DNA of 64,000 bases, taken from positions 248,001-312,000 of the forward strand of contig NZ_FNIR01000003.1 of NCBI RefSeq assembly GCF_900103975.1. The letters are read 5' to 3'. Source of the DNA: Klenkia soli. Its GTDB lineage: Bacteria > Actinomycetota > Actinomycetes > Mycobacteriales > Geodermatophilaceae. Shown here one piece after another: positions 1 to 64,000 of this stretch. Position 1 is the first letter of the stretch, and every line of letters begins with the position of its first letter. The notes under the pieces are model-generated. The model ran no database searches. It was not told the DNA's origin and was given only the letters and a program-made list of their open reading frames with translations. The position numbers and the translations under genes are program-made.

Positions 1-320
1 ACGTCACCGGCGGGAACTACGAGGAGCGCGGCTACGCCTCGGTGGGCTCCGGCTCGCTGTTCGCCCGCAGCTCCCTGAAGAAGACCTGGCGCCCCGGCCT
101 GTCCGCCGACGCCGCCACCCGCAGCCTGGTCGAGGCGCTCTACGACGCCGCCGACGACGACTCCGCCACCGGCGGGCCCGACAGCGTCCGCCGGCTCTAC
201 CCGATCCTGTACCGGATCGACGCCGAGGGGGCCGCCCGGCTGCCCGACGCCGAGGTGGCCGAGATCGCCGCGTCGATCACCGCCGACCGGTCCGCCGGCT
301 CCGCGAACCGGGAGGCCTGA
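1..320 (+). CDS. prcB: Proteasome beta subunit, C-terminal part
   Basis: Only the last 106 residues lie in the window; the reading frame enters at base 3 and the N-terminal catalytic Thr is outside. The sequence has the PrcB-type motif [13 protein letters not shown], the [18 protein letters not shown] segment and the YPILYRI strand typical of the actinobacterial 20S beta subunit. PrcB supplies the proteolytic sites of the proteasome that degrades pupylated proteins delivered by the Mpa/ARC ATPase. The stop codon is 3 bp before prcA, so the two are co-translated as in other actinobacteria. Confidence 0.95.
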
Positions 321-323
321 GCC

Positions 324-1256
324 ATGACCATGCCCTACTACGCCTCGGCCGAGCAGGTCATGCGCGACCGCTCCGAGTACGCCCGCAAGGGCATCTCCCG
401 CGGTCGCAGCGTCGCCGTCCTCACCTGTGCCGACGGCGTCCTGCTCATCGCCGAGAACCCCAGCTCCACGCTGCACAAGGTCGGCGAGATCTACGACCGG
501 ATCGGCTTCGCCGCCGTCGGCCGGTACTCCGAGTTCGAGAGCCTGCGGGTGGCCGGCGTCCGGCTGGCCGACGTCCGCGGGTACTCCTACAACCGCCGGG
601 ACGTCACCGGCCGGGTGGTCGCCAACGCCTACGCGCAGACCCTCGGCTCCATCTTCACCGAGCAGATGAAGCCCTTCGAGGTCGAGCTGTGCGTCGCCGA
701 GGTCGGCACCACGCCCGAGGCCGACCAGCTCTACCGGCTGACCTTCGACGGGTCCGTGGTCGACGAGCCCGACTTCGTGGTCATGGGCGGTCAGGCCGAG
801 GCGGTCTCCACGCACCTGCGTGAGCACTTCCGCCCCGGGCTGCCGCTGCGCGAGGCCCTGGCGGTCGGCGTCGCGGCGCTCTCGGCGGTCAGCGCCTCCA
901 CCCAGGCCAACGGCGGGGCGCACACCACCCTCCCCGCCGAGCAGGTCGAGGTCGCCGTCCTCGACCGAGCACGCCCCAAGCGCACCTTCCGCCGGATCAC
1001 CGGGGCCGCGCTGCGCGCGCTGCTCGCACCCGCCGAGGCATCCGCTGCTGCTCCCGCCGAGGCCACCGGGGCAGCGGCCGACGAGACCGAGCCGGCCGCG
1101 CACCTGCCCAGCGCCCCCGCTCCGGGCACGCCGCCCGGCCTGGGCGACCCCGCGGCCCCGGACACCGCAGGCGGCACCTCGCCGGCGCACGACCCGGCGC
1201 AGGACACCGGAACGGCTCCGGCCACGGACGACCCCCAGCCCGGCGCACCGGCCTAG
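324..1256 (+). CDS. prcA: Proteasome alpha subunit
   Basis: A 310-residue 20S core alpha subunit. It starts [22 protein letters not shown], with the alpha-type N-terminal gate helix and no catalytic Thr, and contains the segment [17 protein letters not shown]. Alpha rings cap the core particle, gate substrate entry and dock the ATPase. The start follows a GGGAGG ribosome site by about 10 bp. The folded domain ends near residue 235. The remaining residues are an Ala/Pro/Thr-rich, presumably disordered tail, making the protein longer than the roughly 250-residue mycobacterial subunit. Its TAG stop lies inside the predicted -10 element of pafA. Confidence 0.95.
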
Positions 1257-1259
1257 GCT
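1254..1259 (+). promoter_or_regulatory. Predicted -10 of a leaderless pafA promoter
   Basis: TAGGCT is followed by 6 nt and then the GTG start of pafA, with no ribosome binding site between. In actinobacteria TANNNT ending 6-7 nt before a start codon marks a leaderless transcript. The element overlaps the prcA stop codon. Confidence 0.55.
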
Positions 1260-1265
1260 CGAACC

Positions 1266-2624
1266 GTGAACCGCAGGATCTTCGGCATCGAGACCGAGTA
1301 CGGCGTGACGTGCACCTTCGAGGGCCAGCGCCGGCTCTCGCCCGACGAGGTCGCGCGCTACCTGTTCCGCCGGGTGGTCTCGTGGGGGCGCAGCTCGAAC
1401 GTGTTCCTCCGCAACGGCGCGCGGCTCTACCTGGACGTCGGCAGCCACCCCGAGTACGCCACGGCGGAATGCGACGACCTCACCGAGCTCGTCGTCCACG
1501 ACAAGGCCGGTGAACGGATCCTGGAGGGTCTGCTGGTCGACGCCGAGCAGCGGTTGGCCGACGAGGGCGTCGCGGGCGACATCTACCTGTTCAAGAACAA
1601 CACCGACTCCGCCGGCAACAGCTATGGCTGCCACGAGAACTACCTGGTCGGCCGACAAGGCGAGTTCTCCCGCCTCGCCGACGTGCTGATCCCGTTCCTG
1701 GTGACCCGGCAGATCGTCTGCGGCGCCGGCAAGGTGCTGCAGACCCCTCGCGGCGCCGTCTACTGCGTCAGCCAGCGGGCCGAGCACATCTGGGAGGGCG
1801 TCTCGTCGGCGACCACCCGCTCCCGACCGATCATCAACACCCGCGACGAGCCGCACGCCGACGCCGAGCGCTACCGCCGGTTGCACGTGATCGTCGGCGA
1901 CTCCAACATGAGCGAGACCACCACGCTGCTCAAGGTGGCGATCACCGACCTCGTGCTGCGGATGATCGAGGACGGCGTCCCCATCCGGGACATGACACTG
2001 GAGAACCCGATCCGGGCGATCCGCGAGATCAGCCACGACCTCACCGGCCGGCGCAGGGTGCGGCTGTCCAACGGCCGCGAGATGTCGGCCCTGCAGATCC
2101 AGACCGAGTACCACGACCGGGCCGCCGAGTACGTCGACCGCGAGGGCCTGGGCCCGGTGCACCGGCAGATGCTCGAGCTGTGGGGCCGCACCCTCAAGGC
2201 CGTCGACACCGGCGACCACTCCCTCATCGACCGCGAGGTCGACTGGGCGATCAAGCAGTCGCTGATCGAGCGGTACCGGGCCAAGCACGACCTGTCGCTG
2301 TCGGCGCCCCGCATCGCCCAGCTGGACCTCGCCTACCACGACATCCGCCGCGGCCGGGGCCTGTACTACCTGCTGGAGCGGGCCGGGCAGGTCGACCGGA
2401 TCACCCACGACCCGCGGGTGTTCGAGGCCAAGAACGTGCCGCCGCAGACCACCCGGGCCAAGCTGCGCGGTGAGTTCATCCGCAAGGCCCAGGAGAAGCG
2501 CCGCGACTTCACCGTCGACTGGGTGCACCTCAAGCTCAACGACCAGGCCCAGCGCACCGTGCTGTGCAAGGACCCGTTCAAGTCCGTCGACGAGCGCGTG
2601 GACAAGCTGATCAACTCGATGTGA
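1266..2624 (+). CDS. pafA: Pup-protein ligase PafA
   Basis: A 452-residue PafA, the expected length. It is the sole ligase that, using ATP, joins the C-terminal Glu of Pup to lysines of target proteins. It belongs to the carboxylate-amine/glutamine synthetase-like superfamily. The N-terminus [13 protein letters not shown] carries the metal-binding/catalytic IETEYG motif; other family segments seen are [15 protein letters not shown] and [21 protein letters not shown] is the start, chosen because the conserved family N-terminus begins there and a leaderless -10 fits. It follows prcBA, so protease and tagging enzyme are encoded side by side. Confidence 0.96.
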
Positions 2625-2639
2625 GGCAGGGTCGGCGTC

Positions 2640-3689
2640 GTGGCCACCGTGGACGACCGCTCGGCGCAGCTGCTGGCCGGCCCGCGCGGGCGTCGGCTCT
2701 GCCTGCACCTCGCGGTGGCCGGATCGCTCTGGCCCCCGCGCGGCACCACCGACCCACGCGATGCGCTGCGCCGAGCCGTCGCGGGCCTCGGCGGTGCCGC
2801 ACCTCCGCCGGAGCTGCTGTGGGCGGGCCTCGTCGCCGCAGTGGACAGCGGACGCTACTGGCAGGGACCCGAGGACGCCGACGCCCTGCTGGCCGACCCG
2901 GGGACGGCCGCCGTGCTGCGTCCGGTCGCCGACGCCGTCGCGGCCGACCAGCGCGTCGGGTGGTGGTGGGAGGACCTCGACCGCGCCACGCAGACGTCGA
3001 TCAGCTGGCCCGGCGCCGACGACGCGCCGGCGACCGCGCCGTCCACCGGTGACCGCGCACGGGCTCGGCGCTGGTCCTCCTCCCTGGTCGCAGAGGAGGA
3101 CCGTGCGGCCCGGGGGAGACCCGCGGACCCGACGGCTGCGTGGTCGGGGTCCTGGTGGTCCGCGCCCTGCCTCAGCGGTCTGCCGCACACGTCACGGACC
3201 AGGACCGCGTCCGTGCGGGTCGGGGCCGCGCTCGTGTCGCCGGTGCCCACCCCGGTCGGCCTGCACCTCGTCGAGGACGAGATGGGCTGGCCCACCGCCC
3301 GTACCTGGCCGGTCCGCGCGCGGGACGGCGCCCGGGTCCTCAAGATCCGCGGTCCCCAGGACTGGGTAGACCTGGTGGCCCGCCACCCCCTGCCGGCGAC
3401 CGCGTCCCGCCGGCACGACTGGTACAGCTGCACCGGACGCACGGGGGAGTGGCTGGTCCCCGACTGGGGCTCCGTCGCCGACGAGGTGGACGCGGTGCAC
3501 GTCTCGGTGGGCGCCTGGTCGGCGACGGCCGGGCGGGCCCTCGACGTGCCCGGCAGCACCGCGGCGACGGTGCTCGCGGGGTGGGACCCCGATGCCACGT
3601 GGTGGCTGACCGACTGCGTCGAGTCGGGTGACCCGACCGACTGGGTCCGCACCGACGAGGACCCGCCGGACCGGTGGGTCCCCGCCTGA
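2640..3689 (+). CDS. Hypothetical protein, tryptophan-rich
   Basis: A 349-residue open frame starting GTG 15 bp after pafA, ending 3 bp before the convergent DUF3866 gene. I do not recognise a family. It has no signal peptide or membrane segment and is rich in Trp, Asp and Arg (for example VGWWWEDLDRATQ and WWLTDCVESGDPTDWV), suggesting a soluble, acidic cytosolic protein. Codon use is like that of its neighbours. Its place in the proteasome cluster hints at, but does not prove, a link to pupylation. Third-position GC and the fit between pafA and the next gene support it being real. Confidence 0.7.
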   Translation: MATVDDRSAQLLAGPRGRRLCLHLAVAGSLWPPRGTTDPRDALRRAVAGLGGAAPPPELLWAGLVAAVDSGRYWQGPEDADALLADPGTAAVLRPVADAVAADQRVGWWWEDLDRATQTSISWPGADDAPATAPSTGDRARARRWSSSLVAEEDRAARGRPADPTAAWSGSWWSAPCLSGLPHTSRTRTASVRVGAALVSPVPTPVGLHLVEDEMGWPTARTWPVRARDGARVLKIRGPQDWVDLVARHPLPATASRRHDWYSCTGRTGEWLVPDWGSVADEVDAVHVSVGAWSATAGRALDVPGSTAATVLAGWDPDATWWLTDCVESGDPTDWVRTDEDPPDRWVPA

Positions 3690-3692
3690 GCC

Positions 3693-4778
3693 TCAGGCCA
3701 GCCGGGCGGCGTGCCGACCGGCGCAGGCCGCGGCCAGGAAGTAGGCGTGGTCGGCGTCCAGCCCCCGGCCCATCGTCGACAGCCCGACCGGCAGGGCGCG
3801 CAGCGCGTCGTCCAGACCCTCGACCTCGACCTCGACCACAGGGTTGCGGTCGGGTTGGCCGGCGAGGTCCTCGGCCACCTGCACGGCCAGCTCGTCGGAC
3901 AGACCGGAGGCGGGGACCGGCAGCACGACCCCACCCATCGCCACACGCCCGAAGGCCGTCAGCGAGTGGTGGGAGACCCCCCGGTGCCGCGGGCGCGGGT
4001 CGGCGTCGGAGATACGCAGCGCACCGACCGCCTGCCCACCCAGCACGTGGACCGCGTTGCAGGCGTCACCGGCAGCCACCCCCGAGAACCCCCACGGCGT
4101 CCCCGTACCCAGGTTGCCCGGCCCCTGGGCGACCACCGCCACGTCGGCGGACAGCACGTGGCGGGCGGCCAGCAGACCGGTGTGCACGGTGACCGCCTCG
4201 AGGTCGCCGCCGAACGCCTGGCCCACGGTGACCACCCCGGCCAGCGACGCGGCCAGGCCGTCCAGGGTGCGCGAGAACGCCGCCGGCAGCGCACCGCCGT
4301 CGGTCATCACGTAGGCCACCCGCAGGCCGGGAGCGGTGGCCAGCACCCCGGCCAGCACCGCCGGCAGCGCCGAGTGCAGGTCGGCCACCACCACCGGCAT
4401 GCCCCCGACGTCCTCGGCCTCGACGATCACCGCGTGGTGCGGCGTCTCCTGCTCATCCACGCCCTGCACCGTGACCTGCAGCCCGGTGTACCGGCCCTTG
4501 ACCAGGTGACCGGGGCCGGTCGGGTCGGCCGGCAACCGGTCGGGGAACGCGACCACCAGCGCGTAGCCGCCGGTGCCCAGCCGCTGCGCCCAGGCGGTGG
4601 TGTTCAGCAGCACCGCGTCACCCACCTCGGGCGTGCCCACCACCGAGGGGTGGGCCAGGGCGCGGAGCTCGCCGTCGCCGGGCACCTCGACCTGCAGCTC
4701 GAGCGAGTCGCGCCAGGTGCGGCCCAGGGCCAGCACCGTGCCGCGCCGCCAACGGATCCGGGACTCGGGGCTGGTCAC
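3693..4778 (-). CDS. DUF3866 family protein
   Basis: A 361-residue protein matching the DUF3866 family, widespread in actinobacteria and some Firmicutes, of unknown function. It begins with a small beta-rich region (RRGTVLALGRTWRDSLELQV) followed by Gly/Ala-rich alternating alpha-beta segments such as PVVVADLHSALPAV and VVAQGPGNLGTGTPWGFSG. There is no signal peptide. The GTG start is chosen because TAGGTT lies 7 nt upstream on the same strand, giving a leaderless promoter back to back with that of pafB. It often sits near pafBC or exonuclease genes in actinobacteria. Confidence 0.82.
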   Translation of the reverse strand: MTSPESRIRWRRGTVLALGRTWRDSLELQVEVPGDGELRALAHPSVVGTPEVGDAVLLNTTAWAQRLGTGGYALVVAFPDRLPADPTGPGHLVKGRYTGLQVTVQGVDEQETPHHAVIVEAEDVGGMPVVVADLHSALPAVLAGVLATAPGLRVAYVMTDGGALPAAFSRTLDGLAASLAGVVTVGQAFGGDLEAVTVHTGLLAARHVLSADVAVVAQGPGNLGTGTPWGFSGVAAGDACNAVHVLGGQAVGALRISDADPRPRHRGVSHHSLTAFGRVAMGGVVLPVPASGLSDELAVQVAEDLAGQPDRNPVVEVEVEGLDDALRALPVGLSTMGRGLDADHAYFLAAACAGRHAARLA

Positions 4779-4785
4779 CCGGCCC

Positions 4786-4807
4786 AACCTAGGCGACGCA
4801 CTAGCCT
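4786..4807. promoter_or_regulatory. Back-to-back leaderless promoters (DUF3866 and pafB)
   Basis: On the minus strand TAGGTT (4786-4791) lies 7 nt before the GTG of the DUF3866 gene. On the plus strand TAGCCT (4802-4807) lies 7 nt before the GTG of pafB. The two -10 elements are 10 bp apart in a 36-bp intergenic gap, so RNA polymerase binding at one should exclude the other. Confidence 0.5.
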
Positions 4808-4814
4808 GGCCCAC

Positions 4815-5783
4815 GTGTCGGCCAAGCGTGCGGAGAGACTGGTCAACCTGGTCTTCGCGCTGCTGGGCACCCGGCAGTTCGTGACCGCCGAGCGGATCCG
4901 CAGCACCGTGCCCGGCTACGAGCAGGCCGACGGCACCGAGCGCGCCGACGAGGCCTTCAAGCGCATGTTCGAGCGCGACAAGACCGACCTGCGCGAGCTC
5001 GGCGTCCCGCTCGAGACCGGCCGCACCAGCATGTTCGACACCGACGACGGCTACCGGATCGCCCGCTCCGCCTACGAGCTGCCCGAGATCACCCTCACCG
5101 GTGACGAGGCCGCGGCGGTCGGCCTGGCCCTGCGGCTGTGGCAGTCCGCGCAGCTGGGCGGTGCCGCCCAGGGCGCCCTGGTCAAGCTGCGCGCCGCCGG
5201 GGTCGACGTCGACGGCGCCGGCGCGCTGCCGCTGCAGCCCCGGCTGGACGGCGGCGAGCCCGCCTTCGACGCCTGCTACACCGCCGCCCGCGACCGCCGG
5301 CTGCTGACCTTCACCTATACCCGCCCCGACGAGGACACCGGCGTCCGCCGCCGGGTGCACCCGTGGGGCGTCGTGTCCTGGCACGGCCGCTGGTACCTGG
5401 TCGGGCACGACCTGGACCGCGACGGCACGCGGGTGTTCCGGCTCTCCCGGGTGACCGGCACGGCCCGGGCGGCCGGGCCGTCCGACGCGTTCACCCCGCC
5501 CGACGACCTCGACCTCGCCGCCGTCGTCGCCCGGCAGGTGGGCCGGCCCGAGCACGTCGCCGTCCTCCTCGTCCGGCCCGGCACCGCCGTCGGGCTGCGC
5601 CGCCGGGCCGCCGACCTCGGCCCGGCCCCGGACGGCGACGACCGGCTCGAGCTGCGGACGACGGAGCTCTGGGCCCTCGCCGACGAGATCGCCGCGCACG
5701 GCCCCGACGTCCTGGTCGAGTCCCCGCCCGAGCTGCGGTCGGCCGTGGTCGAGCGGCTGACCCGGTTGGCGGCGTCGGCATGA
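4815..5783 (+). CDS. pafB: WYL-domain transcriptional regulator PafB
   Basis: A 322-residue protein with an N-terminal winged helix-turn-helix (residues about 1-70, AKRAERLVNLVFALL) and a WYL domain (about 160-235, with WGVVSWHGRWYLVGHD). With PafC it forms the mycobacterial activator of the LexA-independent DNA damage response; the WYL domain is thought to sense single-stranded DNA. GTG start with a leaderless -10. The stop overlaps the pafC start (ATGA), so the two subunits are translationally coupled. Confidence 0.93.
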   Translation: MSAKRAERLVNLVFALLGTRQFVTAERIRSTVPGYEQADGTERADEAFKRMFERDKTDLRELGVPLETGRTSMFDTDDGYRIARSAYELPEITLTGDEAAAVGLALRLWQSAQLGGAAQGALVKLRAAGVDVDGAGALPLQPRLDGGEPAFDACYTAARDRRLLTFTYTRPDEDTGVRRRVHPWGVVSWHGRWYLVGHDLDRDGTRVFRLSRVTGTARAAGPSDAFTPPDDLDLAAVVARQVGRPEHVAVLLVRPGTAVGLRRRAADLGPAPDGDDRLELRTTELWALADEIAAHGPDVLVESPPELRSAVVERLTRLAASA

Positions 5784-6742
5784 GCGCGCCGACGACCGAC
5801 CGGATGACCCGGCTGCTGGCCCTGCTGCCCTACCTGGAGGCCCGGCCCGGCGGCGTGCTGCTGGCTGACGCCGCCCGCGACTTCGCCATCACCGAGGCGC
5901 AGCTGCAGAAGGACCTCGAGCTGCTGTGGGTGTGCGGGTTGCCCGGCCACGGGCCCGGCGACCTGGTCGACCTGTCGTTCGAGGGCGACCGGGTGCGGGT
6001 CACCGACACCGCCGGGCTGGTCCGACCGCTGCGGCTGGCCACCGACGAGGCCGTCGCCCTGGTCGTCGCGCTGCGCGCCCTGCTCGAGCTGCCCGGGTTG
6101 GCCGAGACCGACGCCGTGAGCCGCGCGTTGGTCAAGGTGTCGGCCGCGGCGGGGGAGCCGGTGGACCTCGCCGGGGCGGTCACGGTGAGCATCGACGCCC
6201 GCGAGCAGACCCTCGCCGTCGTCCGGCAGGCCCTGCAGGCCCACCGCGCGCTGCACCTGCACTACTACGTGCCCAGCCGCGACCAGCGCACCGAGCGCAC
6301 GGTCGACCCGATGCGCCTGCTGCTGGTCGACGGGCACTGGTACCTGGAGGCCTGGTGCCGGCTGGCGGTGGGCACCCGGCTGTTCCGGTTGGACCGGGTG
6401 GACGACGTCGCGGTGCTCGACGAACCCTCCGCGCCCCCCGAGCAGGCGCAGCCGCGCGACCTCGACGACGGCCTCTACCAACCCGGCGCCGACCAGCCGC
6501 TGGTCCGCCTCCGGCTGGACCGCAGCGCCCGCTGGGTGGCCGACTACTTCCCGGTCGAGGAGGTCGTCGCGGTGGACGACCCGCCCGGCGGCCTGGCCGT
6601 CTCGGTGCGCACCGCCGACCCGGCCTGGGCCCGCCGGCTGGTGGCCTCCCTCGGGGGTGCGGCCCGGGTGGACGACCCGCCCGAGCTCGCCGACGAGATC
6701 GCCGCCGACGCCCGCGCCGCGCTCCTGCGCTACAGCGACTGA
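5780..6742 (+). CDS. pafC: WYL-domain transcriptional regulator PafC
   Basis: A 320-residue paralogue of PafB with an N-terminal HTH (TDRMTRLLALLPYLEARP), a WYL domain around residues 150-215 (LLLVDGHWYLEAWC) and a C-terminal WCX-like extension (ARWVADYFPVEEVVAVDD). It acts with PafB as a heteromeric regulator of DNA-damage genes. It overlaps pafB by 4 bp. The association with pafA is positional; mycobacterial work found no role for PafBC in pupylation itself. Confidence 0.93.
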   Translation: MSAPTTDRMTRLLALLPYLEARPGGVLLADAARDFAITEAQLQKDLELLWVCGLPGHGPGDLVDLSFEGDRVRVTDTAGLVRPLRLATDEAVALVVALRALLELPGLAETDAVSRALVKVSAAAGEPVDLAGAVTVSIDAREQTLAVVRQALQAHRALHLHYYVPSRDQRTERTVDPMRLLLVDGHWYLEAWCRLAVGTRLFRLDRVDDVAVLDEPSAPPEQAQPRDLDDGLYQPGADQPLVRLRLDRSARWVADYFPVEEVVAVDDPPGGLAVSVRTADPAWARRLVASLGGAARVDDPPELADEIAADARAALLRYSD

Positions 6743-6779
6743 CCAGGCTGCGCACAGCAGGGGCGTGGGTGGTCCCGGC

Positions 6780-6785
6780 TAGGGT
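6780..6785 (+). promoter_or_regulatory. Predicted leaderless -10 element
   Basis: TAGGGT followed by 7 nt and the GTG of the small membrane protein; no Shine-Dalgarno between. Confidence 0.5.
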
Positions 6786-6792
6786 CGGCCCC

Positions 6793-6996
6793 GTGCTGCT
6801 GCTGATCGTGCTGGGCGTCGTCGTCGTGCTGGCCCTCGTCGTCCTGGGAGCCCTCGGCTTCGGCCTGCTCGGCGCGGTCGGTCGACTGACCCGCGAGATG
6901 GCCGCCCTGCAGCGCGACGTCGCCCCGGTGGCGGCCCAGCTGCAGGCCTCGCTGGCCGAGGCGGCAGCCAAGCGCGGGCAGCCCACCGACGCGTAA
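6793..6996 (+). CDS. Small single-span membrane protein
   Basis: A 67-residue protein with one N-terminal membrane helix (residues about 1-27, LLLIVLGVVVVLALVVLGALG) followed by an amphipathic coiled-coil-like tail (REMAALQRDVAPVAAQLQASL). No function is known to me. It sits between pafC and tatA, where many actinobacteria have a similar small gene. The GTG start is placed by the leaderless -10 element 7 nt upstream. Confidence 0.7.
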   Translation: MLLLIVLGVVVVLALVVLGALGFGLLGAVGRLTREMAALQRDVAPVAAQLQASLAEAAAKRGQPTDA

Positions 6997-7031
6997 CCTC
7001 GGACCCGGCCCCACACCCCACGGAGGACCCG

Positions 7032-7352
7032 ATGAGTCTCGGCCCGCTCGAGATCGGCCTGATCATCCTGGCCATCCTGCTGCTGTTCGGCTACAAGAAG
7101 CTGCCCGACGCGTCCCGGTCGCTCGGCCGGTCGATGCGCATCTTCAAGGGCGAGATGAAGGGCATGAAGGACGACGACGTCCGCGCCAAGGACCCCGCGA
7201 CCACCAGCCGCGGTGAGCTCGCACCCCCCGTGCCGCCGGTGACCCCGGACTACGAGGCCGAGGCCCGCGCGGCCGAGGCCCGGGCCGCCGAGGCGCGCGC
7301 CCGCGCCGACGCCAGCCGCACGGGGACCACCCCCGTCGACGGCACCCGCTGA
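7032..7352 (+). CDS. tatA: Sec-independent protein translocase TatA
   Basis: A 106-residue TatA/E protein: a short N-terminal membrane helix (GPLEIGLIILAILLLFGYKK), the conserved FGYKKLPDASRSLG hinge and amphipathic helix, then a charged Ala/Glu/Arg-rich tail with an AEARAAEARA repeat. TatA oligomers form the conduct through which folded twin-arginine proteins cross the membrane. A GGAGG site lies 7 bp before the ATG, and TAACCT at 6994-6999 is a possible -10. tatC follows 19 bp downstream; no tatB is seen here. Confidence 0.95.
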   Translation: MSLGPLEIGLIILAILLLFGYKKLPDASRSLGRSMRIFKGEMKGMKDDDVRAKDPATTSRGELAPPVPPVTPDYEAEARAAEARAAEARARADASRTGTTPVDGTR

Positions 7353-7371
7353 TCCCGCCCGGCACCGGGTC

Positions 7372-8280
7372 GTGAGCACCGCCGAGGCCAGCCGACCGCG
7401 CATCGGGCGGCGGAAGCGACCGCCGCGCGACGACGCGGCGACGATGTCGCTCATCGCGCACCTCAAGGAGCTGCGCAACCGCATCGGCATCGCGCTGCTC
7501 TTCGTGCTCATCGCCACGGCGATCGCGTTCTGGTGGTACGACCACGGCCTCGGCCAGTTCATCCGGGCGCCGTACTGCTCCATCCCGGCCGACAACCGGG
7601 CCCTGGACACCGGGAACAGCAGCGACGACTGCCGCCTGCTGGTCACCGACGTCTTCGGTGGGGCCCTGATCCGGCTGAAGATCGCGTTCATCGCCGGCAT
7701 CGTGCTGTCGGCCCCGTTCTGGCTCTGGCAGATTTGGGCCTTCCTCACCCCGGGGCTGAAGACGCACGAGAAGCGCTACGGCGTCGGGTTCGTGGTCGCC
7801 TCGAGCACCCTGTTCGCCCTCGGGGCCGTGCTGGCCTACATCTCCCTCAAGGCCGGGCTCACCCTGCTGCTCGGGCTGGCCGGGGACAACGTGGCCATCG
7901 CCCTGACGGCGCAGGACTACATCGGGTTCGTCATCTCGATCCTGCTGGCGTTCGGCGTCTCCTTCGAGGTCCCGCTCATCGCGGTGGCCCTCAACCTCAT
8001 CGGGGTGCTGTCCTACGCCGTCCTGGCGAAGTCCCGCCGGTGGATCTTCTTCCTGACCATCGTGTTCGCGGCGTTCATCACGCCCACCCAGGACCCGTTC
8101 ACGATGCTGCTGATGGCGCTGCCGATGTGCGTGCTGTTCGAGGTGGCCATCCAGATCGCCCGGGTGGTCGACAAGCGCCGGGCCCGCCGCGACGGCACGG
8201 CCGGGTTCGCCGACCTGGACGACGACGAGGCCTCGCCGCTGGATGTCCGCCCGTCGGTGCTGGACGACCCGGACCGCTGA
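7372..8280 (+). CDS. tatC: Sec-independent protein translocase TatC
   Basis: A 302-residue TatC with six predicted membrane spans. The family motif is MSLIAHLKELRNR near residue 25, and the periplasmic loop is long and holds two Cys (YCSIPADN and DDCRLL). TatC is the receptor that reads the twin-arginine signal. The N-terminal 22 residues are basic and cytosolic. The C-terminal tail (RRARRDGTAGFADLDDDEA) is charged. GTG start 19 bp after tatA; the stop is 3 bp before the next gene, so the three genes look like one operon. Confidence 0.95.
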   Translation: MSTAEASRPRIGRRKRPPRDDAATMSLIAHLKELRNRIGIALLFVLIATAIAFWWYDHGLGQFIRAPYCSIPADNRALDTGNSSDDCRLLVTDVFGGALIRLKIAFIAGIVLSAPFWLWQIWAFLTPGLKTHEKRYGVGFVVASSTLFALGAVLAYISLKAGLTLLLGLAGDNVAIALTAQDYIGFVISILLAFGVSFEVPLIAVALNLIGVLSYAVLAKSRRWIFFLTIVFAAFITPTQDPFTMLLMALPMCVLFEVAIQIARVVDKRRARRDGTAGFADLDDDEASPLDVRPSVLDDPDR

Positions 8281-8283
8281 CCG

Positions 8284-9192
8284 GTGGAGGTCGCGCTGCT
8301 GGTCAACACCGCTGCCGGCCGCGGCCGGGCCCGTGCCGCCGCGGACGCCGCCACCGCCCGGTTGGCGGCGGGCGGGGTGCGGGTGCGCCCGCTGGTCGCC
8401 GCGGACCGGTCGGCCGCCGAGGCGGCGGTCCGGGCGGTGCGCGCGGACGTCGACGCCGTGGTCGCCCTCGGCGGTGACGGGGTGGTCCACGCCGCCGTCC
8501 AGGGGCTGGCCGGCACCGGCACCCCGCTGGCGGTGCTGCCCGCCGGTACCGGCAACGACCTCGCGCTGGCCCTGGGCATCCCGGCCGACCCGCTGGCGGC
8601 CGCCGACGCCGCGGCCGCCGACCTGCGCGCAGCCGCGGCGACCGGCATCGACCTCGTCCGGAGCAGCTCGGCGGCGGGGGAGCGGTGGTGGGCCACCGTG
8701 CTGTGCTGCGGGTTCGACTCCGCCGTCAGCGACCGGGTCAACCGGCTGCGCTGGCCGCGCGGACCCCGCCGCTACGACCTGGCCATCGCCGTCGAGCTGG
8801 CCCGGCTGCGCTCGCGCCGGGTGCGGCTGACCCTCGACGGCGTCGCCGCCGACCGGGAGGTCACGCTGGTCGCGGTCGGCAACACGCCGTTCTACGGCGG
8901 TGGGCTGCGGATCTGCCCCGATGCCGACCCCGCCGACGGGTGGCTGGACGTCACCGTGGTGGGCCCGGTGAGCCGCCGCGAGCTGGTGCGCACCCGTCCC
9001 CGGTTGGCCGCCGGCACCCACGTCGCGCACCCCGCGGTCGAGGTGCTGCGCGCCCGGGAGGTGCTGGTCGAGAGCACCGAGGCGTTGACGACCTGGGCGG
9101 ACGGCGAACCGGTCGGCCCGTTGCCGCAGCGCTGCACCGTCGTCCCCGGGGCGCTCTCGGTCCTCGGCGCCGGGCGGCGCGCGGCCTCGTAA
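8284..9192 (+). CDS. Diacylglycerol kinase-family lipid kinase
   Basis: A 302-residue DagK/YegS-type kinase. Seen are the nucleotide-binding motif VVALGGDGVVHAAVQG and the PAGTGNDLALALGIP motif, both hallmarks of DAGK_cat, with a C-terminal beta-sandwich (FYGGGLRICPDADPADGWLD). Members phosphorylate diacylglycerol or related lipids at the inner membrane and recycle lipid from turnover. GTG start 3 bp after tatC, suggesting co-transcription. Precise substrate is not determined by sequence. Confidence 0.88.
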   Translation: MEVALLVNTAAGRGRARAAADAATARLAAGGVRVRPLVAADRSAAEAAVRAVRADVDAVVALGGDGVVHAAVQGLAGTGTPLAVLPAGTGNDLALALGIPADPLAAADAAAADLRAAAATGIDLVRSSSAAGERWWATVLCCGFDSAVSDRVNRLRWPRGPRRYDLAIAVELARLRSRRVRLTLDGVAADREVTLVAVGNTPFYGGGLRICPDADPADGWLDVTVVGPVSRRELVRTRPRLAAGTHVAHPAVEVLRAREVLVESTEALTTWADGEPVGPLPQRCTVVPGALSVLGAGRRAAS

Positions 9193-9195
9193 CGT
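9190..9195 (+). promoter_or_regulatory. Predicted leaderless -10 for helY
   Basis: TAACGT overlaps the TAA stop of the lipid kinase gene and is 6 nt before the ATG of the helicase. Confidence 0.4.
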
Positions 9196-9201
9196 GGGGG
9201 C

Positions 9202-12051
9202 ATGCTCGACACCGGCGACCTCAGCCCCGCCGAGCGGTACGCGGCCTCCCGGCGCCGCGGACGCTTCCCCCTGCTCTCGGACTTCGTGCTGGACCTCGGC
9301 TTCACCCTGGACCCGTTCCAGCAGGAGGCCTGCGAGGCGCTCGAGGGCGGGTCGGGCGTGCTGGTCTGCGCCCCGACCGGTGCCGGCAAGACGGTGGTCG
9401 GCGAGTTCGCGGTGCACAAGGCGTTGGCCGAGGGCCGCAAGGCGTTCTACACGACGCCGATCAAGGCGTTGTCCAACCAGAAGTTCGCCGACCTGGTCGA
9501 CCGCTACGGCCCGGAGCAGGTCGGCCTGCTGACCGGCGACAACGCGGTCAACGGCGATGCGCCGGTGGTGGTGATGACCACCGAGGTGCTGCGCAACATG
9601 CTCTACGCCGACTCCCCGGCGCTGCGCGGGCTGGGGTACGTCGTCATGGACGAGGTGCACTACCTGGCCGACCGGTTCCGCGGGGCGGTGTGGGAGGAGG
9701 TGATCATCCACCTCCCGGACGACGTCGCCCTGGTCTCGCTGTCGGCGACGGTCAGCAACGCCGAGGAGTTCGCCGACTGGCTGGTCACGGTGCGCGGCGA
9801 CACCGCCGTGGTGGTCAGCGAGGTGCGGCCCATCCCGCTGTGGCAGCACATGCTGGTCGGCGGTCGGGTGTTCGACCTGTTCGCGCTGCGGCCGGGGGCC
9901 CACCTGGCGGGCGAGGTCGAGCTGTCCAGCCGGCAGCGCGGCGCGGCCGTCGTCGACCCCGAGCTGGTCCGGTACGTGAAGGAGCAGGAGCGCCGGCTGG
10001 ACTCCTGGCACGGCGGGGCCACCCGGCGCAGCAAGGAGCGCTACGAGCACCGCCCGCGGTACACCCCGCCGGGCCGGTCCGAGGTGCTCACCCGGCTCGA
10101 CGCCGCCGGCCTGCTGCCGGCGATCACCTTCGTGTTCAGCCGCAAGGGCTGCGACGCCGCGGTCGAGCAGTGCCTGCGTGCCGGGCTCCGGCTCACCGAC
10201 GAGGCCGAGCGGGCCGCGGTCGCCGAGGTGGTCGACCGGCACACCGGCTCGCTGCACGAGGCCGACCTGCAGGTGCTCGGGTTCTGGGAGTGGCGGGAGG
10301 GCCTGCTGGCCGGGCTCGCCGCCCACCACGCCGGCCTGGTGCCGGCGTTCAAGGAGGCCGTGGAGGAGTGCTTCGTGCGCGGTCTGGTGAAGGCGGTGTT
10401 CGCGACCGAGACCCTGGCGCTGGGCATCAACATGCCGGCCCGCACCGTCGTCCTCGAGAAGCTCACCAAGTGGAACGGCGAGGCCCACGTCGACGTGACG
10501 CCGGGGGAGTACACCCAGCTGACCGGTCGGGCCGGCCGTCGCGGCATCGACGTCGAGGGCCACGCCGCCGTCGTGTGGGCACCCGGTGTCGACCCGGCGG
10601 CGGTCGCCGGGCTCGCCAGCACCCGCACGTACCCGCTGCGGTCGTCGTTCCGGCCCAGCTACAACATGGCCGTCAACCTGGTCGGCTCCCACGGCCGGGA
10701 GCGCGCCCGCGAGCTGCTGGCGTCCTCCTTCGCGCAGTTCCAGGCCGACCGGTCGGTCGTGGGCCTGGCCCGCCAGGCCGCGCGCAACGAGGAGGACGCC
10801 GGCCGACTGGAGGCCGCGGTCCCGTCCGGCAAGGGGGACGTCGCCGGCTACGCGCAGCTGCGTGCGGAGATCTCCGACCGGGAGAAGGAGCTGGCGCGGG
10901 ACACCCAGGCCCGCCGCCGCCGGGAGGCCGCCGAGACGCTGCTGGCCCTGCGGCCCGGCGACGTCATCCGGGTGCCCTCGGGCCGGCGCCAGGGGCTGGC
11001 CGTCGTCCTCGACCCCGGCATCACCGAGCTCGCCGACCCCCGGCCGCTGGTGCTGACCGAGGACAAGTGGGCCGGTCGGCTGGGCCCGCTGGACTTCCCG
11101 AGCCCGGTCGACGCGCTGGCCCGGCTCCGGGTGCCCAAGAACTTCAACCACCGCAGCCCGCACGCCCGCAGGGACCTCGCCGCGGTCCTGCGCGACACCC
11201 GCACCGAGCTGGGCCTGGGCGCGCGCAAGACCTCGGTCCGGTCCGGGGCCGACGACGACCCGGTGCTGGTGGACCTGCGGCACGCCCTGCGCCGGCACCC
11301 CGTCCACCAGCTCCCCGACCGCGAGGAGCTGGTCCGCACCGCGCAGACCTGGCTGCGGGCCCGGCGGGACGCCGAGCGCGTGCGCGGCCAGGTGGCCGAG
11401 CGCACCGGCTCGCTGGCCAGGCAGTTCGACCGCACCTGCGACGTCCTCGAGCAGCTGGGCTACCTGCGGCCCGACGCGCCCTCGGCCGCCGACGAGCACA
11501 GCCCCGGCCCGCACCCGGCCGCCGAGGCGCCCGTGGTGACCACGGCCGGGCGGCAGCTGTCCCGGATCTGGTCGGAGGCCGACCTGCTCACCGCCGAGTG
11601 CCTGCGCGCCGGGGTCTTCACCGGCCTCGACGCCCCGGGGCTCGCCGCCTGCGCCTCCGCGCTGGTGTTCGAGGCCCGGCGGGACTCACCCAGCCAGCCC
11701 CCCGTGCCGGCCGGGCCGGTGTCGGCGGCGCTGGTGGCCATGCGCCGCGTGCACGCCGAGCTGCACGCGGTCGAGACCGACCACGGCGTCCGGCCCGGCC
11801 GGGACCTGGACCTGGGGTTCGTCCGGGCCGCGTACCGGTGGGCCGAGGGCCAGTCGCTGGACCGGGTGCTGGCCGAGGCCGAGCAGGCGGGCACCGAGCT
11901 GTCCGGCGGGGACTTCGTGCGGTGGGCCCGGCAGCTGGTGGACCTGCTCGACCAGCTGGCCAAGGTCACCGACGGGGCGCTGTCCCGCACCGCGCGGTCG
12001 GCGGTGGAGCGGGTCCGCCGCGGCGTGGTCGCGGTGGCCGTCAGCGGGTGA
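9202..12051 (+). CDS. helY: Ski2/Mtr4-like RNA helicase HelY
   Basis: A 949-residue superfamily 2 DEVH-box helicase. Walker A APTGAGKT is at residues 57-64, DEVH at 150-153, the SAT motif (LSATVSN) shortly after, and motif VI as [12 protein letters not shown] near 435. The C-terminal half has the DSHCT domain of Ski2/Mtr4 proteins. The mycobacterial orthologue is Rv2092c. Likely an ATP-dependent RNA unwinding enzyme in RNA turnover; bacterial function is poorly known. Gene order tatA-tatC-helY is conserved across actinobacteria. A strong hairpin starts 3 bp after the stop. Confidence 0.93.
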
Positions 12052-12053
12052 TC

Positions 12054-12090
12054 GCACCGGGCGCCGCTCCGGGGGCGGCTCGCCCGGTGC
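12054..12090 (+). terminator. Hairpin after helY
   Basis: Perfect 10-bp arms GCACCGGGCG (12054-12063) and CGCCCGGTGC (12081-12090), with a nested CCGC/GCGG stem inside. It begins just after the helY stop. There is no U-tract, common for high-GC terminators. Confidence 0.55.
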
Positions 12091-12172
12091 CGGCGCCCGG
12101 CGTGGTGGAGAATCGGCGCGGCCCGCTGCCGGCGCCCTCCGGGGACCGGCCCGCCTCGACGAGGGAGCGTTC

Positions 12173-13366
12173 ATGTCCAACCCGCCGCAGGGTGGCGACC
12201 ACCAGGACCCCGACCGCACGCCGGACCAGGCGAGCGACGGCCACGACGGGGCCCCGGGCACCGACAGCACGCGGCTGATCCCGCTCCGCCAGCCCGAGGG
12301 CAGCAGCGGGTCGAGCAGCTCGGGGTGGGGTCAGCAGTCCGGCGAGCAGGGGTCGGCGGCACCGTCGTGGGGCCAGCCCTCCGCGAGCCAGGAGCAGCAG
12401 CCCGCCGCGGGTCAGCCGCACGACCAGCAGAGCGGCTCCGCCGGCTGGGGCCAGCAGGGCCAGCCGGGCCCCGCCCAGCAGCCGGGCCAGCCGGGTGCCG
12501 GCCAGCAGCCGGGTCAGGGCGGGTACGGCCAGCAGTACGGCCAGTCGGGGTCGAGCGGCTACGGCCAGCAGCAGTACGGCCAGCAGCCGGGGCAGCCGGG
12601 CCAGGGCCAGTCGGGCGCCGGCCAGCAGCCGGGTCAGGGCGGGTACGGCCAGCAGGGCCAGGGCCAGCAGGGCCAGGGCCAGCAGGGCCAGGGCCAGCAG
12701 GGCCAGGGCCAGCAGGGCCAGGGCCAGCAGGGCCAGGGCCAGCAGGGGTACGGCCAGCAGGGGTACGGCCAGCAGGGGTACGGCCAGCAGGGGTACGGCC
12801 AGCAGGGGTACGGCCAGCAGGGGTACGGCCAGCCGGGCCAGGGCCAGCAGGGGTACGGGCAGCAGGGGCAGAACCAGCCGGGTCAGGGCGGGTACGGCCA
12901 GCAGTACGGCCAGTCGGGGTCGAGCGGCTACGGCCAGCAGCAGTACGGCCAGCAGCCGGGCCAGTTCGGCCAGGGCGGTGCGGGGCAGCCCGGGCAGTTC
13001 GGGCAGCCGGGCGGCAGCTCGCAGTACGGCCCGGGTGGCTTCGGCCAGCCCGCCACGCCGGCCAAGCCCAAGCGCACCGGCCTCGTCGTGGGTCTCGTCG
13101 TCCTCGGCCTGCTGGTCATCGCGGCGGCGATCGTGCTGCCGATCGTCCTCGGGTCGAAGACGTTGGACCCCCAGGCGGTGCAGCGGGACGTCGCGAGCCA
13201 GTTCGAGGAGCGCGAGAACGTGTCGTTGGACCTCACCTGCGACCAGGACATGGAGGTGGAGACCGACGCCACCTACACCTGCACCGGCACCACCGGTGAC
13301 GACGAGGACGTCACCATCACCATCCGCATCACCGACGACGACGGCGCCTACGAGTGGTCCGAATGA
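12173..13366 (+). CDS. Gln/Gly-repeat membrane protein with DUF4333 domain
   Basis: A 397-residue protein in three parts. Residues 1-300 are low-complexity, made of Gly, Gln, Tyr, Ser and Pro, including tandem GQGQQ and GYGQQ pentapeptides. A single membrane helix follows (about 303-325, [20 protein letters not shown]). The C-terminus (about 330-397) matches DUF4333, a small domain of actinobacterial envelope proteins with a conserved Cys pair (LTCDQ and YTCTG). Topology should place DUF4333 outside and the repeat tail in the cytosol. The position after helY matches mycobacterial Rv2091c. RBS GAGGGAG precedes the ATG. Function unknown. Confidence 0.85.
12506..12960 (+). repeat. 86-bp exact direct repeat inside the DUF4333 gene
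   Basis: Bases 12506-12591 and 12875-12960 are identical over 86 bp, offset 369 bp (a multiple of 3), encoding a segment with [21 protein letters not shown] third partial copy of about 30 bp starts at 12626. The pattern points to recent in-frame duplication. Confidence 0.9.
12656..12835 (+). repeat. Tandem 15-bp repeats (6 + 6 copies)
   Basis: Six copies of a 15-bp unit encoding GQGQQ (12656-12745) run directly into six copies of a variant unit encoding GYGQQ, the last GYGQP (12746-12835). Units within each block are identical at DNA level except the final one, so the array should change copy number by slippage without frameshift. Confidence 0.93.
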
Positions 13367-13385
13367 CCGCAGGACCCGGCCGCTG

Positions 13386-14297
13386 CTACCAGGCGAGGGC
13401 GGCGGAGAGCCTGGCCACCGACGTCTGCAGGCCGTAGCGGCGGGTGAGCTCGGCCAGCGCGTCGGGGTCGGCGGGGACCCGGGGGAGGCCCCCGTCGACC
13501 GGCGGCAGGTCGATGTCCTTCACCACCTCGACGACGGCCGGTGCGACGTCCAGGTAGGCGGCCGAGTCGTGCAGCTTGCGCAGCACCGACGCCGTCAGGG
13601 GCGCCTTCGGCACCGCGGTGCGGGCCGCGGCCTCGCGGATGCCGGCCAGCGACCCGAAGGCGGTGATCAGGGCAGCGGCGGTCTTCTCGCCGACCCCCTT
13701 GACCCCGGGCAGACCGTCGCTGGGGTCGCCGCGCAGCACCGCGAAGTCCGCGTACGCCCGCCCCGGGACCCCGTACTTCTCGGCGACGGCCGCCTCGTCG
13801 ACGAGGTCCAGGTCGCCGATGCCGCCCCGCGCCGTGTAGAGGACCCGCACGCCGCGGGCGTCGTCCACGAGCTGGAACAGGTCGCGGTCGCCGGTCACGA
13901 TGTCGACCGGCCCCTGGGCGCGGGTCGCCAGGGTGCCGATGACGTCGTCGGCCTCGTACCCGGGGGCACCGACCCGGGCCAGCCCGACGGCGGCCAGCAC
14001 CTCGACGAGCACCGGCACCTGCGGGCCCAGCTCGTCGGGCACCTCCTCGCCGCCGTCGGGGGACTGCCGGTGGGCCTTGTACGACGGCACCGCGTCGGTG
14101 CGGAACGCCGGCCGCCAGTCGTCGTCCCAGCAGGCGACGAACCGGTCGGGCCCGTGGGCGACGATCAACCGGGCGGACATGTCGAGGAACCCGCGGACGG
14201 CGTTGATCGGCCGCCCGTCGGGTGCGGTCACGGTCATCGGCACCCCGTAGAAGGCGCGGAAGTACAGGCTCGCGGCGTCCAGGAGCATCGTCGTCAC
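13386..14297 (-). CDS. 5'-3' exonuclease (PolA N-terminal-like)
   Basis: A 303-residue stand-alone flap/5' nuclease of the PIN/FEN type. Metal-binding acids are seen in MLLDAASLYFRAF, the ADDVIGTLA motif, VTGDRDLFQLVDD and RGDPSDGLPGVKGVGEKTA, the last containing the helix-hairpin-helix DNA-binding loop. It probably removes RNA primers or flaps. The mycobacterial counterpart is Rv2090, also beside helY. GTG at 14297 is preferred over ATG at 14288 because TACCGT sits 7 nt before the GTG as a leaderless -10. Confidence 0.9.
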   Translation of the reverse strand: MTTMLLDAASLYFRAFYGVPMTVTAPDGRPINAVRGFLDMSARLIVAHGPDRFVACWDDDWRPAFRTDAVPSYKAHRQSPDGGEEVPDELGPQVPVLVEVLAAVGLARVGAPGYEADDVIGTLATRAQGPVDIVTGDRDLFQLVDDARGVRVLYTARGGIGDLDLVDEAAVAEKYGVPGRAYADFAVLRGDPSDGLPGVKGVGEKTAAALITAFGSLAGIREAAARTAVPKAPLTASVLRKLHDSAAYLDVAPAVVEVVKDIDLPPVDGGLPRVPADPDALAELTRRYGLQTSVARLSAALAW

Positions 14298-14304
14298 GTC
14301 CGGG

Positions 14305-14310
14305 ACGGTA
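14305..14310 (-). promoter_or_regulatory. Predicted leaderless -10 for the exonuclease
   Basis: On the minus strand TACCGT ends 7 nt before the GTG at 14297; no ribosome site is visible. Confidence 0.45.
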
Positions 14311-14344
14311 ACGGCCGGGCCGCCGGACGGGGAGGTCCCGGCAC

Positions 14345-15175
14345 CTAGCCCGGGATGGGGCGGGCCACCACCACCAGGGAGTCCGTCCGCAGCGCGTTGG
14401 CAGAGGACAGCGGACTGCGCAGGACCTGGGTCACCGCCAGGCCGGCGCGGGCGGCGAGGACCGCGTGGGACCGGGGGGTGAAGTGCCAGATGTGCTCGGC
14501 GGGCTTCAGCGTCCACCACCGGCTCCCCAGCAGCCGGGCCGGGACCGAGGCGACTGAGGGCGTGGACAGGACCACCACCCCGTCGTCGGCGACCAGAGCG
14601 CGGACCGCGCGCAGGAACGCCAGCGGGTCGGGTACGTGCTCCAGGGTGTCCCAGGCGCACACGACGTCCACGCCCGGGGTGATCGGGGCCTCGGTGAGCG
14701 GGCCGTTGAACACGTCGAGCCCGAGGTCGCGGCGGGCGTGCTCGGCCGCGGTGCGGCTCAGCTCCACCCCCGACGTCGTCCACCCCGCCGACCGCGCCGC
14801 GTCGAGGAACAGGCCGTAGGCGGCCCCCACCTCGAGCAGCCTGCCGCCCGGGCCGCGCCCGCGGACCCGGTCGATCAGCCGCAGCCGACCGCCGGTCCAG
14901 ATGCGGGGGAGCACGGTGGCCGGGGAGAACCGACCTCCGCTGCCGTCGATGCGCCCCTCGAAGTAGCCGGCGTCGTCGTAGAGCCGCTGCAGCGCGTCGG
15001 GGCGCAGCCGAGGACTGGTGAAGACCAGGTCGCAGGTGGGGCACCGCACCACCCCGAAGATCCCCACGGTCCGGGTGCGCCGTCCGGAGACGCCGCACAG
15101 GCAGCAGACGACCTCCTCGGTGTCCGCTGCGGACCACCCGACGGGGCGGGCTGCGGGGGTCCGGGTCGGGGTCAT
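14345..15175 (-). CDS. SAM-dependent methyltransferase with N-terminal zinc-binding motif
   Basis: A 276-residue class I methyltransferase. The N-terminus carries Cys pairs (C24/C27 in CCLCG and C45/C48 in CPTC) like those in nucleotide-sugar and natural-product methyltransferases. The Rossmann fold follows, with motif I GGRLLEVGAAYGLFLD and a Methyltransf_11/23-like DTLEHVPDPLAFLRAV. Substrate unknown; such proteins often methylate sugars or small metabolites. ATG start supported by GGAGAGG 6 bp upstream. Confidence 0.85.
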   Translation of the reverse strand: MTPTRTPAARPVGWSAADTEEVVCCLCGVSGRRTRTVGIFGVVRCPTCDLVFTSPRLRPDALQRLYDDAGYFEGRIDGSGGRFSPATVLPRIWTGGRLRLIDRVRGRGPGGRLLEVGAAYGLFLDAARSAGWTTSGVELSRTAAEHARRDLGLDVFNGPLTEAPITPGVDVVCAWDTLEHVPDPLAFLRAVRALVADDGVVVLSTPSVASVPARLLGSRWWTLKPAEHIWHFTPRSHAVLAARAGLAVTQVLRSPLSSANALRTDSLVVVARPIPG

Positions 15176-15304
15176 GACGTCCTCTCCACGACGCACACCA
15201 TGCTGCACCCGCCGTCCTCGTGCTGCGACGACCCTGACGACGACGCCTACGTCATGGCATCGGAGCCCGGCTCGACCACCGGGGCGGACCACTAGTCTGC
15301 GGCT
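15176..15304. promoter_or_regulatory. Divergent intergenic region with leaderless -10 (TAGTCT, 15293-15298)
   Basis: The gap separates the methyltransferase from the M24 peptidase. On the plus strand TAGTCT is followed by 6 nt and the GTG of the peptidase gene. No clear -10 was found for the methyltransferase. Confidence 0.45.
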
Positions 15305-16459
15305 GTGCCCACCCACAGCGACCCCGAGCAGCACGGTGGCACCGCCACCGTGCAGCGGTTGGCGGGTGCCCGGGCGGTCGCCGACGAGCTGGGGCTGGAC
15401 GCCGTCGTGGTCACCCCCGGGTCGGACCTGCGGTACCTGTGCGGCTACGTCGCCCACGCCATGGAGCGCCTGACGGCCCTCGTGGTGCCCCGCCGGGGCG
15501 AGCCGCTGCTGGTCGTGCCGCGCCTCGAGGCGCCGATGGTGGCTGCCTCGCCGGCCGGTGCCCTCGAGCTGGAGCTGCTGGCCTGGGACGAGACCGACGA
15601 CCCGTTCGCCCTGGTCGCCGCTGCTCTGCAGGAGCGGCTGGGTGGCCACGCGGGTGTGCTCGCGGTCGGGGCACGCACCTGGGCCGAGCACGCGCTCGGC
15701 CTGCAGCGGGCGGTGCCGGGCGCCCGCCTGGAGCTGGCCACCCCGGTGCTGGACCGGCTGCGCATCGTCAAGTCCGCCGACGAGGTCGCCGAGCTGGCCG
15801 CGGCCGCGGCCGCGATCGACCGGGTGCACGCGCGCATGGGTGAGTGGTTGCGCGTGGGCCGCACCGAGGCCGAGGTCGGTGCAGACATCGCGGCGGCGAT
15901 CGTCGCCGAGGGCCACGTCGCGGTCGACTTCGTCATCGTCGGGTCCGGGCCCAACGGCGCCAGCCCGCACCACGAGCTGTCCGACCGGGTGGTGGTGGCC
16001 GGCGACCTGGTCGTGGTCGACATCGGCGGCGAGCTGCCCAGCGGCTACCGCTCCGACTGCACCCGCACCTACGCCGTCGGCGGCGCGCCCGACGCCGAGA
16101 CCGCCGAGTGGTACGCGGTGCTGCAGCGCGCCCAGGCCACCGCGTGCGCCGCCGTCCGGCCCGGGGTGACCGCCGAGCAGGTCGACGCCGCGGCCCGCGA
16201 CGTCATCACCGCGGCCGGCTGGGGCGAGGCGTTCCTGCACCGCACCGGGCACGGCATCGGCCTGGACACCCACGAGGCGCCCTACGTCGTGGCGGGCAAC
16301 GCGGTCGAGCTGGTGCCGGGCATGGCGTTCTCCGTCGAGCCGGGCATCTACCTGGCCGGCCGGCACGGCGCCCGGATCGAGGACATCGTCGTCTGCACCG
16401 AGGACGGCGTCCGACTGCTGAACGAAGGACCCCGTGACCTCGTCGAACTCCCGGGCTGA
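15305..16459 (+). CDS. M24 family Xaa-Pro peptidase
   Basis: A 384-residue creatinase/aminopeptidase P-like enzyme. The N-terminal creatinase_N domain (about 1-140) is followed by a pita-bread catalytic domain with metal ligands in VDIGGELPSGYRSDCTRTY (two Asp), GTGHGIGLDTHE (His) and SVEPGIY plus GARIEDI (Glu). It would remove N-terminal residues before proline from peptides in the cytosol. GTG start placed by the -10. Its last 26 bp overlap the start of the Lrp gene. A second M24 gene is at 51.5 kb. Confidence 0.9.
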   Translation: MPTHSDPEQHGGTATVQRLAGARAVADELGLDAVVVTPGSDLRYLCGYVAHAMERLTALVVPRRGEPLLVVPRLEAPMVAASPAGALELELLAWDETDDPFALVAAALQERLGGHAGVLAVGARTWAEHALGLQRAVPGARLELATPVLDRLRIVKSADEVAELAAAAAAIDRVHARMGEWLRVGRTEAEVGADIAAAIVAEGHVAVDFVIVGSGPNGASPHHELSDRVVVAGDLVVVDIGGELPSGYRSDCTRTYAVGGAPDAETAEWYAVLQRAQATACAAVRPGVTAEQVDAAARDVITAAGWGEAFLHRTGHGIGLDTHEAPYVVAGNAVELVPGMAFSVEPGIYLAGRHGARIEDIVVCTEDGVRLLNEGPRDLVELPG

Positions 16460-16931
16460 CCCCGTGGCCGAACCGCTGGACAAGATCGAGCCGCGCACCG
16501 ACGTCGACCGCGCCCTGCTCGCCGCCCTGGCCCGCGACGGGCGGGCCAGCTACACCGAGCTGGCCACGCAGGTCGGGCTGTCGGTCTCCGCGGTGCACCA
16601 GCGCGTCCGCAGGCTCGAGCAGCGCGGGGTCATCACCGGGTACTCGGCCCGGGTCGACGCCAAGGCGGTGGGGCTGCCGATGGTGGCGTTCGTGTCGATC
16701 ACCCCCATCGACGTGGCCCAGCCCGACGACGCGCCGGCCCGGCTGGCGCACCTGACCGCGATCGAGGCCTGCCACTCGGTGGCTGGTCCCGACAGCTACA
16801 TGCTCAAGGTGCGGGTGGCCTCGCCCGACGCGCTCGAGGGCCTGCTCGCCGAGATCCGGGCCGCCGCGAACGTCACCACCCGCACCACCGTCGTGCTCAC
16901 CACCTTCTACGAGGACCGCCCGCCGGTGTGA
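16434..16931 (+). CDS. Lrp/AsnC family transcriptional regulator
   Basis: A 165-residue regulator: AsnC-type HTH (DVDRALLAALARDGRASYTELA, then LSVSAVHQRVRRLEQRG) and a C-terminal RAM/ligand-binding domain (residues about 85-160). Such proteins form octamers and sense amino acids. Start GTG 16434 is preferred because GAAGGA lies 4 bp upstream; GTG 16464 would avoid the overlap with the peptidase gene but lacks a ribosome site. Coupling with a peptidase suggests a role in amino-acid or peptide use. Confidence 0.88.
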   Translation: MTSSNSRADPVAEPLDKIEPRTDVDRALLAALARDGRASYTELATQVGLSVSAVHQRVRRLEQRGVITGYSARVDAKAVGLPMVAFVSITPIDVAQPDDAPARLAHLTAIEACHSVAGPDSYMLKVRVASPDALEGLLAEIRAAANVTTRTTVVLTTFYEDRPPV

Positions 16932-17275
16932 GCCCCGACGACCTCACCGCCCTCTACGCCGACTGGTCGGCCGGCGACCTGACCGCGCTGGTCGACCGGC
17001 TGCACCCGCAGGTGGACTGGCCCGAGCCCTGGTCGGGCGGGCGGGTGCTCGGGAGGGCTGGGGTGGCCGAGCACCTGGCGCAGCAGGCCCGGGACGTGCG
17101 GTTCACCGTCGTGCCCCGGCAGCTGGTCGACACCGGCCGCGGGTGGGCGGTGACGGTGCACCAGGTCGTCCGGGACGCCGACGGCGACCTGCTCTCGGAC
17201 ACCACCGTGCTGCACACCCTCACGGTGGACGACGACCTCGTCCGCCGGCTGGACGTCGGCGAACCGCCGCCCTGA
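16928..17275 (+). CDS. NTF2-like/SnoaL-fold protein
   Basis: A 115-residue cone-fold protein of the nuclear transport factor 2-like superfamily (LTALYADWSAGDLTALVDRL, then the Trp-rich VDWPEPWSGGRVLGR). Members bind or isomerise small molecules; nothing here defines the ligand. It overlaps the Lrp gene stop by GTGA, so it is the third gene of the operon. It ends about 40 bp before the LexA-type box of the next gene. Confidence 0.78.
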   Translation: MSPDDLTALYADWSAGDLTALVDRLHPQVDWPEPWSGGRVLGRAGVAEHLAQQARDVRFTVVPRQLVDTGRGWAVTVHQVVRDADGDLLSDTTVLHTLTVDDDLVRRLDVGEPPP

Positions 17276-17317
17276 GCGGGTTCGTCCACACCCCGGCCCG
17301 GCGCGTCGACAAGCTGG

Positions 17318-17333
17318 CCGAACGTGTGTTCGA
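17318..17333 (+). promoter_or_regulatory. LexA (SOS) box
   Basis: CCGAAC-GTGT-GTTCGA matches the actinobacterial SOS box TCGAAC-N4-GTTCGA at 11 of 12 fixed positions (first base C for T). It ends 8 bp before the ATG of the radical SAM gene. The mycobacterial orthologue Rv2578c is, as I recall, among the LexA-controlled genes. Confidence 0.75.
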
Positions 17334-17341
17334 CTGAGTGC

Positions 17342-19459
17342 ATGCGATGGGATGCCCAGCGGCTGGACCTGGTGGAGCCCGAGGTCCTGCCCGGCCTGCC
17401 GACCGTGGCCGGGCTGCTGCGCAGCCTGCAGGTGCCCGAGTTCCCCGGCCTGACCCTGCACGAGGTCCGCGCCAAGTCCGCGCTGAACAAGGTCCCCGAG
17501 AACTCGGCGATGCCGTTCGCCTACACGGTCAACACGTTCCGGGGCTGCTCCCATGCGTGCGTTTACTGCCTCTCGGGCGACACGTCGGTGCTGATGGCCG
17601 ACGGACGCACCCGCCGCATCGCCGACCTGCAGGTGGGGGACCAGATCATCGGGACGGAGGTCGTCGGTTCCTACCGCCGCTACGTCGCCACCGAGGTCCT
17701 CGCGCACTGGAACACCCGGAAGCCCGGCTACCGGGTCACGCTGCACGACGGGACCGAGCTGGTGACCAGCGGCGACCACCGGTTCCTCACCGGCCGCGGG
17801 TGGAAGCACGTCACCGGCACCACCGCCGGCGCGGACCGGCGTCCGCACCTGACGACCAATGACTCCATGCTCGGCTTCGGGCGCACCACCGAGACACCCA
17901 AGGCCACGGACGAGTACCGCCGGGGGTACCTGACCGGCATGGTCCGAGGCGACGCGAACCTGAAGCGGTACGAGATCACGAACCCCGACGGGCGCCACCG
18001 CGTCGTGCACCGGTTCCGCCTCGCCCTGGCCGATGTCGAGGCTCTGGACCGCTCCCAGCAGATGCTGGAGGAGGAGGGCATCCGCACCGACCGCTTCGAG
18101 TTCAGCCCCCAGACCGACGTCCGGCAGGCCATGACTGCCATCCGCACCCAGCGCCGCAACGACTTCGAGCAGATCACCCGGCTCGTCGCCTGGCCCGATC
18201 GGCCCGGTGAGGAGTGGCGACGGGGATTCCTGGCCGGGATCTTCGACGCCGAGGGTTCGCGCAGCACGCACGTCGTGCGGATCGCGAACTGCGACGACGA
18301 GATGCTGCGGCACACCCAGGAAGCCTTTGCCTCGTTCGGCTTCGACGTGGTCCGCGAGGACAGACGCCGGGTGAACGGGCTGCGCTACATCCGTCTCCGC
18401 GGTGGTCTGCCGGAGCACATGCGTTTCATCCACCTCGTCGACCCCGCCGTCCGTCGCAAGTGCGCCGTCGCCGGGATCGCCATCAAGAGCAGTGCCGATC
18501 TGCGGGTCGCTTCCGTCGAACCGATCGGGCTCGAGCTGCCCATGTACGACATCACCACGGGCACCGGAGACTTCATCGCCAACGGCGTCGTGAGCCACAA
18601 CTGCTTCGCCCGGAAAACCCACGAGTGGCTGGAGCTGGACAGCGGCGCGGACTTCGACCAGGAGATCGTCGTCAAGACCAACATCGCCGAGGTGCTGCGG
18701 CGCGAGCTGGGCCGGGCGTCGTGGAAGCGCGAGCACGTCGCGCTGGGCACCAACACCGACCCCTACCAGCGGGCCGAGGGCCGGTACCGGCTGATGCCCG
18801 GGGTGATCGAGGCGCTGGCCCGCTCGGGCACCCCGTTCTCGATCCTGACCAAGGGCACGCTGGCCCGTCGCGACCTGCCGCTGCTGGCCGCCGCGAGCAA
18901 GGACGTCCCGATCGGCATGGGCGTCTCCCTGGCGATCTGGGACGACGACCTGCACCGCTCCCTCGAACCGGGCGTGCCCACGCCGAAGGCCCGGCTCGAG
19001 CTGGTGCGGCAGATCGCCGACGCCGGCCTGCCGTGCGGGGTGTTCCTGGCCCCGGTGCTGCCGGGCCTCACCGACCAGCGCGAACACCTGGAGAAGGCGA
19101 TCGCGGCGGTGGCCGAGGCCGGCGCCACGGGGGTCACCGTCGTGCCGCTGCACCTGCGGCCCGGGGCCCGCGAGTGGTTCACCAGCTGGCTGGCCCGTGA
19201 GCACCCGCGGCTGGTCAGCCGGTACAAGTCCTTGTACGGCCGCGGCGCGTACCTGCCGGCCGAGTACCGCGACTGGCTCTCCGCACGGGTGGCCCCGCTG
19301 CTGGCCGCGCACGGGCTCGACCGGCACAGCGGGGGAGCGGCCCGCGGCATCGGCGGTCTCCCCGGCGACGAGTCGGCCTCCTTCCCGTTCGGCTCCCTCC
19401 CGGGCCCGGCCGCCGTCCCCGCACCGCGCGACGAGCCCGAGCAGCTGGCGCTGTGCTGA
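17342..19459 (+). CDS. Rv2578c-family radical SAM protein, intein-containing precursor
   Basis: A 705-residue precursor. Residues 1-75 and 421-705 form a radical SAM protein whose 4Fe-4S motif is C69-x3-C73-x2-C; the third Cys lies beyond the intein (CFARKTHEW). After removal of the 345-residue intein the mature protein is 360 residues. The rest contains the SPL-like barrel (VALGTNTDPYQRAEGRYR, FSILTKGTLARRD). Rv2578c-type proteins resemble spore photoproduct lyase relatives, but the reaction is not known to me. An SOS box precedes the gene. ATG 17342 is chosen; the upstream in-frame GTG 17324 lies inside the SOS box and adds non-conserved residues. Confidence 0.92.
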   Translation: MRWDAQRLDLVEPEVLPGLPTVAGLLRSLQVPEFPGLTLHEVRAKSALNKVPENSAMPFAYTVNTFRGCSHACVYCLSGDTSVLMADGRTRRIADLQVGDQIIGTEVVGSYRRYVATEVLAHWNTRKPGYRVTLHDGTELVTSGDHRFLTGRGWKHVTGTTAGADRRPHLTTNDSMLGFGRTTETPKATDEYRRGYLTGMVRGDANLKRYEITNPDGRHRVVHRFRLALADVEALDRSQQMLEEEGIRTDRFEFSPQTDVRQAMTAIRTQRRNDFEQITRLVAWPDRPGEEWRRGFLAGIFDAEGSRSTHVVRIANCDDEMLRHTQEAFASFGFDVVREDRRRVNGLRYIRLRGGLPEHMRFIHLVDPAVRRKCAVAGIAIKSSADLRVASVEPIGLELPMYDITTGTGDFIANGVVSHNCFARKTHEWLELDSGADFDQEIVVKTNIAEVLRRELGRASWKREHVALGTNTDPYQRAEGRYRLMPGVIEALARSGTPFSILTKGTLARRDLPLLAAASKDVPIGMGVSLAIWDDDLHRSLEPGVPTPKARLELVRQIADAGLPCGVFLAPVLPGLTDQREHLEKAIAAVAEAGATGVTVVPLHLRPGAREWFTSWLAREHPRLVSRYKSLYGRGAYLPAEYRDWLSARVAPLLAAHGLDRHSGGAARGIGGLPGDESASFPFGSLPGPAAVPAPRDEPEQLALC
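17567..18601 (+). mobile_element. Intein with LAGLIDADG homing endonuclease
   Basis: A 345-residue class 1 intein. Block A starts at Cys1 (CLSGDTSVLMADG, ADLQVGD). Block B has the TxxH-type ELVTSGDHRFLT. Two dodecapeptide endonuclease motifs are present: GYLTGMVRGDAN and GFLAGIFDAEGS, both with the catalytic Asp. Block F/G ends MYDITTGTGDFIANGVVSHN followed by the +1 Cys of the host. All splice residues (Cys1, penultimate His, terminal Asn, Cys+1) are intact, so splicing and homing should both work. It sits exactly before the third cluster-binding Cys of the radical SAM motif. Confidence 0.95.
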
Positions 19460-19488
19460 GCCCCGGGCCTGCCCTCACCTGCGCCGGT

Positions 19489-19494
19489 TAGGGT
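19489..19494 (+). promoter_or_regulatory. Predicted leaderless -10 for the acyltransferase
   Basis: TAGGGT followed by 7 nt and ATG 19502, no ribosome site between. Confidence 0.5.
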
Positions 19495-19501
19495 CCGGCC
19501 C

Positions 19502-20383
19502 ATGTACACGGCCAGTTGGCGCGACGTCGTCCGCCGCGACCTCTTCGGACCCTCCCCGGACCCCCGCGACCGGCCCTACCGGCTGGTGATCCGGCTGGCC
19601 CTGGTCGTGTTCGAGCTCTTCGGCTTCCGGTTCGACGTCCGCGGCGCCGAGCACGTGCCCGCGACCGGTGGCGCGGTGATCGCCAGCAACCACGTCAGCT
19701 ACTTCGACTTCACCTACCTCGGGCTGGGCGCGCTGCCCCAGCACCGGCTGGTGCGGTTCATGGCCAAGGCCTCGGTGTTCGGCAACGGGTTCGCCGGGCC
19801 GTTCATGCGGGCCATGCAGCACATCCCGGTCGACCGCACCGCCGGCGCGGCCGCCTTCGACGAGGCGGTCCGGGCGCTGAAGGACGGCCAGGTCGTCGGG
19901 GTCTTCCCCGAGGCGACCATCTCCAGCTCCTTCACCGTCAAGGAGCTCAAGGCCGGCGCGGCCCGCATGGCCGTGCAGGCCGGGGTGCCGATCATCCCGG
20001 CGGCCGTCTGGGGCGGGCACCGGATCGCCACCAAGAACCACAAGGTGGTGCTGCGCCGCGGGGTGCCCGTGACCGTCGTCCTGGGGGAGCCGATCGTGCC
20101 CGCGCCGGGGGAGAAGGCGCAGGCCGTCCTGCGCCGCACCCGGGCCGCGATGGAGGAGCTGCTGGACCAGGCCCAGCGCAGCTACCCCGATGCCCCGGCC
20201 GGGGACGACGACCGCTGGTGGCAGCCCGCCCACCTCGGCGGCACCGCCCCCACCCCCGAGGAGGCGCACGAGCTGGACATCCACGACGTCCGCGGCACCG
20301 CCGTCAAGGTGCAGCGCACCCCGCTGCAGAAGGTCCGCTACCTGCTGGGCCCGCTGGTCAGTCGACGACGTCGGGGGCGATGA
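19502..20383 (+). CDS. PlsC-type lysophospholipid acyltransferase
   Basis: A 293-residue acyltransferase with the catalytic HX4D motif (NHVSYFD, H64 and D69), block II region FMAKASVFGN, block III VGVFPEATISS and block IV VPIIPAAVWG. It is expected to acylate lysophosphatidate or a related glycerolipid at the inner membrane. A membrane-embedded segment (RLALVVFELFGF) lies near residue 35. The 110-residue C-terminal extension (AQRSYPDAPAGDDDRWW) is typical of actinobacterial members. The last 26 bp overlap the convergent GNAT gene. Two further PlsC-like genes are at 33.4 and 40.9 kb. Confidence 0.88.
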   Translation: MYTASWRDVVRRDLFGPSPDPRDRPYRLVIRLALVVFELFGFRFDVRGAEHVPATGGAVIASNHVSYFDFTYLGLGALPQHRLVRFMAKASVFGNGFAGPFMRAMQHIPVDRTAGAAAFDEAVRALKDGQVVGVFPEATISSSFTVKELKAGAARMAVQAGVPIIPAAVWGGHRIATKNHKVVLRRGVPVTVVLGEPIVPAPGEKAQAVLRRTRAAMEELLDQAQRSYPDAPAGDDDRWWQPAHLGGTAPTPEEAHELDIHDVRGTAVKVQRTPLQKVRYLLGPLVSRRRRGR

Positions 20384-20876
20384 GCCGGAACGCCTCGCAG
20401 TCCACGCCGTACCAGCGGGTGGTGCGGCCCAGCGGACTCATGCCCAGCCGGGTGCAGACCGCGACCGACCGCTCGTTGCCCGGGCGCACGACGGCGTAGA
20501 CCTCGGGCAGGCCGTCCTCGAAGGCGTGCTGCACCACCGCGGCCGCGGCCTCGGTGGCGTAGCCGTGGCCCCAGCTGTCGGGGTGCAGGTGCCAGCCCAC
20601 CTCGAACTCGCCCACCCCGTTGGGCAACGGCTTGAACAGCAGCGTGCCCGCCACCGGCCCACCGGACAGCGGCTGCACCGCCCAGCACCCGGCCCGCCGG
20701 TCTGCCTGGTGCACCTGCTCCCAGCGCTCGACCAGGGCGGCCACCCCACCCGAGGGCGGGCCCGACAGCCAGCGCAGCACCTCGGGCCGGGAGTAGAGGT
20801 CGGCCAGCCGCGCGAGGTCGTCGTCCGACGTCGTCCAGGACCGGATCAGCAGCCGGTCGGTCCGCAGCAGCTCCAC
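20358..20876 (-). CDS. GNAT family N-acetyltransferase (RimJ/RimL-like)
   Basis: A 172-residue GNAT of the Acetyltransf_3 kind: LRTDRLLIRSWTTSDDD start, then EFEVGWHLHPDSWGHGYATEA containing the acetyl-CoA binding loop (WGHGYATEA), and the SVAVCTRLGM segment. It probably acetylates an amine or a protein N-terminus; substrate unknown. The GTG start has TAGGCA 6 nt upstream, a near match to the leaderless -10. It overlaps plsC by 26 bp tail to tail. Confidence 0.85.
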   Translation of the reverse strand: MELLRTDRLLIRSWTTSDDDLARLADLYSRPEVLRWLSGPPSGGVAALVERWEQVHQADRRAGCWAVQPLSGGPVAGTLLFKPLPNGVGEFEVGWHLHPDSWGHGYATEAAAAVVQHAFEDGLPEVYAVVRPGNERSVAVCTRLGMSPLGRTTRWYGVDCEAFRLIAPDVVD

Positions 20877-20895
20877 CCGACCTGCCTACCCCAGA

Positions 20896-22302
20896 TCAGC
20901 CCAGCTGCGCGACCGAGGCCTGCCGGGAGGCCGCCGCCGAGGCCTCGGCGGCCACCGGGTCGACGGCCCGGTCGGCCCACCAGCGCCGCCCCGACCCGGG
21001 CAGCGAGTGGATCGGGTCGTAGTAGGTGTAGCGGCGGTCCAGGGCGCCCTCGTCGGTGCGCTCGATGCCGGTCCGGTAGTTCTTGGTCCAGTAGCTGATG
21101 CCGCGCTCGCGGTCGTACTCGGCGACCTGGTGCACCCACCGCTTGCCGACGTAGGGCACGTCGCAGACGATCCGCGGGGTGGCGAAGCCGGGCAGGTAGC
21201 CCATCAGGTCGTGCTGCAGGGTCTGCCCCTGCGACAGCGGCACCCGCCAGTGCTCGGCCGACGGGATCATGTCGCACATGTAGAAGTAGTAGGGCGTGAC
21301 GCCGGCGCCGTCGAGCAGCGCGAAGCACAGGTCCAGCAGCTGGGTCGCGGTGTCGTTGACCCCGTGCAGCAGCACGCCCTGGTTGCGCACGTCGCGCACG
21401 CCGGCGGCCAGCATCGCCTGCGCGGCCTCGGCGACCAGGGGGGTCACCGACTGCGCGGCGTTGACGTGCGTGTGCACGGCGAGGGACACCCCGCGGGCGC
21501 GGGCCGTCGAGGCCAGCCGGGTCATGCCGGCCACGACGTCGTCCTGCAGCCAGTGCTGCGGCATCCCCATCAGCGCCTTGGTGGCCAGCCGGATGTCCCG
21601 CACCGACTCGACCTCCAGCAGGCCCGAGACGAAGGCCTCCAGGTTCCTGAACGGCAGGTTGGCGACGTCGCCGCCGGAGACCACGACGTCGCGCACACCG
21701 GGGGTGCGGCGCAGGTAGGCCAGCATCTCGGCCTGCCGGTCGACCGGCTTGAGGTCGAACTTCAGCTTGGTGACCGCCGGGGTGGAGTTGCCTACCAGGT
21801 CCATGCGGGTGCAGTGCCCGCAGTACTGGGGGCAGGTGGGCAGCAGCTCGGCCAGCACCTTCGTGGGGTAGCGGTGGGTCAGGCCCTCGACGGCCCACAT
21901 CTCGTGCTCGTGCAGCGAGTCCCGCGCCGCGTACGGGTGGCTGGCGGCCGCCCCGGCCAACCGGTCCGACGCCACCGGCAGCATGTAGCGGCGCACCGGG
22001 TCGGCCAGCATCGCCGCGGTGGTGGGCACGGCCGTCGGCACCATCGTGTTGAGCATCTGCGGGGGCAGCAGCAGCGACATCGTCGCCCGCCCGGCCTGGT
22101 CGGCCTCGACGTCGGCGTAGAAGGACTCGTCGAGCAGGTCGCCGTAGACCCCGCGCAGCTGGCGCAGGTTCTTCACGCAGTTCACCCGCTGCCACTGCGC
22201 GCTGCGCCACTGCTCGACGGTGACGTCGGCGAAGCCCGGCAGGCGCCGCCAGTCGGGCTCGACCAGCGCGCGGGCGGTGTACTCGTAGGGCTGCTCCAGC
22301 AC
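20896..22302 (-). CDS. kamA: L-lysine 2,3-aminomutase
   Basis: A 468-residue radical SAM, PLP-dependent aminomutase converting L-lysine to L-beta-lysine. The cluster motif is C157-x3-C161-x2-C164 (CPQYCGHC), followed by RDVVVSGGDVANLP and the PLP-lysine region near GYLPGFATPRIVCDVP. The length slightly exceeds the clostridial enzyme. GTG 22302 is chosen because AGGAGG lies 5 bp upstream. It is divergent from kdd-kamDE-kal, which carry out the next steps. Confidence 0.93.
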   Translation of the reverse strand: MLEQPYEYTARALVEPDWRRLPGFADVTVEQWRSAQWQRVNCVKNLRQLRGVYGDLLDESFYADVEADQAGRATMSLLLPPQMLNTMVPTAVPTTAAMLADPVRRYMLPVASDRLAGAAASHPYAARDSLHEHEMWAVEGLTHRYPTKVLAELLPTCPQYCGHCTRMDLVGNSTPAVTKLKFDLKPVDRQAEMLAYLRRTPGVRDVVVSGGDVANLPFRNLEAFVSGLLEVESVRDIRLATKALMGMPQHWLQDDVVAGMTRLASTARARGVSLAVHTHVNAAQSVTPLVAEAAQAMLAAGVRDVRNQGVLLHGVNDTATQLLDLCFALLDGAGVTPYYFYMCDMIPSAEHWRVPLSQGQTLQHDLMGYLPGFATPRIVCDVPYVGKRWVHQVAEYDRERGISYWTKNYRTGIERTDEGALDRRYTYYDPIHSLPGSGRRWWADRAVDPVAAEASAAASRQASVAQLG

Positions 22303-22423
22303 GACGACCTCCTGCGGCGACCGGCGCTTCCGACCGCGACATCGACACCATACGGGAGATCGTTCGGTGAAACGTGACTTTCGCGATACGTTCTGCACCC
22401 ACGACCGACGAGGAGGACACCCG
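22303..22423. promoter_or_regulatory. Divergent kamA/kdd control region
   Basis: The 121-bp gap holds TATGGT on the minus strand (22347-22352) as a possible kamA -10 and TACGTT on the plus strand (22387-22392) as a possible kdd -10. An inverted repeat AACGT-N12-ACGTT (22371-22392) covers the latter and could be an operator. It is too short for a typical cobalamin riboswitch. Confidence 0.4.
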
Positions 22424-23446
22424 GTGACGACGGCGGCAGAGCGAGCGCTCGGGGTGCACCGGGTGCTGGAGCCGGTCGGGGTGCTGCCCCAGGCCGCCCG
22501 CCGGCTGGACCCCCACGCCCCCACGGGCCCGGACGAGGTGCGCATCGACGTCGAGCGGCTGAACCTCGACGCGGCCTCCTTCCGGCAGCTCACCGAGGCC
22601 CACGGCGGCGACGGCGCGGCGGTGCGCGACGCGGTGCTGGCGATCGTCGCCGAGCGCGGCAAGATGCAGAACCCGGTGACCGGCTCGGGCGGAATGCTCA
22701 TCGGGCGGGTCGCGGAGGTGGGGGAGGAGTCCCCGCTGGGTCTCGCCGTCGGCCAGCGCGTGGCCACCCTGGTGTCGCTGACCCTCACCCCGCTGACGAT
22801 CACCGACGGGCTGGCCGGCTGGGACGGCCGCGGCGAACAGGTGCCCGCCCGCGGCTCCGCCGTCCTGTTCGCCCGGTCGATCGCCGCCGTCCTGCCCGAC
22901 GACCTGCCCGAGGTCGTCGCGCTGGCCCTGCTCGACGTCTGCGGGGCCCCCGCGGCGACCGAGCGGGTCGTCCGGCGGGGGTCCTCGGTGGCCGTGCTGG
23001 GCGCGGCGGGCAAGTCCGGCTGCCTGTCCGTGGCCGCCGCCCGCGACGCCCACGCCCGGCGGGTGGTCGGCGTCGTCCGCGACGAGCGCGAGGCCGCGGC
23101 GCTGCGGGCGGCCGACCTCGCCCACGACGTCGTGGTCGCCGACGCCACCGACCCGCTGGCCGTCGCCGCTGCGCTCGGCGAGCCGGTGGACGTGACCGTG
23201 GTCTGCGTCGACGTGCCCGGCGCCGAGCACGGGGCGGTCCTCGCGACGGCCGACGGGGGCACCGTGGTCTTCTTCTCGATGGCCACCTCCTTCCCGGCGG
23301 CGGCCCTGGGCGCCGAGGGGATGGCAGCGGACGTGACGATGCTGATCGGGAACGGCTACACGCCGGGGCACGCCGCCCTGGCCCTGGACCTGTACCGCCG
23401 CAACGCCGGGGTGCGCGCCCTGGTCGACCCCCGCGTGCAGGCGTGA
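22424..23446 (+). CDS. kdd: L-erythro-3,5-diaminohexanoate dehydrogenase
   Basis: A 340-residue enzyme of the lysine fermentation pathway that oxidatively deaminates 3,5-diaminohexanoate to 3-keto-5-aminohexanoate with NAD(P). The family N-terminus (HRVLEPVGVLPQAARRLD) and the QNPVTGSGGMLIGRV region are clear. The dinucleotide-binding loop is VAVLGAAGKSG, near residue 190. GTG start with AGGAGGAC about 6 bp upstream; an upstream ATG extends the frame without conserved residues. The stop overlaps the amidohydrolase start (GTGA). Confidence 0.92.
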   Translation: MTTAAERALGVHRVLEPVGVLPQAARRLDPHAPTGPDEVRIDVERLNLDAASFRQLTEAHGGDGAAVRDAVLAIVAERGKMQNPVTGSGGMLIGRVAEVGEESPLGLAVGQRVATLVSLTLTPLTITDGLAGWDGRGEQVPARGSAVLFARSIAAVLPDDLPEVVALALLDVCGAPAATERVVRRGSSVAVLGAAGKSGCLSVAAARDAHARRVVGVVRDEREAAALRAADLAHDVVVADATDPLAVAAALGEPVDVTVVCVDVPGAEHGAVLATADGGTVVFFSMATSFPAAALGAEGMAADVTMLIGNGYTPGHAALALDLYRRNAGVRALVDPRVQA

Positions 23447-24957
23447 ACGTGCTGATCGCCGATGTCACCGTCGGCGACGCCCGGGGTCGGGCGGTGCACG
23501 TCGTCGACGGCGCGGTCGCCTGGGCCGGGCCCGCCGCCGACGCCCCCGCGGCCGACCGCACGCTGGACGGCGGGGGAGCCCTGCTCACCCCGGCCTTCGT
23601 CGACGCCCACGTGCACGCCACCGGCACCGGCCTGGCGCTGACCGGGCTGTCGCTGCACGGGGCCGACAGCCTCCGCTCCGCGCTGGTCGCCGTCGCCGCG
23701 CAGGTGGCCGCCCAGCCCACCGGCACGGTGCTGGGCACCGGCTGGGACGAGACCACCTGGCCCGAGGGCCGGGCGATCACCCGGCACGACCTGGACGCCG
23801 TCGTCGGCGACCGGGCCGTCTACCTGGCCCGGGTCGACGTGCACTCGGCCACCGTCTCCACGGCCCTGCTCGACCGGGTGCCGGGCATCACCGACCTGCT
23901 CGGCTTCTCCGCCGACGGCCAGCTGCGGCTGGACGCCCACCACGCCGCCCGGCAGGCCGCCTTCGGCGCGGTCAGCCCGGCCCAGCGGACGGCGGCCCAG
24001 CGCAGCACCCTGGACGCCGCGGCCGACCTGGGCATCGGCTGCCTGCACGAGATGGCCGGCCCCGAGGTCTCCAGCGCCGACGACCTCGCCGCCCTGCTCG
24101 AGCTCTCGCGCAGCACCCCCGGCCCGCTCGTGCTGGGCTGGTGGGGCGAGCTGGCCGAGCGCGGCGGCCTGGACGTCGTGCGCGAGCTGGGGCTGGCCGG
24201 CGCCGGGGGCGACCTGTTCTGCGACGGCGCGTTCGGCTCGCACACCGCCGCCCTGTCGGAGCCCTACACCGACCGGCCGGAGACCGCGGGCAGCATGCGG
24301 TTCGAGCTCGGCCAGGTCGTCGAGCACGTGCGGGCCTGCACCCTGGCCGGCGTCCAGGCCGGGTTCCACGTCATCGGCGACGCCGCCGTCGACCAGGTGC
24401 TCGCCGCGGTCGCCGCGGTGGCCGACGAGCTGGGCCGCGACGCCGTCCGGGCCTGCCGGCACCGGCTGGAGCACGTGGAGATGGTCGGCCCCGACGCGAT
24501 CGCCGGCATGGCCCGGTTCGGCATGGTGGCCAGCGTGCAGCCGGCCTTCGACGCCGCCTGGGGCGGGGACGGCGGCATGTACGCCGAGCGCCTGGGCGTC
24601 GAGCGGGCCCTGGGCTGCAACCCGTTGGCCGACCTCTCGGACGGCGGGGTGGCCATCGCGCTGGGCTCCGACGCCCCGGTCACCGCCCTGGACCCGTGGG
24701 GCGGGGTGCACGCCGCGGTGGACCACCGCACCCCCGGCGCCGGCCTGCGGCCCTTCGACGCCTACGACGCGGCCACCCACGGCGGCTGGCACGCCGCCCG
24801 CGCGGAGCACCGCGACGGCCCGCTGGGCATCGGCGCCCCGGCGCACCTGGCGCTGTGGGCCACCGACCTGACGCTGTCCGGGGTGCTCGCCGAGCGCGCC
24901 CGGCCCACCTGCCGCGGCCTGCTGGTGGCCGGCGAGCTCGTGCGGGGCGACGCGTGA
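23443..24957 (+). CDS. Amidohydrolase family protein (YtcJ-like)
   Basis: A 504-residue member of the Amidohydro_3 group. Metal-binding HxH is H56/H58 (FVDAHVHATG); later ligands are in QAGFHVIGDAAV, RHRLEHVEM and GSDAPVTALDPW. Such enzymes hydrolyse amide or N-formyl bonds. It overlaps kdd and kamD by 4 bp each, so it is an integral part of the lysine operon, although no amidohydrolase belongs to the classical pathway. It might free an N-acylated intermediate or substrate; that is inference. Confidence 0.88.
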   Translation: MNVLIADVTVGDARGRAVHVVDGAVAWAGPAADAPAADRTLDGGGALLTPAFVDAHVHATGTGLALTGLSLHGADSLRSALVAVAAQVAAQPTGTVLGTGWDETTWPEGRAITRHDLDAVVGDRAVYLARVDVHSATVSTALLDRVPGITDLLGFSADGQLRLDAHHAARQAAFGAVSPAQRTAAQRSTLDAAADLGIGCLHEMAGPEVSSADDLAALLELSRSTPGPLVLGWWGELAERGGLDVVRELGLAGAGGDLFCDGAFGSHTAALSEPYTDRPETAGSMRFELGQVVEHVRACTLAGVQAGFHVIGDAAVDQVLAAVAAVADELGRDAVRACRHRLEHVEMVGPDAIAGMARFGMVASVQPAFDAAWGGDGGMYAERLGVERALGCNPLADLSDGGVAIALGSDAPVTALDPWGGVHAAVDHRTPGAGLRPFDAYDAATHGGWHAARAEHRDGPLGIGAPAHLALWATDLTLSGVLAERARPTCRGLLVAGELVRGDA

Positions 24958-26525
24958 GCGCCCGGTTGACGCTGGACGCCGGGCTGGTCACCCGGGCCCG
25001 GGAGCTCGCCGCGCTCGCCGCGCAGCCGGTCATCGACCTGGCCGGGCAGCACACCACGGTGTCCGTCGAGCGGGCCGTGCTGCGGCTGGCCGGGCTGGAG
25101 GGCACCGACCCGGTCACCGGCGAGGGCGAGATCCCCTGGGTCAACCGCGTGGTGGACGTCGTCCGCGAACAGGTGGGCCTCGAGCACGGCGTGGCGCTGC
25201 CGGTGTGGCACGCCATCGCCTCCGGGGGAGCGGGCAGCCTGCAGGAGGTCGCCGAGCAGGTCGGGGCCGGCACCGCACGCTTCGAGGTGCCCACCGGCGG
25301 CGCCGAGGAGCGGGCCCGGGAGGCCGCGCTGGCCGCCGTCGGCGCCGGGTTGTCCCGCGTGGACGGCGCCCGCCGGCGGCGGGAGGAGCTGGTGGCCACC
25401 CACGGCGACCCGCCCCGCCGTCCCTGGATCTACCTGATCGTGGCCACCGGCGACATCTACGAGGACATCCCGCAGGCGCAGGCCGCCGCGCGCGCCGGGG
25501 CCGACGTCATCGCCGTCATCCGCTCGACCGGGCAGTCGCTGCTGGACTACGTGCCCGAGGGCGCCACCCGCACCGGGTACGCCGGCACCTACGCCACCCA
25601 GGAGAACTTCCGGCTCATGCGGGCCGCCCTCGACGAGGTCAGCGCCGAGCTGGGCCGCTACGTGCGGCTGACCAACTACGCCTCGGGGCTGTGCATGCCC
25701 GAGATCGCCGCACTGGCCGGGCTCGAGCGGCTGGACATGATGCTCAACGACGCGATGTACGGGATCCTCTTCCGCGACATCAACCCGATCCGCACCTTCG
25801 TCGACCAGCGGTTCAGCCGCATGGTGCACGCCCGCGCCGGCATCATCATCAACACCGGCGAGGACAACTACCTCACCACCGCCGACGCCGTCGACGAGGC
25901 GCACACCGTCACGGTCAGCCAGCTGCTCAACGAGCGGTTCGCCCGCGAGGCCGGGCTCGAGGACTGGCAGCTGGGCCTGGGCCACGCGTTCGAGATCAAC
26001 CCGACGGTGCCGGGGTCGTTCCGGCTGGAGCTGGCGCACGCGATGCTGGCCCGCTCGCTGTTCCCCGACGCCCCGCTGAAGTGGATGCCGCCCACCAAGC
26101 ACATGACCGGCGACGTGTTCGGCGGCTACCTGCTCGACGGGTTCTTCAACCTGGCCGGCATGCTCACCGACCAGTCGATCCTGCTGGTCGGCATGATGAC
26201 CGAGGCCGTCGTCACCCCGTGGCTCTCCGACCGGGACCTCGCGCTGCGCAACGTCCGCTACGTGCTGGACGCCGCCGGGGGACTGGGGGAGGATTTCAGC
26301 CCCCCGCCGGGCGGGTTCATCGACACCCGCGCGCACACCGTGCTCGGCGAGGCGGTCGACCTGCTCGAGCGGATCACCGCCGACGGCCTGCTGCCCTCGA
26401 TCGCCCAGGGCACCTTCGGCATCACCAAGCGCCCGGCCGACCGCGGCAAGGGCCTGGACGGCGTGGTCGTGAAGGCCCCGGGCCACCTGGACCCGGCCAC
26501 CGAGTTGATGGAGGCAGCGCTGTGA
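24954..26525 (+). CDS. kamD: Lysine 5,6-aminomutase alpha subunit
   Basis: A 523-residue large subunit of the adenosylcobalamin- and PLP-dependent lysine 5,6-aminomutase, forming the TIM barrel. Family segments include WIYLIVATGDIYEDIPQAQ, DVIAVIRSTGQSLLDYVPEG, GTYATQENFRLMR and LKWMPPTKHMTGDVFGGYL. It moves the terminal amine of beta-lysine (or D-lysine) from C6 to C5. GTG start overlaps the previous stop, and its own stop overlaps kamE, ensuring equal subunits. Confidence 0.94.
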   Translation: MSARLTLDAGLVTRARELAALAAQPVIDLAGQHTTVSVERAVLRLAGLEGTDPVTGEGEIPWVNRVVDVVREQVGLEHGVALPVWHAIASGGAGSLQEVAEQVGAGTARFEVPTGGAEERAREAALAAVGAGLSRVDGARRRREELVATHGDPPRRPWIYLIVATGDIYEDIPQAQAAARAGADVIAVIRSTGQSLLDYVPEGATRTGYAGTYATQENFRLMRAALDEVSAELGRYVRLTNYASGLCMPEIAALAGLERLDMMLNDAMYGILFRDINPIRTFVDQRFSRMVHARAGIIINTGEDNYLTTADAVDEAHTVTVSQLLNERFAREAGLEDWQLGLGHAFEINPTVPGSFRLELAHAMLARSLFPDAPLKWMPPTKHMTGDVFGGYLLDGFFNLAGMLTDQSILLVGMMTEAVVTPWLSDRDLALRNVRYVLDAAGGLGEDFSPPPGGFIDTRAHTVLGEAVDLLERITADGLLPSIAQGTFGITKRPADRGKGLDGVVVKAPGHLDPATELMEAAL

Positions 26526-27259
26526 GCATCGTGCGCCCCTACGGCGACACCACCGGCGACGGCATGGTGCAGACGTCGTTCACCCTGCCCGTCCCGCCCG
26601 GGCCGAAGGCCGAGGGCGCCGCCCTCCAGCTGGCCGGCAAGATGGGCATCCACCCGGCGATGGTCGTGCACAGCCACGGCATCGGCACCGGCTTCACCTT
26701 CTTCGTCGTCTACGGCTCGGTGACCCACCTGGTCGACCTGGACGCCGTCGAGGTCGAGGAGCGCGACTACCCGCTGCTGAGCCCCACCGAGGTCAACGGA
26801 GCCATCAAGACCCGGCTGCACCGCAAGCTGGTGGTCATGGGTGCCTGCATCGGCACCGACGCGCACACCGTCGGCATCGACGCGATCCTCAACCTCAAGG
26901 GCTTCGCGGGGGAGAAGGGCCTGGAGTACTACCGGGAGATGGACGTCGCCAACCTCGGCGCCCAGGTCACCGTGCCCGAGCTGGTGGGGCAGGCCCGGGC
27001 CGCCCGCGCCGACGCCGTCCTGGTCAGCCAGGTCGTCACCCAGAAGGACGCGCACCTGCGCAACACCCGCGAGCTGGCCGGTGCGTTCCGCGAGGCGATG
27101 GGGGAGTCCCGCCCCCTGCTCGTGGTCGGCGGCCCCCGCTTCGACCCGGCGATGGCCCGCGACCTCGGCGTCGACAAGGTCTTCGGCCGCGGCACCACCC
27201 CCGGCGAGGTGGCCTCCTACCTCGTCTCCGCCCTCCTCCCGGAAGAGGTCGCCGCATGA
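26522..27259 (+). CDS. kamE: Lysine 5,6-aminomutase beta subunit
   Basis: A 245-residue cobalamin-binding subunit. The base-off B12 motif DxHxxG is D113-H115-G118 (GTDAHTVGIDAILNLKG), followed by VANLGAQV and a C-terminal VVGGPRF/GRGTTPGEVASYLV Rossmann-like cap. It completes the aminomutase with KamD. GTG start overlaps kamD by 4 bp, and the stop overlaps kal. No reactivase (KamB/KamC-like) gene is in the window. Confidence 0.94.
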   Translation: MSIVRPYGDTTGDGMVQTSFTLPVPPGPKAEGAALQLAGKMGIHPAMVVHSHGIGTGFTFFVVYGSVTHLVDLDAVEVEERDYPLLSPTEVNGAIKTRLHRKLVVMGACIGTDAHTVGIDAILNLKGFAGEKGLEYYREMDVANLGAQVTVPELVGQARAARADAVLVSQVVTQKDAHLRNTRELAGAFREAMGESRPLLVVGGPRFDPAMARDLGVDKVFGRGTTPGEVASYLVSALLPEEVAA

Positions 27260-27657
27260 GCACCGTCGGTCTGGTCGTCACCCACCGCCGGTACGTGCCG
27301 TACGCCCACGCCCACTACGGCGGTTCGCTGGTCGACGGCGCGTACACCCTGGGCCTGTTCGGCGACGTCGCCACCGAGGTGGCGATCGTCGGGGACGGCG
27401 ACGAGGGCCTGCTCGCCGGCTACTCCGAGGTGCGCTTCCTCGCCCCGGTGCAGGCCGGTGACGTGCTGGAGGCCTCGTGCGAGGTCACCCGGGTGGGCAC
27501 CCGCTCCCGCACCCTGCGCTGCTGGGCCGACGTCGTCGCCCGCGCGGTGCCCGAGCGCGGGGCCTCCGCGGCCGCGGTGCTCGACCCGCCGCTGCGGGTG
27601 GTGGAGGCGACCGCCACCCTGGTCGTCCCCCTCGCCGGCACCACTGAGCGTGAGTGA
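27256..27657 (+). CDS. kal: 3-aminobutyryl-CoA ammonia-lyase
   Basis: A 133-residue hotdog-fold enzyme that eliminates ammonia from 3-aminobutyryl-CoA to give crotonyl-CoA. Seen are the start RRYVPYAHAHYGGSLVDGA, matching Kal, and the hotdog strand EVRFLAPVQAGDVLEASCEV. ATG overlaps the kamE stop (ATGA). It is the last gene of the operon. The preceding step, 3-keto-5-aminohexanoate cleavage (kce), has no gene here. Confidence 0.88.
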   Translation: MSTVGLVVTHRRYVPYAHAHYGGSLVDGAYTLGLFGDVATEVAIVGDGDEGLLAGYSEVRFLAPVQAGDVLEASCEVTRVGTRSRTLRCWADVVARAVPERGASAAAVLDPPLRVVEATATLVVPLAGTTERE

Positions 27658-27932
27658 CACGTAACGATCAGGTAACGGCCTGCCGCAGGTGTCCCGATGC
27701 CCTGTGCGTGGGGGGCCGGGCTCCCTAGGGTTCCCCCGTCGCACCTCAGCGATCCCGCCGCGGTCTGCAGCACGGCCGTCGACCGGACGGGACCGCCGGG
27801 CGGCACCCCGCGCCACCAGACAACGGCGGGACCGGAGGCAGCCAGTCCCCGGACCGCCGGCCCGAAGGCCGGGGTGCCGCCATCGGCGGGCCGATCCGGA
27901 GCCCGCCCAGGCCGGGATGGGATGCTCGGCGG
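27658..27932 (+). promoter_or_regulatory. GC-rich structured region upstream of lnt
   Basis: The 275-bp gap contains TAGGGT at 27726-27731, a plausible -10, which would give a leader of about 195 nt. Within it CGGCC-CGAA-GGCCG (about 27858-27871) and other GC-rich inverted repeats can fold. I cannot match it to a known riboswitch class. No credible ORF or kal terminator was seen. Confidence 0.35.
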
Positions 27933-29555
27933 GTGACCGCGACCGCACCGGTGGACCACGACGTGCCCGCCGACGACCCGCCCGCCACCCGTCGCGGACT
28001 CGGGCTGCTGGGCCGCACGCTGCTGGCCGCGGTCGGCGGGATCGCGCTGTTCTTCGCCTTCCCGGGCTGGGACCTGTCCGCGCTGGCCGTGCTGGGCCCC
28101 GCCGCGCTCTCGCTCGCCACCCGCGGCGTGCGGTTCCGCACCGGCCTGTGGCTGGGCCTGGTCCACGGGCTGGCCTTCTTCCTGCCGCTGCTGTCCTGGA
28201 CGGGCATCTACGTCGGCTCGTTCCCCTGGTTGGCCCTCGCGGTCACCGAGTCCCTGTACGTCGCGCTGCTGGGCGGCGCCCTGGCCGCCACGGCGCGACT
28301 GCGGGGCTGGCCGCTGTGGGCCGCCGCGCTGTGGGTCGGCGACGAGGCGCTGCGCGGGCGGTGGCCGCTGGGTGGGTTCCCCTGGGGACGACTGGGGTTC
28401 AGCCAGGCCGAGGGCCCCTTCACCGCGTTCGCCGCCTACGGCGGGGTGCCGCTGGTGAGCTTCGCCGTCGCCCTGACCGGCACGCTGCTGGCCGCGGCCG
28501 GTCTCGGCCTGGCCCGGGCCTGGCGGGACAGCTCGGTCGAGGAGCGGCGGTCGAGGTCGCTGCGCACCGCTGCACTGGCCGTCGTCGGCACGCTCGCCGT
28601 CCCAGCCCTGGGCACCGCCGCCGCGCTGCCGCTGGCCGGGGGTTCGCTGACCGAGGGTGGCCCCACCCGCACCGTCGCCGTCGTGCAGGGCAACGTGCCG
28701 CGGGCCGGGTTGGACTTCAACGAGCAGCGCCGCGCCGTGCTGGACAACCACGTGTCCGAGACGCAGGCGCTGGCCGCCCGGGTGGCCGCCGGCGACGCCG
28801 CCCAGCCGGACCTGGTGATCTGGCCGGAGAACAGCTCCGACATCGACCCCTACCTCAACGACGACGCCGCCGCCGCGATCGACCGCGCGGCCCAGGCCAT
28901 CGGCGCCCCGATCCTGGTGGGCGCCGTGGTCAGCGGCCCGGGCCGGTTCATCAGCAACACCGCCATCGTCTGGGACCCCGAGACCGGCCCGGGGGAGACC
29001 TACGTCAAGCGGCACCCGGTCCCGCTGGCCGAGTACGTGCCGGCCCGGTCGTTCTTCCGCTTCTTCAGCGAGAAGGTCGACCTGGTGCGGGCGGACTTCC
29101 GCGCCGGCACCGAGGTCGGCACCCTGGACATGGCGGGCACGACCGTCGGCGACGTCATCTGCTTCGAGGTCGCCTACGACGGCCTGGTGCAGGACGTCGT
29201 CGACGGCGGCGCCACGATGATCGTCGTCCAGACCAACAACGCCACGTTCGGGTTCACCGACGAGAGCCCGCAGCAGCTGGCCATGGGGCGGCTGCGCGCC
29301 GTGGAGTTCGGGCGCTCGGTGGTCATGGCCTCGACCAGCGGCATCAGCGCGATCATCGCCCCCGACGGGTCGCTGGTGCGCAGCTCGGACCTGTTCACCC
29401 CGGCCGCCTTCGTCGAGGACATCGCCCAGCGCGACGGCATGACCGTCGCCGCCCGGCTCGGGGTCTGGCCCGAGGTCGCCCTCACCGCCCTGGGGGTCGG
29501 CGCGTTCCTGGCCGTGGTGGCGGGCGGTGTCCGCGCGCGGCGAGCAGCCCGGTGA
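27933..29555 (+). CDS. lnt: Apolipoprotein N-acyltransferase
   Basis: A 540-residue inner-membrane enzyme that adds the third acyl chain to lipoproteins. About seven to eight N-terminal membrane spans (residues 25-235) precede a nitrilase-fold domain with the triad E299 (LVIWPENSS), K359 (YVKRHPVPLAEY) and C410 (GDVICFEVAYDG); one C-terminal span closes it. In Mycobacterium tuberculosis Lnt is fused to Ppm1; here the two are separate but overlapping (GTGA). GTG start; a short basic and acidic N-terminal leader precedes the first span. Confidence 0.93.
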   Translation: MTATAPVDHDVPADDPPATRRGLGLLGRTLLAAVGGIALFFAFPGWDLSALAVLGPAALSLATRGVRFRTGLWLGLVHGLAFFLPLLSWTGIYVGSFPWLALAVTESLYVALLGGALAATARLRGWPLWAAALWVGDEALRGRWPLGGFPWGRLGFSQAEGPFTAFAAYGGVPLVSFAVALTGTLLAAAGLGLARAWRDSSVEERRSRSLRTAALAVVGTLAVPALGTAAALPLAGGSLTEGGPTRTVAVVQGNVPRAGLDFNEQRRAVLDNHVSETQALAARVAAGDAAQPDLVIWPENSSDIDPYLNDDAAAAIDRAAQAIGAPILVGAVVSGPGRFISNTAIVWDPETGPGETYVKRHPVPLAEYVPARSFFRFFSEKVDLVRADFRAGTEVGTLDMAGTTVGDVICFEVAYDGLVQDVVDGGATMIVVQTNNATFGFTDESPQQLAMGRLRAVEFGRSVVMASTSGISAIIAPDGSLVRSSDLFTPAAFVEDIAQRDGMTVAARLGVWPEVALTALGVGAFLAVVAGGVRARRAAR

Positions 29556-30337
29556 CCGCCCCGGCCGACGGGGTGCTGGTCGTCGTCCCCACGTACTGCG
29601 AGATCGAGAGCCTCGAGGCCGTCCTGGCCCGGTTGCACGCCGCCGTGCCCACCGCGCACGCGCTGGTGGTGGACGATGGGTCACCCGACGGCACCGGCCA
29701 GCTGGCCGACCGGTTGGCCGCGGCCGACGAGCGGGTGCACGTGCTGCACCGCACCACCAAGGCCGGGCTCGGACCGGCCTACGTCGCCGGGTTCCGCTGG
29801 GCCCGTGAGCACGCCTGGCCGGTCGTGGTCGAGATGGACGCCGACGGCTCGCACCCGCCCGAGCAGCTGCCCGACCTGCTGGCCGCCCTCGCCGACGCCG
29901 ACCTCGTGCTCGGGTCGCGCTACGTGCCCGGTGGGCGGGTCGAGAACTGGCCGGCGCACCGGCTGGCGATCTCCCGCATCGGCAACCTCTACACCCGGCG
30001 AGCGCTGCGCCTGCAGCTGACCGACGCCACGGGCGGTTTCCGGGCCGCCCGGGCCGAGCTGCTGGCCCGGCTGCCCTTCGACGAGGTGGCCAGCCAGGGC
30101 TACTGCTTCCAGGTCGACTGGGCCTGGCGGGCGGTCCGGAGCGGGGCCCGGGTGGTCGAGGTGCCGATCACGTTCAGCGAGCGCACAGCCGGCAGGAGCA
30201 AGATGAGCTCCTCGATCGTTGGGGAGGCACTGGCCCGGGTGACCTGGTGGGGTGTGCTGGACCGGATGGCCGATCGGCTGCCCGGACGCGTGCCCCGACC
30301 CGTGCCGGCCCGAAGACGAACCGGAGGACGACGATGA
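29552..30337 (+). CDS. ppm1: Polyprenol monophosphomannose synthase
   Basis: A 261-residue family 2 glycosyltransferase. Motifs are VVVPTYCEIESLEAVL, VVDDGSPDGTG, the catalytic EMDADGSHPPEQLP and the C-terminal GYCFQVDWAWR/ITFSERTAGRSKM. It transfers mannose from GDP-mannose to polyprenyl phosphate, the donor for lipoglycan and protein mannosylation. No membrane domain is attached, so it may rely on Lnt as partner, as in streptomycetes and corynebacteria. Overlaps lnt and fxsA by 4 bp each. Confidence 0.93.
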   Translation: MTAPADGVLVVVPTYCEIESLEAVLARLHAAVPTAHALVVDDGSPDGTGQLADRLAAADERVHVLHRTTKAGLGPAYVAGFRWAREHAWPVVVEMDADGSHPPEQLPDLLAALADADLVLGSRYVPGGRVENWPAHRLAISRIGNLYTRRALRLQLTDATGGFRAARAELLARLPFDEVASQGYCFQVDWAWRAVRSGARVVEVPITFSERTAGRSKMSSSIVGEALARVTWWGVLDRMADRLPGRVPRPVPARRRTGGRR

Positions 30338-30804
30338 CGAGCCGACTGCGCACCGCGCTGGGCCTGGGTGCCCTGGCCGAGGTGGTGGTCTTCATCGCCC
30401 TGGGCGCGACCATCGGCTGGGGCTGGACCATCCTGGCCGCGCTGGTGACCAGCGCCCTGGGCTGGGTGCTGCTGGCCAAGCAGGGCACGAAGACCCTGAC
30501 CGAGCTGCGTCTGCGGGCGCAGGAGCACCGCGCGCCGGGCACGGCCCTCGGCGACGCCGGGCTGGTCGCCGCCGGTGGTGCGCTGATGATCCTGCCGGGG
30601 TTCATCGGCGACGTGCTGGGGCTGCTGTGCCTGCTGCCGGGCACCCGCAAGCTGCCCCGAGCCCTGATCGCCCGGGTCGTGCTGAGCCGCCTGCCCGACC
30701 GCGCTCGGGGCCCGGTGCGGGTGCAGAGCACGCGCCCGGCCCAGGTCGACCCCGAGCCGGTGAAGCACCCCGCCGTCGTCGAAGGCACCGTCGTCGAGCG
30801 CTGA
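30334..30804 (+). CDS. fxsA: FxsA family membrane protein
   Basis: A 156-residue protein with three to four membrane helices (ALAEVVVFIALGATIGWGW, ILAALVTSALGWVLL, LVAAGGALMILPGFIGDVLG, LLCLLPGTRKL), the FxsA/UPF0716 pattern including PGFIGDVLG. E. coli FxsA suppresses F exclusion of phage T7; the cellular role is otherwise unknown. ATG overlaps the ppm1 stop, with GGAGG 7 bp upstream. The lnt-ppm1-fxsA operon ends at a strong bidirectional terminator. Confidence 0.88.
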   Translation: MTSRLRTALGLGALAEVVVFIALGATIGWGWTILAALVTSALGWVLLAKQGTKTLTELRLRAQEHRAPGTALGDAGLVAAGGALMILPGFIGDVLGLLCLLPGTRKLPRALIARVVLSRLPDRARGPVRVQSTRPAQVDPEPVKHPAVVEGTVVER

Positions 30805-30806
30805 CC

Positions 30807-30852
30807 ACGCAGAAGGGCCCCGCCGGAGTGGTCCGGCGGGGCCCTTCTGCGT
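30807..30852. terminator. Bidirectional terminator between fxsA and rbpA
   Basis: A perfect 21-bp stem (30807-30827 with 30832-30852) and a GTGG loop. The stem contains AGAAGGGCCCCGCCGGA. It lies between convergent genes, and its symmetric arms with flanking A/T bases can end transcription from both sides. Confidence 0.9.
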
Positions 30853-30855
30853 CGT

Positions 30856-31200
30856 TCAGCTGACCTTGGTGCGGCGGCTCTTCAGCACGTCGAGGCGCTC
30901 GGCGAGCACCTCTTCCAGGTCGGCCTCGGAGCGGCGCTCGAGCAGCATGTCCCAGTGGGTTCGCGGCGGCTTGACCTTCTTGGGGGCCGGCTCGGCGCCG
31001 CCCACCAGCTTGGCGGCCGTGCCGTCGTACTTGCACTCCCAGGTGTCGGGGAGCTCGGCGTCGTCGGCGAAGGGCACCGTGACGATGTGGTTCTGCTCGC
31101 AGCGGTACTCGGCGTACTGCCGGTCGATCGGCGCGGTGTTGCGCTCGGTCTCGTAGCTGACGCTGCCCAGTCGGCTGCCTCGCAGGGAACGCTCGCCCAT
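30856..31200 (-). CDS. rbpA: RNA polymerase-binding protein RbpA
   Basis: A 114-residue RbpA, the actinobacterial factor that binds the primary sigma factor and RNA polymerase and stabilises the open complex. Seen are the core YRCEQNHIVTVPFADDAELPDTWECKYDG with its Cys residues, the basic linker and the C-terminal sigma-interaction domain (PRTHWDMLLERRSEADLEEVL). ATG at 31200 follows GAGAGGA; a longer frame upstream is not conserved. A SigR-type promoter lies about 125 bp upstream. ppm1/lnt-fxsA next to rbpA matches mycobacterial order. Confidence 0.95.
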   Translation of the reverse strand: MGERSLRGSRLGSVSYETERNTAPIDRQYAEYRCEQNHIVTVPFADDAELPDTWECKYDGTAAKLVGGAEPAPKKVKPPRTHWDMLLERRSEADLEEVLAERLDVLKSRRTKVS

Positions 31201-31323
31201 GGCACACCGTCCTCTCGTGCTCGTGGTGGTCCGTGCTCTGCGTGATCCAGGGCCCCATCGGCAGGACCGCGCCACCGCCGCAGGGCGGACGGTGGGTGGT
31301 CACCCGGAGGGGCTGTGCGGATC

Positions 31324-31349
31324 AACGACGGAAGTCGGACGGAGATTCC
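31324..31349 (-). promoter_or_regulatory. SigR/SigH-type promoter of rbpA
   Basis: On the minus strand GGAAT (31345-31349), exactly 18 nt, then GTT (31324-31326), the consensus GGAAT-N18-GTT of the disulfide-stress sigma factor. Streptomyces rbpA is an established SigR target. A leader of roughly 115 nt would result. Confidence 0.7.
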
Positions 31350-31366
31350 GTCTCGTCAGTCGCTCA

Positions 31367-32098
31367 TCATCGCACGGACACCTCGTCGTCGGCCAGCTGC
31401 TGCCCGGACAGCGCCAGCTGACCCGGTCCGGTGGGGGTGGGACCGAGCTGGCCGCGCACGTGGTGGCGCCGGCAGAGCACCTGGTAGCGGGTGTCGTCGA
31501 CCGACCCGCTCGGCACGGTGTCGGCGACCACCACGGTCTCGCCCACCCGCACCATCGCGCCGTCGACCACCCGGGCGTTGAGCAGACCCGGTGCCCCGCA
31601 CCAGCAGAGCACCTCCACCTGGATGCGCTGCACGGTGTCGGCCAGCTCGAACAGCCGGCGGGTGCCCGGGAACAGCTGCGCGCGGAAGTCGGTGGTCAAC
31701 CCGAACGCGTAGACGTCGACGTGGGACTCGTCGACCAGCTCGGCCAGCTGCTCGACCTGCCGGTCGGTCAGGAACTGCGCCTCGTCCACGACGACGTAGT
31801 CGACCCGGTGGCCGCCGGCCCACCGGTCCCGCACCAGCAACCGGACGTCGGTGCCGGCGTCCACCTCGACGGCCTCGCGGGACAGCCCCACGCGGCTGCT
31901 GATCCGCGGCGACCGGGACCGGTCGCCCTGGGTCAGCCGGAGCCCCTGGCGACCCTGCCGGCTCTGGTTGTGGTCGACCTGCAGGGCCAGCGTCGACTTC
32001 CCGCAGTCCATGGGGCCGTGGAAGAACGTCAGGTGCGCCGGCGCCGCGTGCCGCCGCCGGTCACCCGACGCCGGGACGACGGACGGGGGCTGGCTCAC
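31367..32098 (-). CDS. tdk: Thymidine kinase
   Basis: A 243-residue class II thymidine kinase. Walker A is HGPMDCGKST (residues 27-36), Walker B region VDYVVVDEAQFLTDRQV, lasso/zinc part with Cys pairs CWCG and CRRHH. It phosphorylates thymidine for salvage. GTG start overlaps the stop of the preceding MFS gene (GTGA). A C-terminal extension (TGPGQLALSGQQLADDE) is longer than the E. coli enzyme. Last gene of a four-gene minus-strand operon. Confidence 0.9.
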   Translation of the reverse strand: MSQPPSVVPASGDRRRHAAPAHLTFFHGPMDCGKSTLALQVDHNQSRQGRQGLRLTQGDRSRSPRISSRVGLSREAVEVDAGTDVRLLVRDRWAGGHRVDYVVVDEAQFLTDRQVEQLAELVDESHVDVYAFGLTTDFRAQLFPGTRRLFELADTVQRIQVEVLCWCGAPGLLNARVVDGAMVRVGETVVVADTVPSGSVDDTRYQVLCRRHHVRGQLGPTPTGPGQLALSGQQLADDEVSVR

Positions 32099-33432
32099 AG
32101 CTTCTCCGGCGGGGTGTTGCCGGCCTCGACGACGGCCCGGCGCATCGGCAGCCGCGCCAGCAGCACGAAGCCGGCGACGAAGAACACCACGAGGCTGATG
32201 ATGGCCAGCCGGTAGGAGCCGGTGAACTGGTAGGTCAGCCCGAACGCCAGCGGGCCCAGCCAGCTGGTGCCGCGGTCGCTGATCTCGTAGAAGCCGTAGT
32301 ACTCGGCCTCCTTGCCGGCCGGGATGAGGTGGCTGAACAGCGACCGGGACAGCGCCTGGGTGCCGCCCTGCACCAGCCCGATCACCGCGGCGAGGGCGTA
32401 GAACTGCACGGCCGCACCGGTCTGCAGGAAGAAGGCGGCCACCAGCACCGCCGTCCAGGCCACCAGGCAGGCCAGGACCGTGCGGGTGGCGCCGTACCGG
32501 GCCGCGACCCGACCCAGGCCCAGCGCGCCGGCGATGGCGACCACCTGGACCATGAGGATGGCGCCGGTGAGCACCGACTGGTCCAGCTCGAGCTCCTCGG
32601 TGGCGTAGACCGCCGAGAGCGAGATGACGGTCTGCACGCCGTCGTTGAACAGCAGGTAGGCGCCCAGGAACCACAGGGTCAGCGGGAAGGCCCGCATCTC
32701 CTTGAGCGTCGCCGCCAGCTGCCGGAACCCGCTGCCGGTGCGGCCCTCGGCCACGGCCACCGGCCGGTTGCGCAACCGGGAGACCGTGAACACGGTGAAC
32801 GCGCCCCACCACAGGCCGGCCGTGGCCAGGCAGATCCGCACCGCCTCGCCCTCGGTCAGGCCCAGCGAGTCGTGCGCGAGGAACAGGCCCAGGTGGACGG
32901 CGAGCAGCAGCGCCCCGCCGACGTACCCGACGGCCCAGCCGCGGCTGGAGACCTTGTCGCGCTCGTCGGGTGCGGCCAGGTCGGGCAGCCAGGAGTAGTA
33001 GACGACGGTGGCCGCACCGAAGGCGATGTTGGCGACGACGAACAGCGCGGCACCGAGGAGGTAACGGCCGTCGGCGACGAAGAACAACCCGGTGCAGGCC
33101 GCCGCGCCGAGGAACGCGAAACCGGCCAGCAGCTCGCGGCGCCGTCCGGTCCGGTCGGCGATCGCCCCGGTCACCGGCAGGACGACGACCTGGGCCACGA
33201 CGGAGAACGACAGCACGAAGGAGAACCAGCTGCCCGGGTCGATGCCCAGGAAGCCGAGCCTGCCGTCGGCGCCGGCTGCGTCACGGGCAACCGACGTCAG
33301 GTAGGGCCCCAGGAAGACCGTGGTGACGCTGGTGTTGAACACCGACATCGCCCAGTCGTAGGAGTACCAGCCGGTGCGCTCGCGGCGCAGTGCCCGGTCG
33401 GGGGTGCTGGTGGTGCCCTGGGCTGCGCTCAC
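32095..33432 (-). CDS. UMF1-type MFS transporter
   Basis: A 445-residue, 12-span transporter of the UMF1/Atg22-like group (GWYSYDWAMSVFNTSVTTVF at the N-terminus; GGTQALSRSLFSHLIPAGKEAEYYGFYEISDRG in the second half, written here as the start GGTQALSRSLFS). The substrate is unknown; family members have been linked with amino-acid or nucleoside efflux only loosely. It overlaps plsC upstream and tdk downstream by 4 bp each, so all are translated together. Confidence 0.85.
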   Translation of the reverse strand: MSAAQGTTSTPDRALRRERTGWYSYDWAMSVFNTSVTTVFLGPYLTSVARDAAGADGRLGFLGIDPGSWFSFVLSFSVVAQVVVLPVTGAIADRTGRRRELLAGFAFLGAAACTGLFFVADGRYLLGAALFVVANIAFGAATVVYYSWLPDLAAPDERDKVSSRGWAVGYVGGALLLAVHLGLFLAHDSLGLTEGEAVRICLATAGLWWGAFTVFTVSRLRNRPVAVAEGRTGSGFRQLAATLKEMRAFPLTLWFLGAYLLFNDGVQTVISLSAVYATEELELDQSVLTGAILMVQVVAIAGALGLGRVAARYGATRTVLACLVAWTAVLVAAFFLQTGAAVQFYALAAVIGLVQGGTQALSRSLFSHLIPAGKEAEYYGFYEISDRGTSWLGPLAFGLTYQFTGSYRLAIISLVVFFVAGFVLLARLPMRRAVVEAGNTPPEKL

Positions 33433-34358
33433 CGGCGCAGGGTGCCAGCCGGGGGCAGGGGTGGTCCAGCACCGGGGACGTCGGCGGGCACGCGTCCTCC
33501 CGGGAAGGCCGCCTGCGCCTTCACCGGCCGGGTGGGGTCGACGAAGGCGATCCGGTCGGCGGGTTCGCCGGCGCGCAGCGGCACCAGGCCGCGGGTGATG
33601 GCGGCCATGATGCGGGTGCGGGCCCGGTTGGCGTCGCCGGTGCGCCCGGGCGCGAGGTCGTCGAGGGGGACCGGCGCCCCGACGTGCACCCGCAGCGCCG
33701 GCTGCCGCCAGGCCGCCGACAGCGCGGTGCGCAGCTTGCCCCAGTCGTTGGCGTACTGCAGCACCTCGTGGGCGCCCCACTGGCTGACCGGGATCACCGG
33801 CACCCGGGTCTGCAGGGCCAACCGGGCCAGGCCGGTGCGGCCGCGCTCGGGCCAGCCGTCGGCGGTCAACCCCACCCGGCCCTCGGGGTAGACCAGCACC
33901 TGCCCGCCGTGCTCGAGGGCGACCAACACCACCCGCATGGCGTGCGCGGCGACGTCGGTGCCCCGGTCGACCCGGATGCCGCCGGCGCGCTCGAGCACGG
34001 GCCCGGCGACGGGGGCCTTCATGATCCCGCCGGTGGCCAGGAACCGGGGGACGACGCCCACCCGGTGCAGCGCGGCGGCCACGGTGAACGTGTCGTAGTC
34101 GCCGATGTGGTTCGCGGCCAGGATCAGCGGCCCCCCGCGCAGGTGCTCGGGGATCGACCCGGTGACCACGACCCGGCCGAACAGCGACACGGCCGGCGAG
34201 ACGGTGGTCAGCAGGAAGCGCCACAGCCACCACGGTGGTCGGGCGGCGATCGCCAGCTCGCGGCCGAACCACTCCGGGTCGGTGTCGACGACGGAGGCCT
34301 CCAGGTCGGCCGGCAGCGGCGGGGTGGCCGGCCGCCAGGCGCGCAGCCGCTCCCTCAT
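33429..34358 (-). CDS. PlsC-type acyltransferase
   Basis: A 309-residue 1-acylglycerol-3-phosphate acyltransferase-like protein. HX4D is in AANHIGDYDTFT; block III is VLVYPEGRVGL and block IV VPVIPVSQWGAHE. An N-terminal membrane-associated stretch (WWLWRFLLTTVSPAVSLFG) precedes the catalytic region. It follows the GDPD gene by an ATGA overlap, suggesting linked phospholipid remodelling: one enzyme cleaves glycerophosphodiesters, the other re-acylates. Confidence 0.87.
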   Translation of the reverse strand: MRERLRAWRPATPPLPADLEASVVDTDPEWFGRELAIAARPPWWLWRFLLTTVSPAVSLFGRVVVTGSIPEHLRGGPLILAANHIGDYDTFTVAAALHRVGVVPRFLATGGIMKAPVAGPVLERAGGIRVDRGTDVAAHAMRVVLVALEHGGQVLVYPEGRVGLTADGWPERGRTGLARLALQTRVPVIPVSQWGAHEVLQYANDWGKLRTALSAAWRQPALRVHVGAPVPLDDLAPGRTGDANRARTRIMAAITRGLVPLRAGEPADRIAFVDPTRPVKAQAAFPGGRVPADVPGAGPPLPPAGTLRR

Positions 34359-35131
34359 GCCGGAGCCCAGACCCCGCGGCGGGTGTACACCTCGCGGAGC
34401 ATGGTCGGCCGGTCGGTGAGGATGCCGTCGACCCCGAGGTCCAGCAGCCGGTCCACCTCGTCGGGGTCGTCGACGGTCCACACGTGCACCTGCAGGCTGC
34501 GCTCGTGGGCGGCGGCGAGGAACCGCTCGTCGACCAGCGGGCGCCCGCCGAGGTGCAGCGGGACCTGCGCGCAGCCGGCCTGGATGCGCACGAGGCCGGC
34601 TGCCCGGGGGGAGTAGGACGACAGACGCAGCGCCGCCACGCCCTTGGGGCCCAGCGAGGTGCACAGCTCCGGTCCGAGCAGCCGCCGTGCCGCCGCCACC
34701 CGCGCGTCGGAGAACGAGGCCAGGCAGATCCGGTCCAGGGTGCCGGTGCGGCGGATCAGCGCCGCCAGGGGAGCGAGGACGCCGGCGGTCTTCACGTCGA
34801 TGTTGAACCGGACGTCGGGCCAGGCCGTGAGCAGCTCCTCGAGCGGGAGGACCGGCTCGCGGCCACCGATGAGCGCGTGCCGGACCTCGCTCCAGGGGAG
34901 CGCGTCGATGCGCCCCACGCGGTCGGTGACCCGGTCCAGGACGGCGTCGTGGAAGGCCACCAGCACGCCGTCGGCGGTCGCCCGCACGTCGGTCTCGAGG
35001 TAGCGGTAGCCCAGGTCGACGCAGGCCTGGAACGCAGGACGGGTGTTCTCGACGTGCTCGATGGCCCCGCCGCGGTGCGCCATGGCCAGCGGCACGGGCC
35101 CGTCGAGGAACGGGAAGCGCTGCACGGGCAC
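34355..35131 (-). CDS. Glycerophosphodiester phosphodiesterase
   Basis: A 258-residue GDPD TIM barrel. Catalytic and metal residues are visible as H19-R20 (MAHRGG), E29-N30 (ENT), E46/D48 (LETDVR) and H61-D62 (VAFHDAVLDR). It releases glycerol-3-phosphate from deacylated phospholipids; no signal peptide, so it is cytosolic. GTG start is set by TAGCGT 6 nt upstream. First gene of the GDPD-plsC-MFS-tdk operon. Confidence 0.92.
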   Translation of the reverse strand: MPVQRFPFLDGPVPLAMAHRGGAIEHVENTRPAFQACVDLGYRYLETDVRATADGVLVAFHDAVLDRVTDRVGRIDALPWSEVRHALIGGREPVLPLEELLTAWPDVRFNIDVKTAGVLAPLAALIRRTGTLDRICLASFSDARVAAARRLLGPELCTSLGPKGVAALRLSSYSPRAAGLVRIQAGCAQVPLHLGGRPLVDERFLAAAHERSLQVHVWTVDDPDEVDRLLDLGVDGILTDRPTMLREVYTRRGVWAPA

Positions 35132-35137
35132 GGCGTC

Positions 35138-35143
35138 ACGCTA
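35138..35143 (-). promoter_or_regulatory. Predicted leaderless -10 for the GDPD operon
   Basis: TAGCGT on the minus strand followed by 6 nt and the GTG at 35131. Confidence 0.5.
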
Positions 35144-35216
35144 TGGGCGGGCGCCCGACGCGCGGCTGCCGGGGGTCCCACGGGCGTGTCCGGCCCCTGT
35201 GCGGGCGCTGCACGTC

Positions 35217-35222
35217 TACCTT
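35217..35222 (+). promoter_or_regulatory. Predicted leaderless -10 for the zinc-finger-like gene
   Basis: TACCTT followed by 7 nt and GTG 35230. It fixes the start of the small gene. Confidence 0.45.
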
Positions 35223-35229
35223 CTCGGTC

Positions 35230-35667
35230 GTGGTGGCAGAGCAGGTCCCGGTGCGCGACATCCCCGCGCACGACGTCCCGACGACGGGGGCGTCGACCCG
35301 GCGATCCCGGCGCCGTCCGGCCGAGGCCGAGGAACGCCGCTGCGGCTGGTGCCGCAACGTGCTGCCCGTGCAGGAGTCGGTGGGCCGCCCGCGGCTGTAC
35401 TGCGGCCAGGCCTGCCGGCAGCGTGCCTACGAGCAGCGGTCGGCGACGGCGAAGGCGGGGCTCTCGCCGGACGTGGTGCTGGTGACCCGCACCGAGCTGG
35501 ACGGGCTGCAGGACCGCCTCTTCCAGCTGCGCTGCGCCCTGGAGGACGTGCAGACGCTGCTCACGGAGAAGCCGACCAAGCCCGAGCTGGAGCGGGCGTT
35601 GTCGGAGCTGGTGCGCTCGACGGGTCGGCTGGACAAGCTGTGGCTGTCCGGGCGGTCGGCGGGCTGA
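35230..35667 (+). CDS. Small protein with CxxC...CxxxC zinc-finger-like motif
   Basis: A 145-residue protein. Its centre reads CGWCRNVLPV followed by YCGQACRQRAYEQR, a four-Cys motif common in small actinobacterial proteins and likely to bind zinc. The C-terminal half is helical and coiled-coil-like (LDGLQDRLFQLRCALEDVQ, LERALSELVRSTGRLD). Function unknown; nucleic-acid binding is possible. The upstream in-frame ATG at 35143 is rejected because a leaderless -10 sits before GTG 35230. Confidence 0.75.
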   Translation: MVAEQVPVRDIPAHDVPTTGASTRRSRRRPAEAEERRCGWCRNVLPVQESVGRPRLYCGQACRQRAYEQRSATAKAGLSPDVVLVTRTELDGLQDRLFQLRCALEDVQTLLTEKPTKPELERALSELVRSTGRLDKLWLSGRSAG

Positions 35668-35690
35668 GCCGCCGACCGGCCCCGGGCGGG

Positions 35691-35933
35691 TCAGTCGACC
35701 GGTTCGCCGTTCTCGATCCCGGCGTCGCCGGCGGGGTCCTGGTTGCCGTGGTTGTAGACGCTGCCCTGGCTGACCGAGGCCGGGTCGTTGCCGGAGGTGT
35801 TCGTCGAGGAGTCCTTCGACGTGCCGGTGCGCTGGTCCAGACCGTCGGTGTCGCTGCACCCGGTGAGGGCGGCCCCGCCACCGAGGAGGGTCAGGGCGGT
35901 GAGGGCGACGACGACCGGGCGGCGGATCTGCAT
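35691..35933 (-). CDS. Small lipoprotein
   Basis: An 80-residue predicted lipoprotein: basic start (MQIRRP), hydrophobic stretch (VVVALTALTLLGGGAALT), lipobox LTGC with Cys26, then a hydrophilic Ser/Thr/Asp/Gly-rich tail of about 54 residues. It would be acylated and anchored on the outer face of the membrane. No family recognised. ATG has TAGGCT 6 nt upstream. Confidence 0.78.
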   Translation of the reverse strand: MQIRRPVVVALTALTLLGGGAALTGCSDTDGLDQRTGTSKDSSTNTSGNDPASVSQGSVYNHGNQDPAGDAGIENGEPVD

Positions 35934-35939
35934 GCCCGG

Positions 35940-35945
35940 AGCCTA
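35940..35945 (-). promoter_or_regulatory. Predicted leaderless -10 for the lipoprotein
   Basis: TAGGCT on the minus strand, 6 nt before the ATG at 35933. Confidence 0.5.
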
Positions 35946-36004
35946 GGCGACACGGCGGTCGCGCGAGCACCCGACACCCGGCCCCGGTCTGGCACCATCC
36001 GGCC

Positions 36005-36466
36005 GTGCCCGACACCTACACCGTGACCCGCGAGGTCCTGGTCGCCGCGCCGCCCGCGGCCGTCCACGAGCTGCTCGTCGACTTCCGCCGGTGGCGCGAG
36101 TGGTCGCCGTTCGAGGACCTCGACCCCGGCATGCAGCGCCGCTACGAGGGCTCCGACGTCGGCAGCACCTACGCCTGGTCGGGCTCGACGAAGGCCGGCA
36201 CGGGCCGCATGGAGCTCGTCGTCGCGGACCCCGACCGGGTGGTGGTCCATCAGCAGAACCACAAGCCGTTCCGGACCACCAGCACGACGACTTTCACGCT
36301 CGTCCCGGTCGACGGCGCGACCCGGGTGACCTGGTCGGGCTCGGGTACGCAGACCGGGTTGCTGCGCCTGGTGGGTCGGGTCGTGCCGATGGAGAAGGTG
36401 CTGGGGCCGGTGTTCGAGAAGGGTCTGGCCCGGCTGCGCGAGCGGGCCGAGGGTCGGCGCTCGTAG
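36005..36466 (+). CDS. SRPBCC family (START-like) protein
   Basis: A 153-residue helix-grip-fold protein of the polyketide cyclase_2/SRPBCC kind: REVLVAAPPAAVHELLVDFRR at the start, WREWSPFEDLDPG, and a C-terminal long helix (EKVLGPVFEKGLARLRERAEG). It likely binds a hydrophobic ligand. GTG start; no Shine-Dalgarno is visible. It is the last gene before the non-coding terminus region. Confidence 0.85.
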   Translation: MPDTYTVTREVLVAAPPAAVHELLVDFRRWREWSPFEDLDPGMQRRYEGSDVGSTYAWSGSTKAGTGRMELVVADPDRVVVHQQNHKPFRTTSTTTFTLVPVDGATRVTWSGSGTQTGLLRLVGRVVPMEKVLGPVFEKGLARLRERAEGRRS

Positions 36467-36487
36467 CCGGCGACCCCGACACCCTGC

Positions 36488-36512
36488 TCATTGCGTCACA
36501 GTGATGCAATGA
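36488..36512. repeat. 25-bp palindrome, operator-like
   Basis: Arms TCATTGCGTCAC and GTGATGCAATGA around a central A; 11 of 12 base pairs match. Such symmetry is typical of a dimeric regulator site. It starts 22 bp after the SRPBCC stop. Confidence 0.7.
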
Positions 36513-36586
36513 CGGGAAGCTGGTCGTCGCGACCCGGGGGAGAGTGCACCATCCCACCGGCGTCCGCATCGGGTCGGTCGTGCGAG

Positions 36587-36605
36587 TTGCGTCAGCCTGA
36601 CGGAA
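36587..36605. repeat. Second inverted repeat with the same half-site
   Basis: TTGCGTCA-GCC-TGACGGAA, 7 of 8 pairs match. Its left half is identical to the TTGCGTCA of the palindrome 97 bp upstream, so both may bind one protein. Confidence 0.5.
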
Positions 36606-36812
36606 TCGAGCAGGTCGGGGAGATGTGGGCAGGGACGCCGACCGCGGGGCGATCGGCTGCACCCGGTGCGGCAGCGCAGCCGCGCTCGGCAGCGCGGACC
36701 GGGTGGGCGCCTCGTCGGCTGCGTTGCGAGCCGGTCCGGAGGTGCCAGATCCTGCTCGTCGCCGGCGTCGTCGGGACGGCCGATCCACCTGCTGGTCCAC
36801 CGCTGCATCGTC

Positions 36813-36840
36813 TGCGCCGATAATCGACATTATGTCAGGT
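36813..36840. other. dif: dif site (XerC/XerD recombination, chromosome dimer resolution)
   Basis: The 28 bp divide into an 11-bp XerC-type arm TGCGCCGATAA, a 6-bp centre TCGACA and an 11-bp XerD-type arm TTATGTCAGGT. The inner ATAA/TTAT symmetry and TTATGT are the conserved core of bacterial dif sites, and CCGATAAT...ACATTATGTCA agrees with the actinobacterial dif as I recall it. Position in a non-coding gap, at the switch of gene-strand bias and of the GGGGGAG motif, supports it. Confidence 0.88.
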
Positions 36841-36919
36841 GGGACTTCTCGGCCGGGATTTCGTCGATCCCCGCACACCTGACCGCGAGGTCCCGGATGC
36901 TCCGCTGGGCAGGCCGGCC

Positions 36920-37381
36920 TCAGGAGCCGGCGAAGTCGTGCTGGCGCCAGGCCTCGTAGGCGGCGACCGCCGCGGTGTTGGACAGGTTGAGCGAGCGGCG
37001 GCCGGCCAGCATCGGCAACCGCACCCGGTCGGTCACCCGCGGGTGCGCCAGGACGTCGGCGGCCAACCCGGTGGGCTCCGGGCCGAAGAGCAGCACGTCC
37101 CCCGGTCCGTAGGCGACGTCGGTGTACCGGGTGGTCCCGCCTGCGGTGAACGCGAACACCCGCGCGCCCGGGACGGTGGACAGGAATTCCCCCAGGCCGG
37201 CGTGGACGGTCACGGAGGCCAGGTCGTGGTAGTCCAGGCCGGCTCGCCGCAGCTTGGCGTCGGACAGGTCGAAGCCCAGCGGTTCGACCAGGTGGAGGTG
37301 CGCGCCCGTGGCGGCCACCATGCGGATCGCGTTGCCGGTGTTCGGCGGGATCCGCGGCTCGTGGAACGCGATGTGGAACAC
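36920..37381 (-). CDS. trmL: tRNA (cytidine/uridine-2'-O)-methyltransferase TrmL
   Basis: A 153-residue SPOUT enzyme that methylates the ribose of tRNA nucleotide 34. Start FHIAFHEPRIPPNTGNAIRM, centre LLFGPEPTGL and the knot region LPMLAGRRSLNLSNTAAVAAYEA are characteristic. GTG start. Located directly downstream of the toxin gene (1-bp gap), so it may be co-transcribed with the toxin-antitoxin pair. Confidence 0.92.
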   Translation of the reverse strand: MFHIAFHEPRIPPNTGNAIRMVAATGAHLHLVEPLGFDLSDAKLRRAGLDYHDLASVTVHAGLGEFLSTVPGARVFAFTAGGTTRYTDVAYGPGDVLLFGPEPTGLAADVLAHPRVTDRVRLPMLAGRRSLNLSNTAAVAAYEAWRQHDFAGS

Positions 37382-37382
37382 G

Positions 37383-37646
37383 TCAGCTCCCGTAGTGGTA
37401 GCGGCAGGCCGCTACGCGGACCTCGCCGTCGACGACCCGGTAGACCAGCCGGTGCTCGTCGGTGATCCGGCGGGACCAGTAGCCGGAGAACCCGTGCTTG
37501 AGCGGTTCGGGCTTGCCGATCCCGCCGGAGTTGCCGGTGCGGGCCACGTCGGCCAGCAGGACGTTGATCCGCTTGAGGACCCGCCGGTCCTGGCTCTGCC
37601 ACCAGAGGTAGTCGGCCCAGGCGTCGTCGGAGAAGACGAAGGTCAC
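37383..37646 (-). CDS. yoeB: YoeB/Txe family mRNA interferase toxin
   Basis: An 87-residue RelE-superfamily toxin that cleaves mRNA in the ribosomal A site. Start TFVFSDDAWADYLWWQSQD; the catalytic set of YoeB is present: E47 (KPEPLK), R66 (DEHRLVYR), and H84-Y85 (CRYHYGS). GTG start overlaps the antitoxin stop, so toxin is translated after antitoxin. All key residues are intact, suggesting a working toxin. Confidence 0.93.
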   Translation of the reverse strand: MTFVFSDDAWADYLWWQSQDRRVLKRINVLLADVARTGNSGGIGKPEPLKHGFSGYWSRRITDEHRLVYRVVDGEVRVAACRYHYGS

Positions 37647-37900
37647 GGGGCTTCGGCGAGCTGCTGCGTACTCCCCCGGCCGCGCTCGAGCGCGTCGATC
37701 GACCCCAGCAGGCGTCGCGCGTTCTCCGGGCTGCGCAGCAGGTAGGCGGTCTCCTTCAAGGACTCGTAGTCCTCGAGCGCGACCATGACCACGGGCTCGT
37801 GCCCGGCCCGGGTGATGACGACCTCCTCGCGGTCGTCGACGACCGCGTCGAGCGTCTGCGCGTAGTTCGCCCGCGACTCGGAGTAGCTGATGGTCCGCAT
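37643..37900 (-). CDS. yefM: YefM/Phd family antitoxin
   Basis: An 85-residue antitoxin: N-terminal Phd/YefM DNA-binding fold (RTISYSESRANYAQTLDAVV, EEVVITRAGHEPVVMVALEDY) and a C-terminal toxin-binding tail (LLRSPENARRLLGSIDALERG). ATG with GAAGGAG upstream. An inverted repeat of the YefM type lies 20 bp before the start, implying autoregulation with the toxin as co-repressor. Confidence 0.93.
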   Translation of the reverse strand: MRTISYSESRANYAQTLDAVVDDREEVVITRAGHEPVVMVALEDYESLKETAYLLRSPENARRLLGSIDALERGRGSTQQLAEAP

Positions 37901-37920
37901 GTCGGCACTCCTTCGATGGA

Positions 37921-37938
37921 CGTACAGAAAAGTGTACG
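37921..37938. promoter_or_regulatory. YefM operator
   Basis: Perfect inverted repeat CGTACA-GAAAAG-TGTACG. The E. coli yefM operator uses TGTACA hexamers with 12-bp centre spacing, and the same geometry is seen here. On the minus strand TACACT within it could be the -10, so bound YefM would block transcription. Confidence 0.7.
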
Positions 37939-37968
37939 CCCTCTCTCGGCATTGGTGGAGCAGGGTGA

Positions 37969-38493
37969 TCACGGCCGACCGACCACCATGAGCACTGCGT
38001 CGACCTCGTTCTCGCCCCACCGCTGGCGCGCGGTGCCGATCTCCTGCCAGCCCAGTCGCCGGTAGAAGGCGCGGGCGTCCGCCGCCGGATCGACCAGCAG
38101 GACCGGGCTCAGCGCCGACCGGGCCGCGGACCGGCCGGCGGCATCCATGAGTGCCCGCCCGGCCCCGCGCACCGTGCCGTCGGTGACCAGGCGGGACACC
38201 ACGGCGAGGTCCTCGACCCGGACGCCGGTCGCGGCCGACCACCGGTGCGCGGCCTGCAGCTCCCCCGGGTCGTCGTCCGGCCCGTGGGCGGCAGGGTGCA
38301 GCGCCACGTGCCCGACGACCCGGCCGGCGTGCTCGGCGACGAGTCCGACGAGCTCGGTCGGCGTCGCCAGCCAGTCGGCCCGGACGACCTCGCTGCGCCT
38401 CGGGTAGCCGTGGGTGGCGTGGCTGCGCCGGAGGATCGACAGCAGGGCCGGGAGATCCGACTCGAGCCGCGGCCGGACGACGACCTCGGTCAC
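37969..38493 (-). CDS. GNAT family N-acetyltransferase
   Basis: A 174-residue GNAT: VVVRPRLESDLPALLSILRR start, acetyl-CoA loop VTDGTVRGAGRALMDAAG, and C-terminal PAADARAFYRRLGWQEIGTA. The substrate is unknown. GTG start overlaps the dapA stop (GTGA), so the two are co-transcribed; a link to diaminopimelate or lysine metabolism is possible but unproven. Confidence 0.86.
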   Translation of the reverse strand: MTEVVVRPRLESDLPALLSILRRSHATHGYPRRSEVVRADWLATPTELVGLVAEHAGRVVGHVALHPAAHGPDDDPGELQAAHRWSAATGVRVEDLAVVSRLVTDGTVRGAGRALMDAAGRSAARSALSPVLLVDPAADARAFYRRLGWQEIGTARQRWGENEVDAVLMVVGRP

Positions 38494-39470
38494 ATGTCGG
38501 CGGCAAGGCCGCGGTAGGTGCCCCACCAGGGGTCGAGGTCGCGGCGGGTGTCGACGCCGGTGGCCTGCTCCCCCGCCGGCGCCAGCAGGCCGGCGGCGAC
38601 CAGTCCGGCACGCAGCGCCTCGACCTCGGTGTCGTCGAGCTCGGCCAGCGGCTGCCGGACCCGGCGGTCGCCCAGCACCCCGAGCAGCTGCAGCGCGGCC
38701 TTGGCGGTGGTGGCGCCGTAGTTGGGCACGCCCATGATCGCGTCGAACGCCGGCAGCAACCGGGTGTGCGCGTCGAGGGCAACGGCGTGCTCCCCTGCCA
38801 GGAAGGCGTCGATCATGGTGCGCAGCGGCTGCCCGGCGGCGTGCGCCACCACGCTGACCAGACCGACCGCGCCGTAGGCCAGGTACCCCAAGGTCAGCGC
38901 GTCGTCCCCGCAGTAGACCTCGTAGCCCAGCGCCGTGAGCCGCGCGGCCTGGGCGGGGTTGCCGGTGGCGTCCTTGACGGCGACGACGGTGTCCAGCTCG
39001 AGCGCGGCCCGGTAGGTGTCCAGCGCGATCGACGACCCGGTGCGGCTCGGGACGTCGTAGAGCATCACCGGGATGTCGCTGACCGCGGCGACCGTGCGGA
39101 TGTGCCCCAGGATGCCGTTCTGGCTGGGCTTGTTGTAGTAGGGCGTGACGACCAGCAGGCCGTCGGCGCCGATGCGCGCGGCCTGCTCGGCGATCTCGAC
39201 CGAGTGCGCCGTGCTGTTGGTGCCGACGCCGGCGATCACCGACGCCCGGTCCCCCACCGCCTCGCGGACGGCGGCCAGGATCTCGCCGTCCTCGGGCACC
39301 GTGGTGGTGGGGGCCTCCCCCGTCGTCCCGGACACCACGACGCCGTCGCTGCCGGTGTCGACCACGTGGGCGGCGATGCGCGCGGTGGCCTCGAGGTCGA
39401 CCCCGCCCGCCTCGTCGAAGGCGGTGGCGATGGCGGTGATCAGTCGGCCGAACCGGGGCGGGGAGCTCAC
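38490..39470 (-). CDS. dapA: 4-hydroxy-tetrahydrodipicolinate synthase
   Basis: A 326-residue class I aldolase of the DHDPS family that condenses pyruvate with aspartate semialdehyde, the first committed step to diaminopimelate and lysine. Schiff-base Lys166 (VAVKDATGN), Tyr138 (MLYDVPSRTG), the GTTGE motif (48-52) and the YYNKP segment are all present. GTG start with TACGCT 6 nt upstream. Actinobacteria often have several dapA-like genes, so this could be a paralogue, but active-site residues are complete. Confidence 0.9.
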   Translation of the reverse strand: MSSPPRFGRLITAIATAFDEAGGVDLEATARIAAHVVDTGSDGVVVSGTTGEAPTTTVPEDGEILAAVREAVGDRASVIAGVGTNSTAHSVEIAEQAARIGADGLLVVTPYYNKPSQNGILGHIRTVAAVSDIPVMLYDVPSRTGSSIALDTYRAALELDTVVAVKDATGNPAQAARLTALGYEVYCGDDALTLGYLAYGAVGLVSVVAHAAGQPLRTMIDAFLAGEHAVALDAHTRLLPAFDAIMGVPNYGATTAKAALQLLGVLGDRRVRQPLAELDDTEVEALRAGLVAAGLLAPAGEQATGVDTRRDLDPWWGTYRGLAADM

Positions 39471-39476
39471 CGCGGC

Positions 39477-39482
39477 AGCGTA
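39477..39482 (-). promoter_or_regulatory. Predicted leaderless -10 for dapA
   Basis: TACGCT on the minus strand, 6 nt before the GTG at 39470. Confidence 0.5.
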
Positions 39483-39500
39483 GCCAGCGCCCGGACGGAC

Positions 39501-39854
39501 TCAGCCGCGGTGCTGGGCGATGTTCACGACCGTGCCGTCGGGGGCACGGACGAAGAAGCGGCGCACCCCCCACGGCTCGGTGGTCAGCGGGTGCACGATC
39601 TCGTACCCGGCGGCCTGCGCCTCGGCGAAGGCGGCGTCGACGTCGTCGGTCTTCACCGTCAGCGCGGAGTCGACGGGCGCCGTGGCGTCGCGGGTGACCA
39701 GCTGCACGTGCGCGCCGGTGTCGGGGTCGGTGTACCGGGCCACCCAGCCCAGGCTGAACTCCTGCTGGCGCAGGCCCAGGTAGCCCGCCCAGAAGCCCTC
39801 GGCGGCCGCGATGTCGTCGACGCGCAGGTTCGTGGTGATGCCGACGGTGCGCAC
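39501..39854 (-). CDS. VOC family (glyoxalase/bleomycin-resistance fold) protein
   Basis: A 117-residue VOC protein: TTNLRVDDIAAAEGFWAGYLG start, HVQLVTRD mid strand and RRFFVRAPDGTVVNIAQH end. Metal-dependent dioxygenase, lyase or binding roles are all possible. GTG start lies 5 bp after the stop of the isochorismatase-like gene, so they are probably one transcript. Confidence 0.82.
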   Translation of the reverse strand: MRTVGITTNLRVDDIAAAEGFWAGYLGLRQQEFSLGWVARYTDPDTGAHVQLVTRDATAPVDSALTVKTDDVDAAFAEAQAAGYEIVHPLTTEPWGVRRFFVRAPDGTVVNIAQHRG

Positions 39855-39859
39855 GACGG

Positions 39860-40414
39860 TCAGCCGGAGAAGGCTACGTCGGCGGCGGGGACGACCGCGG
39901 CGGTGCGGCCCGGGGCCGACTGGAAGCCCCAGTAGAGGTTGGTGTGGGAGATGACGTCGCCGGGTGGCGGGGCGCCGTAGGCGGTGAGGTCCTCGGTGGT
40001 GTGCGCGTCGCCGACCAGGGTGACGTCGTAGCCGCGGGTGAAGGCGCCGTGGATGGTCGACCGGATGCACGCGTCGGTCTGCGCGCCGGTGACCACCAGC
40101 CGGCCCACCCCGGCCTCGGCCAGCACCTGCTCGAGGTCGGTGGCCTCGAAGGAGTCGCCGTGCTCCTTGGCGACCAGGGCCTCGCCGTCGGCACGCTGCA
40201 GCCGCGGCACGTACTGCCACTGCTCGCTGCCCACCGGCAGCTCCTCCGAGGAGTGCTGCACCCAGACGACCGGGACCTGCTCGCCGCGGGCGCGGGCGAC
40301 GAGGCCCTCGATGCGGCCGACGACGGCTGCGGTGTCGTGGGACTCGGCCATCACCCCGTTCTGCACGTCGATCACCAGCAGGGCGGTGTTCGGGCGGTCG
40401 GTCAGCGTGGTCAT
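39860..40414 (-). CDS. Isochorismatase-like cysteine hydrolase
   Basis: A 184-residue cysteine hydrolase. The catalytic triad pattern is Asp in LLVIDVQNGVM, Lys in VAKEHGDSF and Cys in VTGAQTDACIRSTIHGA. Members hydrolyse amides or isochorismate; substrate undefined. ATG with GAGGAG upstream. The stretch 40415-40528 upstream separates it from the divergent membrane gene and includes TAGTTC, not a clear promoter. Confidence 0.9.
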   Translation of the reverse strand: MTTLTDRPNTALLVIDVQNGVMAESHDTAAVVGRIEGLVARARGEQVPVVWVQHSSEELPVGSEQWQYVPRLQRADGEALVAKEHGDSFEATDLEQVLAEAGVGRLVVTGAQTDACIRSTIHGAFTRGYDVTLVGDAHTTEDLTAYGAPPPGDVISHTNLYWGFQSAPGRTAAVVPAADVAFSG

Positions 40415-40528
40415 GACGTCTCCTCGGTGTCGGTGGTGCTCGCACCGTAGGACCGGGCACCGACAGTTCTCCACGGGTCGGACCGAGTAGTTCTGCCCTG
40501 GGGCGACGTCCCCGTCGTCGGCAGGGTC

Positions 40529-40903
40529 GTGCCCGTGACCCCGTACCAGCGCGCCGCCGCCGTCAGCTCCGCTCCCCGGACCACCGCCACCGCGTCCGCC
40601 CCCGTGCCGCTGCGCCGGTGGCCACGGGTGGGTGACCGGGTCGGTCAGGTGGTCCTGCAGTCGTCGGTGGCCGTCGTCCTCGCCGCGATGGTCGTCAACC
40701 GGCTCGGCGCCGTCCCCCTCGGCGGCGGGGCGCCGGCGGGGTCGGTGCGCACGTGGCAGCTGGACGCCCTGGCGCTGGTGCTGCTGGGCGCCCTGGGCGT
40801 CGGGCACTCGCTGCTGCGCCGCGGTCGCCCGGGGCGGTGGTCGGTCGCGGCGCTCGCGCTGCTGCTGCCGGCCGTGGTCGTGCTGGCGCCGGGCTGGGGC
40901 TGA
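40529..40903 (+). CDS. Hypothetical membrane protein
   Basis: A 124-residue protein with two to three hydrophobic spans (VVLQSSVAVVLAAMVVN, LDALALVLLGALGVGHSLL and WSVAALALLLPAVVVLAPGW) after a basic, Ser/Ala/Pro-rich N-terminus of about 35 residues. No family recognised. The GTG start is uncertain; a start downstream is possible. It ends at the base before the convergent acyltransferase stop. Confidence 0.55.
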   Translation: MPVTPYQRAAAVSSAPRTTATASAPVPLRRWPRVGDRVGQVVLQSSVAVVLAAMVVNRLGAVPLGGGAPAGSVRTWQLDALALVLLGALGVGHSLLRRGRPGRWSVAALALLLPAVVVLAPGWG

Positions 40904-41584
40904 TCAGCCGGCGGCGGCGTCGTGCTCCTCGACGAGCTTGCGGTAGCCCGCGGCCGCCTTGGCCCGACCCGGGATCACCGGAGGGGCTGCACTGCGCACC
41001 TGCTCCATGACCCGACGGGTGAGGGCCACGGCGGACTCCCCCTCGCGGGCGGGGACCGGCGGCAGGAACTCGACGCGGATCCGCGGCCGACGCGGGAAGC
41101 GCACGACGTCGGTCTGCCCCGTGACGCGCACCCCCAGCACCGTGGTGCCGGGCACCGACAGGGCCAGCCGGCCGGCGCCGGACAGATAGCGCATGGCGCG
41201 CCCGCGCGAGACGGTGCCCTCGGGGAAGATGCCGATGCACCCGCCGCCGGCCAGCACGTCCACGGCCGCGGCGAGGGCGTTCTTGTCGCCCCGGCCACGG
41301 GCGATCGGGATCTGGCCCATGCCGTCGAGCACCTTGCCCACCACGGCGTTCTTCCACAGCGAGTCCTTGGCCAGCGCCCGCAGGTGCCGGCGGCGGACGG
41401 CGGCGATGCCCAGGATGACCGGATCCCACGCGCTGTCGTGGTTGGCCATGAGCACCGTCGGCCCCTCGGCCGGCAGGTGCTCCAGACCGGTGACCTGCAA
41501 CCTGCCCCACCAACGGACGGCCGGGGTGCCGACGGCCATCACGAGCCGGTAGACCGGCGGCGGCGTCGTGGACGGGGTGGTCAC
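40904..41584 (-). CDS. PlsC-type 1-acylglycerol-3-phosphate acyltransferase
   Basis: A 226-residue acyltransferase: HX4D in MANHDSAWDPVIL, block II RALAKDSLWKN, block III GIFPEGTVSRGRAM and block IV TTVLGVRVTGQTD. Third PlsC-like protein in the window and the most canonical in length. GTG start with GAGGAGG 7 bp upstream. Expected at the inner membrane in phosphatidate synthesis. Confidence 0.88.
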   Translation of the reverse strand: MTTPSTTPPPVYRLVMAVGTPAVRWWGRLQVTGLEHLPAEGPTVLMANHDSAWDPVILGIAAVRRRHLRALAKDSLWKNAVVGKVLDGMGQIPIARGRGDKNALAAAVDVLAGGGCIGIFPEGTVSRGRAMRYLSGAGRLALSVPGTTVLGVRVTGQTDVVRFPRRPRIRVEFLPPVPAREGESAVALTRRVMEQVRSAAPPVIPGRAKAAAGYRKLVEEHDAAAG

Positions 41585-41662
41585 GGGGGCCTCCTCGGGA
41601 TCGCCCGGGGGCCGGGCGGCCGGGTCAGTGTGCCCGACGCCCGGGCCCGTCGCCGGGTCGGG

Positions 41663-42028
41663 TCAGCCCTCGACGACGACGTCGTCACCACGCCGGACGG
41701 CGCGTCGCACGCGCAGCGGCACCACCCGGCCCAGGAGCCGGATCAGCCCGGTGTAGCCGGGGGTGGGGCCGTGGTAGCCGAGGAAGCCGCGGGGGCCGGA
41801 GACCATGGCCCCGCTGCGCACGTCGTAGCGGGAACCGTGCCACGGGCAGACGAGGCAGCCGTCGGCGTCGACCGACCCCTGGGACAGGTCGGCGAGCTGG
41901 TGCCGGCAGCGGCGGGATACCGCGAACGGCTCCCCACCGGCCATCCCCACGGCGGAGGACCCGGCCCGGAGCACGGCGCCGGCGGTCAGGTCGGCGGCGG
42001 GGACGGTGGGTCGATCGGGAGTGGTCAT
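41663..42028 (-). CDS. Rieske [2Fe-2S] domain protein
   Basis: A 121-residue ferredoxin-like Rieske protein. Cluster ligands are C41-x-H43 (RCRHQLADLSQG) and C61-x2-H64 (VCPWHGSRYD). The remaining C-terminus is basic. Small Rieske proteins pass electrons to oxygenases or act alone; no oxygenase lies next to it. ATG start; TAGGCC 5 nt upstream only partly fits the leaderless pattern. Confidence 0.9.
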   Translation of the reverse strand: MTTPDRPTVPAADLTAGAVLRAGSSAVGMAGGEPFAVSRRCRHQLADLSQGSVDADGCLVCPWHGSRYDVRSGAMVSGPRGFLGYHGPTPGYTGLIRLLGRVVPLRVRRAVRRGDDVVVEG

Positions 42029-42122
42029 GCCCGGGCCTACCCGGTCGCGACCAGGCTCAGCCTCATCTCCCCCGGCGCGTGCGCACCGACGTGCACAGTC
42101 CGGTGTGGTCGGCTGGGCGGCG

Positions 42123-42818
42123 ATGAGCGAGATCTGGGACCGCGTCACCGCGACCTCTCCCCCGTTGCCCCTCCCCTGGCTGGTCGCCACCGCCGTCGTG
42201 GCCCTGGTGCTGGTCGGGCAGCGGGACGCCTGGCGGGTGACCCGCAACGCCGTGACGATCGCGCACGAGGGCGCCCACGGGGTGGCCGCGCTGCTGACCG
42301 GTCGCCGGCTGGCCGGCATCCGGTTGCACTCGGACACCTCGGGGGTGACGGTCTCCCGTGGCCGGCCCCGCGGACCGGGCATGGTCGTCACGGCGCTGGC
42401 CGGCTACGTCGGCCCGGGCCTGCTCGGGCTCGGGACCGCGGCGCTGCTGGCGGCCGGCCACGCGATCGGTGCGCTGTGGGCGCTGCTGGTCCTGCTGGCG
42501 CTGCTGCTGCTGCAGATCCGCAACTTCTTCGGGCTGTGGTCGGTGCTGGTCACCGGTGCGCTGGTGTTCGCCGCGACCTGGTGGCTGCCGGTGCAGTGGC
42601 AGTCGGCGTTCGCGCACGTGGTGGTGTGGTTCCTCCTGCTGGCCGCGCCGCGCACGGTGTGGGAGCTGCAGGCGAAGCGGCGCCGTGGCCCCACCCCGGA
42701 CAGCGACGCCGACCAGCTGGCCCGGCTCACCGGCCTGCCGGGCCTGTGCTGGGTCGGGGTGTTCCTGCTGGTCGACGTCGGTGCGCTCGTGCTCGCCGTC
42801 CGGTGGCTACTGCCCTGA
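42123..42818 (+). CDS. M50-like membrane metallopeptidase
   Basis: A 231-residue membrane protein with about six spans. The zinc motif HExxH is H48-E49-H52 (TIAHEGAHGVAALLTGRRL) in the first half, as in the peptidase M50B-like family of actinobacteria. A role in intramembrane proteolysis is inferred, the substrate unknown. ATG 42123 is chosen over an upstream in-frame ATG because conserved sequence begins with the membrane segment PWLVATAVVALVLVG. The last 12 bp overlap the convergent GH65 gene. Confidence 0.83.
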   Translation: MSEIWDRVTATSPPLPLPWLVATAVVALVLVGQRDAWRVTRNAVTIAHEGAHGVAALLTGRRLAGIRLHSDTSGVTVSRGRPRGPGMVVTALAGYVGPGLLGLGTAALLAAGHAIGALWALLVLLALLLLQIRNFFGLWSVLVTGALVFAATWWLPVQWQSAFAHVVVWFLLLAAPRTVWELQAKRRRGPTPDSDADQLARLTGLPGLCWVGVFLLVDVGALVLAVRWLLP

Positions 42819-45176
42819 GGGGCGCCCTCGCCGCCGGGGTGCGCAGTGCGCCGGCTGGTGGACCGGGGCGACCTCGGGGGCCGGCGGGACGTCGAGCACC
42901 AGCTCGGCGCCCGTGACGGTGACCGTCTCGCCGTGGTGGCCGATCTCCAGGGGTTCGCCGTCCATGAGCTGGTAGACCGCCTGCTCCTGGGTGATCCGGA
43001 CCCGCAGGCACCGGCCCCGGTAGACCACCCGGAACCCCAGCCCGGTGAGCTGCGGGGGCAGCCGGGGGGCGAAGGTCAGCCGGCCGTCGTGGTCGCGCAT
43101 GCCGCCGAACCCGGCCACGGCGACCGTCCAGCCACCGGCCAGCGAGGCGATGTGCAGGCCGTGCCCGGAGTTGCCGTGCAGGTTCTGCAGGTCGGTCAGC
43201 GCCGCCTCGCCCCAGTAGTCGTAGGCCAGCTGCAGGTGCCCGCACTCGGCGGCCACCACGGCCTGCTGCGCGGCCGACAGGGAGGAGTCCCGCACCGTGC
43301 GGGCCTCGTAGTAGGCGAAGTCGGCGACCTTCTGCTCCTGGGTGAAGGCGTCCCCGCGCAGGTGCAGGGCCATGACCAGGTCGGCCTGCTTGACCACCTG
43401 CTTGCGGTAGATCTCGAAGTAGGGGTAGTGCAGGAGCAACGGGTACTTCTCGGGCGGGGTGCCCTCGAAGTCCCATTCCTGGTGCCGGGTGAAGCCCTCG
43501 CTGGTCATGTGCACGCCGAGCTCGTCGTCGAACGGGATGCGCATCTTCTCCGCGGCCTCGGTCCAGACGGCGAGCTCGTCGTCGGTGACCTGCAGGCGGC
43601 CGGCGACCCCAGGCTGGCGGCCCACGGCGGCGACGGCCTCGCGCAGGTTCCGCTGCGCCATCAGGTTCGTGTAGACGTTGTTGTCGACCACGGCGGTGTA
43701 CTCGTCGGGACCGGTCACGCCGTCGATGCGGAAGCCCCGGCCGTCATCCAGGTGGCCGAGCGAGGCCCACAGCCGGGCGGTCTCGACCAGCATCTCGGTG
43801 CCGTGGTCGGCGTCGAAGGTCTCGTCGTGCGTGGCGTGCCAGTACCGGACGACGGCGTCGGCGATGTCGGCGTTGACGTGGAAGGCCGCGGTGCCGGCCG
43901 GCCAGTAGCCGCTGGTCTCCTCGCCCCGGATCGTGCGCCACGGGAAGGCCGCGCCCCGCTGGCCCAGCACGGCGGCGCGCTCGCGGGCCAGCTCGAGGGT
44001 CGACCAGCGCCAGATGAGCGCGTCGCGCACCGCCTCGGGTGCGGTGTAGGTGAGCACCGGCAGCACGTAGGTCTCGGTGTCCCAGAAGGCGTGCCCGTCG
44101 TAGCCGGGACCGGTCAGGCCCTTGGCCGGGATGGGCTGCCGCTCGGCGCGGAGCCCGGCCTGCAGGACGTGGAACATGCCCACCCGCACGGCCTGCTGCA
44201 GCTCGTCGTCGCCCTCGATGGTCACGTCGGCCTGCGCCCAGTGCCCGTCCAGCAGCTCACGCTGCTCGGCGGCCAACCGGTCCCAGCCGGCCAGCTTGGC
44301 GACGCTGAGCGCACCCTCCACCTGGTCGCGGACGGCGGCCGAGGACCGGCGGGAGGACCACCCGTAGGCCAGGTACTTGACCATCCGCAGCTTCTCCCCC
44401 GCCGGCAGCCGGGCCGCGAGGGTGTAGCGGGCGAGGTCCGCGGAGACCTCGAGGTCCTCGCTGGCGCTGTCGGGGATCAGCACGTCGTGGTCCATGCCGG
44501 CGGCCATGCGCAGCCGGGAGGTCTTCGTCTGGTGCACCAGGACGGCGTGCCGGCCGCGGCCGGTGTGCAGCTCGGACTGCAGCGGCTTGCGCAGCGCGGC
44601 GGCGGCGCGGGGGTCGTCGGAGCCGGAGTTCTCGATCACCTCGTTGGCCAGCAGGTCGGACTGGATGGCCACGTAGAGGTCGCCGCCGTCGTCGGTGCAG
44701 CGGACCTCGTAGCGGATGGCGGCGATCGCGCGGCGGGTCAGCGAGACCAGCCGGGTGCTGAGCACCTCGACCGTGCGGCCGTTGGGCGAGCGCCACTGCG
44801 TGCAGCGGCGCAGCACGCCGGCCCGGAGGTCGAGGGTGCGCTCGTGCGAGATGATCTGCCCGTAGTCCAGGTCCAGCGGGGAGTCGCCCACCAGCAGCCG
44901 GATCAGCTTGCCGTCGGTCACGTTGACGACGGTCTGCCCCTCCTCGGGGAAGCCGTAGCCGGCCTCGGCGTAGGGCAGCGGCCGCTCCTCGAAGTAGCCG
45001 TTCAGGTAGGTGCCCGGGACGACGGAGGGCTCGCCCTCCTCGAGGGTCCCGCGCATGCCGATGTGCCCGTTGGCCAGCGCGAAGACCGACTCGTTGACCC
45101 CGAGGCTGTCGTGGTCGATGGACGTCTCGGTGAGCGCCCACGGCTCGATCGGGAAGTGGGTCCGGCCCTCCGTCAC
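42807..45176 (-). CDS. Glycoside hydrolase family 65 (disaccharide phosphorylase)
   Basis: A 789-residue GH65 enzyme: N-terminal beta-sandwich (TSIDHDSLGVNESVFALANG), (alpha/alpha)6 barrel with substrate loop AFWDTETYVLPVL and the general acid Glu near 491 (GVTGPDEYTAVVDNN), KQADLVMAL, and a C-terminal beta-domain. These enzymes phosphorolyse trehalose, maltose or kojibiose to glucose and beta-glucose-1-phosphate. The neighbouring beta-phosphoglucomutase processes that product. GTG start overlaps the mutase stop by 4 bp. Mycobacteria have the same pair (Rv3401-Rv3400). Substrate is not fixed by sequence. Confidence 0.93.
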   Translation of the reverse strand: MTEGRTHFPIEPWALTETSIDHDSLGVNESVFALANGHIGMRGTLEEGEPSVVPGTYLNGYFEERPLPYAEAGYGFPEEGQTVVNVTDGKLIRLLVGDSPLDLDYGQIISHERTLDLRAGVLRRCTQWRSPNGRTVEVLSTRLVSLTRRAIAAIRYEVRCTDDGGDLYVAIQSDLLANEVIENSGSDDPRAAAALRKPLQSELHTGRGRHAVLVHQTKTSRLRMAAGMDHDVLIPDSASEDLEVSADLARYTLAARLPAGEKLRMVKYLAYGWSSRRSSAAVRDQVEGALSVAKLAGWDRLAAEQRELLDGHWAQADVTIEGDDELQQAVRVGMFHVLQAGLRAERQPIPAKGLTGPGYDGHAFWDTETYVLPVLTYTAPEAVRDALIWRWSTLELARERAAVLGQRGAAFPWRTIRGEETSGYWPAGTAAFHVNADIADAVVRYWHATHDETFDADHGTEMLVETARLWASLGHLDDGRGFRIDGVTGPDEYTAVVDNNVYTNLMAQRNLREAVAAVGRQPGVAGRLQVTDDELAVWTEAAEKMRIPFDDELGVHMTSEGFTRHQEWDFEGTPPEKYPLLLHYPYFEIYRKQVVKQADLVMALHLRGDAFTQEQKVADFAYYEARTVRDSSLSAAQQAVVAAECGHLQLAYDYWGEAALTDLQNLHGNSGHGLHIASLAGGWTVAVAGFGGMRDHDGRLTFAPRLPPQLTGLGFRVVYRGRCLRVRITQEQAVYQLMDGEPLEIGHHGETVTVTGAELVLDVPPAPEVAPVHQPAHCAPRRRGRPSGQ

Positions 45177-45916
45177 AGGAGCTCGGCCAGGTCGGTGACG
45201 ACGACGTCCGCACCGTGCTCGCGCAGCTGCTCGGCCTGCCCCACGCGGTCCACGCCCACGACGTGGCCGAAGTGCCCGGCCTTCCCCGCGGCGATCCCGG
45301 ACTGGGCGTCCTCGAACACCGCGGCCTCCCCCGGCTCCAGGCCCAGCGCGCGGGCACCGGCCAGGAAGGTGTCCGGGGCGGGCTTGCCGCGGTAGCCCTC
45401 GCGGGCGGTGACGACGCCGTCGATGCGGGCGTCGACCAGGTCGGCGAACCCGCCGGCGGCGATCACCTTCTCGCCGTTGGCCGAGGCGGTCACGACGGCC
45501 ACCGGCAGGCCGGCGTCCTTCACGGCACGCAGGTAGCGGACCGATCCCGCGTAGACGGTCACGCCGTGCTCGTCGATCTCGGCCTGGACCAGGTCGTTCT
45601 TGCGCGTGGCGACGCCCTGCACGGTCTGCGCGTCGGGGCCGTCGTCCGCGGAGCCCTCGGGCAGCTCGACGTCCCGGGAGGCAAGGAAGTCCCGGACGCC
45701 GTCGGCGCGCGGCTTGCCGTCGACGTAGCGCTGGTAGTCCTCGTCGCTGAACTCCCGGGCGCCCGGGTCGCGGTCACGGAGGAACTCGTCGAAGGTCCGC
45801 TTCCAGGCCGCCTGGTGCACGGTCGCGGTCTGCGTGAGCACGCCGTCGAGGTCGAAGAGGCAGCCACGGATGGTCTCGGGTAGTCCCAGCACGTGCGGAA
45901 CGGTACGGCCGGTCAC
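45173..45916 (-). CDS. Beta-phosphoglucomutase family HAD hydrolase
   Basis: A 247-residue HAD phosphotransferase. Motif I is FDLDGVLTQTA (nucleophile and general acid Asp), motif II VVTASANGEK, and motif III/IV GKPAPDTFLAGARALG with VFEDAQSGIAAG. It converts beta-glucose-1-phosphate to glucose-6-phosphate. First gene of a two-gene operon with GH65, feeding glucose from a disaccharide into glycolysis. Confidence 0.91.
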   Translation of the reverse strand: MTGRTVPHVLGLPETIRGCLFDLDGVLTQTATVHQAAWKRTFDEFLRDRDPGAREFSDEDYQRYVDGKPRADGVRDFLASRDVELPEGSADDGPDAQTVQGVATRKNDLVQAEIDEHGVTVYAGSVRYLRAVKDAGLPVAVVTASANGEKVIAAGGFADLVDARIDGVVTAREGYRGKPAPDTFLAGARALGLEPGEAAVFEDAQSGIAAGKAGHFGHVVGVDRVGQAEQLREHGADVVVTDLAELL

Positions 45917-45996
45917 CGGCGATCACCTGCCGAGCGGGCCACGCCTCCTCCTCCTAGGTTGGGTGCGACCGAGTTGTCGAGCCGGAGGAGCACCCG

Positions 45997-46530
45997 ATGT
46001 CCCGTCCCACCCCGCCGAACCCCTACGACTTCCTGCCGCAGGTGCCCGAGTTCGCGGTGACCAGCACCGACGTCCGCGACGGCCAGCCGATGGACCGTGA
46101 GCAGGTCAGCGGCAAGATGGGTCTGGACGGCGACGACCGGTCGCCGCAGCTGTCCTGGTCGGAGTTCCCCGAGGGCACCAAGGGCTTCGCCGTCACCGTG
46201 TACGACCCCGACGCCCCCACGGCCAGCGGCTTCTGGCACTGGGCCGTCACCGGCATCCCGGCCTCGGTCACCGAGCTGCCGTCGGGCGCCGCGGACGGCG
46301 GGTTGCCCGAGGGCGCCGTCCAGCTCCGCAACGACGCCGGGTTCGCCGGCTTCGTCGGCGCCGCTCCCCCGGCCGGGCACGGACCGCACCGGTACTACGT
46401 GGTGGTGCACGCCCTCGACACCGACGACCTCGGGGTGCCGGCCGAGGGCTCGTGTGCCTTCCTGGGCTTCAACCTCTTCAGCCACACCCTGGCCCGCGCG
46501 ACCCTGGTGCCCACCTACGAGGTCTCCTGA
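45997..46530 (+). CDS. YbhB/YbcL (PEBP-like) protein
   Basis: A 177-residue phosphatidylethanolamine-binding-protein family member: [41 protein letters not shown] (ligand pocket DPDAP and HW) and [11 protein letters not shown]. Bacterial members are cytosolic and of unknown role, with kinase-modulating or ligand-binding proposals. ATG with GGAGGAG upstream. Confidence 0.92.
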
Positions 46531-46573
46531 CCCGAGGGTTCCGGCGTGCCCGCGACCGGGTAGTGCACGACTC

Positions 46574-47461
46574 ATGGGCCGGTGGGGCGGACGCTCGATG
46601 ACGGTGGCTGCGGTGCTGGTCGCCGGCCTGCTCGTCGAGGCCGACGCGGCGAGCGCCGCCCCCGCCGTCCCGGCACCCACCCCGGTGCTGACCGCACCCG
46701 CCGTCCCGGGCCGGACTGCTGCCGTCGTCCCGCCGGCCACGGTCGCCCTGGCCGCCTTCGGCGGCACGGGGTCGCTGGTGGCGCTGGTCGGCCCGTCGCC
46801 GCGGCCGGTCTCGTCCAGCGCGGGGCACCGGGGGACGGCGGCCCCGTCGACCGCCGGTGACGTGGACGCGCCCGTCCCCACCGCGTCGCTGGTCAAGCTG
46901 TACCTGGCCGAGGGCATCCTGAGCGCGGCCCGCACGGCGGGCACCGTCGTGCCCGAGCTCGACCTGGCCCGCATCACCGCGATGTTGACGACGTCGGACG
47001 ACACCGCCGCGTCCGAGCTGTGGGTGGCCCACGACGGCCCTGCGGTGGTCGTCGACGTCGCGGCCCGCTACGGGCTGCGGGCCACCGCTCCCCCGACGCC
47101 GGACCCGGGTGCCTGGGGGTCGGCGACGACGTCGGCGGCCGACCTCGCGACGTTCCTGGCCGACCTGCCCGACCGCGCGCACCCCGACGACGCCGACCTC
47201 CTGCTCGAGCTGCTCGCGCAGGCCACGCCGGTCGGGGCCGACGGGTTCGACCAGTCCTTCGGGCTGCTGGGCCCGACCCGGTCCGCCGACGTCGCCGCCA
47301 AGCAGGGCTGGATGTGCTGCGTGGCGGGTCAGCGCTACCTGCACTCCGTCGGGCTGCAGGACGGGCGGGTCGTCGTGCTGCTGGCCAGCTTCCCCGCCGA
47401 CGTCGACTGGTCGGTGGCCCGGGCCGCGGTCGACGCGGCGGCCACCGCGATCAGTCGCTGA
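46574..47461 (+). CDS. Secreted beta-lactamase-like serine hydrolase
   Basis: A 295-residue protein with an N-terminal signal-like segment (SMTVAAVLVAGLLVEADAASA, about residues 9-29, cleavage near SAA-P) and a class A beta-lactamase/penicillin-binding fold: SxxK is S105-K108 (TASLVKLYLAEG), then TTSDDTAASELW in the SxN position. The KTG motif is not clear, so antibiotic hydrolysis is doubtful; a cell-wall or peptidase role is possible. The last 11 bp overlap the convergent GNAT gene. Confidence 0.78.
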   Translation: MGRWGGRSMTVAAVLVAGLLVEADAASAAPAVPAPTPVLTAPAVPGRTAAVVPPATVALAAFGGTGSLVALVGPSPRPVSSSAGHRGTAAPSTAGDVDAPVPTASLVKLYLAEGILSAARTAGTVVPELDLARITAMLTTSDDTAASELWVAHDGPAVVVDVAARYGLRATAPPTPDPGAWGSATTSAADLATFLADLPDRAHPDDADLLLELLAQATPVGADGFDQSFGLLGPTRSADVAAKQGWMCCVAGQRYLHSVGLQDGRVVVLLASFPADVDWSVARAAVDAAATAISR

Positions 47462-48275
47462 CGCGCTCGGCGACCAGGGTGGTGCCGATGCGGGCGAACC
47501 CGACCCGTTCGTAGACCCGGGCGACGTCGTCGTCACCGGCGGCCAGGAAGACCGTCGTCACCGACTCCCGGGCGTGCTCGACCAGGGCCGACGCGAGACC
47601 GGCGCCCAGGCCGCGACCGCGGAACCGGGGCAGCGTGGCGACCCCGGCGATCTCGCTCGTGCCGGTGCCGTCGACGTCCACGGGCTGGTGCGAACCGACG
47701 GCCACGGGGTCGCCGTCCTCGACCGCGATCATCATGACCGTGCGCCCGTCGGCGATCCGCTCGCGCAGCACGCTGGTGGGCTGCGGTGGGTCGACCAGCC
47801 GGTCGGGCGCAGCACCCGGCGAGGAGGAGATGGGCCCGGCGGTGGCCCCCGCCGGGGTGGCGAACGCCAGCTGGGCCAACCGCTGGTAGGTGGCCAGCTG
47901 GGGGTCGTCGGCGCCGACCAGGTAGAAGCGGACCCCCTCGGGGAGGGTGACCTCGACGTCGTCGACGGCCACCAGCAGCGGCAGCTCGTCGACGCTCAGC
48001 CCGGCGGCCCGGGCGGCGTGGCCCAGCCCCGGGTTGCGCTCGGCGAACCACTCGAGGGCCTCGGGCATGCCGGAGGCCCGTTGCAGCGCGAGGGCGTCCT
48101 CGACGTCGGTGGGGCCGACCGGACCGCCACCGGGGTGCGGGCGGGCGGGGTAGGGCCACTCCGCCGAGCCGACCGGGACGTCGAGCCCGCCGACCCGCCG
48201 CACCGGGGTCTCCGGGAGCGGGGAGAGGGCGAAGTACTGCTCGATGCGGTCGAGCAGACCCGGTCGCGTCGGCAC
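47451..48275 (-). CDS. GNAT family N-acetyltransferase, two-part
   Basis: A 274-residue protein. The N-terminal 120 residues resemble the partner half of tandem GNAT proteins ([24 protein letters not shown]), the C-terminal half is a canonical GNAT with [28 protein letters not shown] as the acetyl-CoA site (GRGLGAG) and [19 protein letters not shown] start with TAGGGT 6 nt upstream. Substrate unknown. Confidence 0.87.
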
Positions 48276-48281
48276 ACCCGA

Positions 48282-48287
48282 ACCCTA
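48282..48287 (-). promoter_or_regulatory. Predicted leaderless -10 for the GNAT gene
   Basis: TAGGGT on the minus strand, 6 nt before the GTG at 48275. Confidence 0.5.
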
Positions 48288-48364
48288 GACGCGCACCGGC
48301 GGACGTACCCGGCGGTGGGGCTGCGGGCCACCCGGGCGAGGTGGGTGGGGGTGCCGACGGCACC

Positions 48365-49327
48365 ATGGTCGCCGTGACGGTCGCCCCGCGGAGCCATCCC
48401 TCGCCGTACGCGGCCTTCGACCGTGGTCAGTGGCGGGCCCTCGCCGAGGGCCAGGACCTGCCCCTGGACGCCGAGCAGCTGGCCCGGCTGGCGACCCTCG
48501 GCGACCGGATCGACCTCGACGAGGTGCGCACCGTCTACCTGCCGCTGGCCCGGTTGCTGGCCCTGCAGGTGGCCGCCAGCCGGCGGCTCTGGACGGTGCA
48601 GTCGGAGTTCCTCGGCACCAGCACCGCGAAGGTGCCGTACGTGATCGCGGTCGCCGGTAGCGTCGCGGTCGGCAAGAGCACCACAGCGCGCCTGCTGCAG
48701 GCCCTGCTCGCCGCCCAGCCGGACACCCCGCGGGTCGACCTGGTGACCACCGACGGGTTCCTGCACCCGAACGCGGTGCTGGAGTCCCGCGGCCAGCTGG
48801 GGCGCAAGGGCTTCCCCGAGACCTACGACCGCCGGGCCCTGCTCCGGTTCCTGGCCGACGTCAAGGGCGGGCGGGGGTCGGTGACCGCGCCGCTCTACTC
48901 CCACCAGTCCTACGACGTGCTGCCCGACCAGGTGCAGGTGGTCGACCGGCCCGACGTGCTCGTGCTGGAGGGCCTCAACGTGCTGCAGGCCGGCAACCGG
49001 GCCGACGGGCAGGTGCCCGAGGTGTTCCTGTCGGACTTCTTCGACTTCTCCGTCTACGTCGACGCCGGCGAGCACGACGTCGAGCAGTGGTACGTCGAGC
49101 GGTTCCACGCCCTGCGCCGGACGGCGTTCCAGGACGAGGAGGCCTACTTCCACCGCTTCGCCGACCTGACCGACGCCGAGGCCACCGAGACCGCCCGCGG
49201 GATCTGGGCGGCGGTGAACGGGCCGAACCTGCGCACCAACATCGCGCCCACCCGCTCGCGGGCCCGGCTGGTGCTGCAGAAGGCGGCCGACCACTCGGTC
49301 AAGCGGGTGCTGCTCCGCAAGCTGTGA
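48365..49327 (+). CDS. coaA: Type I pantothenate kinase
   Basis: A 320-residue CoaA, the first enzyme of coenzyme A synthesis. P-loop is GSVAVGKST (98-106), then [28 protein letters not shown], the VITAPLYSH-like [13 protein letters not shown] and LEGLNVLQ; the C-terminus [20 protein letters not shown] is typical. ATG 48365 gives the usual length; an upstream GTG (48341) and a downstream GTG (48374) are alternatives. The prokaryotic enzyme is inhibited by CoA. Confidence 0.94.
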
Positions 49328-49331
49328 GCGG

Positions 49332-49757
49332 TCAGTCGGGCAGATGGGCCCGACCGGCGTCGTCCAGCGGCCAGGCGGGGTTGTGCGCGACCTCCCAGCG
49401 GTGGCCGTCGGGGTCGGCGAACACCCCGTTGTAGCCGCCCCAGAAGGTGGCCGACCCCGGGCGGAGCACCGAACCACCCGCGGCCGCGGCCTCGGTGAGG
49501 ACGGCGTCGACCTCGGCCGGTGACCCCACGTTGTGGGCCACCGTGATGCCGCCCCACCCGCCGGCGTCGTCGGGCACCTCGGAGTCCTCGGCCAGCAGGG
49601 CGCGCGACCACAGGCCCAGGTGGGTGCCGGTGCCCTGCAGGAACGCGACCTCCTCCTGGGACTGGCTGGACTCGCGCCAGCCCATCGCCGCGTAGAACGC
49701 CCGGGCCCGGGGCAGGTCGGCGACGCCGAGGGTGATGAGGGTGATGACCGGTCTCAT
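49332..49757 (-). CDS. VOC family protein
   Basis: A 141-residue VOC/glyoxalase-like protein: ITLGVADLPRARAFYAAMGW start and YNGVFADPDGHRWEVAHNP end. Often annotated as a glyoxalase-like or PhnB-type protein. ATG start. Convergent with coaA, 4 bp gap. Substrate unknown. Confidence 0.84.
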   Translation of the reverse strand: MRPVITLITLGVADLPRARAFYAAMGWRESSQSQEEVAFLQGTGTHLGLWSRALLAEDSEVPDDAGGWGGITVAHNVGSPAEVDAVLTEAAAAGGSVLRPGSATFWGGYNGVFADPDGHRWEVAHNPAWPLDDAGRAHLPD

Positions 49758-49807
49758 GCCCCGACCCTGGCACGGGGCACCGACGGTTTCGAGGCATCCT
49801 GTCGTCC

Positions 49808-50278
49808 GTGGACTGGGAGCAGCAGGTGGCGCAGGTGTGGGCCGGGGACGTCGACGCCCCCGGCTTCGTGGACCGGATGGCCGCGCTGGCGGAGATCTGC
49901 CCCGCCGGGGACGGTTCGGGCCTGTTCGAGCTCGCCGGCGCCCACGACTCGACAGGTCATCCCGAGGAGGCGGTCCCCCGCTACGAGGAGGCGCTGCGGC
50001 GCGGGCTCACCGGGGTGCGGCGGCGGGAGGCCGCCGTCCAGCTGGCCAGCTCCTACCGGAACCTGGGCCGCCCGGCGGACGGCGCGCAGCTGCTGCGGGC
50101 AGAGCTGGAGCGCACGTCGGACGACCTGGACGACGCCGTCCGGGCGTTCCTCGCGCTGTGCCTGGCCGACGCCGGGCGGGAGCGCGAGGCGCTGGGGGTC
50201 GCCCTCGGCGCGCTGGCACCGCACGTGCCCCGCTACCGGCGTTCGCTGGCCGCCTACGCCGAGGAGCTGGCCCGGTAG
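49808..50278 (+). CDS. Tetratricopeptide-repeat-like protein
   Basis: A 156-residue helical protein with TPR-like units (LFELAGAHDSTGHPEEAVPRY, AAVQLASSYRNLGRPADGAQLL, AFLALCLADAGREREALGVAL). It resembles the small actinobacterial tetratricopeptide proteins and is likely a protein-interaction scaffold. GTG start; CATCCT 7 nt upstream is a weak leaderless -10. The last 25 bp overlap the convergent DinB gene. Confidence 0.8.
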   Translation: MDWEQQVAQVWAGDVDAPGFVDRMAALAEICPAGDGSGLFELAGAHDSTGHPEEAVPRYEEALRRGLTGVRRREAAVQLASSYRNLGRPADGAQLLRAELERTSDDLDDAVRAFLALCLADAGREREALGVALGALAPHVPRYRRSLAAYAEELAR

Positions 50279-50850
50279 AGGTCGCGCAGCACGGTGATCT
50301 CGGCGCCGTGGTGGATCAGCTCCCGGTTGAGGTGCAGCACCAGGTGGGCGAAGGGTGCCTGGGCGTCGATCGGGGTGGCCTGGCTGCGGCCGACCGTCCA
50401 GAGCTCGTCGGCGGTGAGCGCGCCGACGTCGCGCTGCCACGCCTCCACCGCCTCCTGCAGCGCGGCGACGCCTGCCGCGGCGGTCGGGTGGGCCAGGACC
50501 ATGTCGTCCCGCCGTCTGGTGTGCCCGCCGAAGGTCCACTCCCAGCGCTCGGTGTAGGCCTCGACCAGGTGCGCCACCAGCCAGGCGATGGTGCGCGGGC
50601 CGGGGTCGTCGGGGCCGTCGGGCCACTCGACGACCCACTCCCCCGCACCCACCTTGCGGCGGCTGGTCTTGCCGCGCGGTGCGATCGAGAGCGCCCAGGG
50701 CGCCGGCTTCCAGAGGTACTCGTCGTCGGGGAGGTCCTGCAGGTGCTGGTGCAGGTCGAGCCAGGAGAAGCCCAGCTGGCCGGTGACCAGCGACGACACG
50801 TCCGGGCGGGTGAGCACGTCCCAGTCGAACTCCGGTGATCCGTAGGCCAT
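50254..50850 (-). CDS. DinB superfamily protein
   Basis: A 198-residue four-helix-bundle protein of the DinB/YfiT-like superfamily: LDLHQHLQDLPDDEYLWKP, IAWLVAHLVEAYTERWEWTF and HLVLHLNRELIHHGAEI, the spaced His being the usual metal ligands. Members include thiol S-transferases. ATG start; no ribosome site is obvious. Confidence 0.85.
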   Translation of the reverse strand: MAYGSPEFDWDVLTRPDVSSLVTGQLGFSWLDLHQHLQDLPDDEYLWKPAPWALSIAPRGKTSRRKVGAGEWVVEWPDGPDDPGPRTIAWLVAHLVEAYTERWEWTFGGHTRRRDDMVLAHPTAAAGVAALQEAVEAWQRDVGALTADELWTVGRSQATPIDAQAPFAHLVLHLNRELIHHGAEITVLRDLYRASSSA

Positions 50851-50942
50851 GCCCCACCTTGGCACCGAAGCGTGCGGAGGTCGACGGTGTCGTACCCCGG
50901 GTGCACGGTGGAGTCGTCCCCCGACGTCCCCGAGGAGCTGCC

Positions 50943-51359
50943 GTGATCGTCCCGACCGTCCGACAGGTGGTGCTCGACGGCACCGACGTCCGCGCCCTGG
51001 CCGAGTTCTACCGTCAGCTGCTGGGCTACGGCTACCGCCCGGGGGACGAACCGCCCGCCGAGGGACCCGACGAGCTGGAGTGGCTGGTGCTGCGCAGTCC
51101 CGGCGGTGAACCGCAGCTCGCCTTCCAGCAGGTGGCGAGGCTGACGCCGACCACCTGGCCCGCGGACGACGTCCCGATGCAGCTGCACCTGGACTGCTCC
51201 GTCCCCGACGTCGAGAGCCTCCAGGAGGTGCTGCACACCGCGCTCGAGCTCGGTGCCGAGCTGCGGTTCGACCGCAGCGACGACCCCGCGGAGCCGCTGT
51301 ACGTGTTCGCCGACCCGGCCGGCCACCCCTTCTGCGTCTTCGTCGCCGCGCCCGGCTGA
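50943..51359 (+). CDS. VOC family protein (glyoxalase-like)
   Basis: A 138-residue VOC protein: VRQVVLDGTDVRALAEFYRQLLG, QLHLDCSVPDVESLQEVL, and FADPAGHPFCVFV. The layout resembles glyoxalase-like domain proteins (Glyoxalase_6). GTG start with GAGGAG 6 bp upstream; an in-frame upstream ATG at 50835 would overlap the DinB gene and is rejected. A hairpin follows the stop. Confidence 0.84.
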   Translation: MIVPTVRQVVLDGTDVRALAEFYRQLLGYGYRPGDEPPAEGPDELEWLVLRSPGGEPQLAFQQVARLTPTTWPADDVPMQLHLDCSVPDVESLQEVLHTALELGAELRFDRSDDPAEPLYVFADPAGHPFCVFVAAPG

Positions 51360-51368
51360 TCCGGTCAG

Positions 51369-51402
51369 CGGGGCAGCCGCGTCCCCCGGTCTCGCTGCCC
51401 CG
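51369..51402 (+). terminator. Hairpin after the VOC gene
   Basis: CGGGGCAGC (51369-51377) pairs with GCTGCCCCG (51394-51402) around a 16-nt loop, starting 10 bp after the stop. A further CCTCCGG/CCGGAG pair follows. No U-tract. Confidence 0.5.
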
Positions 51403-51534
51403 TTCCGGGGTTCCCGCCCTCCGGACCGCCCCGGAGAGGGCAGAAACCCCGTACCCGAGCTGCACCGCTCGGCCCGCCCCGCAGAAGACCCACCGCCCTG
51501 CTGAGCCGGCAGCCGCGCGCAGGAGACTGTCGGC

Positions 51535-53001
51535 ATGAGCTCCACCGACGACGCAGCGAGCACCCCGACCGTCCCCGACGCCACCCGGCGCGCGCCGCAC
51601 GACCAGGCGTTCGGGTCCTGGGTGCAGACGACGCTGGCCGACGGGTGGGACCCCGAGCCGGAGGCCCCGCATCCCGCGCACCCGGGAGCCGCTGCCGCCG
51701 CTGCTGCGCACCGCGCCCGCCTGCTGGCCGCGCTGCCGGGACGCGCCGTCGTCGTCCAGTCCGGGACGGCACCGGTGCGGGCCAACGACACGGTGTACGG
51801 CTTCCGGCCGGCCAGCGCCTACACCTGGCTCACCGGGGACCAGGCCGAAGGCGCCGTCCTCCTCCTGGCCCCCGACGGCACCGCGACGATCTACCTCCCC
51901 CCGTCGGCCGGGCCCGGCACGCTCACCTACGTCACCGACCGTCGCGAGGGCGCCCTCTGGGTCGGCGGAGTCCCCTCGGCCGCCGGCACCGCCGCGCGGC
52001 TCCAGGTCGACGCGAGGCCCCGCACCGAGCTCGCCGCCGCACTCCGCGCCGCCGGTGAGGTCCGGGTGCTCGGCGGCATCGACCCCGACCTCGGCCCCGG
52101 TGACCCCGAGCTGGCGACCACGCTGGCCCGGCTGCGTGCGGTCAAGGACGACTGGGAGGTCGAGCGCCTCGCCGAGGCCTGTGCCGCCACGGCGCGGGGG
52201 TTCGCCGACGTCGTGCGCGAGCTCCCGGGCCTGCTGGCCGGCGACGGGCGGCGCGGCGAGCGGTGGCTCGAGGGCACCTTCTGGCGCCGGGCCCGGCTGG
52301 AGGGCAACGACGTCGGCTACTCCTCGATCGTCGCGGCCGGCAGCCACGGCACCTCCCTGCACTGGGCCCCCGTGGACGGCGACATCCGCGCGGGCCAGCT
52401 GCTGCTCGCGGACATGGGCGTGGAGACCACCTCGCTCTACACCGCCGACGTCACGCGCACCTTCCCCGTCGACGGCACCTGGACGCCGGTGCAGCGGCGC
52501 GTGCACGGCGCGGTGCGGGAGGCCCACCGAGCCGGCATCTCCGAGGTTCGCGCCGGCCGGCCCTTCCTCGCCGCCCACCACGCCGCGCAGTGGGTGCTCG
52601 CCGACCACCTGCACCGGTGGGGCCTGATCACCTGGACCGCGGACGACGCCCTGCACGAGGACCTCGCCCGCCCCGGCGCCGGCGCCCACCGCCGGTACAC
52701 CCTCCACTCCACCAGCCACCTGCTCGGCCTGGACGTGCACGACTGCGCGGCGCTCGACGGCTCCGAGTACCTGGCCACCGTGCTCGAGCCCGGGCACTCC
52801 CTCACCGTCGAACCCGGCCTCTACTTCCAGGTCAACGACCGCACCGTGCCCGACGAGCTGCGCGGCGTCGCCGTCCGCCTCGAGGACGACCTCGTGGTCA
52901 CCGACGGCGCGGCCCGGGTGCTGTCCGACGCCCTGCCCACCGACGCCGACGAGCTCACCGCGTGGATGGCCGACGCGCAGGCTCAGCCCCTCGGCCGGTA
53001 G
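51535..53001 (+). CDS. M24 family aminopeptidase P
   Basis: A 488-residue aminopeptidase P of the long actinobacterial type. An N-terminal AMP_N domain (about 70-215; YGFRPASAYTWLTGDQAEGA) precedes the catalytic domain with metal ligands in LLADMGVETTSLYTADVTRT (Asp pair), STSHLLGLDVHD (His) and SLTVEPGLYF plus GVAVRLEDDLVVT (Glu). It removes N-terminal residues preceding proline. ATG with an AGGAG site 12 bp upstream. Its last 19 bp overlap the convergent response regulator gene. Confidence 0.93.
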   Translation: MSSTDDAASTPTVPDATRRAPHDQAFGSWVQTTLADGWDPEPEAPHPAHPGAAAAAAAHRARLLAALPGRAVVVQSGTAPVRANDTVYGFRPASAYTWLTGDQAEGAVLLLAPDGTATIYLPPSAGPGTLTYVTDRREGALWVGGVPSAAGTAARLQVDARPRTELAAALRAAGEVRVLGGIDPDLGPGDPELATTLARLRAVKDDWEVERLAEACAATARGFADVVRELPGLLAGDGRRGERWLEGTFWRRARLEGNDVGYSSIVAAGSHGTSLHWAPVDGDIRAGQLLLADMGVETTSLYTADVTRTFPVDGTWTPVQRRVHGAVREAHRAGISEVRAGRPFLAAHHAAQWVLADHLHRWGLITWTADDALHEDLARPGAGAHRRYTLHSTSHLLGLDVHDCAALDGSEYLATVLEPGHSLTVEPGLYFQVNDRTVPDELRGVAVRLEDDLVVTDGAARVLSDALPTDADELTAWMADAQAQPLGR

Positions 53002-53657
53002 CGCTGCTCCGGGCGGCCGGTGGTGCCGTAGCGCAACTCCAGCTCCAGCCGGCCGTCGGCGTCCAGCGCCGACAGGTGCCGCTGCGCCGTCGCGCGGGAC
53101 ACCCCGGTCGCCTCGGCCAGCTCGGCGGCCGACCGGGGCTCCCCGGCCGCCCGCAGCGCCTGCAGCAGCAGGTCACGGGTCGCGCTGGCCGCCGGCCGCG
53201 GCGCCGCCCCCTCGCCGCGCAGGGCGTGCAGTGCGGCGTCGACGGTGTCCTGGTCGACCTCGGGGACGTCGTCGACCACCCGCCGGTAGCGGGCGTAGGA
53301 GCGCAACCGCGCCTGCAGCACCCGCTCCGGGAACGGCTTCACCAGGTAGGCCAGCGCCCCGGCCCGCACCGCGGCGCGGAACGTCGGCGGCTCGGTCGCC
53401 GCCGACAGCACGAACGCGTCGCACCCCAGCTCGGGGAGCAACCCGATCCCGGACCCGTCGGGCAGGTAGACGTCGACCAGCGCCAGGTCGAACGGCGGCG
53501 CCCCGGATGCCCGGCGCGCCCCGACGGCGGTTCGGGCGGCGTCCCGGCTGCCGGCCCGCCCGGCGACGGCAAACCCCGGGACGGCGGCCACCGCCCGCGC
53601 GTGCAGCTCGGCGACCCGGAAGTCGTCGTCCACCACGAGCACCAGCAGATCGCTCAC
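52983..53657 (-). CDS. CitB/DcuR-type response regulator
   Basis: A 224-residue regulator. Receiver domain: acidic pocket D10/D11, phospho-acceptor D62 (LALVDVYLPDGSG), S85 and K107 (YLVKPFPERVL). The C-terminus (about 160-215) is a winged HTH (SAAELAEATGVSRATAQRHLS). With its kinase it probably senses citrate or another di-/tricarboxylate and drives the divergent CitMHS transporter. GTG start overlaps the kinase stop. Confidence 0.92.
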   Translation of the reverse strand: MSDLLVLVVDDDFRVAELHARAVAAVPGFAVAGRAGSRDAARTAVGARRASGAPPFDLALVDVYLPDGSGIGLLPELGCDAFVLSAATEPPTFRAAVRAGALAYLVKPFPERVLQARLRSYARYRRVVDDVPEVDQDTVDAALHALRGEGAAPRPAASATRDLLLQALRAAGEPRSAAELAEATGVSRATAQRHLSALDADGRLELELRYGTTGRPEQRYRPRG

Positions 53658-55282
53658 GTCTCCTCCTCCAGCACCCCGGGCAGCCGCACCACGAACACCG
53701 CGCCGCCGAGCCCGCCGTCCCCACCGGCCGACCCCAGCACCGCGGAACCACCCCGCGCGCGGGCCACCTGGCGGACCAGGCCGAGCCCGATGCCGCCCTC
53801 CCCGGAGGGGCGGGTGGTCACGCCGGTCTCGAACACCCGGTCACCCAGCTCGGGTGGCACGCCGGGGCCGTTGTCGGCCACCGCGACCACCAGGGCGTCG
53901 CCGTCCTCGACCAGGTCGACCTCGGCCACCCCGTCGGGCCGGCCGGCCAGCGCGGTGACCGCGTTGTCCACCAGGTTGCCCAGCACGGTGGTGACGTCGA
54001 CCGGGTCCACCAGCCGGCGGCCGACGGCGACCGAGCCCAGCCGCAGCTGCACCCCGCCCTCCCGGGCGTGCGCCGCCTTGGCCGCCAGGAACGCCTGCAG
54101 GTACGGGTCGGCGACGGTGTCCAGGCCCTCGACCGCTGCGCCGAGCGGGCCGGTGCCGAGCAGCTCGTGCACGTAGTCGGCCGCCTCGGTGGTCAAGCCG
54201 GTGTCGAGCAGGCCGGACACCAGGTGCAGCCGGTTGGCGAACTCGTGCCGCTGCGCGCGCAGCACGGTGCCGGCCTCGGCGACGGCGTCCAGCTGGCGGG
54301 TGAGCAGCTCGACGTCGGTGCGGTCGCGCAGCGTCAGCACCACGCCCAGGTCGCGGCCGTCGCGGCTCACCCGGCGGGCCGAGCACAGCAGCGCCCGGTC
54401 CCCCAGCACGGTCAGCGACGGGGCCGGGTCGGGGTCGGCCACCAGCGAGCGCAACCCGGCCGGCCAGTCGTCGGTGGCGTCGCCCCGCGCCACCGGGCGG
54501 CCCAGCAACCGCACCGCCTCCTCGTTGGCCAGCACGACCCGACCGTCCGGCCCGACCGCGACCACGCCGTCCCCGATCCCCCGCAGCACCGCCTCGTGCC
54601 CCTGCAGCAGCCCGCCCAGCTCCTCGGGCTGCACGCCGTGGGTGAGCCGCCGCAGCCGGCGGGCCAGCAGCACCGCACCGGCCACGCCGCCCAGCAGCGC
54701 GAGGACGGCGGTGCCGGCGGCCAGCAGGATCGCGTCCCGCGCCAGCCGGTCCACCTCGGCCACCGCCACCCCGACGCTGACCTCGCCCACCACGCGGTCG
54801 GACCCCGGGGCACGCACCGGCACCTTGGCCCGGGCGGCCTCGCCGAGCGTGCCGGAGTCCTCCTCGACGACCTCTCCCCCGGCCAGCGGGATCGAGGGGT
54901 CGCTGCTGACCAGCAGACCCAGGCGGTCCGGGCTGGGATGGGCCAGCCGGAGCCCGCGGTCGTCGGTGACCACGACGAACAGGGCACCGGTGCGCAGCCG
55001 GGCGTCCTCGGCCGCCACCTGCACCGCGCCGTCGACCAGGGCGGCCCGGTCGGCGTCGGTGCTGGGTGCGGGCGCGTCGCTGGCAGCCTCGGCGCCGGCC
55101 CGGACGACGTCGTCCTCGGCGACGCTGCGGGCGATGGCGAGCGCGAGCCGGCCGGCGTCGTCGGTGACCTGCCGCTGCAGCACCCAGGCCGAGCCGCCGA
55201 ACGCGACGACCAGGACGGCGACCACGAGGAGGACGAGCACGGCCAGCGTCTGGCGGGTGAACGACCAGCGCCGCGGGTGCAC
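53654..55282 (-). CDS. CitA/DcuS-type sensor histidine kinase
   Basis: A 542-residue kinase. Two membrane helices (about 13-35 and 173-195) enclose an extracellular PAS-like sensor domain. A cytosolic PAS domain (about 215-320; IGDGVVAVGPDGRVVLANEEA) follows. The H-box is RAQRHEFANRLHLVSGLLD with His345, the type 5 CitA/DcuS signature; N-box NLVDNAVTAL and G1 box VADNGPGVPP complete it. GTG start set by TAGCCT 6 nt upstream. It sits beside a citrate-type transporter, fixing the likely signal as a carboxylate. Confidence 0.93.
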   Translation of the reverse strand: MHPRRWSFTRQTLAVLVLLVVAVLVVAFGGSAWVLQRQVTDDAGRLALAIARSVAEDDVVRAGAEAASDAPAPSTDADRAALVDGAVQVAAEDARLRTGALFVVVTDDRGLRLAHPSPDRLGLLVSSDPSIPLAGGEVVEEDSGTLGEAARAKVPVRAPGSDRVVGEVSVGVAVAEVDRLARDAILLAAGTAVLALLGGVAGAVLLARRLRRLTHGVQPEELGGLLQGHEAVLRGIGDGVVAVGPDGRVVLANEEAVRLLGRPVARGDATDDWPAGLRSLVADPDPAPSLTVLGDRALLCSARRVSRDGRDLGVVLTLRDRTDVELLTRQLDAVAEAGTVLRAQRHEFANRLHLVSGLLDTGLTTEAADYVHELLGTGPLGAAVEGLDTVADPYLQAFLAAKAAHAREGGVQLRLGSVAVGRRLVDPVDVTTVLGNLVDNAVTALAGRPDGVAEVDLVEDGDALVVAVADNGPGVPPELGDRVFETGVTTRPSGEGGIGLGLVRQVARARGGSAVLGSAGGDGGLGGAVFVVRLPGVLEEET

Positions 55283-55288
55283 GAGCGG

Positions 55289-55294
55289 AGGCTA
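55289..55294 (-). promoter_or_regulatory. Predicted leaderless -10 for the kinase-regulator operon
   Basis: TAGCCT on the minus strand, 6 nt before the GTG at 55282. Confidence 0.5.
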
Positions 55295-55312
55295 CCCGTG
55301 GGGTGAGCAGAA

Positions 55313-55334
55313 CGCGCAGAAGTAGTTCTTCGCG
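55313..55334. promoter_or_regulatory. Candidate response-regulator operator
   Basis: Inverted repeat CGCGCAGAA-GTAG-TTCTTCGCG, 8 of 9 pairs match, in the divergent gap between kinase and transporter. A further TTCGCG occurs about 20 bp downstream in the same orientation. Confidence 0.45.
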
Positions 55335-55444
55335 GACAACGGATCAGTTCGCGAGCAACCCCGGGTGACCCGCACCACGCCCATAACGTCCGTCACACCC
55401 CAGCGGGCCCGATCGGGGCCGGCGCACCAGCAGACGGAGCAACG

Positions 55445-56872
55445 ATGCTTGTACTACTCGGATTCGGCATGGTCGCCGTGTTCATGGCGCTCATCCTGAC
55501 CAAGCGGCTGTCCCCCGTGGTCGCGCTGATCCTGGTCCCGGTGACCTTCGCGGTCATCGCCGGCGCCGGCCTGGACGTCGGGGACGCGGTCAAGGAGCAG
55601 ATCGGCGGCTTCGCCACGACGGCCGCCCTGCTGTTCTTCGCGATCATCTACTTCGGCCTGATGATCGACGTCGGCCTCTTCGACCCGCTGATCAAGGGCA
55701 TCCTCAAGCTCTGCGGCGACGACCCCGTGCGGGTGGTCATCGGCACCGCCCTGCTGGCCGGCGTCGTCTCGCTGGACGGCGACGGCTCGACCACCTTCAT
55801 CATCACCGTCTCGGCGATGCTGCCCATCTACCTGCGCATGGGCCTGTCGCCGGTCACCCTGACCGTCGCGGCGAACCTGGCCAACGGCGTGTTCAACATC
55901 CTGCCCTGGGGCGGGCCCACCATCCGCGCCGCCACGGCCCTGGACGTCTCCCCCACCGAGCTGTTCAACCCGATGGTGCCCAGCATGGTCGCCGGGTTCG
56001 CCATGGTCCTCGTGCTGTCGGTCCTCATGGGTCTGGGCGAGCGTCGCCGGCTGGCCAAGAAGGGCATCTCGCTCACCCAGGTGCGCGAGCAGGAGCTGGC
56101 CGGGGTCGGCGCGTTCGTCACCGGCGGGCCCGGCGGCGGACGTCGTCCCGTCGAGCGACCCACCGGCGGTGCCGGGGACGGCGGCCACACCCCCGACGAC
56201 ACCCCCGACGAGCCGGTCATCGCCGGCCTGGACCCGAACCGCGCCTCGCTGCGCCCGAAGCTGCTGTGGTTCAACGCCTCCCTGACCGTGGCGCTGCTGG
56301 TGCTGCTGGGCATGGACGTCGTCCCGCTGTTCTTCGTGTTCATGCTCTTCGCCGCCCTGGCCCTGGTCGTGAACTTCCCGAGCCCCGCGGAGCAGGCCGA
56401 GCGGATCAAGGAGCACAGCTCGAGCATCGTGGCGGTCGTGGCCATGGTCTTCGCCGCCGCGGTGCTGGTCGCCGTGCTGTCCGCCACCGGCATGGACACC
56501 GCGATGGCCAGCTGGATCGTCGACGTCGTCCCCGAGAGCTGGGGCCCGTACTTCGCCACGATCACCGCGGTGCTGTCGATGCCGCTGACGTTCTTCCTGA
56601 CCAACGACGCCTTCTACTTCGGCGTGCTGCCGATCCTGTCGGAGGCCGCGGCCAACTACGGGATCACCCCGCTGGAGATGGCCCGGGCCTCGATCATCGG
56701 CCAGCCGGTGCACATGACCTCGCCGCTGGTCCCCGCGATGCTGCTGCTGATCTCGCTGGCCAAGGTCGACCTGGCCGACCACCACAAGAAGGTCATCTGG
56801 CGGGCCGCCCTGTGCTCGCTGTCCATGCTCGCCGTGGCGCTGCTCGTCGGCGTCGTCCCCTTCCACGCCTGA
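55445..56872 (+). CDS. CitMHS family citrate/divalent metal transporter
   Basis: A 475-residue secondary transporter with about 12 membrane spans. Family features are ILTKRLSPVVALILVPVTFA, SLDGDGSTTFIITVSAMLPIY and ILPWGGPTIRAATAL; the cytosolic loop around residues 200-275 is Gly/Pro/Asp-rich. CitM proteins import metal-citrate complexes with protons. It is divergent from the two-component system and followed 11 bp later by a universal stress protein gene. ATG with GGAGC upstream. Confidence 0.92.
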   Translation: MLVLLGFGMVAVFMALILTKRLSPVVALILVPVTFAVIAGAGLDVGDAVKEQIGGFATTAALLFFAIIYFGLMIDVGLFDPLIKGILKLCGDDPVRVVIGTALLAGVVSLDGDGSTTFIITVSAMLPIYLRMGLSPVTLTVAANLANGVFNILPWGGPTIRAATALDVSPTELFNPMVPSMVAGFAMVLVLSVLMGLGERRRLAKKGISLTQVREQELAGVGAFVTGGPGGGRRPVERPTGGAGDGGHTPDDTPDEPVIAGLDPNRASLRPKLLWFNASLTVALLVLLGMDVVPLFFVFMLFAALALVVNFPSPAEQAERIKEHSSSIVAVVAMVFAAAVLVAVLSATGMDTAMASWIVDVVPESWGPYFATITAVLSMPLTFFLTNDAFYFGVLPILSEAAANYGITPLEMARASIIGQPVHMTSPLVPAMLLLISLAKVDLADHHKKVIWRAALCSLSMLAVALLVGVVPFHA

Positions 56873-56883
56873 GGAACCGCGCC

Positions 56884-57285
56884 ATGACCGCACCCGTCGT
56901 CACCGCACCCGTCGTGATCGCCGTCAACGACCGTCCCGAGGGCAGCGCCGCCCTCACCTGGGGTCTGAAGCGGGCCGCCCGCCTGCAGACCACCGCCGTG
57001 CTGGTGCCCAGCACCGGGGACACCCCCAGCGCCCCGGTGCACCTGTCGGTCGCCACCCGCGAGCTGGTCGAGTCGGCCACCGCGGCCGCCGGGGTCGACT
57101 ACGTGCTGCACGAGCAGCCCGAGGACGTCGCCCAGGCGCTGATCAACCTGTCGGAGGACGCCGACATGGTGGTGCTGCCCGTGCGCCGCCGCTCGGTGAC
57201 CATGAAGTTCCTGCTGGGCAGCAACGCGATGCGGGTCATCGCCGAGGCGCACTGCCCGGTCGTGACGGTGAAGTCGCCCGGCTGA
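56884..57285 (+). CDS. Universal stress protein family
   Basis: A 133-residue UspA-fold protein: VVIAVNDRPEGSAALTWGLKRA at the N-terminus and the phosphate-binding end FLLGSNAMRVIAEAHCPVVTV. The GxxGxG-type loop is partial, so ATP binding is uncertain. It is downstream of the CitMHS gene and probably co-transcribed. A long hairpin follows. Confidence 0.85.
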   Translation: MTAPVVTAPVVIAVNDRPEGSAALTWGLKRAARLQTTAVLVPSTGDTPSAPVHLSVATRELVESATAAAGVDYVLHEQPEDVAQALINLSEDADMVVLPVRRRSVTMKFLLGSNAMRVIAEAHCPVVTVKSPG

Positions 57286-57296
57286 CCCCCGCACCA

Positions 57297-57371
57297 CCAC
57301 CCCGGCATGGGAGCCCATGCACCCGCTCTGGAGCGCCGGAACCGGGTGCACGGGCTCCCATGCCGGGGTGG
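57297..57371. terminator. Long inverted repeat between convergent usp and gcvP
   Basis: Arms 57297-57324 and 57344-57371 pair over 28 bp with one mismatch around a 19-nt loop. Each arm also contains its own palindrome (GCATGGG-AG-CCCATGC on the left), so the DNA could form a branched cruciform. The position between convergent genes suggests a bidirectional terminator. Confidence 0.85.
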
Positions 57372-57381
57372 GTGGGCGCGG

Positions 57382-60345
<2,964 letters not shown>

Positions 60346-60352
60346 GACCCCG

Positions 60353-60358
60353 AACGTA
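60353..60358 (-). promoter_or_regulatory. Predicted leaderless -10 for gcvP
   Basis: TACGTT on the minus strand, 7 nt before the GTG at 60345. Confidence 0.5.
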
Positions 60359-60369
60359 CCCGCTGCGCG

Positions 60370-60930
60370 TTACGCGGAGGCGCGCCGACGGCGGCGGGCG
60401 GAGAGCTCGTCGTCGGCGTCGACCGGACCGCCGTCCAGGCGCTCGGCAGGGAGCTCGGCGAGCTCACCGGTCAGCTCGCGCAGCGCGCCGGAGACCGCGA
60501 TGCCGAACACGCCCTGGCCACCGGCCAGCAGGTCGACGACCTCCTCGGCGGAGGTGCACTCGTACACCGTGGCGCCGTCGGACAGCAGGGTCACGTTCGC
60601 GAGGTCCTTGACCCCGCGGGTGCGCAGGTGGTCGACGGCCTTGCGGATGTTCTGCAGCGAGACCCCGGTGTCCAGCAGCCGCTTGACGACCTTGAGCACG
60701 AGGATGTCGCGGAAGCTGTAGAGGCGCTGGGTGCCCGACCCGGTGGCGGTGCGCACGGACGGGGCGACGAGACCTGTTCTCGCCCAGTAGTCCAACTGCC
60801 GATAGGTGATGCCAGAGGCCGCACACGCGGTGGGGCCGCGGTAGCCGAAGGCCTCGCTGTCGGCCTCGTCGTAGGAGGGAGCACCCACTGCCGCGTCGGT
60901 GAACAGCTGGCCCTGGTTGCCGTCGCCCAC
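60370..60930 (-). CDS. MerR family transcriptional regulator (Rv1830-like)
   Basis: A 186-residue regulator. The winged-helix MerR DNA-binding domain is residues about 25-100 (GPTACAASGITYRQLDYWARTGLV, then RLYSFRDILVLKVVKRLLDTG, SLQNIRKAVDHLRTRG). The C-terminal part (NVTLLSDGATVYECTSAEEVVDLL) is conserved in the actinobacterial Rv1830 group. It follows the bifunctional nuclease gene at a distance of 216 bp. GTG start; ribosome site weak. Confidence 0.9.
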   Translation of the reverse strand: MGDGNQGQLFTDAAVGAPSYDEADSEAFGYRGPTACAASGITYRQLDYWARTGLVAPSVRTATGSGTQRLYSFRDILVLKVVKRLLDTGVSLQNIRKAVDHLRTRGVKDLANVTLLSDGATVYECTSAEEVVDLLAGGQGVFGIAVSGALRELTGELAELPAERLDGGPVDADDELSARRRRRASA

Positions 60931-61146
60931 GTCAGCGTCCTCCTCGTCGTGCGGCCCGATCCGGAGACCCGGCCGGCGCCCCGCGCAGCCACCGAGCTGG
61001 ACGCTCGGAGTTGCACCGGGGTGATTCGTCGAAGGTAGGCCCGGGCGGTAGGCCGGTCAACCGCGACCGGCGGCGTGTCGAGCAGCTCACCCCGGAGGGT
61101 GACCTGACCGTGACCTGCGATGGGCTCGGTGTCACGGACCGCTCAC
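60931..61146. promoter_or_regulatory. Intergenic region before the MerR gene
   Basis: A 216-bp gap. It has a direct repeat GTGACCTG at 61099-61106 and 61110-61117 (11-bp spacing), possible regulator half-sites. No ORF or clear promoter is seen. Confidence 0.3.
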
Positions 61147-61638
61147 TCAGGGTGTCTGGTCGGACTCCGACGAGGGCCCGAAGAAGTCGTCGGGGCTGAC
61201 CTGGTCGAGGAACTCGCGGAATTTCTCGACCTCGTCCTCCTGCTCGTCCGGGATCTCGATGCCGACCTCGTCCAGCAGGGCCTCGGCGCCGTAGATCGGG
61301 GCGCCGGTGCGCACGGCGAGCGCGACGGCGTCGGACGGCCGGGCGCTGACGGTCCGCTCGTCGCCGAAGACCAGCTCGGCCAGGTAGATGCCGTCCTTCA
61401 TCTCGGTGATGTGCACGGCCTCCAGGCTCGCGCCCAGGGTGGTGACCACCTCGCGCAGCAGGTCGTGGGTCATCGGCCGCGCCGGCCGGACCCCCTGCTG
61501 CTCGAAGGCGATGGCGGCGGCCTCGACCGCGCCGATCCAGATCGGCAGGTAGCGCTCGCCCTGCGTCTCCTTCAGCAGCAGGATGGGCTGGTTGCCGGGC
61601 AGCTCGACCCGGACACCGACCACTCTGAGCTCCTGCAC
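61147..61638 (-). CDS. Bifunctional nuclease family (DUF151) protein
   Basis: A 163-residue BFN-domain protein: ELRVVGVRVELPGNQPILLLKE, LPIWIGAVEAAAIAFEQQGV and SARPSDAVALAVRTGAPIY. Plant relatives show DNase and RNase activity; the bacterial role is unknown. C-terminal acidic tail. GTG start with GGGGGAGG upstream. Matches Rv1829 by position between two MerR genes. Confidence 0.93.
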   Translation of the reverse strand: MQELRVVGVRVELPGNQPILLLKETQGERYLPIWIGAVEAAAIAFEQQGVRPARPMTHDLLREVVTTLGASLEAVHITEMKDGIYLAELVFGDERTVSARPSDAVALAVRTGAPIYGAEALLDEVGIEIPDEQEDEVEKFREFLDQVSPDDFFGPSSESDQTP

Positions 61639-61709
61639 GTTGGGCCTCCCCCGGTCGGTGCTGGACCGGCCCCGCGGGCCGGACGGTCGATCACAACGTA
61701 CGCCGGGGA

Positions 61710-62474
61710 TCAGACCCCGGCGTCGGGCCCGAGGACCTCGCGGAGCCGAGCCTCCAGCAGCGCGGTGTGCAGCTGGGCGGACAGCGCACCCAGGTCGCGC
61801 AGCTGCTCGGTGGCCCGGGTGTGCGCGTCCTCGGAGCGGGCCAGCAGCACCGGGGCCACGACCTGCTCGACCAGCGCGGCCTCGCGCTCGGCGCTGGTGC
61901 GGTAGACCCGCAGGTGCCGGGGCTCGATGCCGTGCCGGGCCAGTCCGCCGGCCGCCCGGGCGACGGCCAGCGCGGACGCCGGGAACCGGCCGTCGGCGCC
62001 GGGGCTGAGCAGGCCGTACTGCACGCAGTCGGCCAGCTGGGCGTCGTCGAGGTCGGCGGCGGCGGCGAGCTCGGCCGCCGTCATCGGCTCGCCCTGCTCG
62101 GAGGCCGCGGCCGGCACCGGTGCCGGCGCCGGGACCTCGGGGCGGACCGGGAGCGTCGCCGGGGTCTCACCCCGGTCGAGCGCGTCCAGCTGCTCCTTGA
62201 TCACCCGCAGCGGCAGGTACTGGTCGCGCTGGGCGGCCAGCACGAAGCGCAGCCGGTCGGTGTCGGCGGTGGAGAACTTGCGGTAGCCCGACGGCGTGCG
62301 CTGCGGGTGGACCAGGTCCTCGCCCTCGAGGTAACGGATCTTGGAGATCGTCACGTCGGGGAACTCGTCGCGCAGGTCGGCGAGCACCTCGCCGATGGTG
62401 AACCGGGGCCGGCTGTCGCCCGCACCCGGCCCGGACGCCGGCTCAGGTGCTCCGGACCGGGCCGCCGCGGTCAC
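61710..62474 (-). CDS. ftsR: MerR family regulator FtsR-like
   Basis: A 254-residue regulator: MerR HTH at about 25-100 (FTIGEVLADLRDEFPDVTISKI, VHPQRTPSGYRKFSTADTDRL), a linker rich in Pro/Ala, and a C-terminal helical domain. By synteny next to garA/odhI it corresponds to Corynebacterium FtsR (Rv1828), an activator of ftsZ expression. GTG start overlaps the garA stop (GTGA), so cell-division control and metabolic signalling share a transcript. Confidence 0.88.
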   Translation of the reverse strand: MTAAARSGAPEPASGPGAGDSRPRFTIGEVLADLRDEFPDVTISKIRYLEGEDLVHPQRTPSGYRKFSTADTDRLRFVLAAQRDQYLPLRVIKEQLDALDRGETPATLPVRPEVPAPAPVPAAASEQGEPMTAAELAAAADLDDAQLADCVQYGLLSPGADGRFPASALAVARAAGGLARHGIEPRHLRVYRTSAEREAALVEQVVAPVLLARSEDAHTRATEQLRDLGALSAQLHTALLEARLREVLGPDAGV

Positions 62475-62989
62475 GACGAGACGGGGTCGCCGGTGCGCGG
62501 GCCGGTGAGGTAGACCAGCCGGAACTTGCCGATCTGGACCTCGTCGCCACCGGCCAGCGACGCCACGTCGACCGGCTCGCGGTTGACGTAGGTGCCGTTG
62601 AGGCTGCCGACGTCGTGCACGGTGAAGCCACCGCCCTCACGGTGGAACTCCACGTGCCGGCGGCTGACGGTCACGTCGTCGAGGAAGATGTCGCTGTCGG
62701 GGTGCCGACCGGCGGTGGTGACCTCCTGGTCGAGCAGGAAGCGGCTGCCCGCGTTCGGGCCGCGCTTGACCACGAGCAGGGCCGAGCCCGCGGGCAGGGA
62801 CTCCACGGCGCCGGCGTGGGCGTCCAGGGGCGTCTCGCCGGTGGCCGGGGCCTCGCCGGAGTCCTCGCCGCCGACCTTGGGGATCACGCTGGTGGACTCG
62901 CCCACCCGCTCCGGGGAGAGGGCCGAGCCGCACTGCGCGCAGAAGCGACTGCCCTCGGGGTTCTGGTGTCCACAGCGAGTGCAGTGCAC
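62471..62989 (-). CDS. garA: FHA-domain regulator GarA/OdhI with N-terminal zinc ribbon
   Basis: A 172-residue protein. Residues 3-20 form a four-Cys zinc ribbon (C3, C6, C17, C20; CTRCG and FCAQCG). The segment ESTSVIP (31-37) corresponds in place to the ETTS phosphorylation motif of GarA/OdhI. The FHA domain follows (about 70-165) with phosphothreonine-binding R95, S109, R110, H112 and N131. In mycobacteria and corynebacteria the unphosphorylated form inhibits 2-oxoglutarate dehydrogenase. GTG with GGAGGAG upstream; a longer frame upstream is unsupported. Confidence 0.9.
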   Translation of the reverse strand: MHCTRCGHQNPEGSRFCAQCGSALSPERVGESTSVIPKVGGEDSGEAPATGETPLDAHAGAVESLPAGSALLVVKRGPNAGSRFLLDQEVTTAGRHPDSDIFLDDVTVSRRHVEFHREGGGFTVHDVGSLNGTYVNREPVDVASLAGGDEVQIGKFRLVYLTGPRTGDPVSS

Positions 62990-63056
62990 GGTGTCTCCTC
63001 CGGTGAGCAGGCGGCACCGCCGCGGACTGCGTGTGCAGGCCGCGGCCGGCCGGCGG

Positions 63057-63080
63057 ACGACGGACCGGATGGTCCGTCGT
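63057..63080. repeat. Perfect 10-bp hairpin between gcvH and garA
   Basis: ACGACGGACC-GGAT-GGTCCGTCGT within a 276-bp non-coding gap (62990-63265). It could be a gcvH terminator/attenuator or an operator in the garA leader; a possible garA -10 (TATGCT, minus strand, 63214-63219) lies upstream of it. Confidence 0.5.
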
Positions 63081-63265
63081 GGGTCGGCCGCCGCGTCAGC
63101 GGGCGGGCCGGGGTCATGGAACCAGTCGGCCGACCCGAGGGTCAACCGGACGTCGAGGCTGAGGGTGGGTCCGTCGCGGCGCTGGTGGGCACCGCCCCGG
63201 ATCACTCCCGACGAGCATAGTGATCGCCGCACGCGGGGCACCCGGGGGTGGGCACCCGCCGCGGC

Positions 63266-63670
63266 TCAGCCCTGGTCGACCAGGGCCTGGTAGGCCTGGG
63301 CGTCCAGCAGCTCGGCGGTGGGGTCGTCGGTGTCGCCGGTGACCTCGATCTCCAGCAGCCAGCCCTCGCCGTAGGGGTCGGAGTTCACCGTCTCGGGCGC
63401 CTCGCCCAGGGCGGTGTTGACCGCCGACACGGTGCCGGCCAGCGGGGCGTACACGTCGGACACGCTCTTGGTCGACTCGACCTCGCCGATCGGGTTGCCC
63501 ACGGTCAGCTCGTCGCCGACCTCGGGCAGCTGGACGAAGACGATGTCGCCGAGGGCGTCCTGGGCGTGGTCGGTGATGCCGATGCGCACCACCGTCGCCG
63601 CGCCCGCGGAGCCCTGTACCTGGGCCCACTCGTGCTGGTCGGTGTAGCGGCGGTCGTCGGGCGTGCTCAT
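63266..63670 (-). CDS. gcvH: Glycine cleavage system H protein
   Basis: A 134-residue lipoyl carrier. The lipoylated lysine is K68 in GEVESTKSVSDVYAPLAG. Start RRYTDQHEWAQV and LGDIVFVQLPEVGDEL are typical. It shuttles the aminomethyl group between the P and T proteins. ATG; 14 bp downstream of the DUF881 gene stop, so the two are likely co-transcribed. Same order as mycobacterial Rv1826-Rv1825. Confidence 0.96.
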   Translation of the reverse strand: MSTPDDRRYTDQHEWAQVQGSAGAATVVRIGITDHAQDALGDIVFVQLPEVGDELTVGNPIGEVESTKSVSDVYAPLAGTVSAVNTALGEAPETVNSDPYGEGWLLEIEVTGDTDDPTAELLDAQAYQALVDQG

Positions 63671-63683
63671 GCTCGTCCTTCTC

Positions 63684-64000
63684 TCAGTTGCCGTCGGGTT
63701 CTGCGTACTGGGGGTCGTCGAGGGGGCGCAGGGCGTCGACGACCACCTCGTCGGACTGGACGATGCGGACGTCGCCGCCCACCCGCCGGACGGTGGCGCT
63801 CACCCCGCCCGGGATGTCCATCGCCGTGGCCAGCACCTGCGGGTCGCCGATCACGACGACGACGTAGGGCGCGGTGATGCCCTGCCCGTCGATGCTCAGC
63901 GCACCGTCGGACCCCGTCACCGCGCTGCTGACCCCGATCCGGACGTCGTCGACCTGCATCGTCTCGGCGCCGGCCCCGCGCAGCTCCTGGATCGTGTTGA
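63684..64000 (-). CDS. DUF881 family protein, C-terminal part
   Basis: The 104 residues in view (start lies beyond the window) match the C-terminus of DUF881 proteins: NTIQELRGAGAETMQVDDVR, APYVVVVIGDPQVLATAMD and the final IVQSDEVVVDAL. These are membrane-anchored envelope proteins often next to a small basic protein and cell-division genes. Orthologue of Rv1825 by position. Confidence 0.88.
   Translation of the reverse strand, partial: NTIQELRGAGAETMQVDDVRIGVSSAVTGSDGALSIDGQGITAPYVVVVIGDPQVLATAMDIPGGVSATVRRVGGDVRIVQSDEVVVDALRPLDDPQYAEPDGN

Follow-up and report, generated by a model that had tools for sequence, protein, structure and literature searches.

A strand-polarised word, GGGGGAG, that switches at the dif-like site of Klenkia soli is the probable core of a KOPS-like FtsK-orienting sequence

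In B. subtilis, an FtsK-family gamma domain reads SRS, a polar octamer of sequence GAGAAGGG. KOPS, GGGNAGGG, is the word of E. coli and V. cholerae, and the gamma residues named as reading it, in the available portions of the reports on these species, are N1296, R1300 and E1303, with E1306 as a fourth. Architecture-imparting sequences (AIMS) are defined, in the accessible part of the source, by a leading-strand excess and by an abundance and strand bias that increase to the terminus (PMC5993296). According to the available parts of published accounts, octamers containing GGGGGAG belong to the actinobacterial AIMS already described, so that GGGGGAG is not a new steering word; those parts do not assign the word to the FtsK gamma domain, and recent FtsK literature on Corynebacterium and Mycobacterium, to the same extent, treats KOPS in general or E. 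coli terms only. We report here on GGGGGAG around the dif-like site of Klenkia soli. Judged from sequence comparisons, it is very probably the core of a KOPS-like FtsK-orienting sequence, a kind of AIMS, with RGGGGAGNGG as the fuller consensus.

The window is the whole 64,000-nt stretch of K. soli DNA that was analysed. Its + strand holds 19 GGGGGAG, all left of 36.8 kb, and 17 CTCCCCC, all to the right (Table 1), that is, 36 copies pointing to the dif-like site and none pointing away (36:0; ratios below are given in this sense). The positions listed in the initial annotation were all recovered within about 10 bases, none of them in the wrong orientation. The abundance of the word is ordinary, 36 copies against 30.0 expected (standard deviation 5.7), and 36 or more were reached in 16 of 100 dinucleotide shuffles. 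Since copy number is near the shuffle expectation, the signal in the window is one of orientation: for 36/36 the binomial p is 2.9e-11, and it stays small when the breakpoint is freely chosen. GGGGGAG also has the top strand-bias score among the 7-mers of the window. Another skewed word, TACGGCCAG (15:0 in the window), was discarded as a repeat within a single Gly/Gln-rich gene at 12.2-13.4 kb with a DUF4333 domain.

The polarity switches between 36,542 and 37,671, an interval that brackets the dif-like site at which the switch had been claimed to lie. A search of the 4.76-Mb draft genome with CGATAATCGACATTATGTCAGG, the pattern of the dif core, gave a single match even at 3 mismatches, and the core is unchanged in seven of the eight congeners searched, the eighth genome being 73% complete. 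The site matches the suggested Frankia alni dif, as quoted in the accessible part of PMC3025954, at 23/28 bases. GC skew in the window has no clear switch at the 36.8 kb point.

Table 1. GGGGGAG copies and dif-like site in the window
Feature	Coordinates	Strand	Remarks
GGGGGAG, 19 copies	3112..36542: 3112, 3443, 6151, 8676, 10503, 13481, 14905, 19331, 20083, 20107, 22720, 23572, 25224, 26285, 26908, 27100, 28991, 34607, 36536	+	pointing right, to dif
dif-like XerC/XerD site TGCGCCGATAATCGACATTATGTCAGGT	36813..36840	+	polarity switch point; core unique in genome
GGGGGAG, 17 copies	37671..61652: 37671, 38260, 38568, 39315, 41036, 42067, 42157, 44394, 45326, 46364, 47088, 50638, 51895, 54874, 55948, 59548, 61646	-	pointing left, to dif

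Strand skew across the genome, which the initial annotation had put forward as a check, held over the parts read. The 385-kb contig C8, to which the window belongs, gave 120:5 and changed polarity at dif. All 38 copies less than 40 kb from dif pointed to it (38:0, 0.475 per kb); those at distances from 40 to 285 kb gave 82:5 and 0.24-0.31 per kb. Outside the inner 40 kb the density on this contig did not climb steadily on the way to dif, being 0.306 per kb in the farthest part, then 0.239 and, nearest, 0.267. One of the nine 20-kb stretches sampled elsewhere was mixed (C21:40001-60000, 3:4). Over its 233 kb the origin contig carried 43 copies (about 0.18 per kb), with a weak bias: 25 of 31 had the expected direction left of the dnaA domain match and 3 of 12 right of it, one of these inside dnaA, and a switch at dnaA was absent within the 55 kb available to the right. 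The wrong-way copies right of dnaA could come from a local inversion, from an assembly error or from selection being weak close to the origin. On four chromosome-length contigs of relatives, GGGGGAGTG pointed from dnaA to dif in 80/80, 54/54, 33/34 and 78/81 cases (245/249 in total, manual counts). The proposal that the words point along each replichore to the terminus, a polarity shared with KOPS, was thus borne out at dif and, for the switch at dnaA, in the four relatives, but not on K. soli's own origin contig. As for the AIMS properties, leading-strand copies exceeded lagging-strand copies in the window, on C8 and in the relatives. Abundance and strand bias did rise to the terminus, in a gradient that is unsteady in C8 beyond 40 kb and coarse, because counting covered two contigs in full plus nine 20-kb stretches elsewhere.

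Such a polarity might arise with no reader, as a by-product of gene orientation, GC skew or a mutation bias between the replication strands, an explanation that we consider very improbable. In the window, called genes do favour the leading strand, with 36.8 kb co-oriented and 12.4 kb counter-oriented, and in G060, a phylum-mate of 51% GC with strong GC skew, polarity is common among words (0.96 of 26 copies for GGTGGTGT, for instance) and extends to GGGGGAG (19/20). In K. soli, however, GC skew is small and noisy, and it was rejected as the cause. Coding constraint was addressed by 100 rounds of synonymous shuffles, which preserve protein and codon use, on 251 C8 genes called by a simple GC-by-codon-position type of caller that covered 72% of the contig. 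The shuffles predicted 33.5 wrong-way copies where 3 were observed, and 55 right-way copies where 84 were observed, so that coding bias was rejected as the cause and the by-product explanation is largely refuted. Co-oriented and counter-oriented genes among the 251 were both polarised (42:2 and 42:1), a pattern that the shuffles do not yield; the initial annotation was right that coding bias alone is insufficient in view of both gene orientations. The 'intergenic' class of C8, which includes uncalled genes, gave 36:2.

A scan of the collection found at least 119 dif loci, to be taken as a sample. L054 (Flavobacteriales) and L074 (Bacillota) were dropped, leaving a set of 117, and L151 was also dropped for a set of 116; L068 and L124, which carry the labels Planococcus and Bacillus, stayed in. 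At the 116 other dif loci among the matches listed, GGGGGAG was polarised 474:7. The wrong-way copy nearest to dif in these 116 listed loci was at 587 bp and the nearest right-way copies were at -241 and +38 bp, and the density of right-way copies peaked at about 0.8 per kb 0.5-2 kb from dif, against 0.3-0.5 further out. When all 7-mers were ranked over the 117 loci among the matches listed, GGGGGAG was the most polarised. Several one-base neighbours were not polarised to dif in the same 117 listed loci (GGGGGTG 91:141, GGGGGCG 133:149, GGGCGAG 205:231), which again argues against a by-product. Other near words in these 117 listed loci were polarised, mostly less so (AGGGGAG 176:10, GGGGGAC 89:14, GGGGGAT 64:14, GGGAGAG 149:33, GGGGAAG 92:38); partial polarity of some near words is expected for a degenerate binding word.

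The search for a longer, most-skewed motif, suggested at the outset, led to RGGGGAGNGG, with 228:0 at the 116 dif loci among the matches listed. This consensus shares with KOPS its orientation and its switch at dif, and the two align without a gap, GGG G AG N G here with GGG N AG G G there. It does not match GGGNAGGG itself: the N is fixed as G here, the seventh position is free, and a purine is preferred upstream. Three of the four E. coli-type KOPS words were unpolarised at the 116 dif loci among the matches listed (GGGCAGGG 37:35, GGGAAGGG 13:13, GGGTAGGG 10:8), and the fourth, GGGGAGGG, was polarised 79:6. Because only GGGGAGGG is polarised, the sequence appears to be KOPS-like in its working but lineage-specific, and not the E. 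coli word. SRS is likewise a polar word, but it was itself weakly polarised here (30:10 at the 117 loci among the matches listed); with GGGGAGGG excepted, the E. coli KOPS and SRS words were rejected as the signpost for their weak or absent polarity. The AIMS octamers, in the accessible parts of their descriptions, have in common with our consensus the word, the leading-strand polarity and a use for locating dif; they overlap RGGGGAGNGG, without AGGGGAG or the 3' NGG preference. What is added beyond published AIMS is the consensus, the KOPS register, the breadth and the lack of polarity of three of the four E. coli-type KOPS words.

Orientation by itself cannot tell an FtsK role from a Chi-like one, in which the word would be a signal of this phylum for recombination or replication restart, with a leading-strand bias but not read by FtsK. 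The Chi of E. coli is indeed G-rich and leading-strand biased. A Chi-like role does not, however, predict a switch exactly on dif, a peak of right-way copies 0.5-2 kb from it, or a consensus that aligns with KOPS, and we regard it as improbable.

We infer instead that the word is read by the gamma domain of FtsK, with steering of the motor. FtsK at the septum would use its winged-helix gamma domains to bind the copies, which lie on the leading strand from origin to dif along each arm; the motor would load on one side of the word and pump DNA toward dif, where XerCD would resolve dimers. The K. soli genome encodes an FtsK with a gamma domain, and such a domain was present in all 64 genomes tested (1/1 for its own, 33/33 and 30/30), including one with a 9.17-Mb chromosome; a pattern search for gamma domains found 59/61. 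The gamma matches among solved structures numbered six, all of them FtsK chains or a XerD-FtsK fusion. With positions assigned from spacing, the residues aligned with R1300 and E1306 are kept, N1296 is replaced by Ala and E1303 by Asp. The two replacements count against this reading, as do the three unpolarised E. coli-type KOPS words, the lack of a switch at dnaA on the origin contig, the mixed stretch of C21 and the unsteady density on C8. Of the 35 class members read, 34 have GFAKAGR as the recognition helix and the other has GFARAGR. GGGGGAG-polar genomes of other classes have GFARAGR (G064), GYTRAGR (G097 and G130) or GYSRAGR (G044 and G060). Tight co-variation of helix and word is unsupported, as in other classes the residue aligned with N1296 can be A, S or T where GGGGGAG is polar. 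Of 18 further genomes that held a dif-like match, 17 were fetched, G134 being left out; in G044 the polar fraction of GGGGGAG was 0.72 of 233, and GGGGAGG ranked higher.

On the 9.17-Mb chromosome, which has inverted end repeats, polarity persists in a less strict form, and a match to the dif core is absent at up to one mismatch. The word is therefore not tied to dif recombination alone. This would suit a reader from another terminus system, such as SMC unloading or a nucleoid-organising protein, but FtsK gamma is present in that genome as in all others tested, and arm pumping by FtsK could proceed without dif; a reader of that kind seems scarcely probable at all. In a probably linear class-mate, the outermost right arm ran contrary to the rule (7:12 in four stretches, 8.0-9.0 Mb). 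As for a wider reading that keeps FtsK as the reader, we are evenly divided on whether Actinomycetota in general use RGGGGAGNGG as their KOPS. In that case the gamma recognition helix, GYNRAARIIEQME in E. coli, would have become GFAKAGRLMDL(M/L)E in this class, and the free base would have moved from position 4 to 7. On a linear chromosome without dif, the signposts would point outward to the ends, and FtsK steering there would serve arm clearance from the septum, not dimer resolution.

RGGGGAGNGG offers a precise and testable candidate for the FtsK steering word of the phylum to which Mycobacterium, Corynebacterium and Arthrobacter belong, and a natural comparison of how a DNA pump changes together with the signposts that direct it. 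In practice, the word may be used for contig orientation and dif finding in draft actinobacterial genomes.

In seven congeners, 40 kb each, GGGGGAG was polarised 171:1. At 85-88% identity, 82 of 146 aligned GGGGGAG comparisons were unchanged (they share ancestry, and no p-value is attached), compared with 249/710 for eight control words, the near-variant GGGGGAC included, and 11,674/27,867 for random 7-mers. About two-fifths of the GGGGGAG sites were lost among congeners, with orientation retained.

All copies of the heptamer GGGGGAG in the window lay where the initial annotation had placed them, 19 on the + strand to the left of 36.8 kb and 17 on the - strand to the right, with zero exceptions. 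Copy number matched the prediction from base composition, and orientation departed from chance (P = 2.9e-11, binomial). Counts around dif are given hereafter as copies pointing towards it ('right-way') to copies pointing away from it ('wrong-way'). A complete, stretch-by-stretch count over contig C8, which carries the window at 248,001-312,000, gave 120:5, with the turnover at the dif-like site, as predicted. The dif core, CGATAATCGACATTATGTCAGG, had one match in the whole genome with up to 3 mismatches allowed.

Positions in the window of the dif-like site and of two other features
Feature	Position	Strand	Remarks
dif-like site	36813-36840	+	XerC/XerD-type
YoeB-like toxin and Phd/YefM antitoxin pair	37383-37900	-	about 0.5-1 kb from dif; a SpoU-family methylase gene stands between (Pfam)
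DUF4333-domain gene	12173-13366	+	long Gly-Tyr-Gly-Gln-Gln repeat

Over the draft genome (4.76 Mb, 25 contigs; the window has 74.5% GC by base count), GGGGGAG occurred 704 times forward and 689 times reverse, and the same word read backwards 388 and 346 times. Among the first 100 matches listed (contigs C3 to C6), a hand tally gave 93 forward and 7 reverse, mostly with a single direction on each contig. Nine 20-kb stretches were sampled on other contigs and counted by direction; seven were one-sided (8:0, 8:0, 5:0, 3:0, 0:5, 0:8 and 9:0), that on C18 gave 3:1, and that on C21 was mixed (3:4). The motif GGGGGAGTG, among the 36 of 96 places listed, kept a single direction per contig except on C8, where it flipped across dif.

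As a test of coding bias as the source of the polarity, synonymous codons were shuffled within each of the 251 called genes of C8 (100 rounds). Wrong-way copies in these genes numbered 3, compared to a mean of 33.5 after shuffling, and right-way copies 84, compared to 55. Co-oriented and counter-oriented genes behaved alike (42:2 and 42:1). We conclude that coding bias alone, already doubted in the initial annotation, is inadequate, and it was ruled out as the source of the polarity. The repeats of the DUF4333-domain gene do mimic a strand-biased word, and this rival word was rejected.

Named genomes were then scanned for the actinobacterial dif core, which yielded at least 119 loci, none longer than 8 kb. 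Two with non-actinobacterial titles were removed, leaving 117, and removal of a third (L151) left 116 with unchanged totals. At the 117 loci GGGGGAG gave 474:7, with at least one right-way copy in 111, and it came top when all 7-mers were ranked for polarity. Over the 116 loci, the nearest right-way copy lay 241 bp to the left and 38 bp to the right of the dif centre, and the nearest wrong-way copy 587 bp away. Right-way density was highest 0.5 to 2 kb from dif (about 0.8 per kb), while the first 250 bp, both sides summed, held only 7 right-way copies; perhaps this leaves loading room for FtsK.

Single substitutions of the word, scored by polarity at these loci, gave a consensus that begins with a purine at position 1, followed by G at 2 to 5 and A at 6. 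Position 7 is mostly G (variants with C or T stayed polar with fewer copies, 40:2 and 27:1 with a 3' G), position 8 is free, and G is preferred at 9 and 10. [AG]GGGGAG gave 650:16, and the more skewed longer motif that had been sought, [AG]GGGGAG.GG, gave 228:0, with no wrong-way copy. Near dif in four genomes of the same order, AGGGGAG gave 3:0, 1:0, 5:0 and 5:1, and GGGGGAG 2:0, 4:0, 2:0 and 2:0; the former was commoner in three of the four, a hint that the preferred first base may differ between lineages.

The core of the word aligns ungapped with the KOPS GGGNAGGG (GGG-G-AG-N-G). Of four E. coli-type KOPS words, GGGGAGGG was polarised at the dif loci (79:6), and GGGCAGGG, GGGAAGGG and GGGTAGGG were not; the word is thus probably KOPS-like in action but not that of E. 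coli. The genome's own FtsK is encoded by a frame of 1003 residues, which has FtsK 4TM, alpha, FtsK/SpoIIIE and gamma domains. Its gamma recognition helix is GFAKAGRLMDLME, compared to GYNRAARIIEQME in E. coli; of the 35 class members read, 34 have GFAKAGR. Gamma domains were present in 33 of 33 and 30 of 30 other genomes searched. Published work on FtsK names N1296, R1300 and E1303 (PMC2533119), and also E1306 (PMC2680272), as KOPS-reading residues; of the first three the arginine is retained here, as is E1306. In other classes the residue at the N1296 position varies while the word remains polar, so that a tight residue-to-base rule between helix and word is unsupported. Modestobacter muralis has a nearly identical gamma domain, and the dif core matches loci with nearly all actinobacterial titles, which suggests that the genome is actinobacterial.

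As far as sequence reaches, the reading of GGGGGAG as a KOPS-like or architecture-imparting signpost is supported. Corynebacterium genome papers describe architecture-imparting octamers, G(A/T/C)GGGGGA and (T/C)GGGGGAG (856 leading and 61 lagging copies in C. aurimucosum), use them to locate dif, and cite Hendrickson and Lawrence 2006. The word family is therefore previously described, and the additions here are a sharper consensus and a wider reach. The titles and abstract openings listed from the open-licence literature yielded no test of GGGGGAG with FtsK; excerpts of recent Corynebacterium and mycobacterial FtsK papers discuss KOPS generically or as described for E. coli.

On whole chromosomes, with dnaA placed by Pfam domain, dif by core scan and directions tallied by hand, GGGGGAGTG followed the dnaA-to-dif direction: 80 of 80 copies did so in Pseudarthrobacter sp. 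GA104, 54 of 54 in Mycobacterium aurum, 33 of 34 in Arthrobacter sp. Hiyo4 and 78 of 81 in Phytohabitans suffuscus; three of the four exceptions were no more than 0.16 Mb away from dnaA. In G064, which belongs to a different class of the phylum, directions fell into two clean arcs (75 of 75). In the genome itself, the dnaA domain match was at 178.4 kb of contig C19. To its left, 25 of 31 GGGGGAG copies were directed away from the origin, as expected; to its right (178 to 233 kb), only 3 of 12 were, the other 9 pointing towards dnaA, which counts against the simple origin-to-dif picture.

Across the phylum, 17 further stretches around dif-like sites (up to one mismatch) gave 49:0 for the eight of the same class and 31:3 for the nine of other classes, four of them AT-rich with zero copies; one of the nine (G098) gave 2:7 for the related AGGGGAG. 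The dif core, at up to one mismatch, was unmatched in most other-class genomes scanned, so these dif-centred counts cover matching genomes only. A class-mate with a 9.17-Mb single contig (G056) had no dif match. Its two ends share an inverted repeat that is perfect over at least 1,220 bp, so the chromosome is probably linear and Streptomyces-like. Among the 75 of 165 GGGGGAGTG matches listed (left 3.67 Mb), 71 were directed to the left end; the other copies were 75 forward and 15 reverse. Sampled stretches of the left arm mostly fitted the polarity rule, as did those of the right arm up to 7.5 Mb, but four at 8.0 to 9.0 Mb ran contrary to it (7 copies with the rule and 12 against, summed).

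Two loci of the dif scan are labelled Planococcus sp. APC 4015 (GGGGGAG 5:0) and Bacillus sp. AZ43 (8:0). Both have the actinobacterial dif core, a polar GGGGGAG and contigs of 69-75% GC, and the labels therefore look wrong.
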